From NCBI GenBank assembly GCA_017506865.1, contig JAFCMP010000541.1:186001-250000 (forward strand): a stretch of DNA of 64,000 nucleotides, written 5' to 3'. The notes under the pieces were generated by a model, which was not told the DNA's origin, did not search any database, and saw only the letters and a list, made by a program, of their open reading frames with translations. Positions 1-64,000 of this stretch are shown here, in pieces. Numbering within the stretch: the first letter of the stretch is position 1; every line of letters starts with the position of its first letter. Made by a program: the position numbers and the translations under genes. The stretch comes from Tribonema minus (Eukaryota > Sar > Xanthophyceae > Tribonematales > Tribonemataceae).

Positions 1-46
1 GTGGATGACGCCAGACGACACCCCGCCCGCCGCGAATGAGACGGCG
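1..46 (+). CDS. Possible exon end of the macroglobulin-family gene
   Basis: An open frame reads WMTPDDTPPAANETA and stops at a good donor (GCG then GTGAGT at 47). It could join in phase 0 to an acceptor at 1041-1043, where the coding stretch LSAALLDAPPLPVSVY begins. The acceptor at 952-954 would need a different phase. Between 47 and about 950 I see no recognisable coding segment. Confidence 0.35.
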
Positions 47-3000
47 GTGAGTGCAGCAGTGCTCAGCATTGCGTCATGCTTGCGCGCGGTGTTGTCGAAA
101 AGAGTGCCTTGTGGCTTCCTGAAGGGGACAAGTAGTGGCGTTATGTAGCGGACGGGTGGAGAAGGTGAGAGCCGCAGTGCTCCACCGCTGTTCACCCTCA
201 TGCGAGCGTTTTAGATATGTAAAGACCTGAAGGTGCTGACTTGATAGCGCCATGTTGATTGCGTGTTGGCATTCTGCCCACACCATGTTGAAGTATCATG
301 TTGAAGTCTCAGGCATCAGGCCCCTGCCCCTTACCTACATGCCCGTCAGCCTCAGCGCTCAGCATGTCGTGTTTATGGCAATATCAGTGAACCTGATAAC
401 GACCCTGGCTCCGTCAGTGCAAGCTCAAGCGTCGGAATCTTGCAACCCCGACCGCAGCCCTGACATCAGGCTCGGAGACTGCCCTTGGTTACGCATTAAT
501 TTTGGATGCTGATCCATTCATCAGGTGCTGCAGCGCAGCGTCCTCGCTGCTGAGCCGTACTTCGAAGTATACTTTAAGTCTTCAACTTGCGCTTGCAGCG
601 TATGACCGCATTCAACCCTCAAACCACGCTGACGCTCCTCGCGCCGCTGCCACGGCGGAGCGGCGGCGCGCTTGCCGTTGTTAGCATGCCACTGACAGCG
701 CCACGTCCTCTCCCTTCGCGTCGCCACTTCGAGCCTCGCACCGCGCGCGTCGTACTGATCAATCACCTGGCACCGCAGCGCCACGGTGAGCTTTGAAGCG
801 CCGCTCGCTGTGCGCGAGTCGCGCGGCAACGGCTGGCAGCAGCGGCGGCAACTGCTGCTGCGTGATGGCAGCTGCGCCGCCCTGTCACCCCTGCTCTCGC
901 GCTTATGTACACACCAAAGCTGAGCACTGACCTCGTCCGCGACGCTGCGCGCAGGACGCGGTCATGGCCGGGGGCTACGGCGGCGCCGCCGCCGCCGCCG
1001 CGCGCGCGTGCCGCCGCCGCCGCCGGCGCTGGACCTCGAACAGCTGAGCGCTGCCCTGCTGGACGCGCCGCCGCTACCCGTCTCCGTGTACAGCTCGAGC
1101 ACGAGCTCGTCGCTCGCGCTGAGCGGTTTCGGGGGCCAAGTCGTCTGCGGCCCCAACGGCTGCCCCGAGGGCGTAACGTCAACGCACAACGAGGACGCCT
1201 GGTACTACTCAGACGACAACTGGTTGGTTCACAAGCGCCCGGGGGCGGTGCCGTACGCGGAGGCGGCGGCGGCAGCGGCGGAGTCTGCAGGCGGTGGCGG
1301 CGACAGCGGCGAGGGGGAGGAGGAGGGGGGTGAGGCAGCGCTCAGCGCAGCGCCGCCGTCCTCATCAGCGGCGCTGCTGCTGTCGTCGCCGTCGGCCGGG
1401 GTTTCCGGCGCGGAGGGGGACGGCAGCGCTGCCGCGGTTGAGGGGGGTGACGCGGGGCCGACGCCGTGGGACTCTAGGATGGACGCGGAGCAGGCCGTGC
1501 GGCGGCGGCGGTCGCGCTTCCACGGCGACCTGGAGACGGACGTGCCGGCGTGGCGCGCCTTCGCGCAGTGGAACTACAGGCGCATGTACGCGCACACGCA
1601 GGTGCGCGCGGGGGGGGGGGGGGGGGGGGGGGGCTTTGTGCCTGGTCAGGCCGACCGGGCCGCAAGCACCTAGCTTATGTACTGTAGAGCAGGTGAAGGA
1701 TGGCGAGGGTTTGTAGCAGCGGCTGCAGCGGCGGTGACGGGGGGCGGCGATCTCGGCAACAGTCGCGGCAATGGTGGCGGGGGGCTGGCGGCGGACGCGC
1801 TGTGGCGGTTTTAACAGCAGTGTAACAGGCGCGCGTGTGTGCTCGTTTGCGTGCTCGTTATGCACGTGCAACTGCCACAGGGGGGATGCTCCTGCCAAGG
1901 CTGTCGTTCGTTGCCCCGTAACCGCACATCTGGGGGTCGCTCTCACCCGGAGCTGGCACCGCAAGGACGGTGCTGTGTTGCATACTCCACATGATGTTTT
2001 CCGGTACCGCAGGCGACGTCGCAGAGGTGGCGCTGGTGGCGATGAATACAGGTTTGAGACGTCTTTCAATATGGATGGTCAATGCTTCAGCAACATGAAC
2101 TCGAGAAATGTTCTGACGTGGCTGCTGGCTCATGTTCGCGTCCGCAGTCCCCCTTGTACGTAAAATCCCACTGCCCCCCTTTACCTTCCTGGGCGACTCA
2201 TACATCCATGCCCTGAGCTTCCTGTGCTACAATAACCCTCATCGCCTCCTACCCCCTCACTGAAACCCCCCCTTCCTCAGCGCAACCGCACCACGGAGGT
2301 ACCCCCCATCAGAGACGACATGACGCAGACGGTGCTGTTTGTGGCCGGCATGAAGACCAACGCCAGCGGCATAGCGGCCGTCGAGTTCGACCTGAGCGAT
2401 GCCATCACCACGCTGGCCGTCACGGCGGACGCGTACACCAAGTGAGTGAGTGAGTGAGTAAGTGAGTGAGTTGAGTTTGACCTGACCAATGCCATCACCA
2501 CACTGGCCGTCACGGCGGACGCGTACACCAAGTGAGTGAGTGAGTGAGTGAGTCACTGAGCAGCGGTGTGATGCGCATCACTCGCAAGTAGTGAACAAGA
2601 ACGCCCAGTGTCTGCGATAGTCGACTGCTGCTGCCTGTACGTACTTGAACTGTGAGGTCGCGCGCACCGAACAGCGTCCAGGCCGGCACGCGGAAGGCAG
2701 TCGCAGGCGGCTACAAGCTTGTTAACGTACGCCTTCAATGCCGATAACCTCATGCGTAGTCAAGCATCACGTCTATGGTCGTTCACTGCTTGCTGCGTAC
2801 GCCTGTTGCAGTACTGCCATATGGCGTTCACCTCGCAGCGTCAGCGGCACCTGCTCATGCGCGGCATCGCTATCGCTGTGTCCTCTTGATGTGAGCAGGC
2901 TCGGCGCCATGGGCATCGGCGATCTGACCTTTGCCATCACCCAGCCGCTCGTCATAGAGGCCAAGATCCCCCCGCAGGCAAGTCCCACGCGCCCGGAGTG

Positions 3001-6000
3001 CGCACGCAGGGCACCACTTAGGGTCAGGGTTAGTTTGTACGGCCCCGACGGCAGTTGCCAGGCCGCACGGACGGCGTCATTGCGCCTGAGGGCTGCGTAT
3101 AATAGTCTCTGCGCACCGGCGACGCGCTGAAGGTTGAGCGTTGCACGCTATGGCCGGGCCTTGCACATTGGACTTAACGGGGGAAGGGGTGACGGCGGGG
3201 GGCGGGCGCAGCGGGCAGGCGGGGAGGGGGAGAAGGAACACGAGGTCACGCAGGGGGTCATGCGTTTGCATCGTCCCGATGCTTTGGAGCAATGCTGCCT
3301 GTTGCGATGCCGTACTCATGCATGGTCCCGATGCTTCGGAGTAATGCTGGCAGGCGCAATGTCGCATTCATCATTCCGCAGTGACGACAGCGCTGGCGTC
3401 TCAACTGCTACTTGCTGAGGGTAGCTGCTGCTTTCAGGCAAGCGGGGACGTGTTGAGACCCTCCCTCTCAGACTGTACCCTGGCCTTGCACTCTCTCTAT
3501 GGCCAACCACCTGTCGATCTGCCCATCGCTTTCCCCTCAATTGTTAAGCAGCACGGCACTGCAGTGCTGCACTTCCACCGCGTTAAGCAGCGCTGCATCA
3601 CCACGCTGAGCACTGAGGCACTTCCGCACTGAGCAGCGTTGCACTTTCACGGCTGAGCAGCGCTGCGTTTCCCCCCTGCGCCCCCCCCCCGCGCCAGGTC
3701 ATCGCCGGCGACGTGATACTGATGCCCATCGTGACGACGACGGCGTTTCCGCGCATGCTCAAGGGCATGGGGTTACGCATTTCCGTAACTGCCAACGTGA
3801 CGAGCCCGCTCAGCGCCGTGGCGCCGGAGACAGTGAGCGGTCTGGCGGTCTCCGATGCCGCCACGTGGCGCCCCGAGGAGGCAACAGGGCTGCTCACTAC
3901 CGATGTCCAGGTATGTACACACGCGTGTGATAGAGCACGCGCGCGCTGACAGGTTCGGGGTGATGTCGTGGCGGTGCTTGCGCTGTACGACTGGCGGCAC
4001 ATCTCCCTGCGACAAACCGATGCCAGGCCGTTTCGCTGACAGCGTGACCATAAGCGGCGTTTTTTTCCTGCGACGAACTCTTTTGCTGGACACTTTTTCT
4101 AAATCGCGTGACCACAACTGGCTTTTTCCTACTGCCGTGATACTGATGCCAGAAAGTTTGCCAATGGCGGGCATGTGATTTGCGTAAAATTTGGTGCAGC
4201 ACACATCGAGATTGTCAGCATGTTCGTGACCAATGCCTGCGTTGCGCGGCAGAAAGCCATGGAGGACGTCAAGCAACTCATGGTAGTACCTGGCGGTGAG
4301 TAGCCCTTAGCAACAGCGCTACCACAGGCGCACTACGCGCAGTTCGCCGCGCTTGCTGCGCGCGTTGATGCATACATGGATCCCGTGGTGTTTGCACATG
4401 CATGGTGTCAGGGTTGAAGTTAGGGTTAGGGGCGGGATTTGGGCTAGGGTTGGACATCGGCCGTGCATGCATCTACGTTTCCGTCGGCCGATGCTGCTGC
4501 AGCTCGCGAGCGAGAGCACGCAGACTTACCTACCTTGCGATGGTTGCTAACCCTACCCCCAACCCTAAGCCCCCAAAAACTGAATCACTGCGGGACGTTT
4601 GTCCCCCCTCCGCCCCGGCTTCGCCGCAGCATACGCGGGAGAGCACGCGGTCGTACCTGGCGATCGTCGCTGACAGCGGCGCAGCTGCCCATGGAGAAAC
4701 TGTCACGGCGGACGTAACGCTGCAGGCAGCGGTCACGGGCGGCTCGCAGCACGCAGGTGGGTGTGAACGACCACGCGGTCTTGACTAAATGAAATGATTC
4801 AACTTACACAAGTCTTGACTTGTGAGTATTGGCTCCTGATTGATGAGTCTTGACTTGTGAGCGCTGATTCTTTACTCACGCGTATTGACTCGTGGTACTT
4901 TGACTCATGAGTTTTGACTCAGAAGTCTTGACAGATGAGTTCCAACTTGATTGTCAGCATGGCCCGCCTCTTCCGAAGGGCAGCGGGGACAACCGCAGTG
5001 GTGAGAGCTTAGATGGCTAGCAGCAATTGGAGCAGGCATGAACGCTATACCGTGCAGGATACCCGCCCTTGACACCCTCGGTACCTACCGTATAGCGTCC
5101 GTGGCGCATTTCCGAGGCTACACAATTAACGCTCCGCGCCTGTGCAAGCACGCTTCGCCAGCGCAGCGCCATGCCCAGTGATCCCCGCTGCGACAAGAGA
5201 AGATCGCCATCACCGCGAGCGCATTTGCGGTGTGCTGCGCTTGCGGATCTGTTGCGCGCAGGGGAGACGGACGTCATACTGCGCAGGATACATGCCCTTG
5301 ACACCCTCAATACCTACCATTTGGCGTCCATGGTGCATACCAATATCATGTTTTTCTGAACATGATCCTCTAAAACTAACTCAACAGATTAGAGTTGCCA
5401 GGTCTTTCGAGAAAATTACAACAAAATTATCTTTTGGGGCTCCGAGCTGCTGCTGCGCGGTCAACGCTCCGTGCTTGTGCTTGCGCATCTGTCGCCCGCA
5501 GGAGAGACGGACGTCACGCGGCAGCGCGTGAGGATCATGCCCAGGGGCTTCCCGGTTGAGACTCAGGGCAAGGGCGCGCTGCATCTGGACAGGTGTGTGC
5601 GCGCCTGGGCATGTCGCTTCTTGAAGTTACAGCCTTGAGAACTTCAAGTACATGCTCCTGTTTTCATTCTTGTTGTTGTGTTTCGCGCAGGTCCAACAAA
5701 GGCCACAATTGCCAATAGCAGTTGTGCCGCAGAGTAGGTGCTGCTTAGGACCTCTGCGGATTTTGAAGTAGTGAAGTTGCAGTTGTCGGCGATGCAGCAG
5801 AGGGGGACGGCACAAGCATACGCAAAACCATCTCGATCCTTGAAAGATATGCAGGCATCTGAGAAGTGCTGCATTTGCAGCTTCTCCCCAGCATGGCAAT
5901 GACAAGCTTCACTGGCCTCGGCAGGCGCTGGGGATAGGGGAGATGAAAAGATCCGCACAGTACATTTTTTAGTTGCAGCAAACCGGGATGGTCTTTGACT

Positions 6001-9000
6001 AGCACTACATACGTACAGTACATGCTTAGCAACCCATACCAAACCCTGGCATTCTGGTACACACCTGCATACCCACCTCTAATACATGATGGTACATGCA
6101 TGCACCACCATAGTGCAGGAGGCAGTGGAAGGCCTCACGCGTCCTCCGCTGTTGGCGTCACAGCAACGTCAGTGTCGACGAGGGAGGCAAATGCGTACAT
6201 GAGCACAAGTTCAAGGCATACAACACACACCTGCAAGTGAAGTTGAAGTTGATGGAAGCTTCTAGGGGTAGCACGTGACGACGCCGGGAAGCAAGCGCCA
6301 TCAACCGCCAGCATTCATCACGTGCTGCGTGGTACTTTTCGAAGTACATCTAAACTCAATTCGTATACAATGTTATTATACATACCTCTAGACAAGGCAT
6401 GTTCTTCAAGTGTATCAAGACTGAATATACTTACAAATTCTCATAAATAAGCACTTCTTATATAAATAAGCATTGCTAGAACAATCTGAATGGAATAACA
6501 ACACAAAGACAAGGACACTGAGCACTGCCTCATCTGCGCTGCCGCAGGCCTGACAGCATGGCACTCGAGCTGCCCGCCGACACCGTGGCCGGGAGCCTTG
6601 AAGTTCAAGTTGCAGTCCATGTGTCGCCTCTGCCGGATCTGACTGACACCTGCTCCAGCATCATCGACTCCTGGTTTGGGCGCAACGACTTTGCCAATAC
6701 GCTGGATGGGGCGTTTCCGACGTTGATGGCCGTCAAGGTACGTAGGTATTGCCGTCTTAAGTAATGGAAACAAAAAAAAATTGTAGAGTTCTAGGTGACA
6801 AAGTGTGGTTGGCCGCCAGCGGTTGCACCAATTCAAAAAATTGTAGAGCTCTAGGTGACAAAGTGTGGTTGGCCGCAGCGGTTGCACCAATAACCGTGGT
6901 GGCCGCTGCTGCAGTGGTGGCCGCTGCTGCAGCAGCTGGCCACGAGTCAAACCGTGCCACCATATCCGCAGGAGCCAGAAAGGCTGCCTTCTGTGTGCAA
7001 GCCTTTTAGCGTTCGTGGCATGGGTGTTCGGTATGTGAAGGTCTCAAGTGTTTGGTAGACCAGCTCCAGCTGGTAGCCCAGCACAGGTATCATACTTGAC
7101 GTGCTTCCGCGTCAGGTGCATAAGTATCTACCTACCTACCCCTGCGCGAAACGCAGGGACGCTGAACTACCAGGAGCGATAAGGTCCGAGCCCTTGGGGT
7201 CACGAGTAGGATTTCAGTTGAGCTGATGGCTGAATGTGAGGTTGGGGATAGGGTCAGGTCACACGCGTGATGCACGCGCGCCAACGCCAGCGACGCAGGA
7301 ACCACATGAACATAGACTGGAGGAGATGCGTCCACCAGCGCATTCTGAAGAATGCGCGTCTCACCCTGAGAAGTACGTACATTTGAATACGTCACTGGCG
7401 CGATCGTCAATGCGCATCGAGACGCTCTGCTGCAAGGTACATGTGGACTCAACCAGCGAGCTTGGCATCCATTATCTGGGCATTTTGCCCCCCCGCTATG
7501 CGACAAACCGACACAAAGCACGCACGTCACATCGCAGGCGTGAGCACGCCCCTGATCCCCGCCCCGCTCTCATGCTGCTTTGCAGTCTGCCGTCACACGT
7601 GCACGCGCATGCGGTACAGAGCGCGACGGAGGTGCCGATGCCTTTTGATTTTTGAACACACTCTGATGCCGATTTTCCCTGCTCTTTGCTGCCCCATCAT
7701 CAATGCCAGGGAAAGGGGGCATAAGGTTTTATCAGCGGGGAAATGGCCCATAGCCACCGGCGGCGACAAGTGACAGCCCCCCTATTAAGGCCCTGCTATT
7801 GCACATTTCCATCCATGCCTCCACTCTCACATACCATAAACAGCAACAGCTACTGCAGGATGTTGAGGAGGCCCCATGAGTGCGTGACGTCAACTATGAT
7901 GTACCGCAAACAGCAATAGCCACAGCGAGCTGGTAAACAATGGCAGGAACAAATTGTGCCTCGCGAGCTCTTCCCGTGCACGGGGTACTTGTGCGCAGTC
8001 AGTGCTCAACTGTCTCACCCCCCGCTCACCCAGCCCCCTGACCCCGCCCCCTTCGTCCCTGCTAACCTCAACTTCAACTTGAACCTGTGCTCGACGCAGT
8101 ACTTCGAAGCGCACGCCGTCGGCGCGGGCAATGTCGCGCTGCGAGAGGAGGTCGAGTCGGCGCGCGCCAGCGTCCTGTCCAGCATCCCCATCATGACGCG
8201 CCTCGAGGGCCGGGAAGGGGTGAGATGAGCGCTGCAACCCACCTCACAAGTACTTCAAGTTGAAGTAGAAGTATCCTACTTGCGGTGAACGCCACGCTCA
8301 ACAGTTGCCTCCAGCATCGCCACCATGATGCGCCTCGAAGGCGGACAAAGGGGTGATATGAGCGCTGCAACACTCATGAGTACTTCAAGTTAACGAATAC
8401 TACTTGCGATGAGCATTACGTGTCCAACACGAGGTTTTGTTAACATTGTCGTCGATGATCATGGAGTTTTTGTGCGTATATTTGTTGTGGTTGAGCGTGT
8501 GTTGTATTTTTCTGAAAGGCAGGTGAATGCAGGTTGCAAGGTGTGGTCAGTTTAGAGTAGAATGGATGAGCCTGTGGCTGCTGAGGGATACGATGCGCGC
8601 CGCAAACCTTACAATTCTTGGCTTCTGAATGAGTTTGATAGTAACAACGACTTGTTGCGTCGTGAGAAACATCACAACAACCCATGAATGAGTGCATTGG
8701 AGCATGTTGTTGCCAAGGGGCCAGACAAGCGCAGCCCATGCTGCGACAGGAGCTACGCTAGCGAGGACCACAGCCGCTCATACGGACGGGGCAAGCATCA
8801 GGACTAGGGGGTTGCAGCGCCGGAAGCAATCTAGTTCAAGCAACTTTGAAGTAACACTTGCCTCGATGCACCCAGCCTTTTCTGTGTTGCCTGCCAGCTA
8901 GGGCTCTGCTGCAGCTGCGCGCTTAGCGTCGTCGGCCTGCTCAACTCAACAACTTCAAGTGATGGCACTGCGCTGTTTCCCCAGGTCTCGCTGCGAAAAT

Positions 9001-11326
9001 TTCGCACTCTGCGCCATGCGCCTGTTCCCCTGTCCTCGACGCTTGCGCCCGGCGTGTGCGCTTTCCCACCCGTACATGCTAGGCCTGCGACGCACCACCC
9101 CTGCAATGCACCACCAAGGATTAGGGTTAGGGACGAGTGTCACACGCACTTTCCCGTACCGCTGTGAGTGGGAGCGCGCAGCGCGGGCCTGCGCGCTCCG
9201 CGGAGACTCGTGCGGAACGTGCGATGACGCTCACGCAGCTTCTTTTCTTTCTTCAAAGAGGCCACATGACGCGCTCCGATGACAAGTACATACACCAGGA
9301 TTAGGGTCAGGGTCAGGGTTAGGGTTAAAGATCCGGCTCCGGGGGTTTCTCTGGCAAGTCCTGGCAAGCTCTTGAAGGGTGCTGGTGCCCCCCGCGGAAG
9401 GGGCAGGCCCAAGCCGATGCGTGACACTGGTCTTGACGATGACAATTGTGAGCGCGCAGTGCGGTGGCTGCGCGGACGCGACAATGCGTACATAGATACC
9501 ACGGCTGGCGACGGCTCGCGGCAGCGCCACAGTGCTCAGCGACAATACATACATACATACCCCCGCAGCGCCACAGTGCTCAGGCGCGTGTGCTCCGCGG
9601 GTCTGGTGCGCATTGTAGCGGCGCCGGCGAACAACATTCGTCTCAGCTTAAATGCGCAGCCTTTGTCGCCCGAAACACGGAGTTGGCGCGATATACTCAG
9701 CGGGTGGACTTCATGGAAATGAGTCAGCAACAATGATGAACATGTTGAAGCGCGTCCGCTTCAATCAATCCCACACCTCACCACGAACTTGTTCAAGTAC
9801 GCCAGTTTGAAGCACGCTACAGCTGCTCACCTCCCCCACCCACCCCCCCCCCCTCCCGCCGTTGCCCGTTCTCTGCCGCTGCTATGCGTCCGTTCCAGGG
9901 CTTCAGGACGAGTGACGGCGATGACTCAGACTTGCCCCTCACTGCAAGCGGCCTGCTGTTCTTCTTGGCCGTCAAGCCGGTTGCCGAAGTGCCGGCGGTG
10001 AGGCCATCGTCTGCGCCTGCAGCCGCTAAATTCATTAATTCATGAATTCATTCGTCCATGAACGCGAGCATTCATTGCTTCGGATGTGCAGTCAAGCTCG
10101 AATTAAAGTACACATTCGATTATTGGTGCATGCGTTTGTTGTCGCTTGGGCCTCGTGCGCACCCGCGCAGTTCATGCGTGGCGGCTTCTTTTGTACTACT
10201 GAATTTGGTTGTAACTGTCATGTGGGCGGCTTTTTTTACTGAGGTATGGTTGTAAATTGTCATGTGCTGTGTACACCTCATGCCAGTTGCATTGCCCCCT
10301 GGCAACCAAGCTTCGAGTGGCACAGGGTGTGTCAATTTTGCACTTGCACGTTTTCACGGCCAGCTTGGTCTGCAGATGTAAAGACCTCTTGGGGCGCGTG
10401 GCGCGAGGCGGGTGACAGAAGTTGAAGTTGTGAAAACTTTTGTAGGTGCTTCAAGCACGCCGCTATGCTTGGCTGTATGCACTCGGTAACAGTCTACCTG
10501 CTTGAAGCGCCGGCGGTATCAAAGGTCTGCAGCCTGACAACCACTGGACATGAGGTAACTGATGTTGCAAGAACAAGTGCTTTGCTACGAGTGAGGTCAC
10601 CTTGTTGATGTACAATGTGGAAGGATGCGAGTTGCCATCAAAAGTCAGTGCTCAGCAGCCGTCAGCACGCATCCCAGCAGCAAGGGCCCAAAGCCAGCAG
10701 TGCCAGACGAAAACAACCGGCAGTCGATGGAGGATAGACCAGCTGACCGTCACCTTGCTGCGCCAATAGGACCTGCGATGTGATGCCACTACTTCAATTG
10801 TGACATCCCTGTGCAGGTGCAGAAGTCGCACGCATATTCAGACGTGTCTCGTGTCTCATAGCGGCCGGCGGCAGGCGCACCACCAGCACGCCGCAGCGGC
10901 ACGAAACCGTGGTCATGCAAACAACATGCGGCATAGCAACTGCCGCACGCCTCTAACCCTAGCCCTGATTGCGCACGGCTGCAGGACGTCGTCACGCGCA
11001 CGGTGGAGTGGCTCGTGGCGCAGAGGGACGGGAAGGGAAACTTCAAGTTCAAGAGCGCCGACACGAGCGTCGGCGCTCATCACATGAGGAAGGCCTCGGC
11101 GTACGCCTCGTGCGACTGGGCACGGCCGGAGGCCATGCGCGCGCACGTGCTGCACGCGCTGATGCACGCCAACGCCGAGTACGAGGGGCTGCAGGACGAC
11201 CTCCAAGGTGCGGACCGCTGCTGCTGCTGCTGCTGCTGGTGGTGGTGGTGGTGGTGGCGCTGCTGCTGCTGCTGCTGCCGCTGCTGCTGCCGAGTCTGCT
11301 GCTGCTGCTGCTGCTGCTGCTGCCGG

Positions 11327-11385
<59 letters not shown>

Positions 11386-14300
11386 ACACTGCTACTGCTG
11401 CTGCTGCTGCCGCTGCTGCTGCCGCTGCTGCTGCTGCTGCCGGTGCTGCTGCTGCCGCTGCTGATGCTGCTACTGCTGATTATGACGATGATGATGACGC
11501 TGGTGCTAGTGTTGCGGCGGCCGCCGCTGCCTTCCGCAAGTCGCGGTCATTGTCGGCTGGTGGTGGTGCTGCTGCTCGTTGAGGTCTGCGTCAGCCGGCA
11601 CGCTACGGCCGTTGAGCGATGTCGACAAACACTAAAAACGCACGATATCATACAAGTAGAGTTATGCAGAGCATGTGCGCGATTCTTGTTTTTCGGATCG
11701 CCGCCATGTTCCAGCCTGCCCAGCCCACGACGGTGGCACTTTTGAGCCGACACGCCAAAACAACGCGTGTAGCTCATGTGCACGCCCATTGCTTTTGTGC
11801 ATGCACAGCGTTGGAGGCCCAGGTCTTGGCAGACGGTTTTGAAGACACCGTCATCATGGCGAAAGCGGCCCTGGCCTTGCACAACGGCGGCAGGGAGTCG
11901 GCGGCGCGGGAACTGGCGCAGCGCCTGGCAAAGGCGAGCTCCAATCCTACTTACCATGCGATAAATTTGATCTTACTGTGCTGCAGAGCTACTGCGGGAC
12001 CAGTTCAGGTGCCGAGATACCTGGCGTGCGCCCTGCACCTATCGCTCGCTCGGAGTAGAGGGCACTTGGGCGCACATGATGGTTCGTTGCAACAAAATGC
12101 TTCTTTTGAGCGCACGGACGCTATGAATCGCTCGCAGTTCTGCTCTAGAGCGCCGGGACACTTTTGACGTAACAGCGGGGACGGCGCCGCAGCGTCAATC
12201 AGGGGCAGACAGGGGCATACTCGCCCGGGGAATTGGCGGTGGGGGAACTGCGCCTGTCGAAGGCCGCATTCCTAGGTACATGCGCGCCAGCCACCATGCC
12301 AGTCCATTTGAAAGTGCTGCAGAGCCAGCGTAAACAGTGTTCAGTGGCCGAGATGGAGATGATTCGTGCAGCGAATCGCGCGCGGCGGCAGGTGCTGAGC
12401 CCTACTGACCAACTGGCACGATTTGGAAAAAACACATCCGCCGCTCATGAAGTTGATGAAGTTGTGGTAAAAGCTGATGAAGTTGTGGCCCTTGGTGCAA
12501 TGCTGGTTAGCCCGACTACAGCTGTTGACCTCCATGTGCCCACCACCATATCGGCGCCGCAGACCGTGTTGTGGCGACACTTTCACGGTGTCTGAGCGCA
12601 GGCGAACTTCAGCTCGCCTGGTACCCTTGAAGATACCGGGGCATCATATCGGCAGCTGACAAACACGTTTGTCGGAAGTATTTGCCACATGCACTGGGGC
12701 ACGGCTCAGGGGCAAGCGAGCCGTTATTTTTTGCTGATACTGCTTTGACGCGACCATTTTACGCACATGTCCAATGCATGTCACGGTACATTTTTATAGT
12801 ATACTTCGAAGTATTACTACTTCTACTTTATTTTATCAAGTAGTTCCACGCAGTGCCCAATCGCAGATGTCGGACTGTCAGCTGCTCCACTTCCAGCGCA
12901 GGGGCACAGCTGCCGTGGCAGCAGTCGCGCCCGCCAACTTCAACTTGAAGCCTTGGTTCCTTCTTACTCGTGACAATCCGGCATTCCATTTTTTGGACTG
13001 CATAGGTTGACCCCACCTTAGCATTAGGGTTAGCATTAGGGTTAGCTTGTGTCAGCGCTCGGCAATGCTGAGCCGCGCGTCCCTGAACTTGCGCGCGCGC
13101 GCAGATGCAAGGCGACGACGGGGGCTTCCTGGCGCCGCCGCCGCAGGAGCCGGAGGAGGTTGCAAGCAGCTTTGGCGTCGACTCGGAGGTGAGACGTGCA
13201 GCCTGACCCTACCGTCTAACTCTAATTAATAAGCCCTAGCCTAACCATAATCCCTAACCCTAACCCCTGTTATGAGCAGGGTCAGGGTTACGACTGACGT
13301 CGCGTTTTGTGTGAGGGTCAGGACGACTTAGAGATGAGACGTGAAGCCTAACCCTATGCCCCTAACCCTCATTTCTGAGCCCTTATCTCACGCTAGCTCT
13401 ATCAGGAGCAGGGTTGCGCTACGACTAATATCACGTTTTGTGTTGAGCTTTGGCGTTGACTTGGAGGTGAGATGTGAAGCCTGACCCTACGCCTCTAACT
13501 TCAATAAACATGCCCTAGCCTAACCCTAACCTCTAACCCTAACCCCCTGTTATGAGCAGGGTCAGGGTTACGACTGATGTCATGTTTTGTGTGAGGGTCA
13601 TGACGACTCAGACGCGAGACGTGACGCCTAACCCTATGTTCCTAACCCTAATTCCTAACGCCTAACCTCACCCTAACTCTATTAGGAGCAGGGGTAGGGT
13701 TGTGACTAATGTCACCTTTTGTGGGAGGGTAGGTGGCGGTCAGGATGAATCGGAGGCGAGACGTGAAGCCTAACCCTATGCCCTTAGCCCGTAATTTCTG
13801 AGTCCTAACCTCACTCTAACCCTGCCAGGAGGCAGGAGGCAGGGTTAGGGTTACGACTATATATATGTCACGTTTTGTGTGAGGGTTGCTGGCGGTCAGG
13901 CCGACTAAGAGGCGATACGTGAGGCCTGACCTAATCCTATGCCCCTAACCCTAGCTTCTAAGTCCTGACCTAACTCTAACCACCTACCAGGAGCAAGGTT
14001 AGGGCTGAGAGTGATGTCACGTTTTGTGTAAGGGTTGCTGGCGGTCAGGACGACTTGGAGGCGAGAGGTGAAGCCGAACCTTATGCCCCTAAACCTAATT
14101 TCTAAGCCCTAACCTAACCCTCACCCCTTACTAGGAGCAGGTTTAGGGCTAAGACTGGTGTCACGTTTTGAGTAAGGGTCGCTGCGGCCAGGACGACTCG
14201 GATGCGAGACGTGAAGCCTCCCTCTATGCCCATAACCGTAATTCATAACGCCTAACCTCACCCTAACTCTATTAGGAGCAGGGGTAGGGTTATGGCCAAT

Positions 14301-17300
14301 GCCACCTTTTGTGGGAGGGTAGGTGGCGGTCAGGACGATTCAGAGGCGAGAAGTGAGGTCCAACCCTATGCCCGTAACTCTAATTTCTGAGCCCTAGCCT
14401 CATCCTAACCCTACCAGGAGCAGAATAAGGCTTACGACTAGTTCCCTGTTCGTGTAAGGGTTGCTGGCAGTCAGCACCGGTCGCGTCAGCGTTGAGGGTG
14501 CGCCAGGGTTAGTGTTTAGGGTTAGGGTGAGGATTTGGGGTGCGCCGAGTCTAATCTAGGGTTAGGGTTTGCCCTACACTTTCTGTGCTGACGACGATGG
14601 TGCAGATTATACGTAGGCCTGAGCACGCCACGCAGGCAACTCAGGGTTAGGGTTAGGAGTCGGCGCATCCCCGCAGTCTATGAACTGTGATTTGCGTTCT
14701 ACAATCTCTGGATGAAGGCGAACAATCACCTGAATACACAGTGGATACGGTCTTGAAGGCTTCCAGCCAAGAAAAATGATGAAAGTCCACCTTGACTGTT
14801 GAAACAGGCTTCAAACAGCGAAAACGTATGGTACTCATATATCATTAGGGATTTATTACGTTGACACTACGCGCGTCTGCTGGTGCAGCCGCAGTGTGCC
14901 GCAGCGTCACCAAGCGCCAAATTCACCTACCGTAGTGTGCCTTCAAGACACGAGGCAGCATCCGCAGCTTGTCACCAACAGCCACTCTGACTCTGACTCA
15001 CTCGCGCCGCGCTGCTCTCTTGCCACGCAGCAGCAGCTCGAATGCACCATGGAGGTGGTGGGGATGGCCATGCAGGCATGGCTGCAGCATGCCTCAGACA
15101 CCAAGAACCCATTCGCCGCCAATCTAGAGAGCGCAACCAGGTACGTGTGCGTGTGTGTCCCATGATGAGGCTCAGCGGCACAAGGCAGCAATGAGCATAG
15201 GTGCTTTGCCGGGAGTCTTGAGTAGGCCCACGTGCATACACGCGCACAAGTCATTACAGCGCAAGGCCATCGCATCTACAGAGCAAAAGCTGTTCTCAAA
15301 CTTTCACGTACCGAGTGTGGCGCGTGTGGCTGGTGGTCATACATACATACTGCCTTCGCCATCAGGTGGTAGGCGCACGCAGTCTCGTGATTATGATAGT
15401 GCCTGCATGGCGGCAGCATGCATTCATCGCAAACATGTAAACCCATATGTTAGAGTTACGAGCCGGAACCGTCTGAACCGGCTCGGCTCCGGCTAGTCGG
15501 CGCAGCCGAAAAGACGGAATTTCGAGGGACCGTCTTTTCCGGCTTTTTTCAGAAATGGCTCGCACGGCTTATATCATGCAGGAGCGGTCATGTGGCTCAC
15601 GTACGATGTCAAGACACGAATGCTGATGCCGCCGCCGCTGGTAGCAAGCAAGCACAAGCTCACTCAAGCCACCACCCCATCTTTTTTCGGTTCACTTCAA
15701 CTGGAAGTTGAAGTTTGGAAGTTGAACTTTGGGTTGTTTTGTGCATCTGTGAGCAGATGCATGCAGCACGGGGGATTGGTAGCGTGCTTCGCTGATCGGG
15801 GTAGGCGAAAGGGGTTAACTCGCTTCTGATTGATAAGCTGGCTGCCGGCTTAACCGACTAAGACGGAAAAGACGGTCAAAGACGGTAGCAGTCACCAAGT
15901 TCCGTCCTAGACGGCTTAGACGGTCGGTGAGCTACCCCGGCTGCAATTCAGACGGTTTGGGGGACCGGCTCATAACTCTACCATATGTCACATAAGTCCA
16001 TCGTGAAAATGTAACCTAAACCTAACCTTAAACCTAGCCCTCAATCCTAAGCGTCCATCGCTCGACCCTCTGCTGCCACCTTGTGAAGCGCCGCCATCAA
16101 AAACTGGGAGGCCGCTAGGATAGGCGCGGCACGAGAGGTGGATGGTTGGTGTGAGCGGAGCAGGGAATGTGCCACACAGTTGCTTGTTTTTTCGAAACGC
16201 GCAGTGCGTCAGTCATGCATGGCCCTGCCATGCTGAAAAATTCTTGAAAGCTGACAGAGTGCGCTGTGCCAGAGCTGGGCAGTCGAGCTTCCAAGTAGAC
16301 TGGTCCACTACCTGCTTTGAAGGCGTCACCTGCCAAGCAACGAGGGTGCTTTCGCGTGAGTCAAAGCAGGACAGTAACCGCATTGGTGTAAACATTGAAG
16401 GCTGGGTTGAGGGGGCGGGATGAGGCTCAGAAGCTGTCCGCCTCAGCGCAGCAATGCTCAGCGCAGATCAACCCCTGCATATAATTTTGCCGTTTCAGTA
16501 GTTCCTTTTGGAGTAACATGAGTAAACGGCACGTGTTTGTTTCTTTTGAAGAGCGAGCAATCAATAAACCAACTTATCAATGTGGATCAGTGCTGAGCGC
16601 TGCTCTTGCGAGGGGTCATGCCGCTGTGTTATCGCCGCGCTTGGCCTGAGGGAACTGCCTCTTACCGCCGCCGCGCCCGCCATTACATCAAGTTTGAGCA
16701 CCGCCAGAGCGTCAATAAAACTGAATCAAAAGTTCGGCAAGCTCTAGGCGACAAGGTGTGGTTTGCGCTTAAGTTCCTTCCACCAATAACTGTGGTCGCC
16801 GCTGTTGCAGTCATTGGCCACGAGTTAAACAGTGCTATTATGTCTGAGAGCGTATAGCTCACCACCGTGCCAGGAATGGACAACCAAGGGACCCAAGCAG
16901 ACACAAGACTCGCGGCTAGTGCATGTGTTGCTAGAAGTGATCATTGAGAATTCAGGAGGCAAACATGAAGCCACCTCAGTGCTCAACAGGACCCCCTCAA
17001 CATGAGCTGAGCTGTGCGCTGTCAATATCCACAGTACATCGTCAAAGGACGCCTGTGTGCAAGCTTTCTAGCATTCAAGGCATGGGTGTCCAGTATGGAA
17101 AGGTCTCACATGTTCGGTCAATGGAAACGATTCAGAAGATCGTAGAGCTCTACGTGACAAGGAGTGGTCAGGGTTGGAGTGCCTTCCACCAATGACTGTG
17201 GTGGCCGCTGTTGCAGTAATTGGCCACGAGTCAAACAGTGCCATCATAGCCACAGCACATAGTCAAAAGACTCGTGTGTGCAAGCTTTCTAGCATTCAAG

Positions 17301-19945
17301 GTCACCTAGAGCTCAACGATCTTCTTGATTCGTTTCTCATTCAAGGAATGGGTGTCCAGTATGGAAAGGTCTCATGTGTGTGGTCAATGGGATCGAAGCA
17401 AAAGATCGTAGAGCTCTACGTGACAAGGAGTGGTTGGCCGCAAGAACCTTCCATCAATGTTTGACTTCACTTCCTGCTGTCGTTTGTCGCGGTGCCGCGG
17501 AGCCAGGTGGCTCGTGGACGAGCGCGCTGGAAAGTGGATCCGGCGCCCTAGCTACGCGCGCTATACCGCGCGCGACGTCATGCCCGCGCTGCTGGCGTAC
17601 GAGGCCTATCAGCTGGACCAGGCCAGGGCCTCCAACGTGAAGGTGCGTGCAATGCGTGCCTACCCGGGTGTGCACCATACGTACCCCACAAGCCTATTTG
17701 AATACATACCCAGGCCTATCAGCTGGACCAGGCCAGGGCCTCCAACGTGAAGTTGCATGTAATGCGTACCTAGGTGCACACTTTACATACGCCGCGAGCC
17801 TGCTAGAATACTTACCCAGGCGTGCACTATACATACCCTGCGAGCCTACAAGAATACGTAGGTAGGTGCACACCATACATACTCTGCACGCGCGCAACGA
17901 ATACATACCTAGGTGCTGCAACAAATTCATACCCAGGTGCACACCATACGTACCTGGTAAGCCTGCAACAATGCATACCCAGGTGCACACTGTATATGTA
18001 CCCCCCGCAAGCCTGCAGTGCGCACGCACGCGTCTTGAGAGTGCGTTTCGTCTGCGTCCGCCCGTGGTGACTGCCCGCTGCGGATCACGTCTACGCACCC
18101 ACTCTCTTCTTCAACTTGAAGTGCACGCGGCGGCAACCATGAAGCAGGACCACATTCACCTGCAGCCGCCCTAGCCTGATTGTGCATTGCAAGAATTTGC
18201 CCTCGTCCTGACGGTGTTGGGGGCCAGCCGCACTGGGACTGAGCGATCTCACATTGCCATTTTCCAGTACGCATGATAATTTGTCATGCGAGCACATGGC
18301 GAATGCGTCGTCCGCTGCCTGTCCCAGATTCATTGAGCCGTTTTGGCCCAGTGCAAGGAGTATCGGAGGAACCAGCAGTGTGCGGTCCTTCACAACAACA
18401 AGAAAGCCTTGGCTGAAACCGCAAGATTGCGCTAGCTCATGCGCGTCTGATGCGCATGTTTTGTCTGAGCAGGTGACGGCGGCGGTCAAGGACAGCAGCG
18501 GCGCCGCCGTAGAGACAGCAGTGATCAGCATTGATGCTGCAACGCTCAACGCCTCTCGCGATGGGGTGCTGCGGTTCGACGGGCAGCAACTGGCGGCCAA
18601 CCTCAAGGCTGGTCACTCGTACACCATCGAGCTCACCAAGAGGTACTTTCAAAGTTCACCTGAATCATCATTGCAGGAGGACGTCGACGCAGTCAACAGT
18701 TGTGCTGCGTCACACGGTTTGACACAATCCAGCTACAGAGCGGACACAAAGGTATACGACGACTGGACAGCACAAGGCACACTGCAACGAGCAGAAGACG
18801 ATGTCCACCTGAGCGCGCTATTGAGGATGGTTGTTGAGCGCTGCTTGATGCCTGCTTGCTCACTCTGTAGGCGGTGCTGCCGAGCACCAATGCTGCAAGC
18901 GCGTAGGGCAGTGAACACCTTGTGTCCTCCCCATTATTTTTGTCTAGCGCTGACGAGCACTGCTCGGCTGATACGCGTGTGCATCATGTCGAGTCAACGC
19001 AGCAATAGCGATGCAAGCTTTGGCGCAAATGCGCGCTACTGCCCTGCCCGCGTAGCCAGCTGCCAGTCTCTCACGCCTGCTACATCTGACGAGAGAGGAC
19101 GGTGCACATGCGATGCTTGCAATGTGCCAGTTTCATGGTTTGAGCGCTGCTAAATACCCGGTTGTCTCTTGCCTTGAGCCGCAGTCGCAACGGCGACGCC
19201 ACCGAAGGCATCGGCGCACACACACCGCTGCCCTGGTCTGGCGAAGCCAAGTGGCAGTCCCTCATGCCTGTCGCGCCCTCGGAGAATCACATACAGCTGG
19301 CCACCGCGCTCAGCAGCGACGCGGCGGCGGAGGGCGACATTGTCGGCGTGACCGTCACCCTAGATGCGGGTTCGTATGGGAGCGCGGACATGGTGGTGGC
19401 GGTTGTAGGGCTGCCAGGTCAGTGATTGGCGCCGCCTGTTGTGCTGCGATGCAGGCAGCAGCAACTCCTATGAAATGCCGGGCTGTGCAATGAAGGGTGT
19501 TGTGTGAATGTGTGTACCCGACACGGTACGCGCGGCTTGGCGTGACTGGTGTCTTGGGTGTGAGTCGCCTGAGTCAGGTAATACTTGAACCACAGTCATG
19601 GTTGTTGCACGCATCACCTATTCATCATCACCACCGTCTCTCATCACAAACCCCGACGCCTACCGTACCGCAGCGGGCCTCGTGGTGCAGCACGAGCGGC
19701 TGCGGCAGCTGCAGGCGTCGCGCGCGATCGCCGCGTACCAGATCAACGACGGCACGGAGGTCAAGCTCTTCGTTGCTTCGCTGCCCAAGGGACAGAAGAC
19801 GGTGTTGAGCTTCGACACTGTCGCCACGTTCCCTGGCACGTTCTTGGCGCATGCATCGCGCGCGTACGCGGCTCATGCGGTTGCCGGGAAGCACTGGGCG
19901 CCGCCGCTGCGCGCGACCGTGAGCCCCGCGGCCACCATCGCCTGA
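1..19945 (+). CDS. Alpha-2-macroglobulin-family protein, 5'-incomplete, 17 or more exons
   Basis: Exons supported by frame and splice sites: about 955 (or 1044)-1601, 2281-2441, 2899-2977, 3698-3910, 4630-4756, 5502-5592, 6548-6737, 8100-8219, 9899-9997, 10985-11207, 11809-11933, 13105-13188, 15031-15140, 17507-17642, 18473-18642, 19185-19417, 19674-19945 (TGA). From 2281 on they give 810 residues in one frame. A possible further exon ends at 46. The order matches the family: a bait-like low-complexity stretch, the A2M domain (VEFDLSDAITTLAV, then VIAGDVILMPIV), MPRGFPVE, the helical complement-like domain (LTASGLLFFLAV, RTVEWLVAQRDGKGNF, ARWLVDERAGKW) and a C-terminal beta domain (MVVAVVGLPG, then HASRAYAAHAVAGKHW). 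Known members trap proteases. Here the segment where a CxEQ thioester belongs reads FGRNDFANTLDGAFPTLMA, so no thioester is visible. Donors at 2978 and 11934 are GC. The N-terminus and any signal peptide are not seen. Confidence 0.85.
1610..1633 (+). repeat. 24-base poly-G run just inside an intron
   Basis: Eight bases after the donor at 1602 the intron enters an uninterrupted run of about 24 G. Exact length is uncertain in any assembly of such a tract. A similar run of about 20 G lies at 36967-36986 in the GH26 gene. Confidence 0.8.
2361..2560 (+). repeat. Exon-end duplication in macroglobulin intron (donor echo) with GTGA repeats
   Basis: The last ~70 bases of exon 2281-2441 with its donor recur almost unchanged at about 2470-2533. 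They again encode EFDLxxAITTLAVTADAYTK and again run into a (GTGA)n stretch. The second copy lies in the following intron. Splicing from the first donor keeps frame with the exon at 2899, so the copy is a duplicate junction and not a needed exon. Confidence 0.85.
4498..5340 (+). repeat. Acceptor echoes upstream of macroglobulin exons 4630 and 5502
   Basis: At 4498-4550 is a diverged copy of the start of exon 4630 (cagc...gagagcacgc...tacct...cgatggt). Before exon 5502 lie two copies of its acceptor region. The better one, at 5217-5335, has gcgcag followed by gggagacggacgtc. An older one is at about 5030-5125, where the flanking words accctc and tacctaccgtat recur. All are direct repeats of intron end plus exon start. 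Confidence 0.6.
6757..7062 (+). repeat. Dispersed repeat, copy 1 (with internal tandem part)
   Basis: This carries the element words GTAGAGCTCTAGGTGACAA, GTGGTTGGCCGC, CACCAATAAC, GTGGTGGCCGCTG and GGCCACGAGTCAAAC. After them come TGTGTGCAAGC and GGCATGGGTGT. Its first ~55 bases occur twice in tandem (6778 and 6837). Further copies lie at about 16700-16860, 17040-17260, 17262-17455 and, inverted, 60250-60395. No coding capacity is seen, so a MITE- or SINE-like non-autonomous element is the simplest reading. Confidence 0.7.
8292..8395 (+). repeat. Donor echo of macroglobulin exon 8100-8219
   Basis: The intron after exon 8100-8219 repeats its final ~50 bases and the start of the intron: CCAGCATC, ATGATGCGCCTCGA, then GGGGTGATATGAGCGCTGCAA, matching the true junction GGGGTGAGATGAGCGCTGCAA. 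Both copies are followed by a CTTCAAGTT-type word. Confidence 0.75.
11217..11475 (+). repeat. CTG/TGG trinucleotide repeat in intron
   Basis: Beginning ten bases after the donor at 11208 is about 260 bases of nearly pure CTG with a TGG block and scattered CCG interruptions. Read in frame it would give poly-Leu or poly-Ala, but it lies beyond a phase-consistent donor and is best read as intron. Confidence 0.85.
13171..14480 (+). repeat. Minisatellite seeded from an exon end, about nine units of 132-157 bp
   Basis: Unit starts, judged by the word GAG-GTGAGACGTGAAGCC and variants, fall near 13186, 13330, 13462, 13611, 13752, 13909, 14057, 14201 and 14341. The first unit is the real 3' end of macroglobulin exon 13105-13188 with its donor. 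The unit near 13450 still reads TTTGGCGTTGACTTGGAG, matching the exon. Each unit also holds CCTAACCCTA-type words, a GGAGCAGGGTTAGGG-like word and CACGTTTTGTGTGAGGGT. The rest of the intron to 15030 holds more GGGTTAGGG words (14510-14665) and nothing coding. Confidence 0.85.
16700..17455 (+). repeat. Dispersed repeat, copies 2 to 4 clustered
   Basis: Three copies of the element described at 6757 lie in the intron before exon 17507: about 16700-16860, 17040-17260 and 17262-17455. The last two share TGTGTGCAAGCTTTCTAGCA, GGGTGTCCAGTATGGAAAGG and GATCGTAGAGCTCTACGTGA, so they are a local tandem pair. Confidence 0.7.
17643..18000 (+). repeat. Donor echo plus ~50-bp minisatellite
   Basis: The final ~42 bases of macroglobulin exon 17507-17642 (encoding AYQLDQARASNVK) are repeated exactly at 17713-17754 inside the next intron. 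From about 17645 to 18000 the intron is a degenerate ~50-bp tandem repeat built on ACCCAGGTGCACACCATACG and GCAAGCCTGCAA. Confidence 0.8.
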
Positions 19946-20929
19946 GCGCTGCTGCCTCAGCAGCGCAGTTGGTGCTGCATGCAGTGCGTCGCCGTGCGAT
20001 GTGCAGGCAGCGCCAGCAGCAGCGGTGGCAGCAGCAGCAGCAACAGCGGCGACAGCAGCGGCCGCGGTGACAGCAGCACCCGCGGTGACTGCAGCAGCAG
20101 CAGCGGCAACAGCAGCAACAATGTGGCAGCAGTGGCGGTGTCAGCAGCAGCAGCAGCAGCAGCCGCAGTAGCGGGGCTCACTGCTCTGATGATGGTGGCG
20201 CTCACGGTGAAAGGTATTTGTGGGAGCAAAAGCTTACCACTCACTGGTGTGCCACCGAATTTGTGATTTGAATTCAGCATGTAGCATTGGAGCATGGCAG
20301 CAGCAACAGCAGCAGCGGTGTAGTGTGGCAACCGCCCCAAGAGCTACACCCTGTATGTGGTCGGTCGTCTACTTGGGCTTGCAAGTACAGCACATCTGAT
20401 GCCTCCCGCAATGCCTCCCGCAATCGCCTCATTGGAGGTAGCACATTGCGGTGAGTGGCCAGCCTTTTAATTGTGGCAGATTGATTTGTTTGTACAATGT
20501 CATTGCCATGCTGCTCATCTGCGGCATTTCTCCTGCGCAGAATGCTCACGGAGATTGCGTATACCTTTTGTGTATGTCGCGTAGGTGCGGTTGCAGTTGG
20601 TGGTCACAACACCAGCTGCACGCTGCATGATGCAGACGATGAGCGAGATCCTTTTCTCAAGACCAAGCTGTTGACGCCATGCGGGCACAGCAGTGTGCGG
20701 GGCACAAGTGTCTAAAGTAGTACAGGACGGGCCCCAACATGTATTCTTTACAACCCCCGCACTGCAACAACCTACTACTGCAACGATGCTTGCTCTCCCA
20801 TGTCGAGTTTCTGCTTTGTGCTTTTTATTCATTCTCGCTCAGGGCGCGAAAAAGCCCAGATGATTGGCATCTAGCTGTACGGAATCTACATGTCGTATGA
20901 CAGTCTGAAAGTGTCGTAACGACAACCAC
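19946..20929. other. Intergenic, with CAG-rich microsatellite
   Basis: Downstream of the macroglobulin stop codon is a CAG/CGG-rich low-complexity stretch at about 20015-20170, followed by unremarkable DNA. No coding segment with family resemblance is seen. The short open frames over the CAG tract are composition artefacts. Confidence 0.6.
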
Positions 20930-21610
20930 TCAAATGCCTCCGCCGCTAAATGGCATCTCGGGATCCTCCCCAACGTCCTCCTCTGTGTGCCCCCCCCCCC
21001 TGGATTCTGTCATGTGTGTCATGACACGGCCAGAGTACGCCATGTGGAGCGCTGCCGACAGAGCCGAGCGCAAGCGCGCCAGGGCGATGCCCTTAAGAGC
21101 TTTAGGTCGCGCTCCTCCGGGCACTGACATCCTGCTGGCATACTCCGTCGCCACAGCCTCCAGCAGCTTCCGCCCCTGCTCCCCGATGCTGCCAAATGAT
21201 CCTTTTGCCAAAGTGGCAAGTTTGTAGCAAAAATTCTGATCATAACGACCAGAATAGTGGGGTAGTCTTGGCGGCCTCTTGGTCGCGACAGCAACGCTCG
21301 GGGTCTGCTGCAGTCTTCTGCGCCCGCGACGCCACCTGTGCCTCGAAGCAGGTGACGTCCACCATGAGCGGAAGTTGACGTGTCGGGTCGTCGTAGCCGG
21401 TCACCGGGAAGGCGTCAGCCGGCAGCACGATGTCCATCCTGCGACTTCCCGGCGGCCCGGCGGATCCCAGAAACGGCGTGTAGTCCTCATCCACCAGTCC
21501 CGTTTTGAGGTATTGCCGCAGGATGCGCTGCGTGGCCCTCTTGACGTTATTGTGGACGATGGTGTCGTGCGCCTTGACGCGTGGCGCTTGACACAGTTTT
21601 TTAAAGGACG
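20930..21610 (-). pseudogene. Decayed retroelement ORF, 3' end (reverse-transcriptase-side C-terminus)
   Basis: Read on the minus strand, about 21605-21245 gives KAHDTIVHNNVKRATQRIL, then ADAFPVTGYDDPTRQLPLMV, DVTCFEAQVASRAQKTAADP. After a frame change, 21211-20930 gives AKGSFGSIGEQGRKLLEAVA and a helical tail. This order (a (V/L)DVT...SRA segment, then a GxxG...FL-type segment and a basic helix) resembles the C-terminal end of LINE-like ORF2 proteins. The frame change and the lack of a reverse transcriptase core show it is a dead fragment. I recognise the layout and not a specific family. Confidence 0.45.
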
Positions 21611-22538
21611 CCCCTTGCTGGTCAGCTGTCTGCTCCTGTCAAGCAGGCCGCCCTCGCCTCGCTGCTTGGGTGCTGTGACTGCTCAACTGACGAAGATGCG
21701 GGCTACACGTCCACAGAAACCAGTGGCAGCTGCAGGCCCTCACCAGGATGCAAGCGAGCGTGTTAGCACAGCATTGCCAACTGTGGCGGAAGAGGAGGAG
21801 GAGGAGGATGAGCGGGGCAGCAGGGAGGAGGATGTAGCCTGGCCACGCCGCAGCAGTGACATCCAGCGTCATTTGTTGAAGCAGCAGCAGCAGCAGCAAC
21901 GACTGCAGCAACGACTGCCGGTGCGGAGGATAACAGCGGCGACCAGAACGGCACGTCGGCACAGCAGGTGCTGACTTTTAGTGTGATAACCTGCACCGCA
22001 TGCTCCGCATCAACATGTTCTGCTGGTATAACTGTGCAAGCCGTATTTCTGCCCTGCGCTAAAGCAGCTGGAGACACTGTACCACACTTTTGGGCAAACC
22101 ATGCTCTGCATTTGCATAACCCTTCGCGTGCCGTGTTCCTCTTTCTCACAACGTATTGGCGTCGATAGAAGTGAATGAGCACAACGCACAAATGCATATC
22201 TGTCAGCGCAGCTGACACCGCCCCCTGCCGCCGCTCTGCGCATGCCTGAAGTGTCGTAGTCCTTGGTTCTCTGAGTGCAGATCATGCGCCTGGCTCTGGT
22301 TTCAAATGACTTTGAGCGCTGCTGCGGCTGTCAAGCAGCAGCGCCGCTGTGGCCGACGTGACACGGGCATCGGCAATCTGCGGCTGCTGCAGGTGTGCAT
22401 TGGCTCATTGCCCACGTTTTTTGTCTCCTGCTGTCGGTGATGTGTGCCAGATGCTGGTGGCACGGCAGCTTTCCGGACAAATGTCCCGCCTCTTCTTCAG
22501 CAGCTCTCTTGCGCAGCTGCACTGTAGCGACAAGATAC

Positions 22539-23257
22539 TGGCCGTCGCGCGCGGCGAAGCTGAAGTACCGCCGGAAACCACGCTGCTGATAGAGGAGGGG
22601 CATTGCATGGCGCGCGGGCACGGGGAGTGCTGGGTTCCCACGTGTGCAGCCGCCACCGCCGTCACCCTGCGGGCCCCTCGAGCCTCAGACTCGAAATGAT
22701 GGATGGGGCATTGGGTGGAACAACAACTTCGGCGGAGCGTGCATTCACCAGCCTGGGCCAGCAGCAACGGCAACGGAGCTTCCTGCGCACCCGCGTCTGC
22801 CTACCACGCTGACATCCTGGAACACAGGCGGGCGGCTAAAGGCGTGCTGCTTCGCTGCCTCCATTCTGCTTTCCCGCGTGTTCGGCTGAATGGAGGCAGC
22901 CGAACGCGAGAAAAAGCAGAATGTCCTGCAGCCGAACGCGCGGGAAAGCAGAATGGATGCGGCGCAGCAGCACCCCTTTGACCGCCCGCCTGCATCCCCG
23001 GATGTCAGCGCGGTAGGCTAACGCGGGTGTGCAGCGAGCTCCGTTGTGGTTGCTGCGGGGCTGGTGAATGCACGCTCCGCCGAAGTTGTCGTCCCACCCG
23101 GTGTGCCATTCATCGCTGCGAGTGTGAGTGAGGCTCGAGGGGCCTGTAGGATGACGCCGGGACCCAGCACTCCTCGTGCCTGCGCGCCATGCAATGCCCC
23201 TCCTCTATTGGCAGCGTGGTCTCCAACGGTACTTCAGCTTCGCCGCGCACAATGGCC
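22539..23257. repeat. Foldback element, two ~330-350-bp inverted arms
   Basis: The sequence from about 22539 reads back as its own reverse complement ending at about 23257, with the axis near 22898. Landmarks on the left arm are CGCGGCGAAGCTGAAGTACC, CGCTGCTGATAGAGGAGGGG and CTTCGGCGGAGCGTGCATTC. Each has its diverged complement on the right arm. Short CGAACGCG and GCAGAATG words fill the centre. It encodes nothing convincing and is probably a foldback or MITE-like transposable element. Confidence 0.8.
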
Positions 23258-26111
23258 AACCTCAGGCTGTCCCGGGGGTGGATAATCCAACTCTGAAACC
23301 TGCAAAGCTAGCGAAACTCTCTTTTAGAAGCAACTGGCCACCATTCAGATCACCACGATGCGCGCGCGCGCAAAGTCTCCTGATTTATTTCAGCTGCTAG
23401 ATGGGGTCGCCAAGTGACGGCGAGAGAAAGTCGCGCCTTAGTGGCTGCTCAGCCTAGAATTGCCCCCCATAGGATTTTACAGGGGGAAGGGGAGGGGGCT
23501 CTGGGGACAGACTCGGCCCTCGGAATTCTTTTTAAGCTCTGGGTGCAAAGCTCTCCGGGCCTGTTGAAGTTCAGCTGTAGTCGTGACGCGTGTGGTGCGC
23601 AGTAATTGCTTAAGGTAGCAAGTGGTGTACAAGTCCCGCGTGTGGTGCGTGGCAGCAGCAACTCGCAAAATAGAAAGTGGTTCTTAATCAAAGTTCAAAG
23701 CACTGTTGTATCACTGTAGCACACGTGTTGCTGTTCAACATTTGATAATGACCCCACCTACCCTAGCAGCAAGTAGACCAGGTCTGTTCAACAAGTTGGT
23801 GGCCACCATGTGTGCCTTGCACCAGTAACTTGAGGTTGCACCAGTATACTTATAAGAACCGGTATCCAGGCCTCCATGCGACTGCATCTCAGCACTCACT
23901 AGTGGCATTTCTACTCAAAGACATTCAAAGAAACGCTATATGATATCATGTCCTCTTGGGACACATGTGTGCGTGGCACCATCTCTTTATGCTGGCCAAC
24001 ATGCCATATAATGCTAAAACACTTTCTCTAGCCTTCACACCCCTCTGCAATCCTTCACAGCAATATAAATCAGGACTTTTAAAAGCAAGCGCAAGGTCAA
24101 ACCTTGCCCCACTTTGGCATTATAATGCTCCTATGTTTACAGCAGACCATGATGAGAGCAAATGACGTCTCATGGTTGCATTCTTGTGGTGTGGCGCCAC
24201 CGATGCCTGATGGTGGCCACCATGCATGCACACTGCGTGTTGCACCAATAAAAACGGGCATCCATGGCAGGCCTCCACGATTGCATTTCAACACTCACTG
24301 TGGCACTTCTACTTCATCAAAGCATACTAGAACACATGAACCTAGTACCATATCAGTAAACATTGAATGGGAGCTTAGTTAAGCGAGGTCAAAGCATACC
24401 CCTACTTTAACGTAGTGCTCCTTATGTTTATACAGGAGACTGTGACTGTGCTGAGAGCAGGTGATGCACTGCATATGGATAGTGTGCCTATGTAATAGGC
24501 TCATTGGTGCATTTTCATGGTGTGGCACCACCCCCCCGAAGAACACATAGCAATATAATTTACACTCGTCAAGGCAAAGTGAGGGCTTCTGCCATGTGGT
24601 GCTCCTGGCTTTACCACTGAGCTAACAAGCTTGTGCACACTTGGCAGGGTAGCCGTCCCCTTCTGGGGTGCCAGGATACCACAGCCAGCAGCCACACACA
24701 CACGCACACACACACACACAGAGCGGCAGGGCAACTTGAAGGATCATGTTAACCACTTCTAATACAGACAGTTCTGTGATACTTCGTTCTTTTGGTGGTC
24801 GCAATGAGAAGAAAGGCGGCCCCCAGCAGACGGCGCACACCACGCTGGCAACTCGTCGGACGCGCCTGGGCATGAAGATCGACGACTGTGAGTCGGACGA
24901 CGTGCTTGTGACGCCGCACATTTGCACGGCAGGAACACTGGCAGCAGCCAGGTGCCGTGGATGATCATGGAGGCGCTGCTGGAGTGGGCAGAGGGGGGCG
25001 CGGTGGGCAAGGAGGAGGTGGGCGCTGGCGGCGATTGAAGGAGCGGGGCCCGGTCGGGGGGCGGGTCGTGGACTCGGAGGCTGCGCAGCTGCTTCACAGT
25101 GCAGCGAGCTCGCAAGACCTACTACGGCTACTTGGCGGCAGTCAGCGAATACAAGCTTTGTTGAAGCTGGTTGTGGGAGAGTCCACACGGAGGCTGGTTG
25201 TGACATGCCAATATACTTACCATCAAGGCTTCAGCGAGAAATGGAGCAAATCAGCTGCGACCTAATCATGCCTTCACCGTCGCCTTGTGTAACAAGGGAA
25301 TGATCTTCGACGTCGGGCGTCATACCATGAAACCCTAATCCAAGTAGGCAAGCTATGGTGAATGCGGCGATGGTGTTGGGTGTAGGTCAGTAGGTCATAA
25401 CCTGATTGTGAGTCAATGCTCTGCTGAGTCAAAGCTCTGCACAAGGTGCGGGCATAGACGCTGCATCGGCGATAGGAGCGGCTCAGTTGCAACCTCATCA
25501 TGCCTTCACCATCGCCATGTGTATTGAATCAAAGCGATCAACCAATAAAAGAGCCACCGACTGTGTCCAGCGCCATTTGGGACCTGCTGTGCCAGCGACA
25601 TTTGGGACCTGTCGGAATTCAGTTGACCGGAAGACGAAGACCAGAGGCATGAGTGGGTCTTTGCCGCGGCCGACCTGCTGTACAGCTGAGAAGAATCAGC
25701 CACAAGCAGGCCTGTAGAGGCTGCGGAGTGCTTCCACTGCTATACTAGCGGTGAGTGCGAAAGTGATCGTGAACTCCGACCCTTTCGGAGTGGCTCAACG
25801 GTTGCATTGTTGGGGTGCGCCTGCCAAAGAAGCTGTGAGAACGAAGCAACCATAGGCCAGGAAGCTCACGGATAACACGTGTTCATGGCGACGTTCAGCA
25901 GGGTTTAAGCTGAAACCCTCGATCATTGGCGCTTGGATACGTCCACCACAAACTACTGTAGATCCGGCGACTGGGTCTACGGGTGCTGTGGTGCACACAG
26001 AGGTGCACACAGAGGCAGTGTGTGTCGCACGACGACGCGTCGTAGAGCAAGACAGAAAGAAAACAGTGCCCCAACCGAATTTCAGCTAAGGCTGATTCTA
26101 CACAGCGGCAC
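23258..26111. other. Intergenic with ~410-bp diverged tandem repeat
   Basis: A unit starting GGTGGCCACCATG at about 23799 recurs at about 24212. Shared later words are GCCTCCA, GCATTTC or GCATCTC, CACTCACT and GTGGCA-TTCTAC. Another shared part at about 24088-24205 (AGGTCAAAC...CTCCTATGTTTACAG) recurs at 24383-24530. A CA microsatellite lies at 24695-24720. A short direct repeat around TCATGCCTTCACC occurs at 25266 and 25498. No supported gene is seen. Confidence 0.55.
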
Positions 26112-29100
26112 ATGTTGAGGAGCCTTCGCGGCAGCATTGTCACCTTTGCGGCACTGGCCGCAGGCAGCGTGCATGGCGCAGAAATGCTGTGCTCACAAGG
26201 ACTGCTCAGTAAGGTGAGTGTGACATGGATCACTTTCCTCCATTCATGCATCTTGCATTGATGCACCAACACACGGCTGCGATTCGCAACTTCTGTTCCG
26301 ACTGAGATGCGTGCATCACCACTGGGGATATCAGCACCAGACGCCGTGCAGGAGCACTTCACCAGGCTCAGTGCTGCCCTTGGTGTATCATGAATGAATG
26401 TCACCTGATCAAACATGAAATAGTGTTCGTTGTAGCACTTTTGTTGTTGCACTTTTGACTGTTGTTGTTGGCCGTGTGCTTGAAGCACTTTGCTCAAAGG
26501 CGGCTCTCTAAGACCCAAGGTTCTCCCGCCTCTACTGCGCGTGGCGCTTGCAACGATGTTGTTGTCTTCATGGCAATATGGCTGCTGTGCACACCCTCTA
26601 TGCTGCAGGATGGGGCCGTGTGCTGCCCGGCAACTTGCGGCGAATGTGGAGGCGCTGACATACAATGCGGGCAAGTGCCTAACCTAAACATCATGATTTT
26701 GATCAGCGATACCCATGTCACAGTACCTGAGAAATGTAGTGAGGCAGGAACGCTGGATTTTGCAAAAGCCAAGTGTGCAGCCTGCTTACTAATAGGACAT
26801 GGTGCAGCATGTTTTAGAGGCCTGCCACTCGTATCAATTCATGGCTCGGGCCTGAACAATACTGCATCAGTCGCTTGCAGCATATATCAGCGCGCTGCAC
26901 CGTGGCCAAACCACGGACGCGCATGTCAGGCAATCCGTGCAGCAGCAGCCGTACCCACTTGCTCAGCGAGAAGAGCATGATAGCTTCATGTTGCCTGGCG
27001 CACACCTCAAAACTTGCGGTCTGCTTCATTCTGATGCTTCGTGCAGCACATTGCACGGCGGTTACGTCAACTGTTGCGTGGAGGCAGTGCTCAGCCAGCG
27101 ACCGCTGCGGCCGTGTGGGACCAGAGAGCCGCCCTGCATCATGCCCACCTCCGAGCTGGGGCTGGGGGCACGGTCAGGCAGCCAAGACAAACCGCAGGCA
27201 AACCTTGATTCACAGGCGAAATCTGAAGCGGCGGCAGCAGCGGCAGCAGCGGCAGTGACAGCAGCGGCAGCAGCAGCGGCAGCAGCAGCAGTAGCAGTGC
27301 CAACAGCAGCAGCAGCAGCAGCAGCAGCGGCAGAGGTGGTGGTGGCACCACCGCCACTTGCAGTGGCAGCAGCAGTGACAGCAGCGGCAGGTTCCAGAGC
27401 AGGAGCGGATGCCAAGGCACGCTGGCGCGCGGCTGCTGCCAAGAGGAAATTGATTGGGGACCCGTACTGTGCCGGAGGAGTGGTATATGTAAGTGTGCTG
27501 TTGGTGCTTAGGGTGAAAACATGGTGCATCTTGCCTTCAACGCACGTGGGAGCCCCATAGCAGCGTGATAGTGGGGGCATTTGGAAGCGACAGCTGAGAA
27601 CCTTGCAGCTGCAGCTGAAATACAAAAGTCAGCTCACAGCAAGCCCCAGCTCTCATTGCGCTTGCACGGCTCTGGTGATGATATGACAACGACAGTGGAT
27701 TTGTAAAGCTCCATTCACATATGTACATGTTTACTACTACCCAATCAAGATTTGCGTAGTAGATCTTGATCCACGTAGACTACAGTAGGTGCTGTAGTGT
27801 CTCATGAACTCATACATGTGCAGCGATGCATGATAGTTGGTATCTGTTGCAAGAGTTTGTGACGCTCGCAGGTCCCATTTCCTCCCGCACGGCCTTGTCA
27901 ATAATGTCAGAAACACGTGCACATCAATACGGGCTTGGCTTTACAGAGCAACGGCCCTGCCGATAGAGCAAACGCCCAGCCGCTTGCAGTCTGTTTGTGC
28001 AGCTTAGGAGGGTAAGGGCTGCACCAGGCAGCGCGCGGACTGGCACCTGGCACCATCAGTGTATACGAAGTGAATTTCAAGCATTTGAGCACTGAAGCTT
28101 CACTGCGGAGCATGTCACATGTCACCAGGGCAACACAGCTGCTGCAGCCCTGACCCTCACACTGAGGCTGTTCGCTGAGCGCGAGTGGCCGTATGCGCTG
28201 AAGCTGAGTCCTTGCAATCTTGCGCGCTCGAACCGCCGTCGCTCAAAGCGACATGGCATGCTGCCACCGCGACTGCGAGGAGCGCACTGAGCCCCTGCCC
28301 TAGCACCGTAATCAAACAGCACCGATGACGATGAGCGCTGCAACTGCCAAAGGCTCCTGACCACTGTGTGTTGATGCTGTTTGCTGAGCGCGTGGCCGTA
28401 TGCGCTGACGCTGAGTTGTTGTTGGATATCTTACGCGCCTAAACCACTCAGGGCCACACGGCGTGCTGCCACCACGGCTGCGATAAGTGCACTGAGCCCT
28501 AATCTACTTAGCACCGTACCCAGAAAGCACCGACGACGCGAGAGCACTGAAATTTCTTCACGCTCTGTTGGGCAACGTGTAACAATGTTGGTTGCTGTCA
28601 GTGTGGCCAAGTCGTGACAAATCTCATGCGCTTAAACCGCTCAGGGCGACATGGCATGCTGCCAGCACGACTGCGGGGAGTGCACTGAGCCCCCAACCTA
28701 GCGTAACATCAGGTTGAGAGAGCACCGACAACAACCAGAGAGCGGCGACAACGCGAGAGCACTGCGATCTCGTAAGGCTCTCCTGAGCAAAGTGTGACAA
28801 TGCTATTCAATGAGCGCGTGACCGCATGCGCTGACACTGAGTTGTTGCGAATCTTATGCGTTTTGACCACTCAGGGCGACATGGCGTGCTGCCACCGCGA
28901 CTGCAAGGAGTGCGGGACGCGAAAGCAGGGGTGCGCTAATGACCCCCTGGGGGCCAGCCACTGCTGCCTTGACGCCATCGCGGAGCGCGCCCGATCGTGC
29001 AACACGCACCAGGCGCCGTGCATGCTCGATGTGGAGAGGTGAGGCATTGCGCATACCCGTGCGTACTCTCGCACATGCAATGCAAGAGTACTACTGAGCA

Positions 29101-32100
29101 GCATAGCCTTTAAAGCTAAAATGGTGCTCATGTTAAAAAGTGCGCCTGTAGAATTGGTCTAAAAGCATGTACTTTTATTACATTCCACTTGTGGCCGTGG
29201 AAATGCCATGTTGTAGGTGTGTCGCCTTGTTCTCACTCTTGGATGTAGCATGCAAAGCTTGCACGCCACACCCCGCCCCCCACCCCCAACAAAGCACCCG
29301 CAAGCGACTGTCCCCCACATACTAGCAGGGATACCAAACAAAGCTACAAGACTCTCCCCCCACAGACAGACCCGTCTTAGGGCCACCCAGCTCCACGCAG
29401 ACTCCATCTCAAAGTTTTCATGCAGGCCAAGGTCACCATAATGCGCCCTGAACTGGAGATTGTGGCTATCTACGTGAACCCCGATGTCATAAAGATAAGC
29501 AGAGGGAGTCACTGGGCGCCAGGCGCTGACGCTAGAAAGAAAGGCTATATAGCTAAGCAAAGCATCGCCTCCTTGATGAGCGGGACGGTGGTTCACCGGG
29601 CCCCCCATATCACCCCCAACAAAGCATCCGCAAGCGACTGTCCCCCACACACTAGCAGGGATACCAAACAAAGCTGCAAGACTCTCCCCCCACAGACAGA
29701 CCCTTCTAAGGGCCACCCAGCTCCACGCAGACTCCATCTCAAAGTTTTCATGCAGGCCAAGGTCACCATGATGGGCCCTGAACTAGAGATTGTGGCTATC
29801 TACGTGAACCCCGATATCATAGAGATAAGCAGAGGGAGTCACTGGGCGCCAGGCGCTGACGCTAGAGAGAAAGGCTATATAACTAAGTAAAGCATCGCCT
29901 CCTTGATGAGCGAGGTCACGGCTCACCGCAGGCTGCAAGCCTGACAAGATATTGCCATTTACCGCTGCGAGTAACTTGTGGTTGGTGCCGTGGCGTGCAG
30001 CCGACTCCGCTTGCTCTCCAAGCACGCCAAGCCGCTGCCTGTCCCTCCTCCGCACGCCAGCCAGGGCTTCCGAGACACCACCACACGTTTGAAGTTCTCT
30101 CGAAGGGGCTACGCACGCTGGCATCACCTGAGGGCCGCTGGTGCTAGCTCCTGCAAGCCCTGCAGCCCAGCCCACCCACCAAACCAGCCGCATTCGCTGC
30201 CACGCCTCTCGGCGTTAACGAGCTTGTACTTTCTTTTGAAGCATGTACTTGAAGTATATGGTATCTTTGCTAATTCTGATAATCTCTGGTCGGCGGTTGA
30301 ACGCGCTGTGACCGTTGCTTCGGCAACCGGCACGCACACTGCTAACCCTATACAAGGAGCGGAGACGCTCTGGTCAGTACGCCCAACAAGTGTTGTGGCA
30401 TATGCAGAGGCACAACGCAATAACGCTCAGCAATGTTACGCATGGCACTTCAGACTGCCATGTCGTAAGCATGTGGCAGTTGACTGGCTGATTCGTGTAC
30501 CTGGCGTGCATCTGGCACAGAGACGAGGGCGCTGCCGGCAAATGAGCGTACTATTAGCACCCTTATTTAAGGGGACGGCTTGACTACTTCGAAGTAGTTG
30601 TGTACTGACGAGTTGAATTGAGTACTGCAGCTACAGCGTCCTCGTATAAACTGATCTTCCGTTGACACGCATGTTCACGTTTACCCCTCCACCTTCTCAG
30701 CAAATGCAACTAGATCGTCGCTCGTACTTCATGAATTTCATGAACCAGTCCGTCCCTTCACTCGCTGTGTCAGGTTCTCCAAAGTCACAACGCTCGCCGA
30801 CCCCTACTCCGAGAACCGCAACACGGTAGTGGGCGTGCTGACGGGGCCTAAGAAGACCGTCGAGGAGCGGGAGAAGAAGTACGGCATCAAGTTTGACGCC
30901 GAGCTCATGTACATGAACGTGCTGGTGAGCGCTGCTGCATTCCACTGCTTGGACGGTATGGGACTTGTGGGGTATTGGCCCTTGTGATTGCTCACTTAGG
31001 ATGCGGGAGACGGTTGCAGTTTAGAGTTGAGGTTCAATGCTGCAGTTTGAAGTACCGCCCGAAGGCAGGGATGGCAATGTGCACATAGCACGGACCGTCA
31101 AATGTCCAACCTGTCCAAAGCTGGCCTCATCACGATGGTTGTCGACGTGGAGCCTATGTCCCCATCTATGCGGGCATGAACCGCCTGCCACGAGCGTCTG
31201 TCTTGCCAGAAGCACAGGCATAGTCATTTCGAACCTGCGTATGCTGTACTTGCGGTCTGCGAACTCTCAGCGCTGGACGCTCTTGTTTTTGCGATACGTC
31301 GCATCACATATGTAAATATTTGTGTCAGCTACGAAGTTATATCTTTGGAGTATGAAAGGAGTGGCACGCTGCATGGTACATGTTGCAGACGTACGGACTG
31401 TATAGGTAACGTACGGTAGACACAATGCGACTGTGTGTACATCATGTCTCAGCAGCTCAACATCCTTCACATGTGCTGCAGCAGAAATGGCGGGTGCAGG
31501 CGGGGCTCGAAGGACCCCCCCCGTAACCCCATGTTCTCCTGTCCTTGTCCTGGTTGTAACCCCAAGTCTACTCCCATGCACAGCTTCAAATGTTGTGTTG
31601 CAGTTTGGCCGCTGATGCCGCCACCTCTCGCGCCTGCGCTGGACCACGTGCAGAACTTGGACTTCAGCTCCGTCAGGAAGGTGCTGAAGAAAGGCCGCAA
31701 TGTCCAGCTCGTCATTGAAGTGTTCGACAACCTCAAGTGAGTGCTTGCGTCAGCGCTCGCCACAGATTTGGGGGCCTCTCACCGGCTGGCTGCTCGTTCG
31801 CAGCGCAGATTGCTGAGCAGCAGATGCCTGCATGAAGATCCAGCGAATCTTCGTAGATACCCAGGGTAATCAATAAGATTGAAAGACCAGATCGGAGAGC
31901 TCGACGGCAGCAACGGCAGCAGACTATGAATGACAATGGCACTATGGCGCTGTAAAAACTTTACTCAAAAGCCACCTACAAATTGAAGGCCACTGAAGCA
32001 TGCGGTAGCGTGCGGCAGCAGTTGGCAGCTGCTCATTGTAAGTCCGCCAAGTGCACACGCCCAACCTCCCCCCTCCTCGCCCTTAGTACACCACTGATTG

Positions 32101-35100
32101 CACCTTATGTATCAGTTCTGTTGATATTGACTGTAAAGGGTCGGAATTAGGGTTCGGGTTAGCCTTGCACTTCATCTCTGTACAGCATCTGTACCACCAG
32201 GTAACGGATAGCCGGAGAGCGGTCCCGAAGTCTTGACCACCACATGCACGCCACGCGCATTGATCCTACATTCCACTTACATCACCTGTCTCCCTCCAAC
32301 TTTGTGCTGTTGAATGTCCATGTGGCAGGGGCATCGCCTCGGGAAAGTACGACGGATACCTGGTGAAGTTTGGCGACCGCGTCAGAAAGTTTGGAGAGCA
32401 GATTACCGTACGGCTACTGCACGAGATCAACGGTACGCAAAGTTCACAGCACGCTTGGGGATGGTTCTGTCGAGTGGACGCAATGCCGCCTAGCATCCAC
32501 GCCACCGTACGCAATACTCAGAAGTGAAGTAGGCCTCTTAGTGCTTACTGTTTTGTTGTTTGTAATACAATATTTCACATGATTTACTATTTTAATACGA
32601 CGCGTACTGCGAGGCCAGTGCGAGCGTCGTGAGTGCAGGTGGCTTTGGCGCTTCATAACGCTCAGGCGCATGAGTGCATCCTCACAACTACTACTTCGTA
32701 GTTGGTGGCCGGTCAACGGGATTAAATGCTCCTGACATTGACTGATTTTAGCCAGCACTCTGCAGTGACGCCTTGGTTTACCACTTGCAGTATGATCTGC
32801 CTACTTGTGCTGTGAACCACGGTTCAGTCTTCATACACACACACACACACACACACAGAGGCGCACAATGCCAGAGGGTTTCTTTGCAGGCAAAGCCCAA
32901 GCCCAACTTCAAAGCTGATAGTATCTTTTGTCACGCATTTCTGTGTTTCCCGCTACTGCTGCAGGCGATTGGTACCAGTGGTGTGTCTTCAGCCCTGGCA
33001 ACAGTATAGAAGACTACCACATTGCGTTCAAGAGGATCGTTACCGTCTTGCGATCGACAGGGGCCGACATCAAATTTCAGGCGAGTACAAGCACTTGCAG
33101 AACCCTGTGGTGAATCGTTCATCTGAAGTCAGCTGTACCGTTGCGCTGCCCGGACGCATGTTCCGGCTGTCGCGTTGGCTGTATCTAACAATGGGCATGG
33201 TTGTCAGTGCCAAAGAACTTGAAGGTTTGGTCTTGGGGTAGTTTTTCTTATCCCCAAGGTTTGATGTCACAGCTACATGTATACCGGGTCCAGGGATGCC
33301 ATTGAGGAACAACGACTGATCTTTGCATGTGCTTGCCTTTGTTTCAAGACACAACCCCAACTAAGAAGCCATCATCATCGTGCATGCCTGCCAACTACCT
33401 TTTACCGGTATGGTGTGGTGTGCTGTGACTTTCGCACTGTCAATGGAAGCTTTGTGGCTTTGTCTGATGGCGTCAACTGCATGATCAGTACAGACGGGGT
33501 GACAGCCTTCCACAGCCTTCCAGGGTCAGCCTCCTTCTGGTCTTGCAGTGTTGCTATCAACCAGGAAGTAAACAGCATCAAGTACAACCGCCTCTGACCT
33601 CTGACCGCCAACCCATGCCTCACGTGGTGTTCAGATGGCGTACAACGCGCAGAATGCCTCCGGCCACGACACCCCGCTGGAAGACTTCTACACGCCCATC
33701 GAGGACTACGTTGATGAGGTGTGTGCAGTGTATGCGTGTAACCCTAACCCTACTTCTCACTGTAACCCTGACCCTAAGCCTCACCTACTTCTGGCCCTCA
33801 CCCTAACCCTAGCTGCTTTTACCCTAGCTGTGACTGGTACATGAAGGACCTCCAGAGCTGGGAGCAACCTCTTTGCTCTTGCAGTTGAGTTGGGGGGCTC
33901 ACGGGAGGTCACCCATTTGCAGTTCCGCAATGCAGTTGTGCAATGCGATTTTGTGCAGTTCAATGTTGACGGCTTGTTGCAAGCAACAACACAGCCGCTC
34001 GGTGGGCTGCACCGCACGCACCTGCACCATCGCGTTATAATGAGCTTGGACAAGAACCGCAGGCAAGAGCTGGAGCTCACACGCCGCTGCATGCCTGATG
34101 CAGTGGGCTGGTCAAGCGGCTTTGCTCTTGTCCAGAGCAATCAGTTTCACGCATGTGGCATTTTACTCTGGTACTCGAATCAAGTTGGTTCGCTCATCAC
34201 TGTTCCCTTCTTCAGAATGCCTTCGGCCAGACTCTTTCTGATTGCATGTGCCCCTCTTCCGCTTTACCCCAACTGCACTGTCATGTTACCGCAGACTGCA
34301 CACAACCACCTCACAAAACTGGTAGCTGGCCGCCACCAATCTGGTTGTTCAGCTTGCAGTGCAAGGGTGATGTAGCCAGATGATGCCTGATGTCTGGTAC
34401 GCATCAACTGCAGAAAGTTATACAGTACTTGACGTTGTGAAGGTGCAACCAATGGCCGCTGGCACAGCAGACAACGAGAAGGCATAAACTTAGCAGCAGG
34501 AGCAGCAAGCATGGTGTGTGTTCATCAAGCTGCGTCGCCAACGAAGCATCATTGCTCCTCGACTGCGAATGCCCCAGCTCCGCAGAAATTTGTTTTGCTC
34601 AAATTGTCGAAACGTGTCTGTGAGCACCGCGCTGAGCGCTGTCACATGTCCCTCGCCGAGCCGCACCACCGCGCTCTCAGCCCCTGCGGCACTCGTCACC
34701 ACGCTGAGCGTCGCCTGACGATCCTCAAGTTGGCGGGTGATGAGCATAGGCTGAGCGCTGCTGTGGAACTGAGCGCTGCTGCCTCGTGTCCCCCCCTCTC
34801 CCTCGCAGATCTGCGTGTCCGCGTACAACCTGTGCGGCGACGCGTACCCCGAGAACAAGCCGCTCACGGAGATCCTCGGCGCGTGGTACAAGCAGGTGCG
34901 CACCTGTGTACTGTACTGTACTGTGCCGTGTAGTGTACTGTAGCAGGTAAGCGCCTGTGAACAAGGGGAACTGGCCCTTGGAATGTATACTTTATGTACT
35001 TCCGCGTGAGGGACGGAAACCCTATGAAAAGAAGGAAAATGTGCAACTCGTGTACACACATATGCTGTGTCAAGCGTGCAACACAAGCAGCTGCATCAGG

Positions 35101-37553
35101 CTGAGGTCTACTGTAGGCCTCGGGTGAGGGTTGGGGCGACTAGGTAAGCTGCAACCTTCCCCAGCACACCAAGCTTGGGCAACGCTGTGCGGCATTGCTC
35201 TCCCTTCAGCGATTGTCGCAGCATCATTTCTCAGTGGTGGTCTCACAGTTGATAGAATCAACCATCTGTTTTGATCGACCCCTCCGTGACAGCTGATCAC
35301 GGTGCGCATGCTCTGTCACAATTTGAAGTCACAATCAGGGTCTGGTGCCTCGAATTCGATGCCCAAGTCCCCATGACCGCAGTCACCAACAAATGTGTTG
35401 CAGGCGCAGGGAGGTGAAGCGAAGCGCGGGTTTCTGCGAGCCAGCGTGCACAGTATATTGTGCACGTGGTTGTATTGAAGTTTGCGCCACTTCGCGCTCC
35501 ACCCCTCCGCCGGTGCTGCCTCTGCAGGTGACGTGGTTTTCATCCAAACATCTCTGCATCTCGGAGATGAGCTCGACGGGGCACTGCACGGGCAAGGTAA
35601 GCGTATGGCAAACATAGTTTTTGTGTTGGTCATTTACATGTGGCATCTTCAGATTCTTAAAGGAACTTGTATGTTGCTGCTCTACATAAAGTATACAACA
35701 AGTGTGGCAATGCGTTTGTCACATGTGTACAACTGCATTGAACTGGGCGCAGACTCTTCACAGTATAACGCCATCTCTGGAGTAGCCTTGAACTCGAGAT
35801 TGTGGAAGCCACGAGGAGGGGCTGTTGAGTGCGTCAGTGGCGCTAAATTTTTGTTTGTTTGTCGTTAACAAGTTGCAAAGTGCAAAGCACGCCATATACT
35901 TAATGGTATGCAGCTGGATCGTGAGCAGCAGGCTGAGCCCCATACACATCAGGCGGTTTGAAAGCGTTTGGCGATTCTCTGTGATGGCAAGTGCAAATGG
36001 CCGGCATTACTCAGCCTGTGCACGTGCTTCAAGTGTGCTTCGCGTGAGGTGGTATGGCTTCTGCTATGACTGTCTAAGGGGTGGGGGCTAGATGTGATTG
36101 AGGGTGTTGAGCAGAACAGCCTGTTAGTTCTATCAGAATGGCGTACGAGCGTGGACTTGAAGTTCTGAAGCGCACCTGTGTGAGTACAAGTAGTTTGTCA
36201 ATACCAATTTAAAACAGTCGATGCTGCGCTCGTTGAGTGAAATGTGAGACAGGAGGGAACTCAGGCTGAATGGATCAGAGGTCGGTTAAAGTACAGACCA
36301 GGCACTTGCTCAGGGCAAGTCGTACACTTGAGAGTTCGACAAAAGGTATTGTCATGGTGGCAATCGTCACCCGCAGACTTACAATGTGGATGTATTTCTG
36401 CGAGGGGTACGTTCCTGTCAAAGTCAAGTACTCCAAACTACAACAACCCAAGGTGATCAGCCTTTGGGTTGCCTCTGCTTCAAAGACAACAGTCATCGTG
36501 CACGGCCGCTGCATGTACACCTGTACCAAACGCAGCGTGGAACACCGTCTCACTGACACAACACACGCATCCGCAATAACATTGATGATCATTGCAAGAT
36601 TCACAAGAGGATGAAGTGAGGTGTTATGAAAGTGCATGACTCTTGGTGACATCCATCATCTGGGTCGCCACCAAGAACTCGCACGTCCGCCATCAAATCG
36701 CAAGCGTGAACATCTGTATGGCTCGCTGAAAGCTCATGCCTCAGGCTGTCGCTGTGTTGCCCTTCCATTGCTCTGGCTCTCAGCCTGAATGGATCAAGCA
36801 GACGTGGGAGACGCTGGCCACGGACTACACACAGTTCACGGCTATTAACTGGTTTCTGGAAAACAAAGTGGAGACCTTGAACAGGGACTGGGACCTCAAC
36901 TCAAAGGTGATACATGGGGGGGAGGTGCAAATAGGGTTGAAGTTGGGTCCATCCAGGTGCTCACGCGGGGGGGGGGGGGGGGGGGGTATGATATTGTCTG
37001 CTTCAATAACATTGCACAATGAAGCACCTGATGGATCATGGCATGGACTCGGAGTACAAAAGCCGTTCGCAGCGGTGCACCAACTGACTTTCGGAACATC
37101 AATGTCGAAAGGTGGACATCATCGGCATTAAGGACAAGGGCGGCACAAGAATCAGTATGTTAGCAACTCGTGGCCTGTAAATTTGGTGCTCCATTGTATG
37201 CACCTCTAGTGTGTTTGGTGAGAGCGAGCGTGTTTGGCCTCACTTTACTACCGGAGTTGCCACATAGCATGCAGCGCACTCTCGTGAGGTGCTTGCTCCG
37301 TGTCGCGGTGGCTGACGCCATCAATCAAGGTGTGCAGCACCATCCTGCATAACCCGCCACGAGTCAATTAGGTGCCTGCCGCTTACGCTAACTCTCTTCG
37401 CAAGGGTCAGAATTAGGGTTGGGGCCCAGGGTTTCAGCACACGGCGCAACCGCACTCATGGATCCTTCTTGTCGTGTGCGTCGCACGCAGAAGGACATAC
37501 GGGAGTTCACGTCGGGCTTCCGCAAGTTCAAGGAGCAGACGGCCGTCCACTAG
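26112..37553 (+). CDS. Secreted GH26-like beta-mannanase with two cysteine-rich modules
   Basis: Exons: 26112-26213, 26609-26670, 27047-27488, 28875-29038, 30774-30924, 31654-31736, 32329-32432, 32965-33080, 33635-33718, 34809-34895, 35528-35596, 36784-36906, 37491-37553 (TAG), giving 549 residues with all phases agreeing. Residues 1-22 form a signal peptide (MLRSLRGSIVTFAALAAGSV). Two modules follow with the pattern CC...CxECG...C...CC...C...PC, the first ending in a poly-Ala linker, the second at about 203-255. Residues about 255-549 resemble GH26: ASGKYDGYLVKFG, RLLHEING (E367, likely acid/base), DWYQWCVFSPGNS, QMAYNAQNASGHD, HLCISEMSSTG (E478, likely nucleophile) and INWFLENK. Family knowledge: GH26 enzymes cut beta-1,4-mannans. 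Donors at 26671 and 33081 are GC. The cysteine modules may bind carbohydrate, which is a guess. Confidence 0.78.
28140..28874 (+). repeat. Three acceptor echoes before GH26 exon 28875
   Basis: Units of about 210-220 bp start near 28165, 28377 and 28587, and the fourth leads into the real exon. Each holds CGCTGA(C/A)(G/A)CTGAGT, a CACTCAGGGCGACATGGC-like acceptor with exon start, then TGCTGCCACCGCGACTGC. The copies soon run into stop codons (ACTGAGCCC). Only the last continues as coding sequence MACCHRDCKECG. Confidence 0.85.
29281..29940 (+). repeat. 330-bp tandem duplication in GH26 intron
   Basis: Copy one (29281-29610) and copy two (29611-29940) are about 95% alike by eye. Both begin CACCCCCAACAAAGCA and include CTCCATCTCAAAGTTTTCAT and GGGAGTCACTGGGCGCCAGG. 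They do not include a junction of the gene, and each lacks an open frame with known resemblance. Confidence 0.85.
33232..33258. repeat. Hairpin CTTGGGG...CCCCAAG, intronic copy
   Basis: CTTGGGG, a short T-rich loop and TTATCCCCAAG form an imperfect inverted repeat. The same outer arms recur at 55081-55108, where the stem is extended to a near-perfect 28-base palindrome. Confidence 0.5.
33739..33832. repeat. Telomere-like CCCTAA cluster in GH26 intron
   Basis: Degenerate runs of ACCCTAACCCTA, with CCCTGA and CCCTAG variants, start about 20 bases after the donor at 33719. Similar clusters occur at 4405-4570, 9118-9330, 13021-14665, 42501-42550, 43056-43300 and 61585-61600, in both orientations. 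Confidence 0.7.
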
Positions 37554-39469
37554 CCTCAGCAAAAATTCACCACAGCGCCGACTGATGGCCTCTTCCCAGC
37601 CACTGCCAGTGCGTTGTTGTGTCTCAAGCACACCGCCAGCAATTGAGGGGCGCCGACGCGGTCACCCCTGTGTCGCCCTGTGTTGGGGCTCTGCCACTTT
37701 CCGTGGCAGCACCGAAACATCGCTCAATATCCTTTCGTTTTCGTCACTCCCTCTTAGTCAAGCCCCCCCCCCTCCCCCTCCTCTAACGAGTGCTGCAGAG
37801 CACGTGTAGGCACGAAACGCCGTCAGCGTAGAGCTGCGGTTGTCTGCGGGGTAACGCACCGTACGACGTTGCGCTTCGAATCCGTGTCTGTGAGTGGTTT
37901 CGGTTGGTTCCGTAGATGTCGATATTGTTTGACCGTCCTGCTCACGGCCACTCCTCATTGCCAGTCTGAGTCTGAGTGTGGGTCTTTGAAGATGTGACGG
38001 TTTGTGTCGTATTTGTGTGTAGTGCAGGTGCTGTGGAGAGTCATGTCGTACATCAAGTAGTATCTGTGTGCGCTTTGCGGAGCACAAGGTTTTCTGCGCT
38101 CTGCATGGCGCCGTTTCGGCACCGCTGCTGCAGCAGCCGCGCGCTATAGAGTTGTTATTTGGATGCAGTGCTCAGCGCGCTTGCCGCAGCGCTCATCAGC
38201 CGCGACTCACTGCCACACACACTGCCACCATGCTGCAGTGCATGCTCGTGTCTGGGCAGCGACTGCAGTGAGCGTGAGGTGTGTGTACAGCAAGCTCTCC
38301 CTGAGTCTTAAGACGGCCATTGTCAGAGCGCTGCAGCCTCCGCTGCGGTTTGAGCGCTGCTGCTGCGTGACGTTGTGCAGTTTGCGCTTGCTGCCTTTGA
38401 GCACTGCTGCTTCTGACACAGGCTTAGCGCTGCTTCCCCTACTTGGACGCTCTTCCAGCTCCATCCTGTCATTTCCTGAGGATGAATCGGCGCTCTCTTC
38501 AGTGGCCAGACAACTCGCCCACAGCTGCCAGTAGATGTGTTGTTCAGCGGCGGTGATTTGGTCGCATTGGTGTGGTATGTGTGGGTTTGGAGATGTGCTT
38601 GTATGTGTGTTTCTCGAGTGAGTGCAGGTGGTTTGGGCGATTCTCAGCATGCAAGAAGGTGTGTGTGTGGTGACACGCTCGCGATTGAAGACTCTCAATA
38701 TAGGGCCATCAAGCCTTTCAGTCCAGTCATATAACTTCCCTCATTGCTGTTTGTCACAACGTACACTGTAAATGCCTGTTTGCACACCTTGCACTTGACT
38801 GGTGCTTGCACATGAGCAGCTGTAGCAACAAGGAAGGCTTGCCAAGTGCCCTGAATGCTGTTGCCAGTGCCAGCTTGTGCCGTACTAGTAGTCGTTAAGT
38901 TTGCTATCCCAATGATATGGCAAGATGGACAACAGCCGAAGGTGCAGACAACAACACGGCGCGGTTGAGGACTTTGCACTACGTCACTCCACGACACAAC
39001 TCCTAGGGAATCATCTACTGTGGGTTGTTGCTCCACAAACGATTAAACCACCAATATCTTTAATGCAGCATGCAGGTACTATTGATCATGCTTTCAAAAG
39101 TCATCCACCTGAAGGAATAGGCGTCATGCTGAGACCTGCGATATACCTACATGCAAACAATAATCATGCGAGCCGATTGAACTGCCTGCATATATTCATG
39201 CACGCGCCCGTACATGTGAGCCCACGTCAGCTATGCCTGAGTCAAACATACACAAGGCTCGAAACACATTCTATTGGCATTTCACCGTCACAAATGTTAC
39301 ACGCTAAAAGGAAAGCATTGCCACTCCAAATGTAGACCCTCCCCCTCCACCCCCCCCCCCCCCCCCCCCCCTTCTCGTTTCAGTTTAGTTCGTTACAACG
39401 TAACTGAAAGTTGGTACAGAGGCAGAGAGAGGCACTGTCACTACGCCTGCCACACATCACACTGCCACC
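37554..39469. other. Intergenic between GH26 and protease genes
   Basis: I see no supported gene here. It contains C-rich runs (37763-37785 and a ~23-base poly-C at 39349-39371), several GAGCGCTGCTG words (38340-38410) and otherwise unremarkable sequence. The polypyrimidine run lies about 100 bases upstream of the protease start codon, so it could be part of that promoter. Confidence 0.5.
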
Positions 39470-42400
39470 ATGCGCCGAGCGTTTGCGACGACCTGGCTGT
39501 TCGCCCTGGGCGTCAGCAATTGCACGTGGGCCTCACCCACAGGCACTGAAGCCACCGCAGCTGCAGACGCAGCGCTGCCTGCCGAGAGCAGAGCACTTGC
39601 CGATGGAGTCAAGCGGAAGAAGCGGCCTCTATTCAACACAATAGAGGACACAAGAGCATGTGGCGTTGAAGGCCTGCAACGAGGTGGTAGCCCAGACGTG
39701 CATGGCCATCTGGGAGACGACAGCAGCGACGACATCGACAAGAAGTGCCAGCAGGAGGTTCTGCCGAAGTACGGCGCAGGCGCAGACTCCAAGGTCAAAG
39801 GTGAGGGAATTTGTGCGCAATGCGAAGCTGCTGCCTTGCAAACAACGTGAATATGCGCAATACACTGGCAGAATCACGAGCAGCACACTTATTGGAGTCA
39901 ATACTCCAATGCCGTAGAACCTGAATGGCCGATGACTCTAAAACCTCCTTTTCACGTATAGTGATGCACCACAAGCGGCTAATCTGGATTGTGTCGCGTG
40001 TTGCGCGCAACGCGCAGTCATGGACGTGAAGCGCACGCGGCTCGACTGCGACGCGCTGCGCCTGCGCGCCGACATGCCCTCCCTCGACTTCGCCTTCCGC
40101 GGCGTCGACTACACGGCCGCGCGCAACTCGTACGACTACTTCGCGCAGTTCGAGGGGCGCCACGTGTGGACGGGGGAGCTCACCGGCGACGCCACCGGCG
40201 CCGTGACGGTCGTCTGGAACGACGAGTGCGACCCGCAGGTGTTCCATCTGCTCGCGGCGCTGGGTGAGGACGCGGACGGGCGCAGGAACACGCTGCGGAC
40301 CGTTCCCTGCGCGGACGGCGCGTGCACGTGGCTCGCCGCGCTCAAGGCGGACGTGCGCGAGGAGTACGAGGGCAAGAGGTATGTAGGTATGGGTGGGGGA
40401 GAGAGAGATGTGCTGTCGAGTCGGTAGATGGCGAGCGCTGCTGCCAGTGGTGGCAGCTCAGCGCGAGGAGTGTGAAGGCAAGCGATATGTATATACGTAT
40501 GCTGCGGACCGTTCCGTGCGCAGACGGCTCGTGCACGTGGCTCGCCGCGAGTACGAGGGCAAGAGGTATGCAGGTATAGGTGGGGAGAGAGAGGGTTGCG
40601 CTGCCGTGAAAGTACATAGACGCCGAGCGCTGCTGTGAGTGGCGTCGCCGTGCGGAGCAGTGATGCTGAAAGCAGCGCTTCGTGCGCCATGAAGCACACG
40701 ACATGACGCGCACAGTGCACTGTCATGTTGAAAGTGCTTATGGTGTCAGTCAGTAAGCCTGCGCTTGTCAAGGGCGGGTGCCGTCAAGCGACGCGCTGCG
40801 CCGCCGCCGCCAGCGCTGCCTCCTTCAAGCGGAGCGTTACCATTGATGCAGCAGCGCTCAACGCTGACGAAAGATACAATCCGCATTTTCACTAGGTAGG
40901 TAGCAGATATGTATCGCCACCCCATATGCTCAATGAGCCATGGATGGAATGTGTGGAGGGGAATAGTGCGCCGCGCTGCCGCCGCCGCCGCCGCCGCCGC
41001 CTCCATCGAGTGGCGCAACGCTGATCACGAGGCAGCAGCGCTCGACGCCTGCATCGAGAGCACCTGAGCATCTCAACAGGCACCCGCTGCGAACACATTT
41101 GCTCGTGCAGAATCTCAGCAGCGCTCAATGCAGCAGCTCGATGCTCCGCGTCTTGTAAACATACGGTCTGCGTCTGGGCAGTGATGTGACGCGCCGCGCT
41201 AGCCTTCCGCCGTGCACCGCATCCTCGACCGCACTCGCAGGAGATCAGCTTACTTGCGTACAGCGGCGGCGCCGCTGCCGCCGCCGCCTCCGTCAGCAGC
41301 GCACGGCCTCGAGGCAGCGGCAGCGCTCAACACCAATGAGCGAGCACCCGAGCGTCGCGCCATCGCATGCAGAGATTGTTCGCACTCATGCCTTATACTC
41401 CGCCGCCCGCGTCCTCGCAGGGACACACGGCGCACCACCGCCGCCGCCGCCGCCGCGGCGCAGCGCAGCGCCGCCGACCCCGAGGCCGCAGCAGCGCTCG
41501 ACGCCGACATTGAGCTCCTGCGGCTGATGTCCGAGGGGGACGGGGACGCGCACGACGTGTTTCACCGCGCGGGGGGGCGGAGACTGGAGGGGGAGGGGGC
41601 GGTGGTCATGCCTTCGGGGAGGAGGTTGGATGACGGCAGCATCGTGCGCGTGCTGTTTGCATACACGCCGGCGAGCCGCGCGCGCTGGGGGGCGGCGACG
41701 CTCAAGAGCATGATTGTGGGGGGTGTCGCCAGCGCCAATCAGGTGGGGCGGATGTGCAGGAAGTTGGTACTTCAACTTGTTAGCACGGGTGCGACACATT
41801 TCTGTTTGCGTACACACCGGCGAGCCGCGCACGCTGGGGCGCGGCGACGCTCAAGACCATGATCGTGGGGGGCGTCGCGAGCGCCAATCAGGTGCGCAGG
41901 TGTTGGGACTTCAACTTGTTGACAAGCACAAGAACGAATGCATTTTGCTAGTTGGAACTGAACAGCTGCGTGCCATGTGGTACATGCGTGCGATGGTGAC
42001 GTTGGTTTCTGGCTGCCTTTGTGTACACGCCTGCGAGCCGCGCACGCTGGGGCGCGGCGACGCTCAAGAGCATGATTGTGGGGGGCGTCGCCAGCGCCAA
42101 TCAGGTCAGGCGCAGATGTGCAGCAAGTTCAAACTTCAATTTGTGAGCACTAGCTAGAACGGATTGATCACGGGGGGGCGTCGCCAGCGCCAATCAGGTG
42201 GGGCCGCGCGCGCAGAAAGTTGGAACTTCAACTTGAATGCACGAGTGCGACGCATTTCAGTACTTGGTGTACAGCTGCGTGCTGCGTATACGTAGTACAT
42301 GCGTGCGATGCCAATCAGGTGGGGCGGACGCGCAGATCGCGGGGACTTCAATTTGAAAGCACCTAGTATGACTATGCGTTTCGGTGCTTGGAATGTACGG

Positions 42401-45360
42401 CTGCACGCCATGTAGTACACACGTGCAATGGTGTCAAGTTTTTTTTGGTTGGTGTGGTCAGAGTCGCTGCCCTCGCAAAAATGTCAGCAGCCGGCAACAG
42501 TAGGGTTAGGGTTAGGGTCAAGGTGAGGATTAGGGTTAGGGTTAGGGTTACTTGGCCGACCACATGCCACACGCGCTGGAACGCTTTGCCTGCTTGCGCA
42601 CCATGTGCGGTACTGTCACGAAGCCATATGAAAAGAGCACTTTGTACACACATTTGCCGTGTAAAGCGAGGTCGTGTGTGCGGCAAGGTGCAGCTCAAGA
42701 CCCAAGCCTGACACAAATATTTGGGATGGTCAGTTGACAGGATGGCCTATACTCTGGGCGGTACAGCTGACGCTGGCGCGTTTGTCGAACAATGTCATTG
42801 AATTCGGTCATGCAGGTGCTGAACGGCAGCGGCCTGAGGCTGAACGCATACCAGCAGCAGCGCTCAACTGCTTGAAAGTGGCGACAGCAACCGTCAATTG
42901 GTGAATGCAAGCTGTAATAAGCGGCTGTTGTCTTACACCTGCCACAGCGCATAGACATAAACATGCTCATGAGCATCCCTTGGCGGCCCAACCCAATGCA
43001 GGCAAGCGAGCAACGTGCCATCAAAACTCAGTCAAACCACACGTTTCAGCGCACCTAACCCTAATCCTAACTTTAACCCTAGCCCACATCGCAGGTTCTC
43101 AGCAACAGCGGCCTGGGCTTCAAGATAGAGGCGGCGGCAATCATGGCCGCGTCGCACACGGAGCCTAACGGCGGCTCACTAGACTCAGCGCATGCTAGCA
43201 GCAGCGCTCAACTCGTCAAACAGCACCGCCGGTTTCGTTGCACTTAACCCTAGCCAAAACCCTATCCCTAACCCTAACCCTATTGCTAACCCTGACCCGC
43301 ATCGCAGGTCCTCAGCAACAGTGGCCTGGGCTTCAAGATAGAGGCAGCGGCGATTATGGCCACGACGTACACGGAGCCTGACGGCGGCTTTGTGGCTGCC
43401 CTCAACGACCTCGACGATGGGAACGTCACCGGCGTCAACGCGGCGCGCGAGACGTACAAGGCGGACCTCGTGCAGCTCGTCATCAACACGTCGGATTACT
43501 GCGGGTGCGTCCCAGGCTCCTGAAATGCACAATAGACCCTCCTCCGAAGGGACTGTACAACGTATTCGACGTCGGACCATTGCTACGTTGCGGCAAACAT
43601 CTGCCGTGTATCAGGTCATGTTGCGCATCACACATGCATCAACTATTGACATACTGCGGGTGCGTTTCGATCCCACAACTATGCGCAAAAGGCCTTTCAA
43701 AGGGGGGTCACGGCGTATTCGGCAAAGTCTCTGTGTGTGTATGGCGAAAGTTGTGCGGATGCTGCGCTTAGCTTGCCTGAGCAATGCTGCCCATCACAAC
43801 TTCAGGTACTGTGCATATCAAGGGCAATGGTTGCCTGCGCTGGCGGCGTGCCTGTCAGGTACATGAACGTTGTGACGCCAACGTCTAATAACCTTCAACA
43901 TTCTAGTACTTGTAGTGTGTGCATGACTGTAGTGTCGTACAGGTGATGTATTGGATTGGCAACCCAAAAACAAGGTGCGTATGAGCAGCCAAAGTGCTAA
44001 TTGGTGACTGCGCTGTTGTTTGCGTTGCCACATATGGGAACATCATGATGATGTCAACGCCGCCTGGGTTTGCGCTCACCATACACTTAGAAGTTGCTTT
44101 GATGCTGATACTCGTGTTTGTTGTACAGCAGCAACTGTACCAATTGCAGTGCTGTTTGCGCTGCCTATGGCAGGTACGGACCATCATGACGTCGACTTCG
44201 TCCGATTTTGCAGTTACTCATTACTTGAAGGTGGCTTTGATACTGACACTCGTGCTTCTTTCACAGCAGTAATGATTGACTTTTTTTCATAGCAGCAACT
44301 TGCAACTAAGTTGGTGCCTTTTTCTTAATCGCGCTGCCAGGTACGGGAACATCATGACTTCAACCTCCTCCGACTTTGCGCTCACCATATACTTCGCGTT
44401 GGCTTTCATGTTGATACTCGTGCCTCTTGTACGCAACAACTCACCTTTGCGGTCTTTGCGGTACTGTTTGCGTTGCCAGGTATGGGAATATCATGACATC
44501 GACGTCCTCCGACTTTGCACCGTGGGCACACAGCGTCGTATACAACGGCTGCTACAGCTCCTACTCGCACATCCACGAGATGGGGCACAACATGGGCGCG
44601 CAGCACGACGCCGCAAACTCGCAGGTGGGGCGGCTGGCATTGAAGTTGAAGTTTCTGCGGCTGGCATTGAAGTCGAAGTTGTTTCTGCTGAGAGATGGGG
44701 CACAACATGGGCGCGCAGCACGACGCCGCAAACTCCCAGGTGAGGCGACTGGAATTGAAGTTGAAGTTGCTGCTGCTGCTGAGAACTGCCGCCATCTTGG
44801 CCAGGGGGAGCGCTGCCGCCTTGTCAAGTTTTAGACGCACTTGAACACCTCTGGACCCTGAGTACTACTTCAGTCTCATCCTGCACGTACTCAGGGGACG
44901 CACCTGACTTTATGGCCCGATACCAGATGCCCTGCCATTAATGCCGCGAAAACAATGACGCAGCTGGGTCAGCGCCCACACTCAGCCCGTGCCTGCTGCT
45001 ACACAACTCACAGCCCCGCGCTCCAATGGCATGGCTCTTCGACAGCAAACAATACTCTCGCAAGCCGCCCGCCACTACACTTCACTGACGTCTTCGCCGT
45101 GTCGTGCCCCTAAACAATCGCCTCTCCCGCAGGACGTCACCGACTGGTCGTACGGCGAGGGCTACCGCTACTGCTCCGGCGAGACGTCGCAGCCGTGGTT
45201 CCGCTCCGTCATGTCGTACAACTGCGGCGCGGCGCCGCGCGTGCCGTACTTCAGCTCGCCCAACGTCTACTACAAGGGGCGCGCCACCGGCACCGCGGGC
45301 GCCGACAATGTGCGCGTCCTCAAGGCCAACCGCTACACGGTCGCCAACTTCCGGCAGTAA
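39470..45360 (+). CDS. Secreted reprolysin-like (M12B-type) zinc metalloprotease
   Basis: Exons: 39470-39800, 40018-40378, 41421-41742, 43308-43504, 44480-44624, 45133-45360 (TAA), giving 527 residues with all phases agreeing. The start is in a GCCACCATG context and begins a signal peptide (MRRAFATTWLFALGVSNCTW). Residues about 110-230 look like the propeptide (EGRHVWTGELTGDATG). The catalytic domain starts at VRVLFAYTPASR in exon 3. The zinc site HEMGHNMGAQHD is at 436-447, the Met-turn SVMSY with Met479 follows, and the end is RVPYFSSPNVYYKG...VANFRQ, as in bacterial-type reprolysin relatives. The protein should be exported, zinc-dependent and activated by propeptide removal. GCC-repeat tracts encode an Ala-rich linker in exon 3. 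Confidence 0.9.
40458..40590 (+). repeat. Donor echoes of protease exon 2
   Basis: After the donor at 40379 the exon end and intron start recur twice. A short copy lies at 40458-40492 (GCGAGGAGTGTGAAGGCAAG, then a donor-like GTATGT). A longer one at 40500-40590 matches 40290-40400, including CTGCGGACCGTTCC, GTGCACGTGGCTCGCCGCG, GAGTACGAGGGCAAGAGGTA and the intronic GGTGGGGA. The longer copy has lost ~24 internal bases. Confidence 0.85.
41802..42319 (+). repeat. Four donor echoes of protease exon 3, progressively shorter
   Basis: The true donor is at 41743. Copies of the exon end with a donor end at 41892, 42105, 42198 and 42319. They keep about 90, 87, 28 and 10 exon bases, respectively. The first two still encode YTPASRARWGAATLK. 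Intron sequence after each donor is also partly shared (GGAACTTCAACTTG-like words and CATGCGTGCGATG). Confidence 0.9.
42501..42550 (+). repeat. TTAGGG-type interstitial repeat
   Basis: AGGGTTAGGGTTAGGGTCA is followed by GGATTAGGGTTAGGGTTAGG inside the protease intron. It is one of the purest telomere-like runs in the window. Confidence 0.8.
42825..43250 (+). repeat. Two acceptor echoes before protease exon 4
   Basis: The real acceptor is at 43305-43307. Upstream copies follow acceptors at 42822-42824 (GTGCTGAACGGCAGCGGCCT, diverged) and 43092-43094 (GTTCTCAGCAACAGCGGCCT, near identical for ~75 bases, then frame-broken). The introns before the second copy and before the real exon both consist of CCCTAACCCT-like DNA ending in CATCGCAG. 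Confidence 0.9.
43855..44400 (+). repeat. Three or four acceptor echoes before protease exon 5
   Basis: The real exon starts at 44480 with TATGGGAATATCATGACATC. Upstream copies begin near 44032 (ATATGGGAACATCATGATGA), 44177 (TACGGACCATCATGACGTCG) and 44341 (TACGGGAACATCATGACTTC). A remnant lies near 43858. Each continues with a TCCGACTTTGC-like word and then CACCATA, which is absent from the real exon. Confidence 0.85.
44694..44745 (+). repeat. Donor echo of the zinc-site exon
   Basis: The last ~45 bases of exon 44480-44624, encoding EMGHNMGAQHDAANS, recur at 44694-44742 followed by a donor-like GTGAGG. The copy cannot restore a second active site because it lacks an acceptor and the first His codon context. 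It is an intronic duplicate. Confidence 0.9.
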
Positions 45361-46757
45361 CCTCCGCCGCCACGACTGTCATTACTTCAACTCTGGAGGC
45401 CAGAGCTCTCGAAGTCGAAGCGTTTCGCTGCAAGGTTGGGCGGTGTGTCGCCAAGAGAGGCGGCGCGTGACACCACGGACGAGGATAGTGGCACGCTCTG
45501 CTGCAATTTCGTTGCTGCCGCGAGCCGGCTCACGGGCGGGCGACCGCGACAGGGGAAGTGACCCGTGCCGAAACGTCGTGCGGCGACGCGGGCGCGCTTG
45601 ATAGCTGCGTAGTAGCTGCGTTAGCAAGTGCGCATGGGATTGGGTGCAGGGTGTTGTTACGTGTATGTCGTGCGTGGAGTGCTTGTTGTTTTGTGTGTGT
45701 GTGTGTGGCGGTGCTGTGCGCGGCGCGCAGTCGTCGAGCGGCTTTGTGACGGAGCCGGAACGTCACCCGTGTCGTTTCTTCAAGAAGTACTTCTAGTAAG
45801 ACGGTCTCGGATTGGCAAGCACAGACCGACATGCGAGCAACATACGCCAGCCTTGAGCTGGTGCATTGTGCGCGTCAGTGCTCATCTTTATTTGTTGATT
45901 ACCTCGTGGTCTCCATGGGGAGCTGCCAACAGCGACCACTGGCCGTCAGGCTTGGGTCAATGGCATTGTGACAAGTTGCGGCAACAAGAGATCAGTCCCA
46001 TGTGCCGTCTGAGCAAACAAGCGACAGATCTTTCACAAGTTGCCTAATGAATGACTTCAAGTACTGATCATCAATTGCTGATGATTGGCATGCAGAACTT
46101 TGTCGAGCATCTCTTGCAATGTCATACATGTATACAACGAGCGGCCCGCTGTTTTACATGATGTGCATTGCACTTGCACTGCTGCCGCCGCTTGCTCGAC
46201 CGCAGCTACTAGAAGTACGTACATGCTTTGCACTTACAGACAGTAGAGCACGTTAGCAAAGGGGGAATCTGCTCGTCTGCAGCGTCTGTGCTACCTCCCA
46301 GGGTGAGATGCCGAAACCATGACTGTTTCAAAACTTCCCCACACTCAGCAGGCAACCACAACGACCTGGGGTTCGCCAGTTTGCACCCCTCAATAAACAC
46401 GCGCCACTGCTGCGACATTAGCCATCGATTTCTCGCAGCTCACAAAGCGTGGGGTTCGTCGTACTTCAGATCACAAGAAAGCATCTGCAGCATTGCAGCA
46501 AGACAGCAACAGCATTGCAGCAGTTCGCATCTGATGCAGACAAGCCGCATATTAACCAGTACATGAAACACGTTCATTTATATGACAGTGTCTCACTGAA
46601 GCTCTCAGCTTTCATGCACACATACTAGTCGCGATGATGTTCAATAGTGCGCCATCACGCGAAGTACAATCACCTAGCTCTCTGACACTGGTCGACCTGA
46701 CGTGCTGGGCGCTATAACACTTGCACTTCGCCTACCCTGACTGCACCATGTGTGACG
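45361..46757. other. Intergenic 3' region
   Basis: This follows the protease stop codon and precedes (convergently) the stop codon of the minus-strand ankyrin-like gene. A GT microsatellite lies at about 45693-45708. No coding stretch with recognisable features is seen, and open frames here are short and compositionally ordinary. Confidence 0.55.
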
Positions 46758-47900
46758 TCATGCTGGCGGGCAGCCGTTGGCGCGTGCCCACTGGAACACA
46801 TGTCTGTGCTGATTTTGCTTTGCATAGGAGCACGTCCGATGGTCCCAGGGGCACCCATTGGCGCGCGCCCACTGCAGTACCTCCAGGCGCCCCTGCTCCG
46901 CAGCTCGGCTGCATGTGTTCTCCTCCCATGGACATCCGTTGGCCCGCAGCCACTGCAGCATCTGCAAGTCCCCTCTTCCTGCAGCGGCGCAGCATGTCCG
47001 GGCGTCCCATGGGCACCCGTTGGCTTGCAGCCACTGCAACACCTCCAAATGCCCGCCCGCAGCAGCAGCCGCGCTGGACCCCCAGCCCCATGGGAACCCG
47101 TTGGCATGCAGCCACTGCAGCACTTCCAGGCATCCTCGCCCGGCAGCATGATCGCATGTTGAACGATCCAACCAGCACCCGTTGGCATGCAACCACTGCA
47201 GCACCTGCAGGTGCCCTGCCTGCGCAGCAGCGGTGACGCATGCGTGACTTTCCCACGGACACCCGTTCGCCCGCGCCCACTGCAGAACCGCCAAGTGTCC
47301 GCCTAAAGCAGCGGCCTCGCAAGTGTGTGAGTTCCACGCACAGCCTTGTGCACGTGCCGACTGCAACACTGCGAGGTGTCCTGCCTTCGCGGCTGCGGTG
47401 CACGTTCCCGCATCCCAAGGACAACCGTTGGCGCGAGCCCACTGCAGCACGCTGAGGTGACCGTTCACAGCCGCTCTCCTGCACGTAAGGCTGGTCCGGG
47501 GGCAACCGTTCTGTCGCAGCCACTGCAGCACGGCCAGGTGACCGCTCTCGGCAGCCAGCCATGCGTGCTGTGCCAGCAGCGGTTGAGCGCAAACGTTGTG
47601 CACATGACGCAGCCCCGGGACGTCGCCGCGCCGAATGCTCGCCTTGTAGGCCATTTGCGGCTGGAAGCCATTCTGCATGGCCCATTCGACAAGGCTAGCA
47701 CTGGCGACAGCATCGTCCATTGAGGTCGCCCCGTGCTTTTTGACGGGCTTGTGGACTTTCTCGGCTGCAGCGCGGAAGGCAGTGCACGTGCTCCTGACCA
47801 TGAGTGAGGGAGGCAGGAAGGCCACAATGGACTCCATGAGCACAGGGACGAGTATGGGGTGTTCTGCTGCCTCCCTCCTCATGTTCCTGATGCGCGGCAT
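46758..47900 (-). CDS. Intronless ankyrin-like repeat protein (NGCPWD type)
   Basis: A single open frame of 380 residues starts at MPRIRNMRREAAEHPILVPV. The first ~75 residues are F-box-like in layout (hydrophobic LVPVLMESIVAFLPP, then a Cys and basic helix), which is a weak resemblance. Then come about ten units of ~27 residues built on GHLxVLQWxRANGCPWDxxT followed by CxxAA. The last unit is cut short (QWARANGCPPA). This divergent ankyrin-type family is abundant in stramenopile genomes and also in some giant algal viruses, usually as a protein-binding scaffold. It is the only gene on the minus strand and the only one without introns. Repeat units are so similar at the DNA level that recent homogenisation is likely. 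Confidence 0.9.
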   Translation of the reverse strand: MPRIRNMRREAAEHPILVPVLMESIVAFLPPSLMVRSTCTAFRAAAEKVHKPVKKHGATSMDDAVASASLVEWAMQNGFQPQMAYKASIRRGDVPGLRHVHNVCAQPLLAQHAWLAAESGHLAVLQWLRQNGCPRTSLTCRRAAVNGHLSVLQWARANGCPWDAGTCTAAAKAGHLAVLQSARAQGCAWNSHTCEAAALGGHLAVLQWARANGCPWESHACVTAAAQAGHLQVLQWLHANGCWLDRSTCDHAAGRGCLEVLQWLHANGFPWGWGSSAAAAAGGHLEVLQWLQANGCPWDARTCCAAAGRGDLQMLQWLRANGCPWEENTCSRAAEQGRLEVLQWARANGCPWDHRTCSYAKQNQHRHVFQWARANGCPPA

Positions 47901-48144
47901 CCTCGTGCGAGTTGCTCGTGCGAAAGGATCTCTGTTACGCTGAAGCAGTTGCTGATTGTGTCTGGAGATGCACGGACGTGCAGCGTGCTGTGGCTAGGCG
48001 GCGTGCTGTGGCTAGGCTAGCTAGGCGCGGTGCTTTTGCTTATGTATTGCCTGATCTTCAACTGGTGGAGTGTCACGTCGAGGTGAACTCCCCCGGAGGC
48101 GACACAAATCATTGCGTGCCAAGCCGCAGTCAGCTGCTGGTGCA
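47901..48144. promoter_or_regulatory. Divergent intergenic region between ankyrin-like and methyltransferase genes
   Basis: Only 244 bases separate the two start codons, which point away from each other, so this must hold both promoters or a shared one. A small tandem repeat GTGCTGTGGCTAGGC is present at about 47985-48017. No TATA-like box is obvious. Confidence 0.55.
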
Positions 48145-51100
48145 ATGGTGGCTCGCACGTCTGCTATCGCCACCCTGGCAGTATGCTTGCTGCCATTCTA
48201 TGCAGAAGCTCTCCTGGCGTCACCTGCTTTACGGAGCCACGGCAATACGTGCATGAACGCCGTCAAAGAAGCACCTGCTGCTGTTGGGGATGCGCAAACA
48301 GTGGACGTACTCAGCGCAGAATCTCCCCTGGCTGCGGCACAGGCTGGCAACGCAGGCTTCAGGATTGCAAGCGCCGCTCTGGACAAGTTGTTCAAGTTCC
48401 CTCCCTTTTTCGAGACCGCCAAGAACTCTGCAAGGACGAAGATCGTCAAGAGGGTGAGTACCAAGCTGCGGTGAACCCTTGCACATGACAACCTAGTGAA
48501 GTGATGCCGGCAGATTTGCAGGTGCTGCAGGTTTCTTACCGTAACAGGTGATTTATGGTGTGCCGAAATGAAATTCCGCGCATCGGGATTTTGATTTTGG
48601 GTGTATTGCTGTGATGCCTGTCATCATGCCCGTATCCAATTCCTTTTGATAAAACACTGGACTAGTCAACCGTATGATTCAGCAGGTTCGTGTGCCCTTC
48701 ACACAGCACTAATGGACTACTATGGAGAGGCTACAGAGCAGCACTCATTCCCTCCTGGCAGTCAACGACGCAAAGGCAGCGAAGCAGCCCCAAATGCGTG
48801 GCTGAAAAGGCGTGGGTCTCCAATCAAGGAGCACTGGATGTGAAAACTTACAGAATACTACACTGCAAAACGCGCACATGTTGGCCAGGCCAATGCGCAT
48901 ATCAGCAACATGATGTACTGGATGGTTCAGAACTCGTGGAATGATTGTAGTGTGCTGATACAGGCGATCACACTGCCGTGCTGCGAAATCACGGCGTGCC
49001 TGTGCCTTCCTGAATGAAGCATTCGTGCGCGCTGGATTGTACACTGCATCACAGGCGCGAATGTACTTCCAGTGCAAGGCAACGAACACACACACAAACA
49101 ACTGGGAGAGCATGATGCTCATTTCTTTTTCTTCAAAAGACTCTCGACTGCGCATACCTCCAACGCTCAAAACTCATGTGCCACATCTCCCGTTACACAA
49201 ACCTGCTGGGTGCGCATCGACGTAACTTCAATGCGGCCTGAACGCGCACGACATGCTTCATACTTCAACCGCGACACGCTTCAAGCGGGACATACTTCAA
49301 AAGCGTGGTGCGAAGCGCAATGCCTGCACCACACTGCCTACGCCCTGCCGATCAGCAAGCGTTTCAAGGACGCGGAACCATATGAGCCCACGCGCGCTCT
49401 TGTGCGCTCACTTCCCCGCCAGGCGGCGCTGTCGAGCGTGGACGAACTTCAACGCAGCATCGCACTTCAAGCGCGCTACAACGCCCTGTATTACGCAGTG
49501 CAACTCGCGTACACCCGCGTCCCAACGCGCGCATAGAACGTGCTCCGCGCCACATCACTGGTATCACTCAGTTCAACATACCTACGCTCTCGCTCGTGGC
49601 AGGCGGCGCTGCTGGGCGTGGACTGGGACGCGCGCGTGGACGAACTTCAACGCAGTATGGACGCATTTCAAGCGCAGTACAACGCGCTGTACCGCGCAGC
49701 GCAACTCACGTACCACGCGCACAGAATGCGCTGCGCACCACGTCGCTTAGACCAGCATACCTATTCTCTCGCTCGCGTCAGGCGGCGCTGCTGGGCGTGG
49801 ACTGGGACGCGCGCGTGGACGAACTTCAACGCAGCATGGACGCACTTCAAGTCCAGTACGACGCGCTGTACAGCGCGGACGTCGCCGCCGCGACGCCCGC
49901 CTACTACAAGTCGCCGTTCCACGCGTATGCGGAGGGGAATTTGTGCTGGCAGGCGGCGCTGGAGGTGGAGCCCAGCGCGATCAGCGTGCACGCCAACATC
50001 TACACGGAGAACGGGGAGTTTGAGCGCGACGGCGACGATAAGGTGGGTAGGTAGGCATGCATTTTTATCCTGCGGCCGTGTGCATGCCTCCACGCCATCA
50101 TGCATACAGAGAATGGGCATCGGACGGCAACGGTAAGGTGCGTTTTTCTTGCGAGCATTATTACCCTAGAGTCATTTGCACGCCAACATCTGCACGGAGA
50201 CCGGGGGGTCTGAGCGCGACGGCGACGAGAAGGTGGGTAGGTAGGTACAGAGGCTTTTTTCCCGCAGGCATTTCCTTGCCGTCCACGCCATCATGTTTAC
50301 AAGAGAACGGGGCGTTCAAGGCGCGACGGACGGCGACGGTAAGGTGCATTTTCTTGCGGGCATCATTACCCGAGACTCATGTGCACGCCAACATCTACAC
50401 GGAGAACGGGGAGTTTCAGCGTGACGGCGACGACAAGGTATGCAGGGAGGCACCCCTTGGGAATGTTTCTGGAGGGTACCTGCACATGCGCGCAGCAGCG
50501 GGGTCACCCCCATGAGGATCTGGGCAAACAGTCCCTACGACTGCGCACCATCGTACTGCAGGTTGCTCTTCCGGGCCCCGTAACTGGCGTCACCACAGAA
50601 CCGCATGAAAAGCGCCTTATGCGATACTTTGGCCTGTTAAAGCAGGTTTTTGGGGAACCAAAAGTGGCAAGCTCAGCTTGATCTTCAAGGAATCCACTAT
50701 TAAAGGACTCGTCGCCTACGGCCCACCGGAGCCTCACTTTATTGCTGTGCCTCTGCTGCTTGCGCGTGTGCGGCAGCTGCGCTCGACGTTCCTGTCGCGC
50801 ACGCTGGAGATTCTGAGGGACAGCGGTGCGCCGGCCCCGAAGGACATCGTCGACTTGGGCTGCAGCACCGGTCTGTCCACGCTGGCGCTGTCGAGAACGT
50901 TCCCCGACGCGCGGCACATAACAGGTGAGAGAGCGCGCGTGTGACGAGGGCACGTAGGCGTGGACCTCTGGCTGCATATGACCTCTGACGCGCGTCACCA
51001 GCGCGCGAGGTACCACGGTGTCGCCATGCCTGACTATTTTTGAATACATGTGATGTCGACCTTACAATTCCCTCATGACACCAGCTTCAACATAAACCTC

Positions 51101-53069
51101 TTAACTTCACACCGTGTCGCATCGCTCTACAGGTGTGGACCTCGCGCCGCACATGCTCTCCGTCGCGCGCCACCCTCCCCGACCTCACCGACTACCAAGT
51201 GTAAACTTAATCTTGACATCAGCTTTCAAACATCAACTTCGCACCTCGTCGCACTGCCCCTCGCAGGCGTGGACCTCTCGCAGCACATGCTCTCCGTCGC
51301 GCGCCACCAGCTCGCGACACGCCCCGACCTCATCGACCATCAAGTGTAAACTTCAACTTGACCTTGAACACTCGACGTCAACTTCAACTTTGCACTTCTT
51401 TTGCGCAGGCGTGGACCTCTCGCCGCACATGCTCGCCGTCGCGCGCCACCAGCTCGCCACGCGTCCCGACCTCACCGACTATCAAGTAGAAGGATATACT
51501 CCATGTTAAGCTGAACAACTGCCCACTCCTGACATCAACCCCAACATCTCGCAGGCGTGGACCTCTCGCCGCACATGCTCTCCATCGCGCGCCTCCAATT
51601 AGCGACGCGCCCCGACCTCACATCGAGTGTAAACTTCAAGCCCATCAACTTCATCTTAAACTTCAACTTTACACCTCGTCTTGCAGGCGTGGACCTCTCG
51701 CCGCACATGCTCTCCGTCGCGCGCCACCAGCTCGCGACGCGCCCCGACCTCACCGCACGCGCGGCGCCGCGCCGCATCGACTACGTCTACGCCGCCGCCG
51801 AGGCGACGGGCCTGCCCGACGCGAGCGCGGACCTCGTGTGCCTGTGCCTTGTGGCGCACGAGCTGCCGCAGGGCGCGACGCGCGCGATCCTCGCGGAGGC
51901 GCGGCGCGTGCTGCGGCGCGGCGGCGCGCTCGCGTTCATGGACATGGACCCGCTGAGCCCCGCGTTCCAGCGCATGGCGACGAACCCCATGGCCTTTGCA
52001 GGTACTACGTGTGCATCGTCAGATGGCTAGGTATGTACAGACTTGAATAGGCATTCAGGGTGCGGCGTGTGCTGAGGCGCGGCGGCGCGCTCGCGTTCGT
52101 GGACATGGACCCTCTGAGTGTGGCGTTCAGCGCATGGTGACGAACCCCATGGCCTTGCGCGGGTACGTTATATTGCCAGATGGGTATGTGTCAACTCAGA
52201 CAAGTGCTTTGTAAAGGTACATTCAGAAATTGGCAGAGGCGCGGTGCGTGCTGCACCGCAGCGGCGTGCTCGCGTTCACACCCTCTGAGTCCGGCCTTCC
52301 AGCGCATGGCGACGACGGCACATGGCGACGAACCCCATGGCCTTTGCAGGTGCGTGGGATGTCACCACACAGGGGTAGGTATGAATTCCCGTAGGTATAC
52401 AGCTCAGATTCATGGACATGGACTCGCTGAGCCCGCGTTGTAGCCACCCCATGGCTTTTGCAGGTGTATATGGTAGGTATGTTTGTGGGTTTACGGCTAG
52501 GGCAGGCGGAGGCGGCAACACCGTGCGCTGCCGCTGCAGAGGCGCGCTCACGTTCAGGGACACACCCCCTCAGCCCCCTGGCCTTCCAACAATGTTCTAG
52601 TGCATGACGGACGGCCCTGTGATACAAGAGACATGTTGTTTACACAGGACCAGTGCGTCCTCTGGTTCGGCAGACAGGCTTGAGATATGACAGCATAGGT
52701 CAAGAGGAAGTGCACGCTTGGGTGTTGTAAACAAGTGCCTGCCCAAACAAGTGCCTGCCCGCCGCCTCATCAGGCAATCAACCTCTGTGGCAGCATCTCT
52801 TCTGCGCCCGGTGCTGGCGCACGGCCCAACGCATCTTCCAGTGTTGTCGAATCTCTCCTCCTACCAGGTACAGCAAGCACCACACCTCACATTCCCCTTG
52901 CGTGATTGCTTGCCCTTTTTTGTTTGCAGGGTTCAAGTCCACGGAGCCGTTCCTGCTGGACTACGTGAGCCTGGACTTCAAGGCCGCCCTTGCGGAGACG
53001 GGCTTTGAGCGGGTCGCCATTCGCTCCAACTCGCCGCGCCACCGCACGGTCGTGGCGTTCACCGCCTGA
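48145..53069 (+). CDS. SAM-dependent methyltransferase with N-terminal signal-like segment
   Basis: Exons: 48145-48453, 49782-50042, 50777-50924, 51687-52001, 52930-53069 (TGA), giving 390 residues with all phases agreeing. The N-terminus (MVARTSAIATLAVCLLPFYA) is a typical signal peptide. The class I core starts with motif I DLGCSTG at 216-222, then GVDLSPHMLSVARHQL from 240, DASADLVCLCLVAHELP, RRVLRRGGALAFMD and a C-terminal FERVAIRSNSPRHRTVVAF. Exon 2 carries YKSPFHAYAEGNLCWQAALE, a segment I associate with plastid-type methyltransferases of plants and algae. Substrate is unknown. In an alga with a complex plastid the leader may be a plastid-import signal. Exons 2 to 4 are each flanked by echo arrays. 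Confidence 0.85.
49230..49770 (+). repeat. Acceptor echoes before methyltransferase exon 2, 180-bp period
   Basis: Copies of the exon start follow acceptors at 49420-49422 and 49600-49602. The true acceptor is at 49779-49781, so spacing is about 180 and 179 bp. The nearer copy encodes AALLGVDWDARVDELQRSMD before diverging. A more eroded copy is detectable at about 49230-49320 through ACTTCAA and CGCGACACGCTTCAAGCG words. Confidence 0.9.
50095..50440 (+). repeat. Four donor echoes of methyltransferase exon 2, ~100-bp period
   Basis: The true donor is at 50043. Copies of the exon end with a donor finish at about 50138, 50233, 50344 and 50438. Copies two and four keep CACGCCAACATCTACACGGA-like sequence and GACGGCGACGA-AAG. 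Copies one and three share CATCATG-TACA and GGACGGCAACGGTAAGGTGC or its like, so the array has a two-unit higher order. Confidence 0.88.
50505..50776 (+). pseudogene. Coding-like fragment with frameshift, function unknown
   Basis: About 50510-50660 reads VALPGPVTGVTTEPHEKRLM and RYFGLLKQVFGEPK. After a one-base frame change, 50670-50770 reads LSLIFKESTIKGLVAYGPPE and PHFIAVPLLLARVRQ. The protein-like character on both sides of the shift suggests a broken inserted gene piece inside the methyltransferase intron. I recognise no family. Confidence 0.3.
50958..51630 (+). repeat. Five acceptor echoes before methyltransferase exon 4
   Basis: The exon start GCGTGGACCTCTCGCCGCAC recurs after acceptors ending at about 51132, 51266, 51418 and 51554. 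The real one is at 51686, so spacing is 132-152 bp. An older copy without a good acceptor lies at 50958-51020. The copies extend to GACCTCACCGACTA and then enter a shared intronic stretch rich in AACTTCAACTT words. Only the last copy continues into TARAAPRRIDYVYAAAEATG. Confidence 0.92.
52054..52590 (+). repeat. Four donor echoes of methyltransferase exon 4
   Basis: The true donor is at 52002. Copies of the exon end lie at about 52054-52165, 52230-52350, 52408-52475 and 52510-52590. They keep decreasing parts of GTGCTGCGGCGCGGCGGCGC, CATGGACATGGACC and CCCCATGGCCTTTGCAGGT. In the first copy a base change and small deletions break the frame. Confidence 0.88.
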
Positions 53070-55384
53070 CCCCCCCCCCCCCACACACACACACACCAAT
53101 TCTGACGAAGGCCAATGTGGGGGCTCTCTCGAAGTGCCTTGCAACCAGTCCATGTGACTCAGGCAACTGCGCTAGCATGTGTCACGCAATCATGGGTTGC
53201 AATGATGACGGCACGCCATTGCCATACAGGATGTTCTACCACCATCTGCAGCGGGCCTATTTGGGCAGTGATGAGGTTCAAGAGCAAACAGACCTTGCTG
53301 AACATAGCCCGTTGAAGGCTCATTTCGCGTGTCGTCAGGTGTCGTGAGACGTTCAGCCAAACGGCAGTTGGACAGCGTGTGCACTGCAAACCCAGATGGA
53401 GGCGCTCTCAACTTGCGCCCTAGCTGTCACCACTGCCTCCGGATCGAGTCCTTAGGTGCGAGTCCTCGCTGCGTGACCGATGTGATGTTCACCAAGTGGT
53501 GTGCGTAACCGTCTGATTTTATTCATTACTGTAGGTAGCATCACAACGGACCGAATGGTACATTCACACGAATTACTGCACGATCTGCGATTTAAAAAGA
53601 GCTGGTGTTTTTGTTGTGGCTTTGGTGTTGCATTGAATGGATGTGTTCATCAGTCTGTTTGCTCTGCCCCATACCGATACTACCAGTGCGTCATAGCAGG
53701 CACTACAACAACAGCCGCGCTGTTGTGTGCCTTTCACAGCAGGCGTTTAGGACATTGCCGCATTATGAATGTCAATAGGCCATTGCATATGCTGCAAATG
53801 TGACTTGTGGCCATAGCGCTGGCTGATCAGCAAGACCTACTGTTGAGCCATGTCTCAGTGATATGTTGCATATGCGGCAGGTGCAACTGGCGTGCAGCGC
53901 ATCATTTAGGTGTCTGGACTGATGGGACAGCACCTCAATGGCCAAACATGCTGTGTTGGCTGCATGTTTGCGCCAGACATATGCTTGAGGCCCTCATGAT
54001 CCAAAAACCAAATCCGTGCAACAAAATGCCTGCCGTCTGCGCGCAAGCATTCAATACACGTGTTCTGCTGCCACTCTTATCTTATTACAAAGTTATTAGC
54101 TGCTCTCTGGGCGTCGCACACCGATGCAATGATGTCGACAGCGACAAAATTGCATGGCCATGCCCAATCAGTCATGGAAAAAAGTGAATGAGGCTCTCCA
54201 GTGTTATGTCTTGCATACACATGCCATGAGATCTAGATCAAACAAGCAAGGGGACACACATGATCTATGCAAGATGGTGTGAGCCATATCTTAACCTACC
54301 AGGGGCTTGAAGAGGAAGGAACCAGCAGCAGTCAGCACACAGACCAGTAGGATGAGAGATGCTTGGCCAGGGATGCTCACAGGGAGATGTCTCTCTGCAA
54401 GCCAGGTGATTTTACTTCAGCTCAGACCCCCCAGCGTGACCCCGTATCTTCAGGTCAACGTCACTGGTACTTCAATACCTATTAGTAATCCGCACCCTGG
54501 CCATAACACCAGCACTAGGCATTGACCGCTGGGAACTCTTGCATTCCACCTGAGCAGACTCGTCACGATACTGCACGATTTGCTCAGTGTTCTTCCGGCT
54601 CAACCTGACACCGAGTGGACATCTTGGTGCGCCCTTCTTCAATTTTTCAGAATGATCGACAGCTGTGACCTCCTTCACTTCGGCGAAGTCTATATCATTC
54701 GTGTTCTGGCAAGGAGCGTGGCGGCACCAAACAGGCAACCGCTAGGAGCCCAAAGGCTTTGTCCAAGTTTCAGCGGCCGTGGGAATTCTCCTAGCCTTTC
54801 AGTGATCTCAAAGCACTAGAAGGCCGTGGCTCCTGCCGAGGCACTAGTGAAGTGGGAGATTGCGCAGGCGGCAATCAAGAGATGAAACACACGTTGTCAA
54901 GATGCCAGTGCCCTGCATTGGCACGAACTGGCCATGTGGATCAGCACCATACCATGGCGTTGCAGGTAACACCGACGTGACAGCGGGGTGCTCGCCCACC
55001 GGAGTACCGTCACTGGATAGCGGAAACTGAGCCGTTATCGCTGCCATGGGTTTCAATGTGACCTTCTTGGCTGAGTGCAGCTTGGGGATAAGATTTCTTA
55101 TCCCCAAGAGTGCAGTACCATGAGTATGGCGCTGACTTACATGGCCAGCCGGTGCCTACGCAGGGCACTGGCAACGGGTGTTTCATCTGTGATCAGCGCC
55201 TGCGGAGTTCCCCATTTCAGTAGTGCACAAGGCCACGGGCACCACAGTTGAGGTTGCGCGTCACCTGTTGCAGATTGAGGAAATAGTGAGACAACGTGAA
55301 GGAGCAGGACAGGGGGACGTGTGCTTACAGCGGCGCTGCGCTGATCAAGTCATCGTTGCAGCTGGCTCAGGGGGGAGCAGGGGG
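53070..55384. other. Intergenic between methyltransferase and XRN-like genes
   Basis: A CA microsatellite is at about 53082-53096. Longer open frames at 53501-53803 and 53807-54187 (plus) and 54472-54738 (minus) have no recognisable motif. I see no splice-linked partners for them, so I do not call genes. Upstream of the XRN-like start codon an open frame continues to 55223, which leaves an alternative start. Confidence 0.5.
55081..55108. repeat. 28-base palindrome (hairpin), intergenic copy
   Basis: CTTGGGGATAAGATTTCTTA followed by TCCCCAAG forms a near-perfect stem with a small loop. Its arms match the intronic hairpin at 33232-33258, which suggests a small mobile or regulatory hairpin and not chance. 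Confidence 0.6.
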
Positions 55385-58300
55385 ATGGGATGTGGTGCTG
55401 CCACTGCCACGCTGGCCTGCCTCATGGCACTGCAGCTCTGCGAGGCCGGCATTCAGGGCTTTTCAAAGTGGTTCAAGGGCGTCTTCCATGATAGCGTGAT
55501 GGCGGTGCAGCCAGGACAGAGGGATCAGTTCGATCATGTCTGCTTCGACATGAACCAGGTGGGTACCAGGCCCCACAGCGATGGTGCATGTTGCACTTCG
55601 CGCTGCAATTCGTTGTCGAGCAGTGTTTGAGCGAGCAGAGTACGGCAACTGGCAATGCTTTGTACCTGCATCCGCTACTGCAATGCATTTGTGGTGCAAA
55701 TGTGTGTGCGTGCCTGTGCACGCGGGATCTTCAAGAATCATTTTCTGACACAGGTTCGCAATGCAATGTCTGGCAGCCCTGTCCAGTGCAGTCTGTTAGC
55801 TGCTGCCGCTGCTGCTGCCTGCAACATGAGCATATTCATAGGCCTATAGCTCCAGCGACTGACTTCCCTTCAAGTCTTGACAAAAATGTCATAATTATGT
55901 CCGGCGGAACATGATCATTGTCAGCCATTTCTGAGCTTTGTCACATGCTATTTGGCTGCAACTTCAACCGTTTTTGGAGCGGCGCAGATCCTGCACGTGG
56001 CGGTCAGGAGGTCAGCGAATGAGGAGCAGGCCATCGCCAGGACGTTCACGGAGGTAACCACACCTGCCCTTCTCAGCCTTGCTCTGACCATCGTGACCCA
56101 GTACCCAGCTATGACTGTATGGGACGGCTGCATCGATCGTCAAGGCTGCGTGTGGTCATAGTGTCGCACTTGTACACCCGCTGCACATGCATGTTCTCTG
56201 ATGGTCGATGAAACCGCGTCTTGTTGTTTGAACGGCGCTTGCTGATGGATGTCTGCCATAAGTACGTACATCTGCGGCTGCTGAGCATTGCCCTAGGCAG
56301 GCATATTTGATACAGCGCGCGTGCTGCAGATGCTTGCAGTTCAGACAAGCAGACGGGGTAGTGCTGATCATGCGCTTCCAGCATGCGCGGCCCTTCATTC
56401 AACGCTGTTGGCGCGTTGTCAGTGATCCGCAGACGCATGCCCATAACTTGCGGAATGATCTGCAGTGCGAGCAGCACGCGTAGTGCCATGCTCGCCACGG
56501 CAGACATCGTCTGCGCTTATTGCCGCAGTTCTGTGTACATATGTACATACAGCAATGCTGCCCTCCAACGCGCTGGAGCCACAGCGGAGTGTGATGGCCG
56601 TACTCATTGCTGCGCTACCTGAGCAACGCTGCTGCCTCCATGCGCTCATCCACGGTTGAATGGCAGCACTGCAATACACTGTCCTGCACGCCATCAGCAA
56701 ACCATCTCCGGCGCTGCGCCTACCGCACTGCAGATAAGCCGGGTGCTGACAACGCCAGAGTGGTCATCGCCGTTCAATGGCAGCGCTCTGCTAGCACGAG
56801 TCTCGTAACTCGTACACCTCAGCACGCACTCGTGCCCTGCGCTGTGCCCACCGCGCCGCAGATAAGCCAGGTGCTCAAGACGCTGGAGCCGCGGCGCAGC
56901 GTGGTCTTCGCGTTCGACGGCAGCGCGCCGCTGGCGAAGCTGCTGACGCAGCGCGCGCGCCGCGAGGGTGGGCGCCGCGCCGAGCGCTACCAGATGAGCG
57001 CACTGAACATCACGCCTGGGACGGACTTTATGCGGAGCGCTGCTGAGGCGATGCGCTACTACGCGTACACGCGGCTGCCGGGCGGGACGGTGAGGCACGC
57101 ACAGAGCCGACTAGAGTCTGGGTCTGAGTCATTATTCATGGGCCCTTACAGTATGCATACGCCAAAGTGCTAAACAGTCATCACAACTTTACGCCGGGGA
57201 CGGACTCCATGCGGAGCACTGCAGAGGCGATGCGCTTCTACGCGTAGGCGCGGCTGCCGGGCGGGACGGTGAGTCGCGCACGGAGTCGAATAGAGTCTGG
57301 GTCTGGGTTGTCGATCTACACTAGACAGAGAGTGTTGGAGTATTGTGGCCACTCACACTACGCATACGCCAGAGTGCTTGTATATCAGATCAGTACAACC
57401 ACACGCTGGGGACGGACTTCATGCGGAGCGCTGCTGAGGCCATGCGGTACCACGGGTACATGCGGCTGGCGGGTAGGATGGTGAGATACAGGCTTACTTC
57501 AACGTGCGTGTGCCTTTAATCAGTATAGTAATGCTTCGAAGTATGTATACAGGAGTATGTGTTCATGACGACATCACGCCGGGGACGGACTTCATGCGGA
57601 GAGCTGCTGAGGCGATGCGCTACTACGCGTACACGCGGCTGCCGGACGGGACGGTGAGGCGCATGAAGCTAAATAGAGTCTGGGTCCGAGTCATTGTCCT
57701 GCACTCCTGCAGGCAGAGCATTGCGGCCCCTCGCAGTACGCATACGTCGGAGTGCTTGTACTTCAATATGAGTTTGTTACAATATCACGTCGGGAACGGA
57801 CTTCGTGCGGCGCGCTTCTGTGCAAATGTCACAGCTCGCGGCTTTTTCTGCGCTTCTCTCGGCAACGTCAACAGCAAGCGTCAAAGTTCGGCCCCGGCGA
57901 CAAATGTATGTATTAGAAGCCTATATGCAAGCGTCACAGCTTGCGACTTTTTCCCGCACTCCGCTTGTCAACTTCAACAGCAAGTGTGGAAGTACTATAT
58001 ATGCACTCTAGAGTCTACTTCTATATAGTATATAGAAGTATACACATTGTCACACCGTGCGATTTCTGCACTCCTCTTGTCAACTTCAACAGCAAGCGTC
58101 GAAGTTCGGCCCCGGCGACAAGGTCTGGCTGGACCTCGGTGAGCCTGGCGCCCCCCAGTGGACAGGTCCATGGGCGATACAGGGCAGGAAGGGGGCGGAT
58201 GACCTCGTGCTGACGCACCACAAGGGGGGCGCCAGGAAGGTGGTGAGCGCTGCGCTGGTGCGGCCGTACAGGGGGGACCCTCCACCAGGGCCTAGGGGGA

Positions 58301-61300
58301 CGCGCGAGGGGGTGAGGTACGTTTGTATGACGTATTCGACATAGATCATAAATTATAATGTCTGCGTCCAGCTTCTGGGAGCGGTTTGTGAGTACTGGCA
58401 ACGCTCTGGGCTGCTTGTAGTGACACTTTGAAGAGGTACAGGTCTGCTCGAATGAACTACATGGGGGAGTTCAGCCGTGAACTTTGAAGGGGGGGTGCCA
58501 GGAAGGTGGTGAGCGCTGCGCTGGTGCGGCCGTACAGGGGGGACCCCCCACCTAGGCCTAGGGGGACGCGTGAGGGGGTGAGGTACGTATGTATGGCGTG
58601 TTTCACACTGATGTGTAGTTGATCATTTGAATGTATGCGCCCAGCTTCGTGCGTCTTGCCGGCAATGGGCTGCTCGTTGTGTGGGGAGGGTCAGATCTGC
58701 TCGAATGAACTGTCACATGGGGGAGTTCAGCCGTGAACTTTGAAGCGTGAGGAGGTTTCAGATCTACTCGAATGAACTATTCAGCTGTGAGGTTTAAAGG
58801 GGGGGCGCCAGGAAGGTGGTGAGCGCTGCCCTGGTGCGGCCGTACAGGGGGGATCCCCCACCAGGGCATAGGGGGACGCGCAAGGGGGTGACGTACGCGT
58901 GTATGGCGTGTTTCACTCTGCCATAGGTCGCGCGGCAGAGATGTTTTTGGCGAGCACCGGCGGTCGTCGTGGATCGTGCCACCGCGTTGCGACCGACGCG
59001 CGCACTCATCACGTCCAAGGCATGCGCTACAGGCGCGGCAGGCTGTTCGCAGGGAGCGCTGACCGTTGCGCGACGCGCAGCGCTCAGCAACACATCGTGC
59101 AAGCGGCATGCGGCCGCAGCGCGTCGCCGCGCACTCATCCGCGTTGCCGCAGGTCGCGTGTGTTTGCTCTCTGCGAAACTCGGCCGGCGTCGTGCATCAT
59201 GCTTCTGCGCTGCGACTCTTTAACGAGCACCTTGTTCTCGAGCGCACCGCTCTGCAGTACGCGAGCCCACGCTTCTCGTGACAGGCCAGTCAGTGCATTG
59301 CGACTCGCGCCTTCTCCGAACTTCGACAGGTATTACATGGGCACAGCAGATGTGCTAGGGGAGGGGGAGCTTAAAATTCTGGACTGGGCGCACCTGGCAG
59401 GCAGGAGGCCACGTTCTCTAGCGGCGCTGCGCACTGCGTCCGCGCCCCATAGACACTGCCATGCCATAATCATCACGCCAAAAGTATCAATCACGCCAAT
59501 CAAGCTGCGACTCACGCGTGCGCTGACAGGTACTACGTGAGCGGAGCGGACGTACCGGGGGAGGGGGAGCTGAAGATTCTGGACTGGGCGCACCTGGCGG
59601 TGGCGCATGGCGGCGAGGAGAGCGTGGTGATCGTGGGCGGCGACGCGGATCTGGTGCTGCAGGGGCTGGCGCTGAGCAAGGTGATGCGCGACGACGCTCC
59701 GCTTTCAATCTTGAAGTTACTCTTGAAATTGAAGTACACAATCTGAAGTACACCAATCGATACTTCAAGCAGCAGTAGAACCCAGGGAGGTGGGCAATGT
59801 GTCGTGCATCGTGGCGAGAGCAGAGCAGAGCGGTTGCGGCAGAAAGAGGGCGGGGGGGGGGGTCACAGTGTGGAGTATGACTCATTTGGCTGCAGGGCGT
59901 ATTTGGTGGTGCATACACACAGCGTAGCTTGCGCCATACCCTGCGTTGCAATTCCTGGCCATGCCAGTTTTCTGTGGCTAGCATGCTCTAGGTGCTTTGA
60001 GGAGCAGTGTTGCTCAAATAACAGTGCTGGCACCAAGCTGGCAATGTAAACGCCTTGCATCGAAGGCACCTTCCAAGAATTCGACGTTTGAAGGCTCAGT
60101 TCAGGAGGTGCTGAAGCATAAACGCCATCATATGAAGCCACGCTGGCGGTGCGCATTGTCAGCACCCCACCGCGCGTCTTGAAGCTGAAGCTCTGCGCTA
60201 CGCTTGTACACTGCTATTTTGTGCATGTCAGGAACCGCGTGCACCATTATACTTTGGATATGATGACACTGTTTGCCTCGTGGCCAATGACTGCAGCAGC
60301 GGCGACCACGGTTATTGGTGGAAGGCACTTGCGGCTAACCATCCCTTGTCACCTAGAGCTCTACAATCTTTTGATTCATTTCCATCCAGCACTGGCTGTG
60401 CACATTGTCAGCAGTGCCCGATGCAGCTCGCAGCTGAAGTACTGCACTGTTCAATGCTGCTGATGCTGCCGTCGTTGCATGCAGGTCAAGAACCTGTTCG
60501 TCTACGCCTCGGAGCTCAAGCGCAGCGGACGCATCGTATCCCTCTGGCAGGTGCGTCCTCTCATATTCGATACTTGATGTATTATCATATTTCTCACTCA
60601 GAGTGGCAACGCTCGGGCCTGTGGTGTGACTGCTCAAGTAACCCTCAGTAACGTCACACCGCTACTCCAACTGCATTTGAAGTTGCCCGTTGCCTTGCAC
60701 TTGTATCTTACTCGGCTGCTGCACCGGCAAGCTGGAATACAGATGCAGGTAGTACAGCCAGCAGATGTGTGACGTGCCTGTGGTTATCCTTGACCGCTGG
60801 CGTGGCCTCAGTAAATGACACGTATACACAGATGCGTCTGGTGTTCTCAGTCAGGCACATGGCTGCGCACCTTTGGTCAGCTGTGATACCTTCAGGAAGT
60901 TACCTCGTTAAGTGGCTTTGAACAGTCAACAGCTCTTTGGAGCATGTCAGAACTCCGGCGCTGCCTGATTTTGAGCAGGACAAACCGGGAGACACAGTTC
61001 AGGCGGCCAGTCTGAGAAGAGCATTCGGATATGCAATGTGCAGACAAATCCACTATCAAGCCTGCAACAACGTGCACTCTGAGCATTGCTGCTGCTGTTG
61101 CCGAGCCAAAAGAGCCAGACAACTGCAGGCCAGTTTGTGAACTTACAGCTGAGCATTGATGCTACTCAATGGTGCGCTGCAAGACTCCAGGCAGCTGCAG
61201 GCCATATTAGTAGCACAATCCTGCAAGTTAAGCATCACTGCCGCAGCTCTCCGCTGTGCCGCACGGCAGACTTGAGTACATTCTGCCACTGCATACCTAC

Positions 61301-64000
61301 CATCTTTTGTTTTGAAGTAACGCCAGTGAGCTGACTGTTGCTGCTGCGCATCGATGCACCGCAGGTCACACGGCAGCTGGAGGCGATGTTCCCCGGCGAG
61401 AGCGGCGGCATTCGCAACGACCTCATCTTCCTGCTGGTCCTCAACGGCAATGACTACCTGCCGAAGGTGACGTGCCTGAAGTGCTCACACAACCGGGGCT
61501 GTTCCGCCTGTTCTGAGCGCTAAAGCTGTTGCGCTGCACTGCGCTGCTGCCAACAAGGCGCAGAAAAGGAGCGGGCGCGGCCCTGCTCACCCTTACCCTA
61601 ACCCTAAGGTCAACATCATTAAAGTTCGAACGCCTCAAGGAAGGTCAGAGATTTGTTGCAACGCCATAACAAGACGTGCATGTCAGCAACACTGGAAGGT
61701 AAAATCTTCATCAAGGGCATGCAAACAATATATACTTCCATATGTATACTTCCAATGAATAAGCGGCTACGAATGAATGCGTTCGCCGATGCAGTACCTG
61801 TGCGTGTGCGCTAGAAGGTGGTGAGGTGCAGCGCTGCTTGACAACACCGTCGTACGTTTACTAGCAAAGTGCATAATGATGACTACATCAAACCATCCTC
61901 CAAGTAGGAGCTATATGCATGAGAACTCACTCAGCAGTGACGACTGCGGCCGCTGCCACGCTGACCTGTGCAGGTGCGCGGCATGAGCTTTGGGCAAACG
62001 ACTTCAACTAGCCCTTGCCACATCGTCAATAATCAGAAGAAAAAATCACTAATCCTCACTGCATTATGAATTACAATGAAATGTTACATTTTGTGGTTAA
62101 AGTGAACATTGTAAAATCAGCATCAAACCCACACAACTGCGATCGATGCGATGCTCTGTGCAGGTGCGCGGCGTGAGCTTCGGGCGCTGCTTCCGGCACT
62201 ACTGCGCGGCCAAAGCGGCGCCCGGCGGCCAGGGCAGCTTCATCATCGACTCCGAACGGCAGCGCTTCAACTGGCCCTTCCTGCTGCGCTTCCTCAAGTT
62301 CGCGACGATGGGCGCCGCGGTGAGGCGCACCATAAGTTGAAGTTTTCAGTGCATTGTTGAAGTTTGTGCACTCGTGGTGACATTCCGGCGGTGGTGTGGC
62401 GCCGGCCTACTTGCAAGGTAGGTAGGTATGACCTGCGATTGCAGTCCGTACGAGCACCTCGAAATTTCTTTTGGACTAATGCGATGCCAAAATTGTGTCT
62501 GCGCAGCCCCGAGCAGCAACGCTCGTCAAGGGGAACTGGGCATCAGCCGATGGGGTCAGCCCGGTGGCGAAGATGTGACGCCCCTCAGTCATGAGCAACC
62601 TCAAGTTGCAGCGCTGCGAACCCCTTACATGGACCCCAAGAGATGCCGTGCATGTGTATTTGTTGCGTCTCCCTTTGTGACTGAGCCGTCCTACAGCAGC
62701 GACGGGCTAGAGCCCTGGCCACTTTGTGCAGCAAACGGTGGAAACCGGCATGAGCCTACCTGGAGCCGCTAATTCCTTTTGCTCGCTGCTCTTGGAGTCA
62801 TAACCCAGTCCCCATCATCAATACCATCCGCATTTAATACTTGCTCTGTCCTCTGCTTGTGCGTGTGGCTATCAGCCGCTCTCGGCGGATTTCATAGCCA
62901 AAATGCAGTTCTGGGCCATCAGCAGGCGTTCACTCAGCCCAACACACTCCTCTTGGAGCGCCCAACACTTCTGCCCCACCAAAACTTGGTCTCATCTTAG
63001 CCTCTCACGATTGGCTACCTGCGCTCATGCTTGTCCTCTCCTGTGCTCTCGCAACTGCTTGCGCGTGTGGCTATCAGCCGCCCTCGGCAGAGTCCTAAGA
63101 TGCAACTCGTGGCCGAAAGCAGGCGTTGACTCAGCCAAATGCACCCCTCTAGGAGCTCTCATCAATTTTTTCCCCGTCTCAACCTGCTCTAATCTTATCC
63201 TTTTCACAATCGGCTTGTCCTCTCCTGTGCTCTCGCAACTGTTTGCGCGTGTGGCTAGCAGCCGCCCTCGGCGGAATTGATGGCTCGGCAGATGGCGCTA
63301 CAGGGACCCACGCCGGCGCAGTGGGTCAACGCTGCAGTGCAGAAGAAGGTTATTCGGGGGGGGCGGGTAAGTACGCATAGATACTCCTTATTATGGTGCT
63401 TCAGGAAACTATACTTTGAAATGTGCCGGCGCATTGGGTCAACGCTGCGGTGCAGAAGAAGCTGATTCGTGGGGGGCAGGTAAGTACGTACGCATGGATA
63501 CTCCTTATTATAGTGCTTCAGGAATCTATACTCTGAAATGTGCCGGCGCAGTGGGTCAACGCCGCGGTGCAGAAAAAGCGCATTCGCGGGGGACGGGTAA
63601 GTTCGCATATATGCTCCTCATCATGGTGATTCAGGAATCTATATATGCTTCTTATTGTAGTTAGTAGAGCAGAAGAAGCTCATTCGTGGGGGACGGGGAC
63701 GTCCGCATATATGCTCCTTATTGTGATGCTTCAGGAACCAATGTACTTCTTAAGTATGCTTCTAAATATGGTGCAGAAGCAGCTGATTCGTGGGGGATGG
63801 GCACGTACGCATAGATACTCCTTATTATGGTGCTTCAGGAATCTATACTTTGAATATATGCTCACTGAACCTCAAATGATAATGATGTTGCTGAAGTACT
63901 GTGCAGTACGCCTTGGCGTGAGTGCGGCTGGCACCTCCTCAGGATTGCTTTCATGTCAGCCGAGGCAGGTGCTGTTTTCATCACAGCAACAATAAGCAGG
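55385..64000 (+). CDS. XRN-type 5'-3' exoribonuclease with integrase-like inserted domain, 3'-incomplete
   Basis: Exons: 55385-55558, 55988-56053, 56862-57089, 58093-58316, 59530-59680, 60485-60550, 61365-61466, 62164-62319, 63262-63366, continuing past the window. The 424 codons seen stay in frame. After a leader (MGCGAATATLACLMALQLCE) comes GIQGFSKWF, then the acidic active-site motifs in family order: FDMNQ (D55), FAFDGSAPLAK (D99), VPGEGELK (E242, E244), GGDADLV (D269, D271) and NGNDYLP (D333). Family knowledge: XRN enzymes degrade 5'-monophosphate RNA processively. Exon 58093-58316 (residues 157-231) reads KFGPGDKVWLDLG, WTGPWAIQGR and AALVRPYRGDPP, the pattern of a retroelement integrase C-terminal domain. 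Leaving it out would break the frame. The start could lie further upstream (55223). Confidence 0.82.
56545..56800 (+). repeat. Two acceptor echoes before XRN-like exon 3
   Basis: The real exon starts at 56862 (ATAAGCCAGGTGCTCAAGAC). A copy after an acceptor at 56732-56734 reads ATAAGCCGGGTGCTGACAAC and continues with a diverged GTGGTC-TCGCCGTTC. An older copy at 56560-56610 keeps CGCTGGAGCCACAGCGGAGT. Confidence 0.8.
57193..57820 (+). repeat. Four donor echoes of XRN-like exon 3
   Basis: The true donor is at 57090. Copies of the last ~80 exon bases with donors end at 57270, 57481 and 57654, spaced 180, 211 and 173 bp. A truncated one without donor lies at 57783-57820. Typical shared text is GGGACGGACTTCATGCGGAG. 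The copy ending at 57270 carries an in-frame stop (TACGCGTAG), and the copy ending at 57654 would still be open. Confidence 0.9.
57825..58092 (+). repeat. Two acceptor echoes before the integrase-like exon
   Basis: Units starting near 57825 and 57931, with the real one near 58048, share GTCACA-C-TGCGA, TTTCTGC-CT and AACTTCAACAGCAAG. The first copy extends to AAGTTCGGCCCCGGCGACAA, eight codons into the exon. Period is about 105-117 bp. Confidence 0.85.
58488..58922 (+). repeat. Two donor echoes of the integrase-like exon, ~310-bp period
   Basis: The exon end and intron start (true donor 58317) recur at 58488-58612 and 58798-58922. They share GCCAGGAAGGTGGTGAGCGC, GTGCGGCCGTACAGGGGGGA and, past the donor, TGTATGGCGTGTTTCAC. 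The intronic part TGGGGGAGTTCAGCCGTGAA is also repeated. Confidence 0.9.
59300..59405 (+). repeat. Acceptor echo before XRN-like exon 5
   Basis: The acceptor CTTCGACAG at 59323-59331 is followed by GTATTACATGGGCACAGCAG, ending in AAAATTCTGGACTGGGCGCA. This mirrors the true exon at 59530 (YYVSGADVPGEGELKILDWA). The copy preserves the catalytic GEGELK codons but then diverges. Confidence 0.88.
60250..60395 (-). repeat. Dispersed repeat, inverted copy 5
   Basis: The reverse complement carries GGAAATGAATC, GTAGAGCTCTAGGTGACAAG, ACCAATAACCGTGGTCGCCG and GGCCACGAGGCAAACAGTG. It is the same element as at 6757, 16700 and 17040, here in the intron before XRN-like exon 6. Confidence 0.75.
61965..62000 (+). 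repeat. Short acceptor echo before XRN-like exon 8
   Basis: CTGTGCAGGTGCGCGGCATG then AGCTTTGGGC copies the acceptor and first ~20 bases of exon 62164-62319. The distance between copies is about 190 bp. Confidence 0.8.
62850..63105 (+). repeat. Two acceptor echoes before XRN-like exon 9
   Basis: GCGTGTGGCTATCAG followed by CCGCTCTCGGCGGA (about 62861-62890) and CCGCCCTCGGCAGA (about 63062-63092) copy the real junction at 63247-63275. Spacing is about 190-200 bp. Flanking intron words (GCTCTCGCAACTG, CTTGTCCTCTCCTG) repeat as well. Confidence 0.85.
63425..63815 (+). repeat. Four donor echoes of XRN-like exon 9
   Basis: The true donor is at 63367. Near copies end at donors 63480 and 63597 (spacing 113 and 117). 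Shorter ones follow at about 63668-63710 and 63772-63810, where the donor GT is lost. Shared text is GTGGGTCAACGC and GTGCAGAAGAAGC, then ATTCG. Intronic TACTCCTTATTATGGTGCTT is part of the unit. Confidence 0.9.

What the first reader, a model, noticed from the sequence alone, without database searches (positions are those of the whole stretch)
2361..63815. Splice-junction echoes: introns grow by tandem copies of exon-intron boundaries
Seen directly: about 25 junctions in all five intron-containing genes have 1 to 8 direct copies of the junction inside the neighbouring intron. Acceptor copies are always upstream of the true exon start and donor copies always downstream of the true exon end. 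Copies erode with truncation and stops. In every gene the outermost junctions give a continuous reading frame. Inference: recurrent tandem duplication across splice sites lengthens introns here and leaves decoy splice sites. I know of intron gain from tandem AGGT duplications, but not of such a pervasive, graded, both-ended pattern. It could also feed alternative splicing.
Basis: partly seen in the sequence, partly recalled or inferred. Interest (0 to 1): 0.88.

Follow-up and report, generated by a model that had tools for sequence, protein, structure and literature searches.

The report
Splice-junction echo arrays in algal introns
In this yellow-green alga many genes carry decaying head-to-tail copies of their own exon edges inside the neighbouring introns, a pattern known from a few amphioxus genes; it lengthens introns, leaves decoy splice sites and has slipped into published gene models.

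Summary
The window lies in a 158-Mb assembly that I identify as Tribonema minus (Xanthophyceae). In four curated genes 21 of 21 local direct-repeat arrays span or touch a splice junction, on 21 of 44 junctions. All 19 donor echoes lie downstream and all 13 acceptor echoes upstream of the true site. In 20 other 10-kb stretches, 60 of 73 genic non-exonic arrays involve an HMM-predicted junction, against 17 expected from uniform placement; a simulation gives junction arrays only a 1.37-fold detection advantage. The 'outermost site is used' rule follows from tandem duplication plus selection and is not a separate discovery. Echoes decay about as unconstrained copies of a constrained exon should. 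A transcript-derived protein supports outermost splicing in one gene; two of two deposited models compared contain residues read from echo arrays. The kind is in print: 'mirage' minisatellites of amphioxus, cause unclear. New here are a distant lineage, the abundance and a measured junction bias. Best reading: recurrent local tandem duplication with an excess of breakpoints in or beside exons, filtered by selection on exons. The cause of the excess is inferred.

The parts
2380..2560 (+). Gene A (A2M-like) donor echo, unit 90 bp, true donor 2441/2442
5047..5516 (+). Gene A acceptor echo cluster, true acceptor 5501/5502 (best pair intronic, second pair spans the junction)
8178..8391 (+). Gene A donor echo, true donor 8219/8220
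13168..14477 (+). Donor echo array of about 142-bp units at HMM exon 13105-13188 (exon weakly supported)
17602..17821 (+). Donor echo at HMM exon 17507-17642 (exon weakly supported)
40292..40642 (+). Gene B (M12 metallopeptidase-like) donor echo, true donor 40378/40379
40788..41514 (+). Gene B acceptor echo array, touches true acceptor 41420/41421
41653..42404 (+). Gene B donor echo array, 4 echoes, true donor 41742/41743
43054..43389 (+). Gene B acceptor echo, true acceptor 43307/43308; an older copy near 42818 was seen by eye
44009..44519 (+). Gene B acceptor echo array, 3 echoes, true acceptor 44479/44480
44577..44778 (+). Gene B donor echo, unit 115 bp, true donor 44624/44625
49433..49876 (+). 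Gene C (methyltransferase) acceptor echo array, true acceptor 49781/49782
49986..50453 (+). Gene C donor echo array, true donor 50042/50043
50953..51755 (+). Gene C acceptor echo array, at least 4 echoes, true acceptor 51686/51687
51893..52465 (+). Gene C donor echo array, true donor 52001/52002
56708..56935 (+). Gene D (XRN_N exonuclease) acceptor echo, true acceptor 56861/56862
57006..57820 (+). Gene D donor echo array, 3 echoes, true donor 57089/57090
57821..58121 (+). Gene D acceptor echo array, true acceptor 58092/58093
58224..58920 (+). Gene D donor echo array, 266-bp unit, true donor 58316/58317
59325..59598 (+). Gene D acceptor echo, touches true acceptor 59529/59530
61940..62185 (+). 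Gene D acceptor echo, true acceptor 62163/62164
62842..63284 (+). Gene D acceptor echo array, acceptor-like sites ending at 62875 and 63077, true acceptor 63261/63262 (scored at 63276)
63312..63854 (+). Gene D donor echo array, unit about 113-117 bp, true donor 63366/63367
48145..53087 (+). Gene C, five exons 48145-48453, 49782-50042, 50777-50924, 51687-52001 and 52930 to the stop; 390-aa protein, 98% identical over 100% to transcript-derived P0001

Best explanation
These are 'mirage'-type arrays. Short stretches (units mostly 70-270 bp) are duplicated head to tail. When a unit spans one exon-intron boundary the protein is unchanged as long as the outer, original splice site stays in use, so the extra copy ends up inside the intron and decays without constraint. 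Some arrays grow to several copies. Exon-only duplications are removed unless in frame. Shown: arrays, direction, excess at junctions, decay pattern. Supported for one gene by a transcript-derived protein: outermost splicing. Inferred: the excess arises because duplication breakpoints fall preferentially in or beside exons; exon definition by the spliceosome lets decoys be ignored.
For: Window: 21 of 21 arrays in four curated genes at junctions, 5.3-7.7 expected. Twenty other stretches: junction 60, intron-only 13, exon-only 4, intergenic 8; 17.2 junction arrays expected of 73 with introns as they stand. Exon-only units are multiples of 3 in 4 of 4. Direct clusters 85, inverted 1; 225 of 232 direct pairs lie within 1.5 kb. 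Mismatch by codon position 6.8, 6.1 and 16.6% over 36 pairs, as for a constrained exon and an unconstrained echo. Exon-echo identity 0.887 vs echo-echo 0.838. With exons masked and intronic identity of 85% or more, junction 13 to intron-only 3 (intergenic 2); at 90%, 7 to 0 (intergenic 2). Simulated detection 0.707 for junction, 0.516 for intron-only. Junctions are under a repeat copy in 88 of 291 cases, deep-intron positions in 11%, intergenic 9%, mid-exon 6%. P0001 has no echo residues.
Against: No RNA reads were available. Gene structures in the 20 stretches come from my own small HMM, which sometimes calls echoes exons; in one gene aligned with four homologues, two echo-bearing introns were clean and two had an extra 3 residues (4 to 6 residues from the junction) and 13 residues. 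The stretches were not a random draw. No collapsed-intron expectation was computed for them. Third-position mismatch is 2.5 times that of positions 1 and 2, above the twofold ceiling of the simplest neutral model. Curated introns with and without echoes are equally long. Arrays at predicted CDS ends, 10 of 52, do not separate exon-linked from splice-linked bias. Young pairs may be regrowth inside old arrays rather than new seeds.
Confidence: 0.82

Rival explanations
1. No junction bias: duplications are uniform, exon-only ones are purged, and junction arrays merely stay recognisable longer because the exon copy is constrained.
For: It explains direction, the outermost rule and the multiples of 3. 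Masking exons loses 6 of 21 window arrays and 24 of 60 sample arrays, and arrays kept by masking include echo-echo pairs of multi-copy arrays.
Against: Simulated detection advantage is only 1.37-fold; 13 to 3 at intronic identity of 85% or more; deep-intron and intergenic coverage is about a third of junction coverage.
Confidence: 0.12
2. Echoes are kept by selection, as spare or regulatory splice sites or as alternative exons.
For: GT kept in 17 of 19 donor echoes and AG in 11 of 13 acceptor echoes, one of the 13 scored at a misplaced acceptor. Deposited models P0002 and P0121 read echo-array sequence. Third-position excess could be weak coding constraint.
Against: Retention is close to what about 10% divergence per echo gives by hand arithmetic; echo-echo divergence fits neutrality; P0001 and homologues P0122 and P0124 lack the extra residues.
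Confidence: 0.08
3. The introns were themselves born by tandem duplication of exonic AGGT segments.
For: Tandem duplication has been active in this genome.
Against: That model puts a copy of the upstream exon end against the downstream exon. None of the 32 echoes sits at the opposite splice site, and echoes carry intron sequence beyond the junction.
Confidence: 0.04
4. Assembly artefact.
For: Tandem arrays are a classic assembly trouble.
Against: The 60-base exon parts of echoes differ from the exon by 2 to 32%, and junction arrays occur in 13 of the 20 fetched stretches. Reads were not seen.
Confidence: 0.02

Closest known systems
'Mirage' minisatellites of amphioxus (Adh3, globins BflGb6 and BflGb9)
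   Different: There a handful of loci, with haplotype length variation and homogenised inner copies; here a distant lineage, 19 to 30% of predicted junctions depending on the rule (43 of 222 exon sides; 88 of 291 junctions), a measured excess over intron-only duplications, and no sign of homogenisation in the 7 arrays tested.
Intron gain by tandem genomic duplication (AGGT model)
   Same: Local tandem duplication with splice-like sites in the copies (PMC2891723 and PMC3443670, passages read).
   Different: Here the duplicated unit contains an existing junction and lies in an existing intron; no new intron is needed.
Introner elements
   Same: Sequences linked to intron spread (recalled; PMC7789003 seen only in search listings).
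   Different: Gene C echoes are local to their own gene, not a dispersed family.

Membership tests
Mirage minisatellites | Tandem unit spans an exon-intron boundary | tested here: met
   21 of 21 curated arrays span (19) or touch (2) a junction
Mirage minisatellites | Both 5' and 3' boundaries can be duplicated | tested here: met
   31 donor and 31 acceptor echoes among 130 internal exons, 19 curated and 111 HMM
Mirage minisatellites | Authentic boundary still used; splicing regular | tested here: inconclusive
   Supported for gene C by P0001 and for gene B by homologues P0122 and P0124; no RNA reads
Mirage minisatellites | Many copies retain GT or AG | tested here: met
   17 of 19 and 11 of 13 (one acceptor misplaced)
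Mirage minisatellites | Length instability between haplotypes | not testable with these tools
   one assembly held
Mirage minisatellites | Accessory, reported for one locus: inner copies homogenised | tested here: not met
   echo-echo identity 0.838 (23 pairs) below exon-echo 0.887 (21 pairs), 7 arrays
AGGT tandem-duplication introns | Copy of upstream exon end abuts downstream exon | tested here: not met
   no echo of the 32 lies at the opposite splice site
Introners | Similar elements in introns of many genes | tested here: not met
   tested by protein search for gene C only: echo matches at its own locus, other matches 26-43% identical

The most novel reading that the evidence does not exclude
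Tribonema has an exon- or splice-linked duplication process that makes junction-spanning tandem duplication a main source of intron length (repeat copies cover 32% of curated intron bases and junction-array copies 15% of HMM intron bases), so its genome is a natural laboratory for how introns grow and how splicing ignores decoys.
Probability: 0.4. Interest if true: 0.75.

Novelty: new variant of a known kind. Interest (0 to 1): 0.55.

Why it matters
From the one paper I could read, mirages were a curiosity of a few amphioxus genes with no known cause. A genome in which about a fifth to a third of predicted junctions are affected gives enough cases to measure where duplications start, how fast they are lost, and whether decoy sites are ever used. 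It also warns that gene models in such genomes can contain false protein segments read from echo arrays (2 of 2 deposited models compared).

Tried and rejected
A dispersed element as source: gene C echoes are local. A seeding motif: CTTCAA/TTGAAG is only mildly denser in array intron (3.13 vs 2.06 per kb). Inverted copies: 1 cluster against 85 in the stretches, 1 in the window. Breakpoint microhomology: only 3 clean pairs, no conclusion. Bias at CDS ends as a test of exon-linked against splice-linked origin: 10 of 52, unreliable HMM ends. The first HMM setting merged genes; the second was used. Coupling of both ends: an exon with one echo tends to have the other (16 seen, 7.4 expected), but introns show it too (15 vs 8.6), so gene-level differences may explain it. 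The low-complexity filter dropped no cluster in the window and 1 in the stretches. Rfam at gathering scores gave nothing. The metallopeptidase search showed many paralogous matches, not used.

Paper searches. The amphioxus paper came up., for Tribonema minus genome papers, listed none on its gene structure by title; those papers were not opened. Of PMC4039745 only passages were seen.

Full report
WHAT IT IS IN. The window is C538:186001-250000 of a 158-Mb assembly in 554 contigs. The joined methyltransferase (gene C) matches a deposited Tribonema minus protein, P0002, on a contig of 632,972 bases, the length of C538, and a transcript-derived protein of unnamed organism, P0001, at 98% over its whole length. 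I therefore take the organism to be T. minus, Xanthophyceae, and P0001 to be from a Tribonema. Gene A has a weak A2M match (PF00207), B is M12 metallopeptidase-like (PF13688), D has an XRN_N match (PF03159) (PDB exonucleases).

CHECK OF THE OBSERVATION. I curated 25 exons in the four genes from open frames, homologues and splice sites. In gene A curation stops at 8219, because later exons are weakly supported. Local self-BLAST gives 28 clusters in the window. All 21 inside the curated genes span (19) or touch (2) a junction, on 21 of 44 junctions; in one, 5047-5516, the best pair is intronic and only the second spans the junction. Outside, 2 more cover HMM donors, 1 is inside an HMM intron only, 1 is a coding repeat array and 3 are unassigned. 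All 32 echoes measured lie on the intron side expected: 19 donor, 13 acceptor. Two curated sites were off: an acceptor scored at 63276 is at 63261/63262, and a donor without echo, scored at 2979, is at 2977/2978. Neither changes a count except the AG tally.

WHAT CHANCE GIVES. If a duplication may fall anywhere that leaves the exons intact, units of these lengths would be junction-spanning in 5.3 of 21 cases, or 7.7 when the arrays are first removed from the introns; all 21 has P about 4e-10 in the second case. The outermost rule itself carries no information: it is what survives.

INDEPENDENT SAMPLE. I took 20 stretches of 10 kb at 90-kb steps on four contigs that earlier hits had named, so they are not a random draw of the genome. 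A small hidden Markov gene finder, trained on the window and these stretches, gave median exon 155 and median intron 548 bp and 39 genes in the stretches. Of 85 arrays, 49 span a predicted junction by at least 10 bp in their best pair, 26.6 expected by moving them at random. By a broader rule 60 are junction arrays, 13 intron-only, 4 exon-only and 8 intergenic; of the 73 in the first two classes 17.2 would be junction arrays by geometry, with introns as they stand. Any array occurs in 15 of 20 stretches, a junction array in 13. All 4 exon-only units are multiples of three, the mark of selection on frame. Nine predicted proteins or pieces, from 7 of the 20 stretches, were given to Pfam; 8 of 9 matched a family.

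DETECTION BIAS. Because the exon copy is constrained, junction arrays stay visible longer. With exons masked, 15 of 21 window arrays and 36 of 60 sample arrays are still found; echo-echo pairs of multi-copy arrays help there. At intronic identity of at least 85% the sample shows 13 junction to 3 intron-only, at 90% 7 to 0, with 2 intergenic at each level. A simulation of 700 single duplications of each class gives detection of 0.707 and 0.516, ratio 1.37. Even multiplied in, the window expectation stays below half of 21 (hand arithmetic). So the excess is real, though part of the young pairs may be regrowth inside old arrays.

HOW THE COPIES AGE. Over 36 exon-echo pairs mismatch is 6.8, 6.1 and 16.6% at codon positions 1, 2 and 3, with 97 synonymous, 87 non-synonymous and 2 stop changes (pairs share history). 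Exon-echo identity is 0.887 and echo-echo 0.838 in 7 multi-copy arrays. Both roughly fit an echo free of constraint copied from a constrained exon; the third-position figure is above the twofold ceiling of the simplest model. Echoes still show GT in 17 of 19 and AG in 11 of 13, so decoys remain.

ARE DECOYS USED. P0001 contains none of the echoes and follows the outermost sites of gene C. The deposited model P0002 reads from an echo acceptor through the intron piece behind it into the true exon (51554-51709). P0121, for gene B, adds three segments that lie in echo arrays: 40525-40566, 41242-41420 and 44130-44180, the last mostly the intronic part of a unit. Homologues P0122 and P0124 lack them, by eye. 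Whether RNA evidence stood behind those models I cannot tell; I take them for prediction errors. In the ABC1-kinase gene of L024, four homologues align without gap at two echo-bearing introns; near two others all four lack 3 residues (4 to 6 residues from the junction) and 13 residues, perhaps HMM misplacement.

SCALE. Predicted junctions are covered by a repeat copy in 88 of 291 cases, deep-intron positions in 11%, intergenic 9%, mid-exon 6%. By a stricter rule 43 of 222 sides of 111 HMM internal exons have an echo, and 19 of 38 sides of 19 curated ones. Local repeat copies cover 32% of curated intron bases; junction-array copies cover 15% of HMM intron bases. Over 168 introns those with an echo have a median of 879 bp against 431; the 23 curated ones show no difference, 808 against 809. 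Donor and acceptor echoes are equally common, 31 and 31 among 130 internal exons.

MECHANISM. Local head-to-tail duplication is clear: 85 direct to 1 inverted clusters, 225 of 232 direct pairs within 1.5 kb. Why junctions? Selection removes exon-only events and keeps junction and intron events, which alone does not give the excess. I favour more breakpoints in or beside exons; selection for echoes is less likely. No motif or microhomology result settles it.

COMPARISON. A 2010 paper on amphioxus globins (PMC3087553; section 16 read) describes the same kind, 'mirages', named at Adh3 by a 2002 paper that I could not read: both boundaries, units of 150-160 bp in globins, AG/GT often kept, splicing regular, mechanism unclear. 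What is added here is a remote lineage, abundance, a tested bias, and no sign of homogenisation. Hence a new variant of a known kind.

Mended against the calls: the number of stretches with arrays (15 and 13, not 17), the GC-AG donor place, the description of P0121's extra segments, the curated intron lengths, and the share of junctions. Confidence in the best explanation moved from 0.83 to 0.82 and in selection for echoes from 0.07 to 0.08, for the curated intron lengths and the third-position figure.

Noticed in passing
P0002 and P0121 (deposited models of genes C and B): Both deposited Tribonema minus proteins that I compared contain residues read from echo arrays, so public models of this genome may hold more false segments of this kind.
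   Followed up: partly
window 20816-21000: A repeat of about 184 bp with about 40 further near-full matches across the genome at 93-96% identity; the count is a lower bound.
   Followed up: no
window 13018-13676, 33737-33784, 42501-42550, 43245-43298: Short telomere-like CCCTAA/TTAGGG tracts; the motif is among the commonest intron heptamers.
   Followed up: no
introns generally: The heptamers ACTTCAA and TTGAAGT are very common in predicted introns (131 and 93 counts); meaning unknown.
   Followed up: partly
window 58093-58316: An exon between conserved XRN parts whose product looks, by eye and recall only, like a retroelement integrase tail; its phase fits both neighbours.
   Followed up: no
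window 46758-47993, minus strand: A long open frame of 81-bp (27-residue) repeats that read, by eye, like ankyrin repeats; an in-frame coding tandem array.
   Followed up: no
L023: A GC-rich stretch, 83% predicted coding in long exons, with a product that reads by eye like a reverse transcriptase; no local arrays found.
   Followed up: no
window 2978: Probable GC-AG intron: donor GCAAGT right after exon 2899-2977.
   Followed up: no
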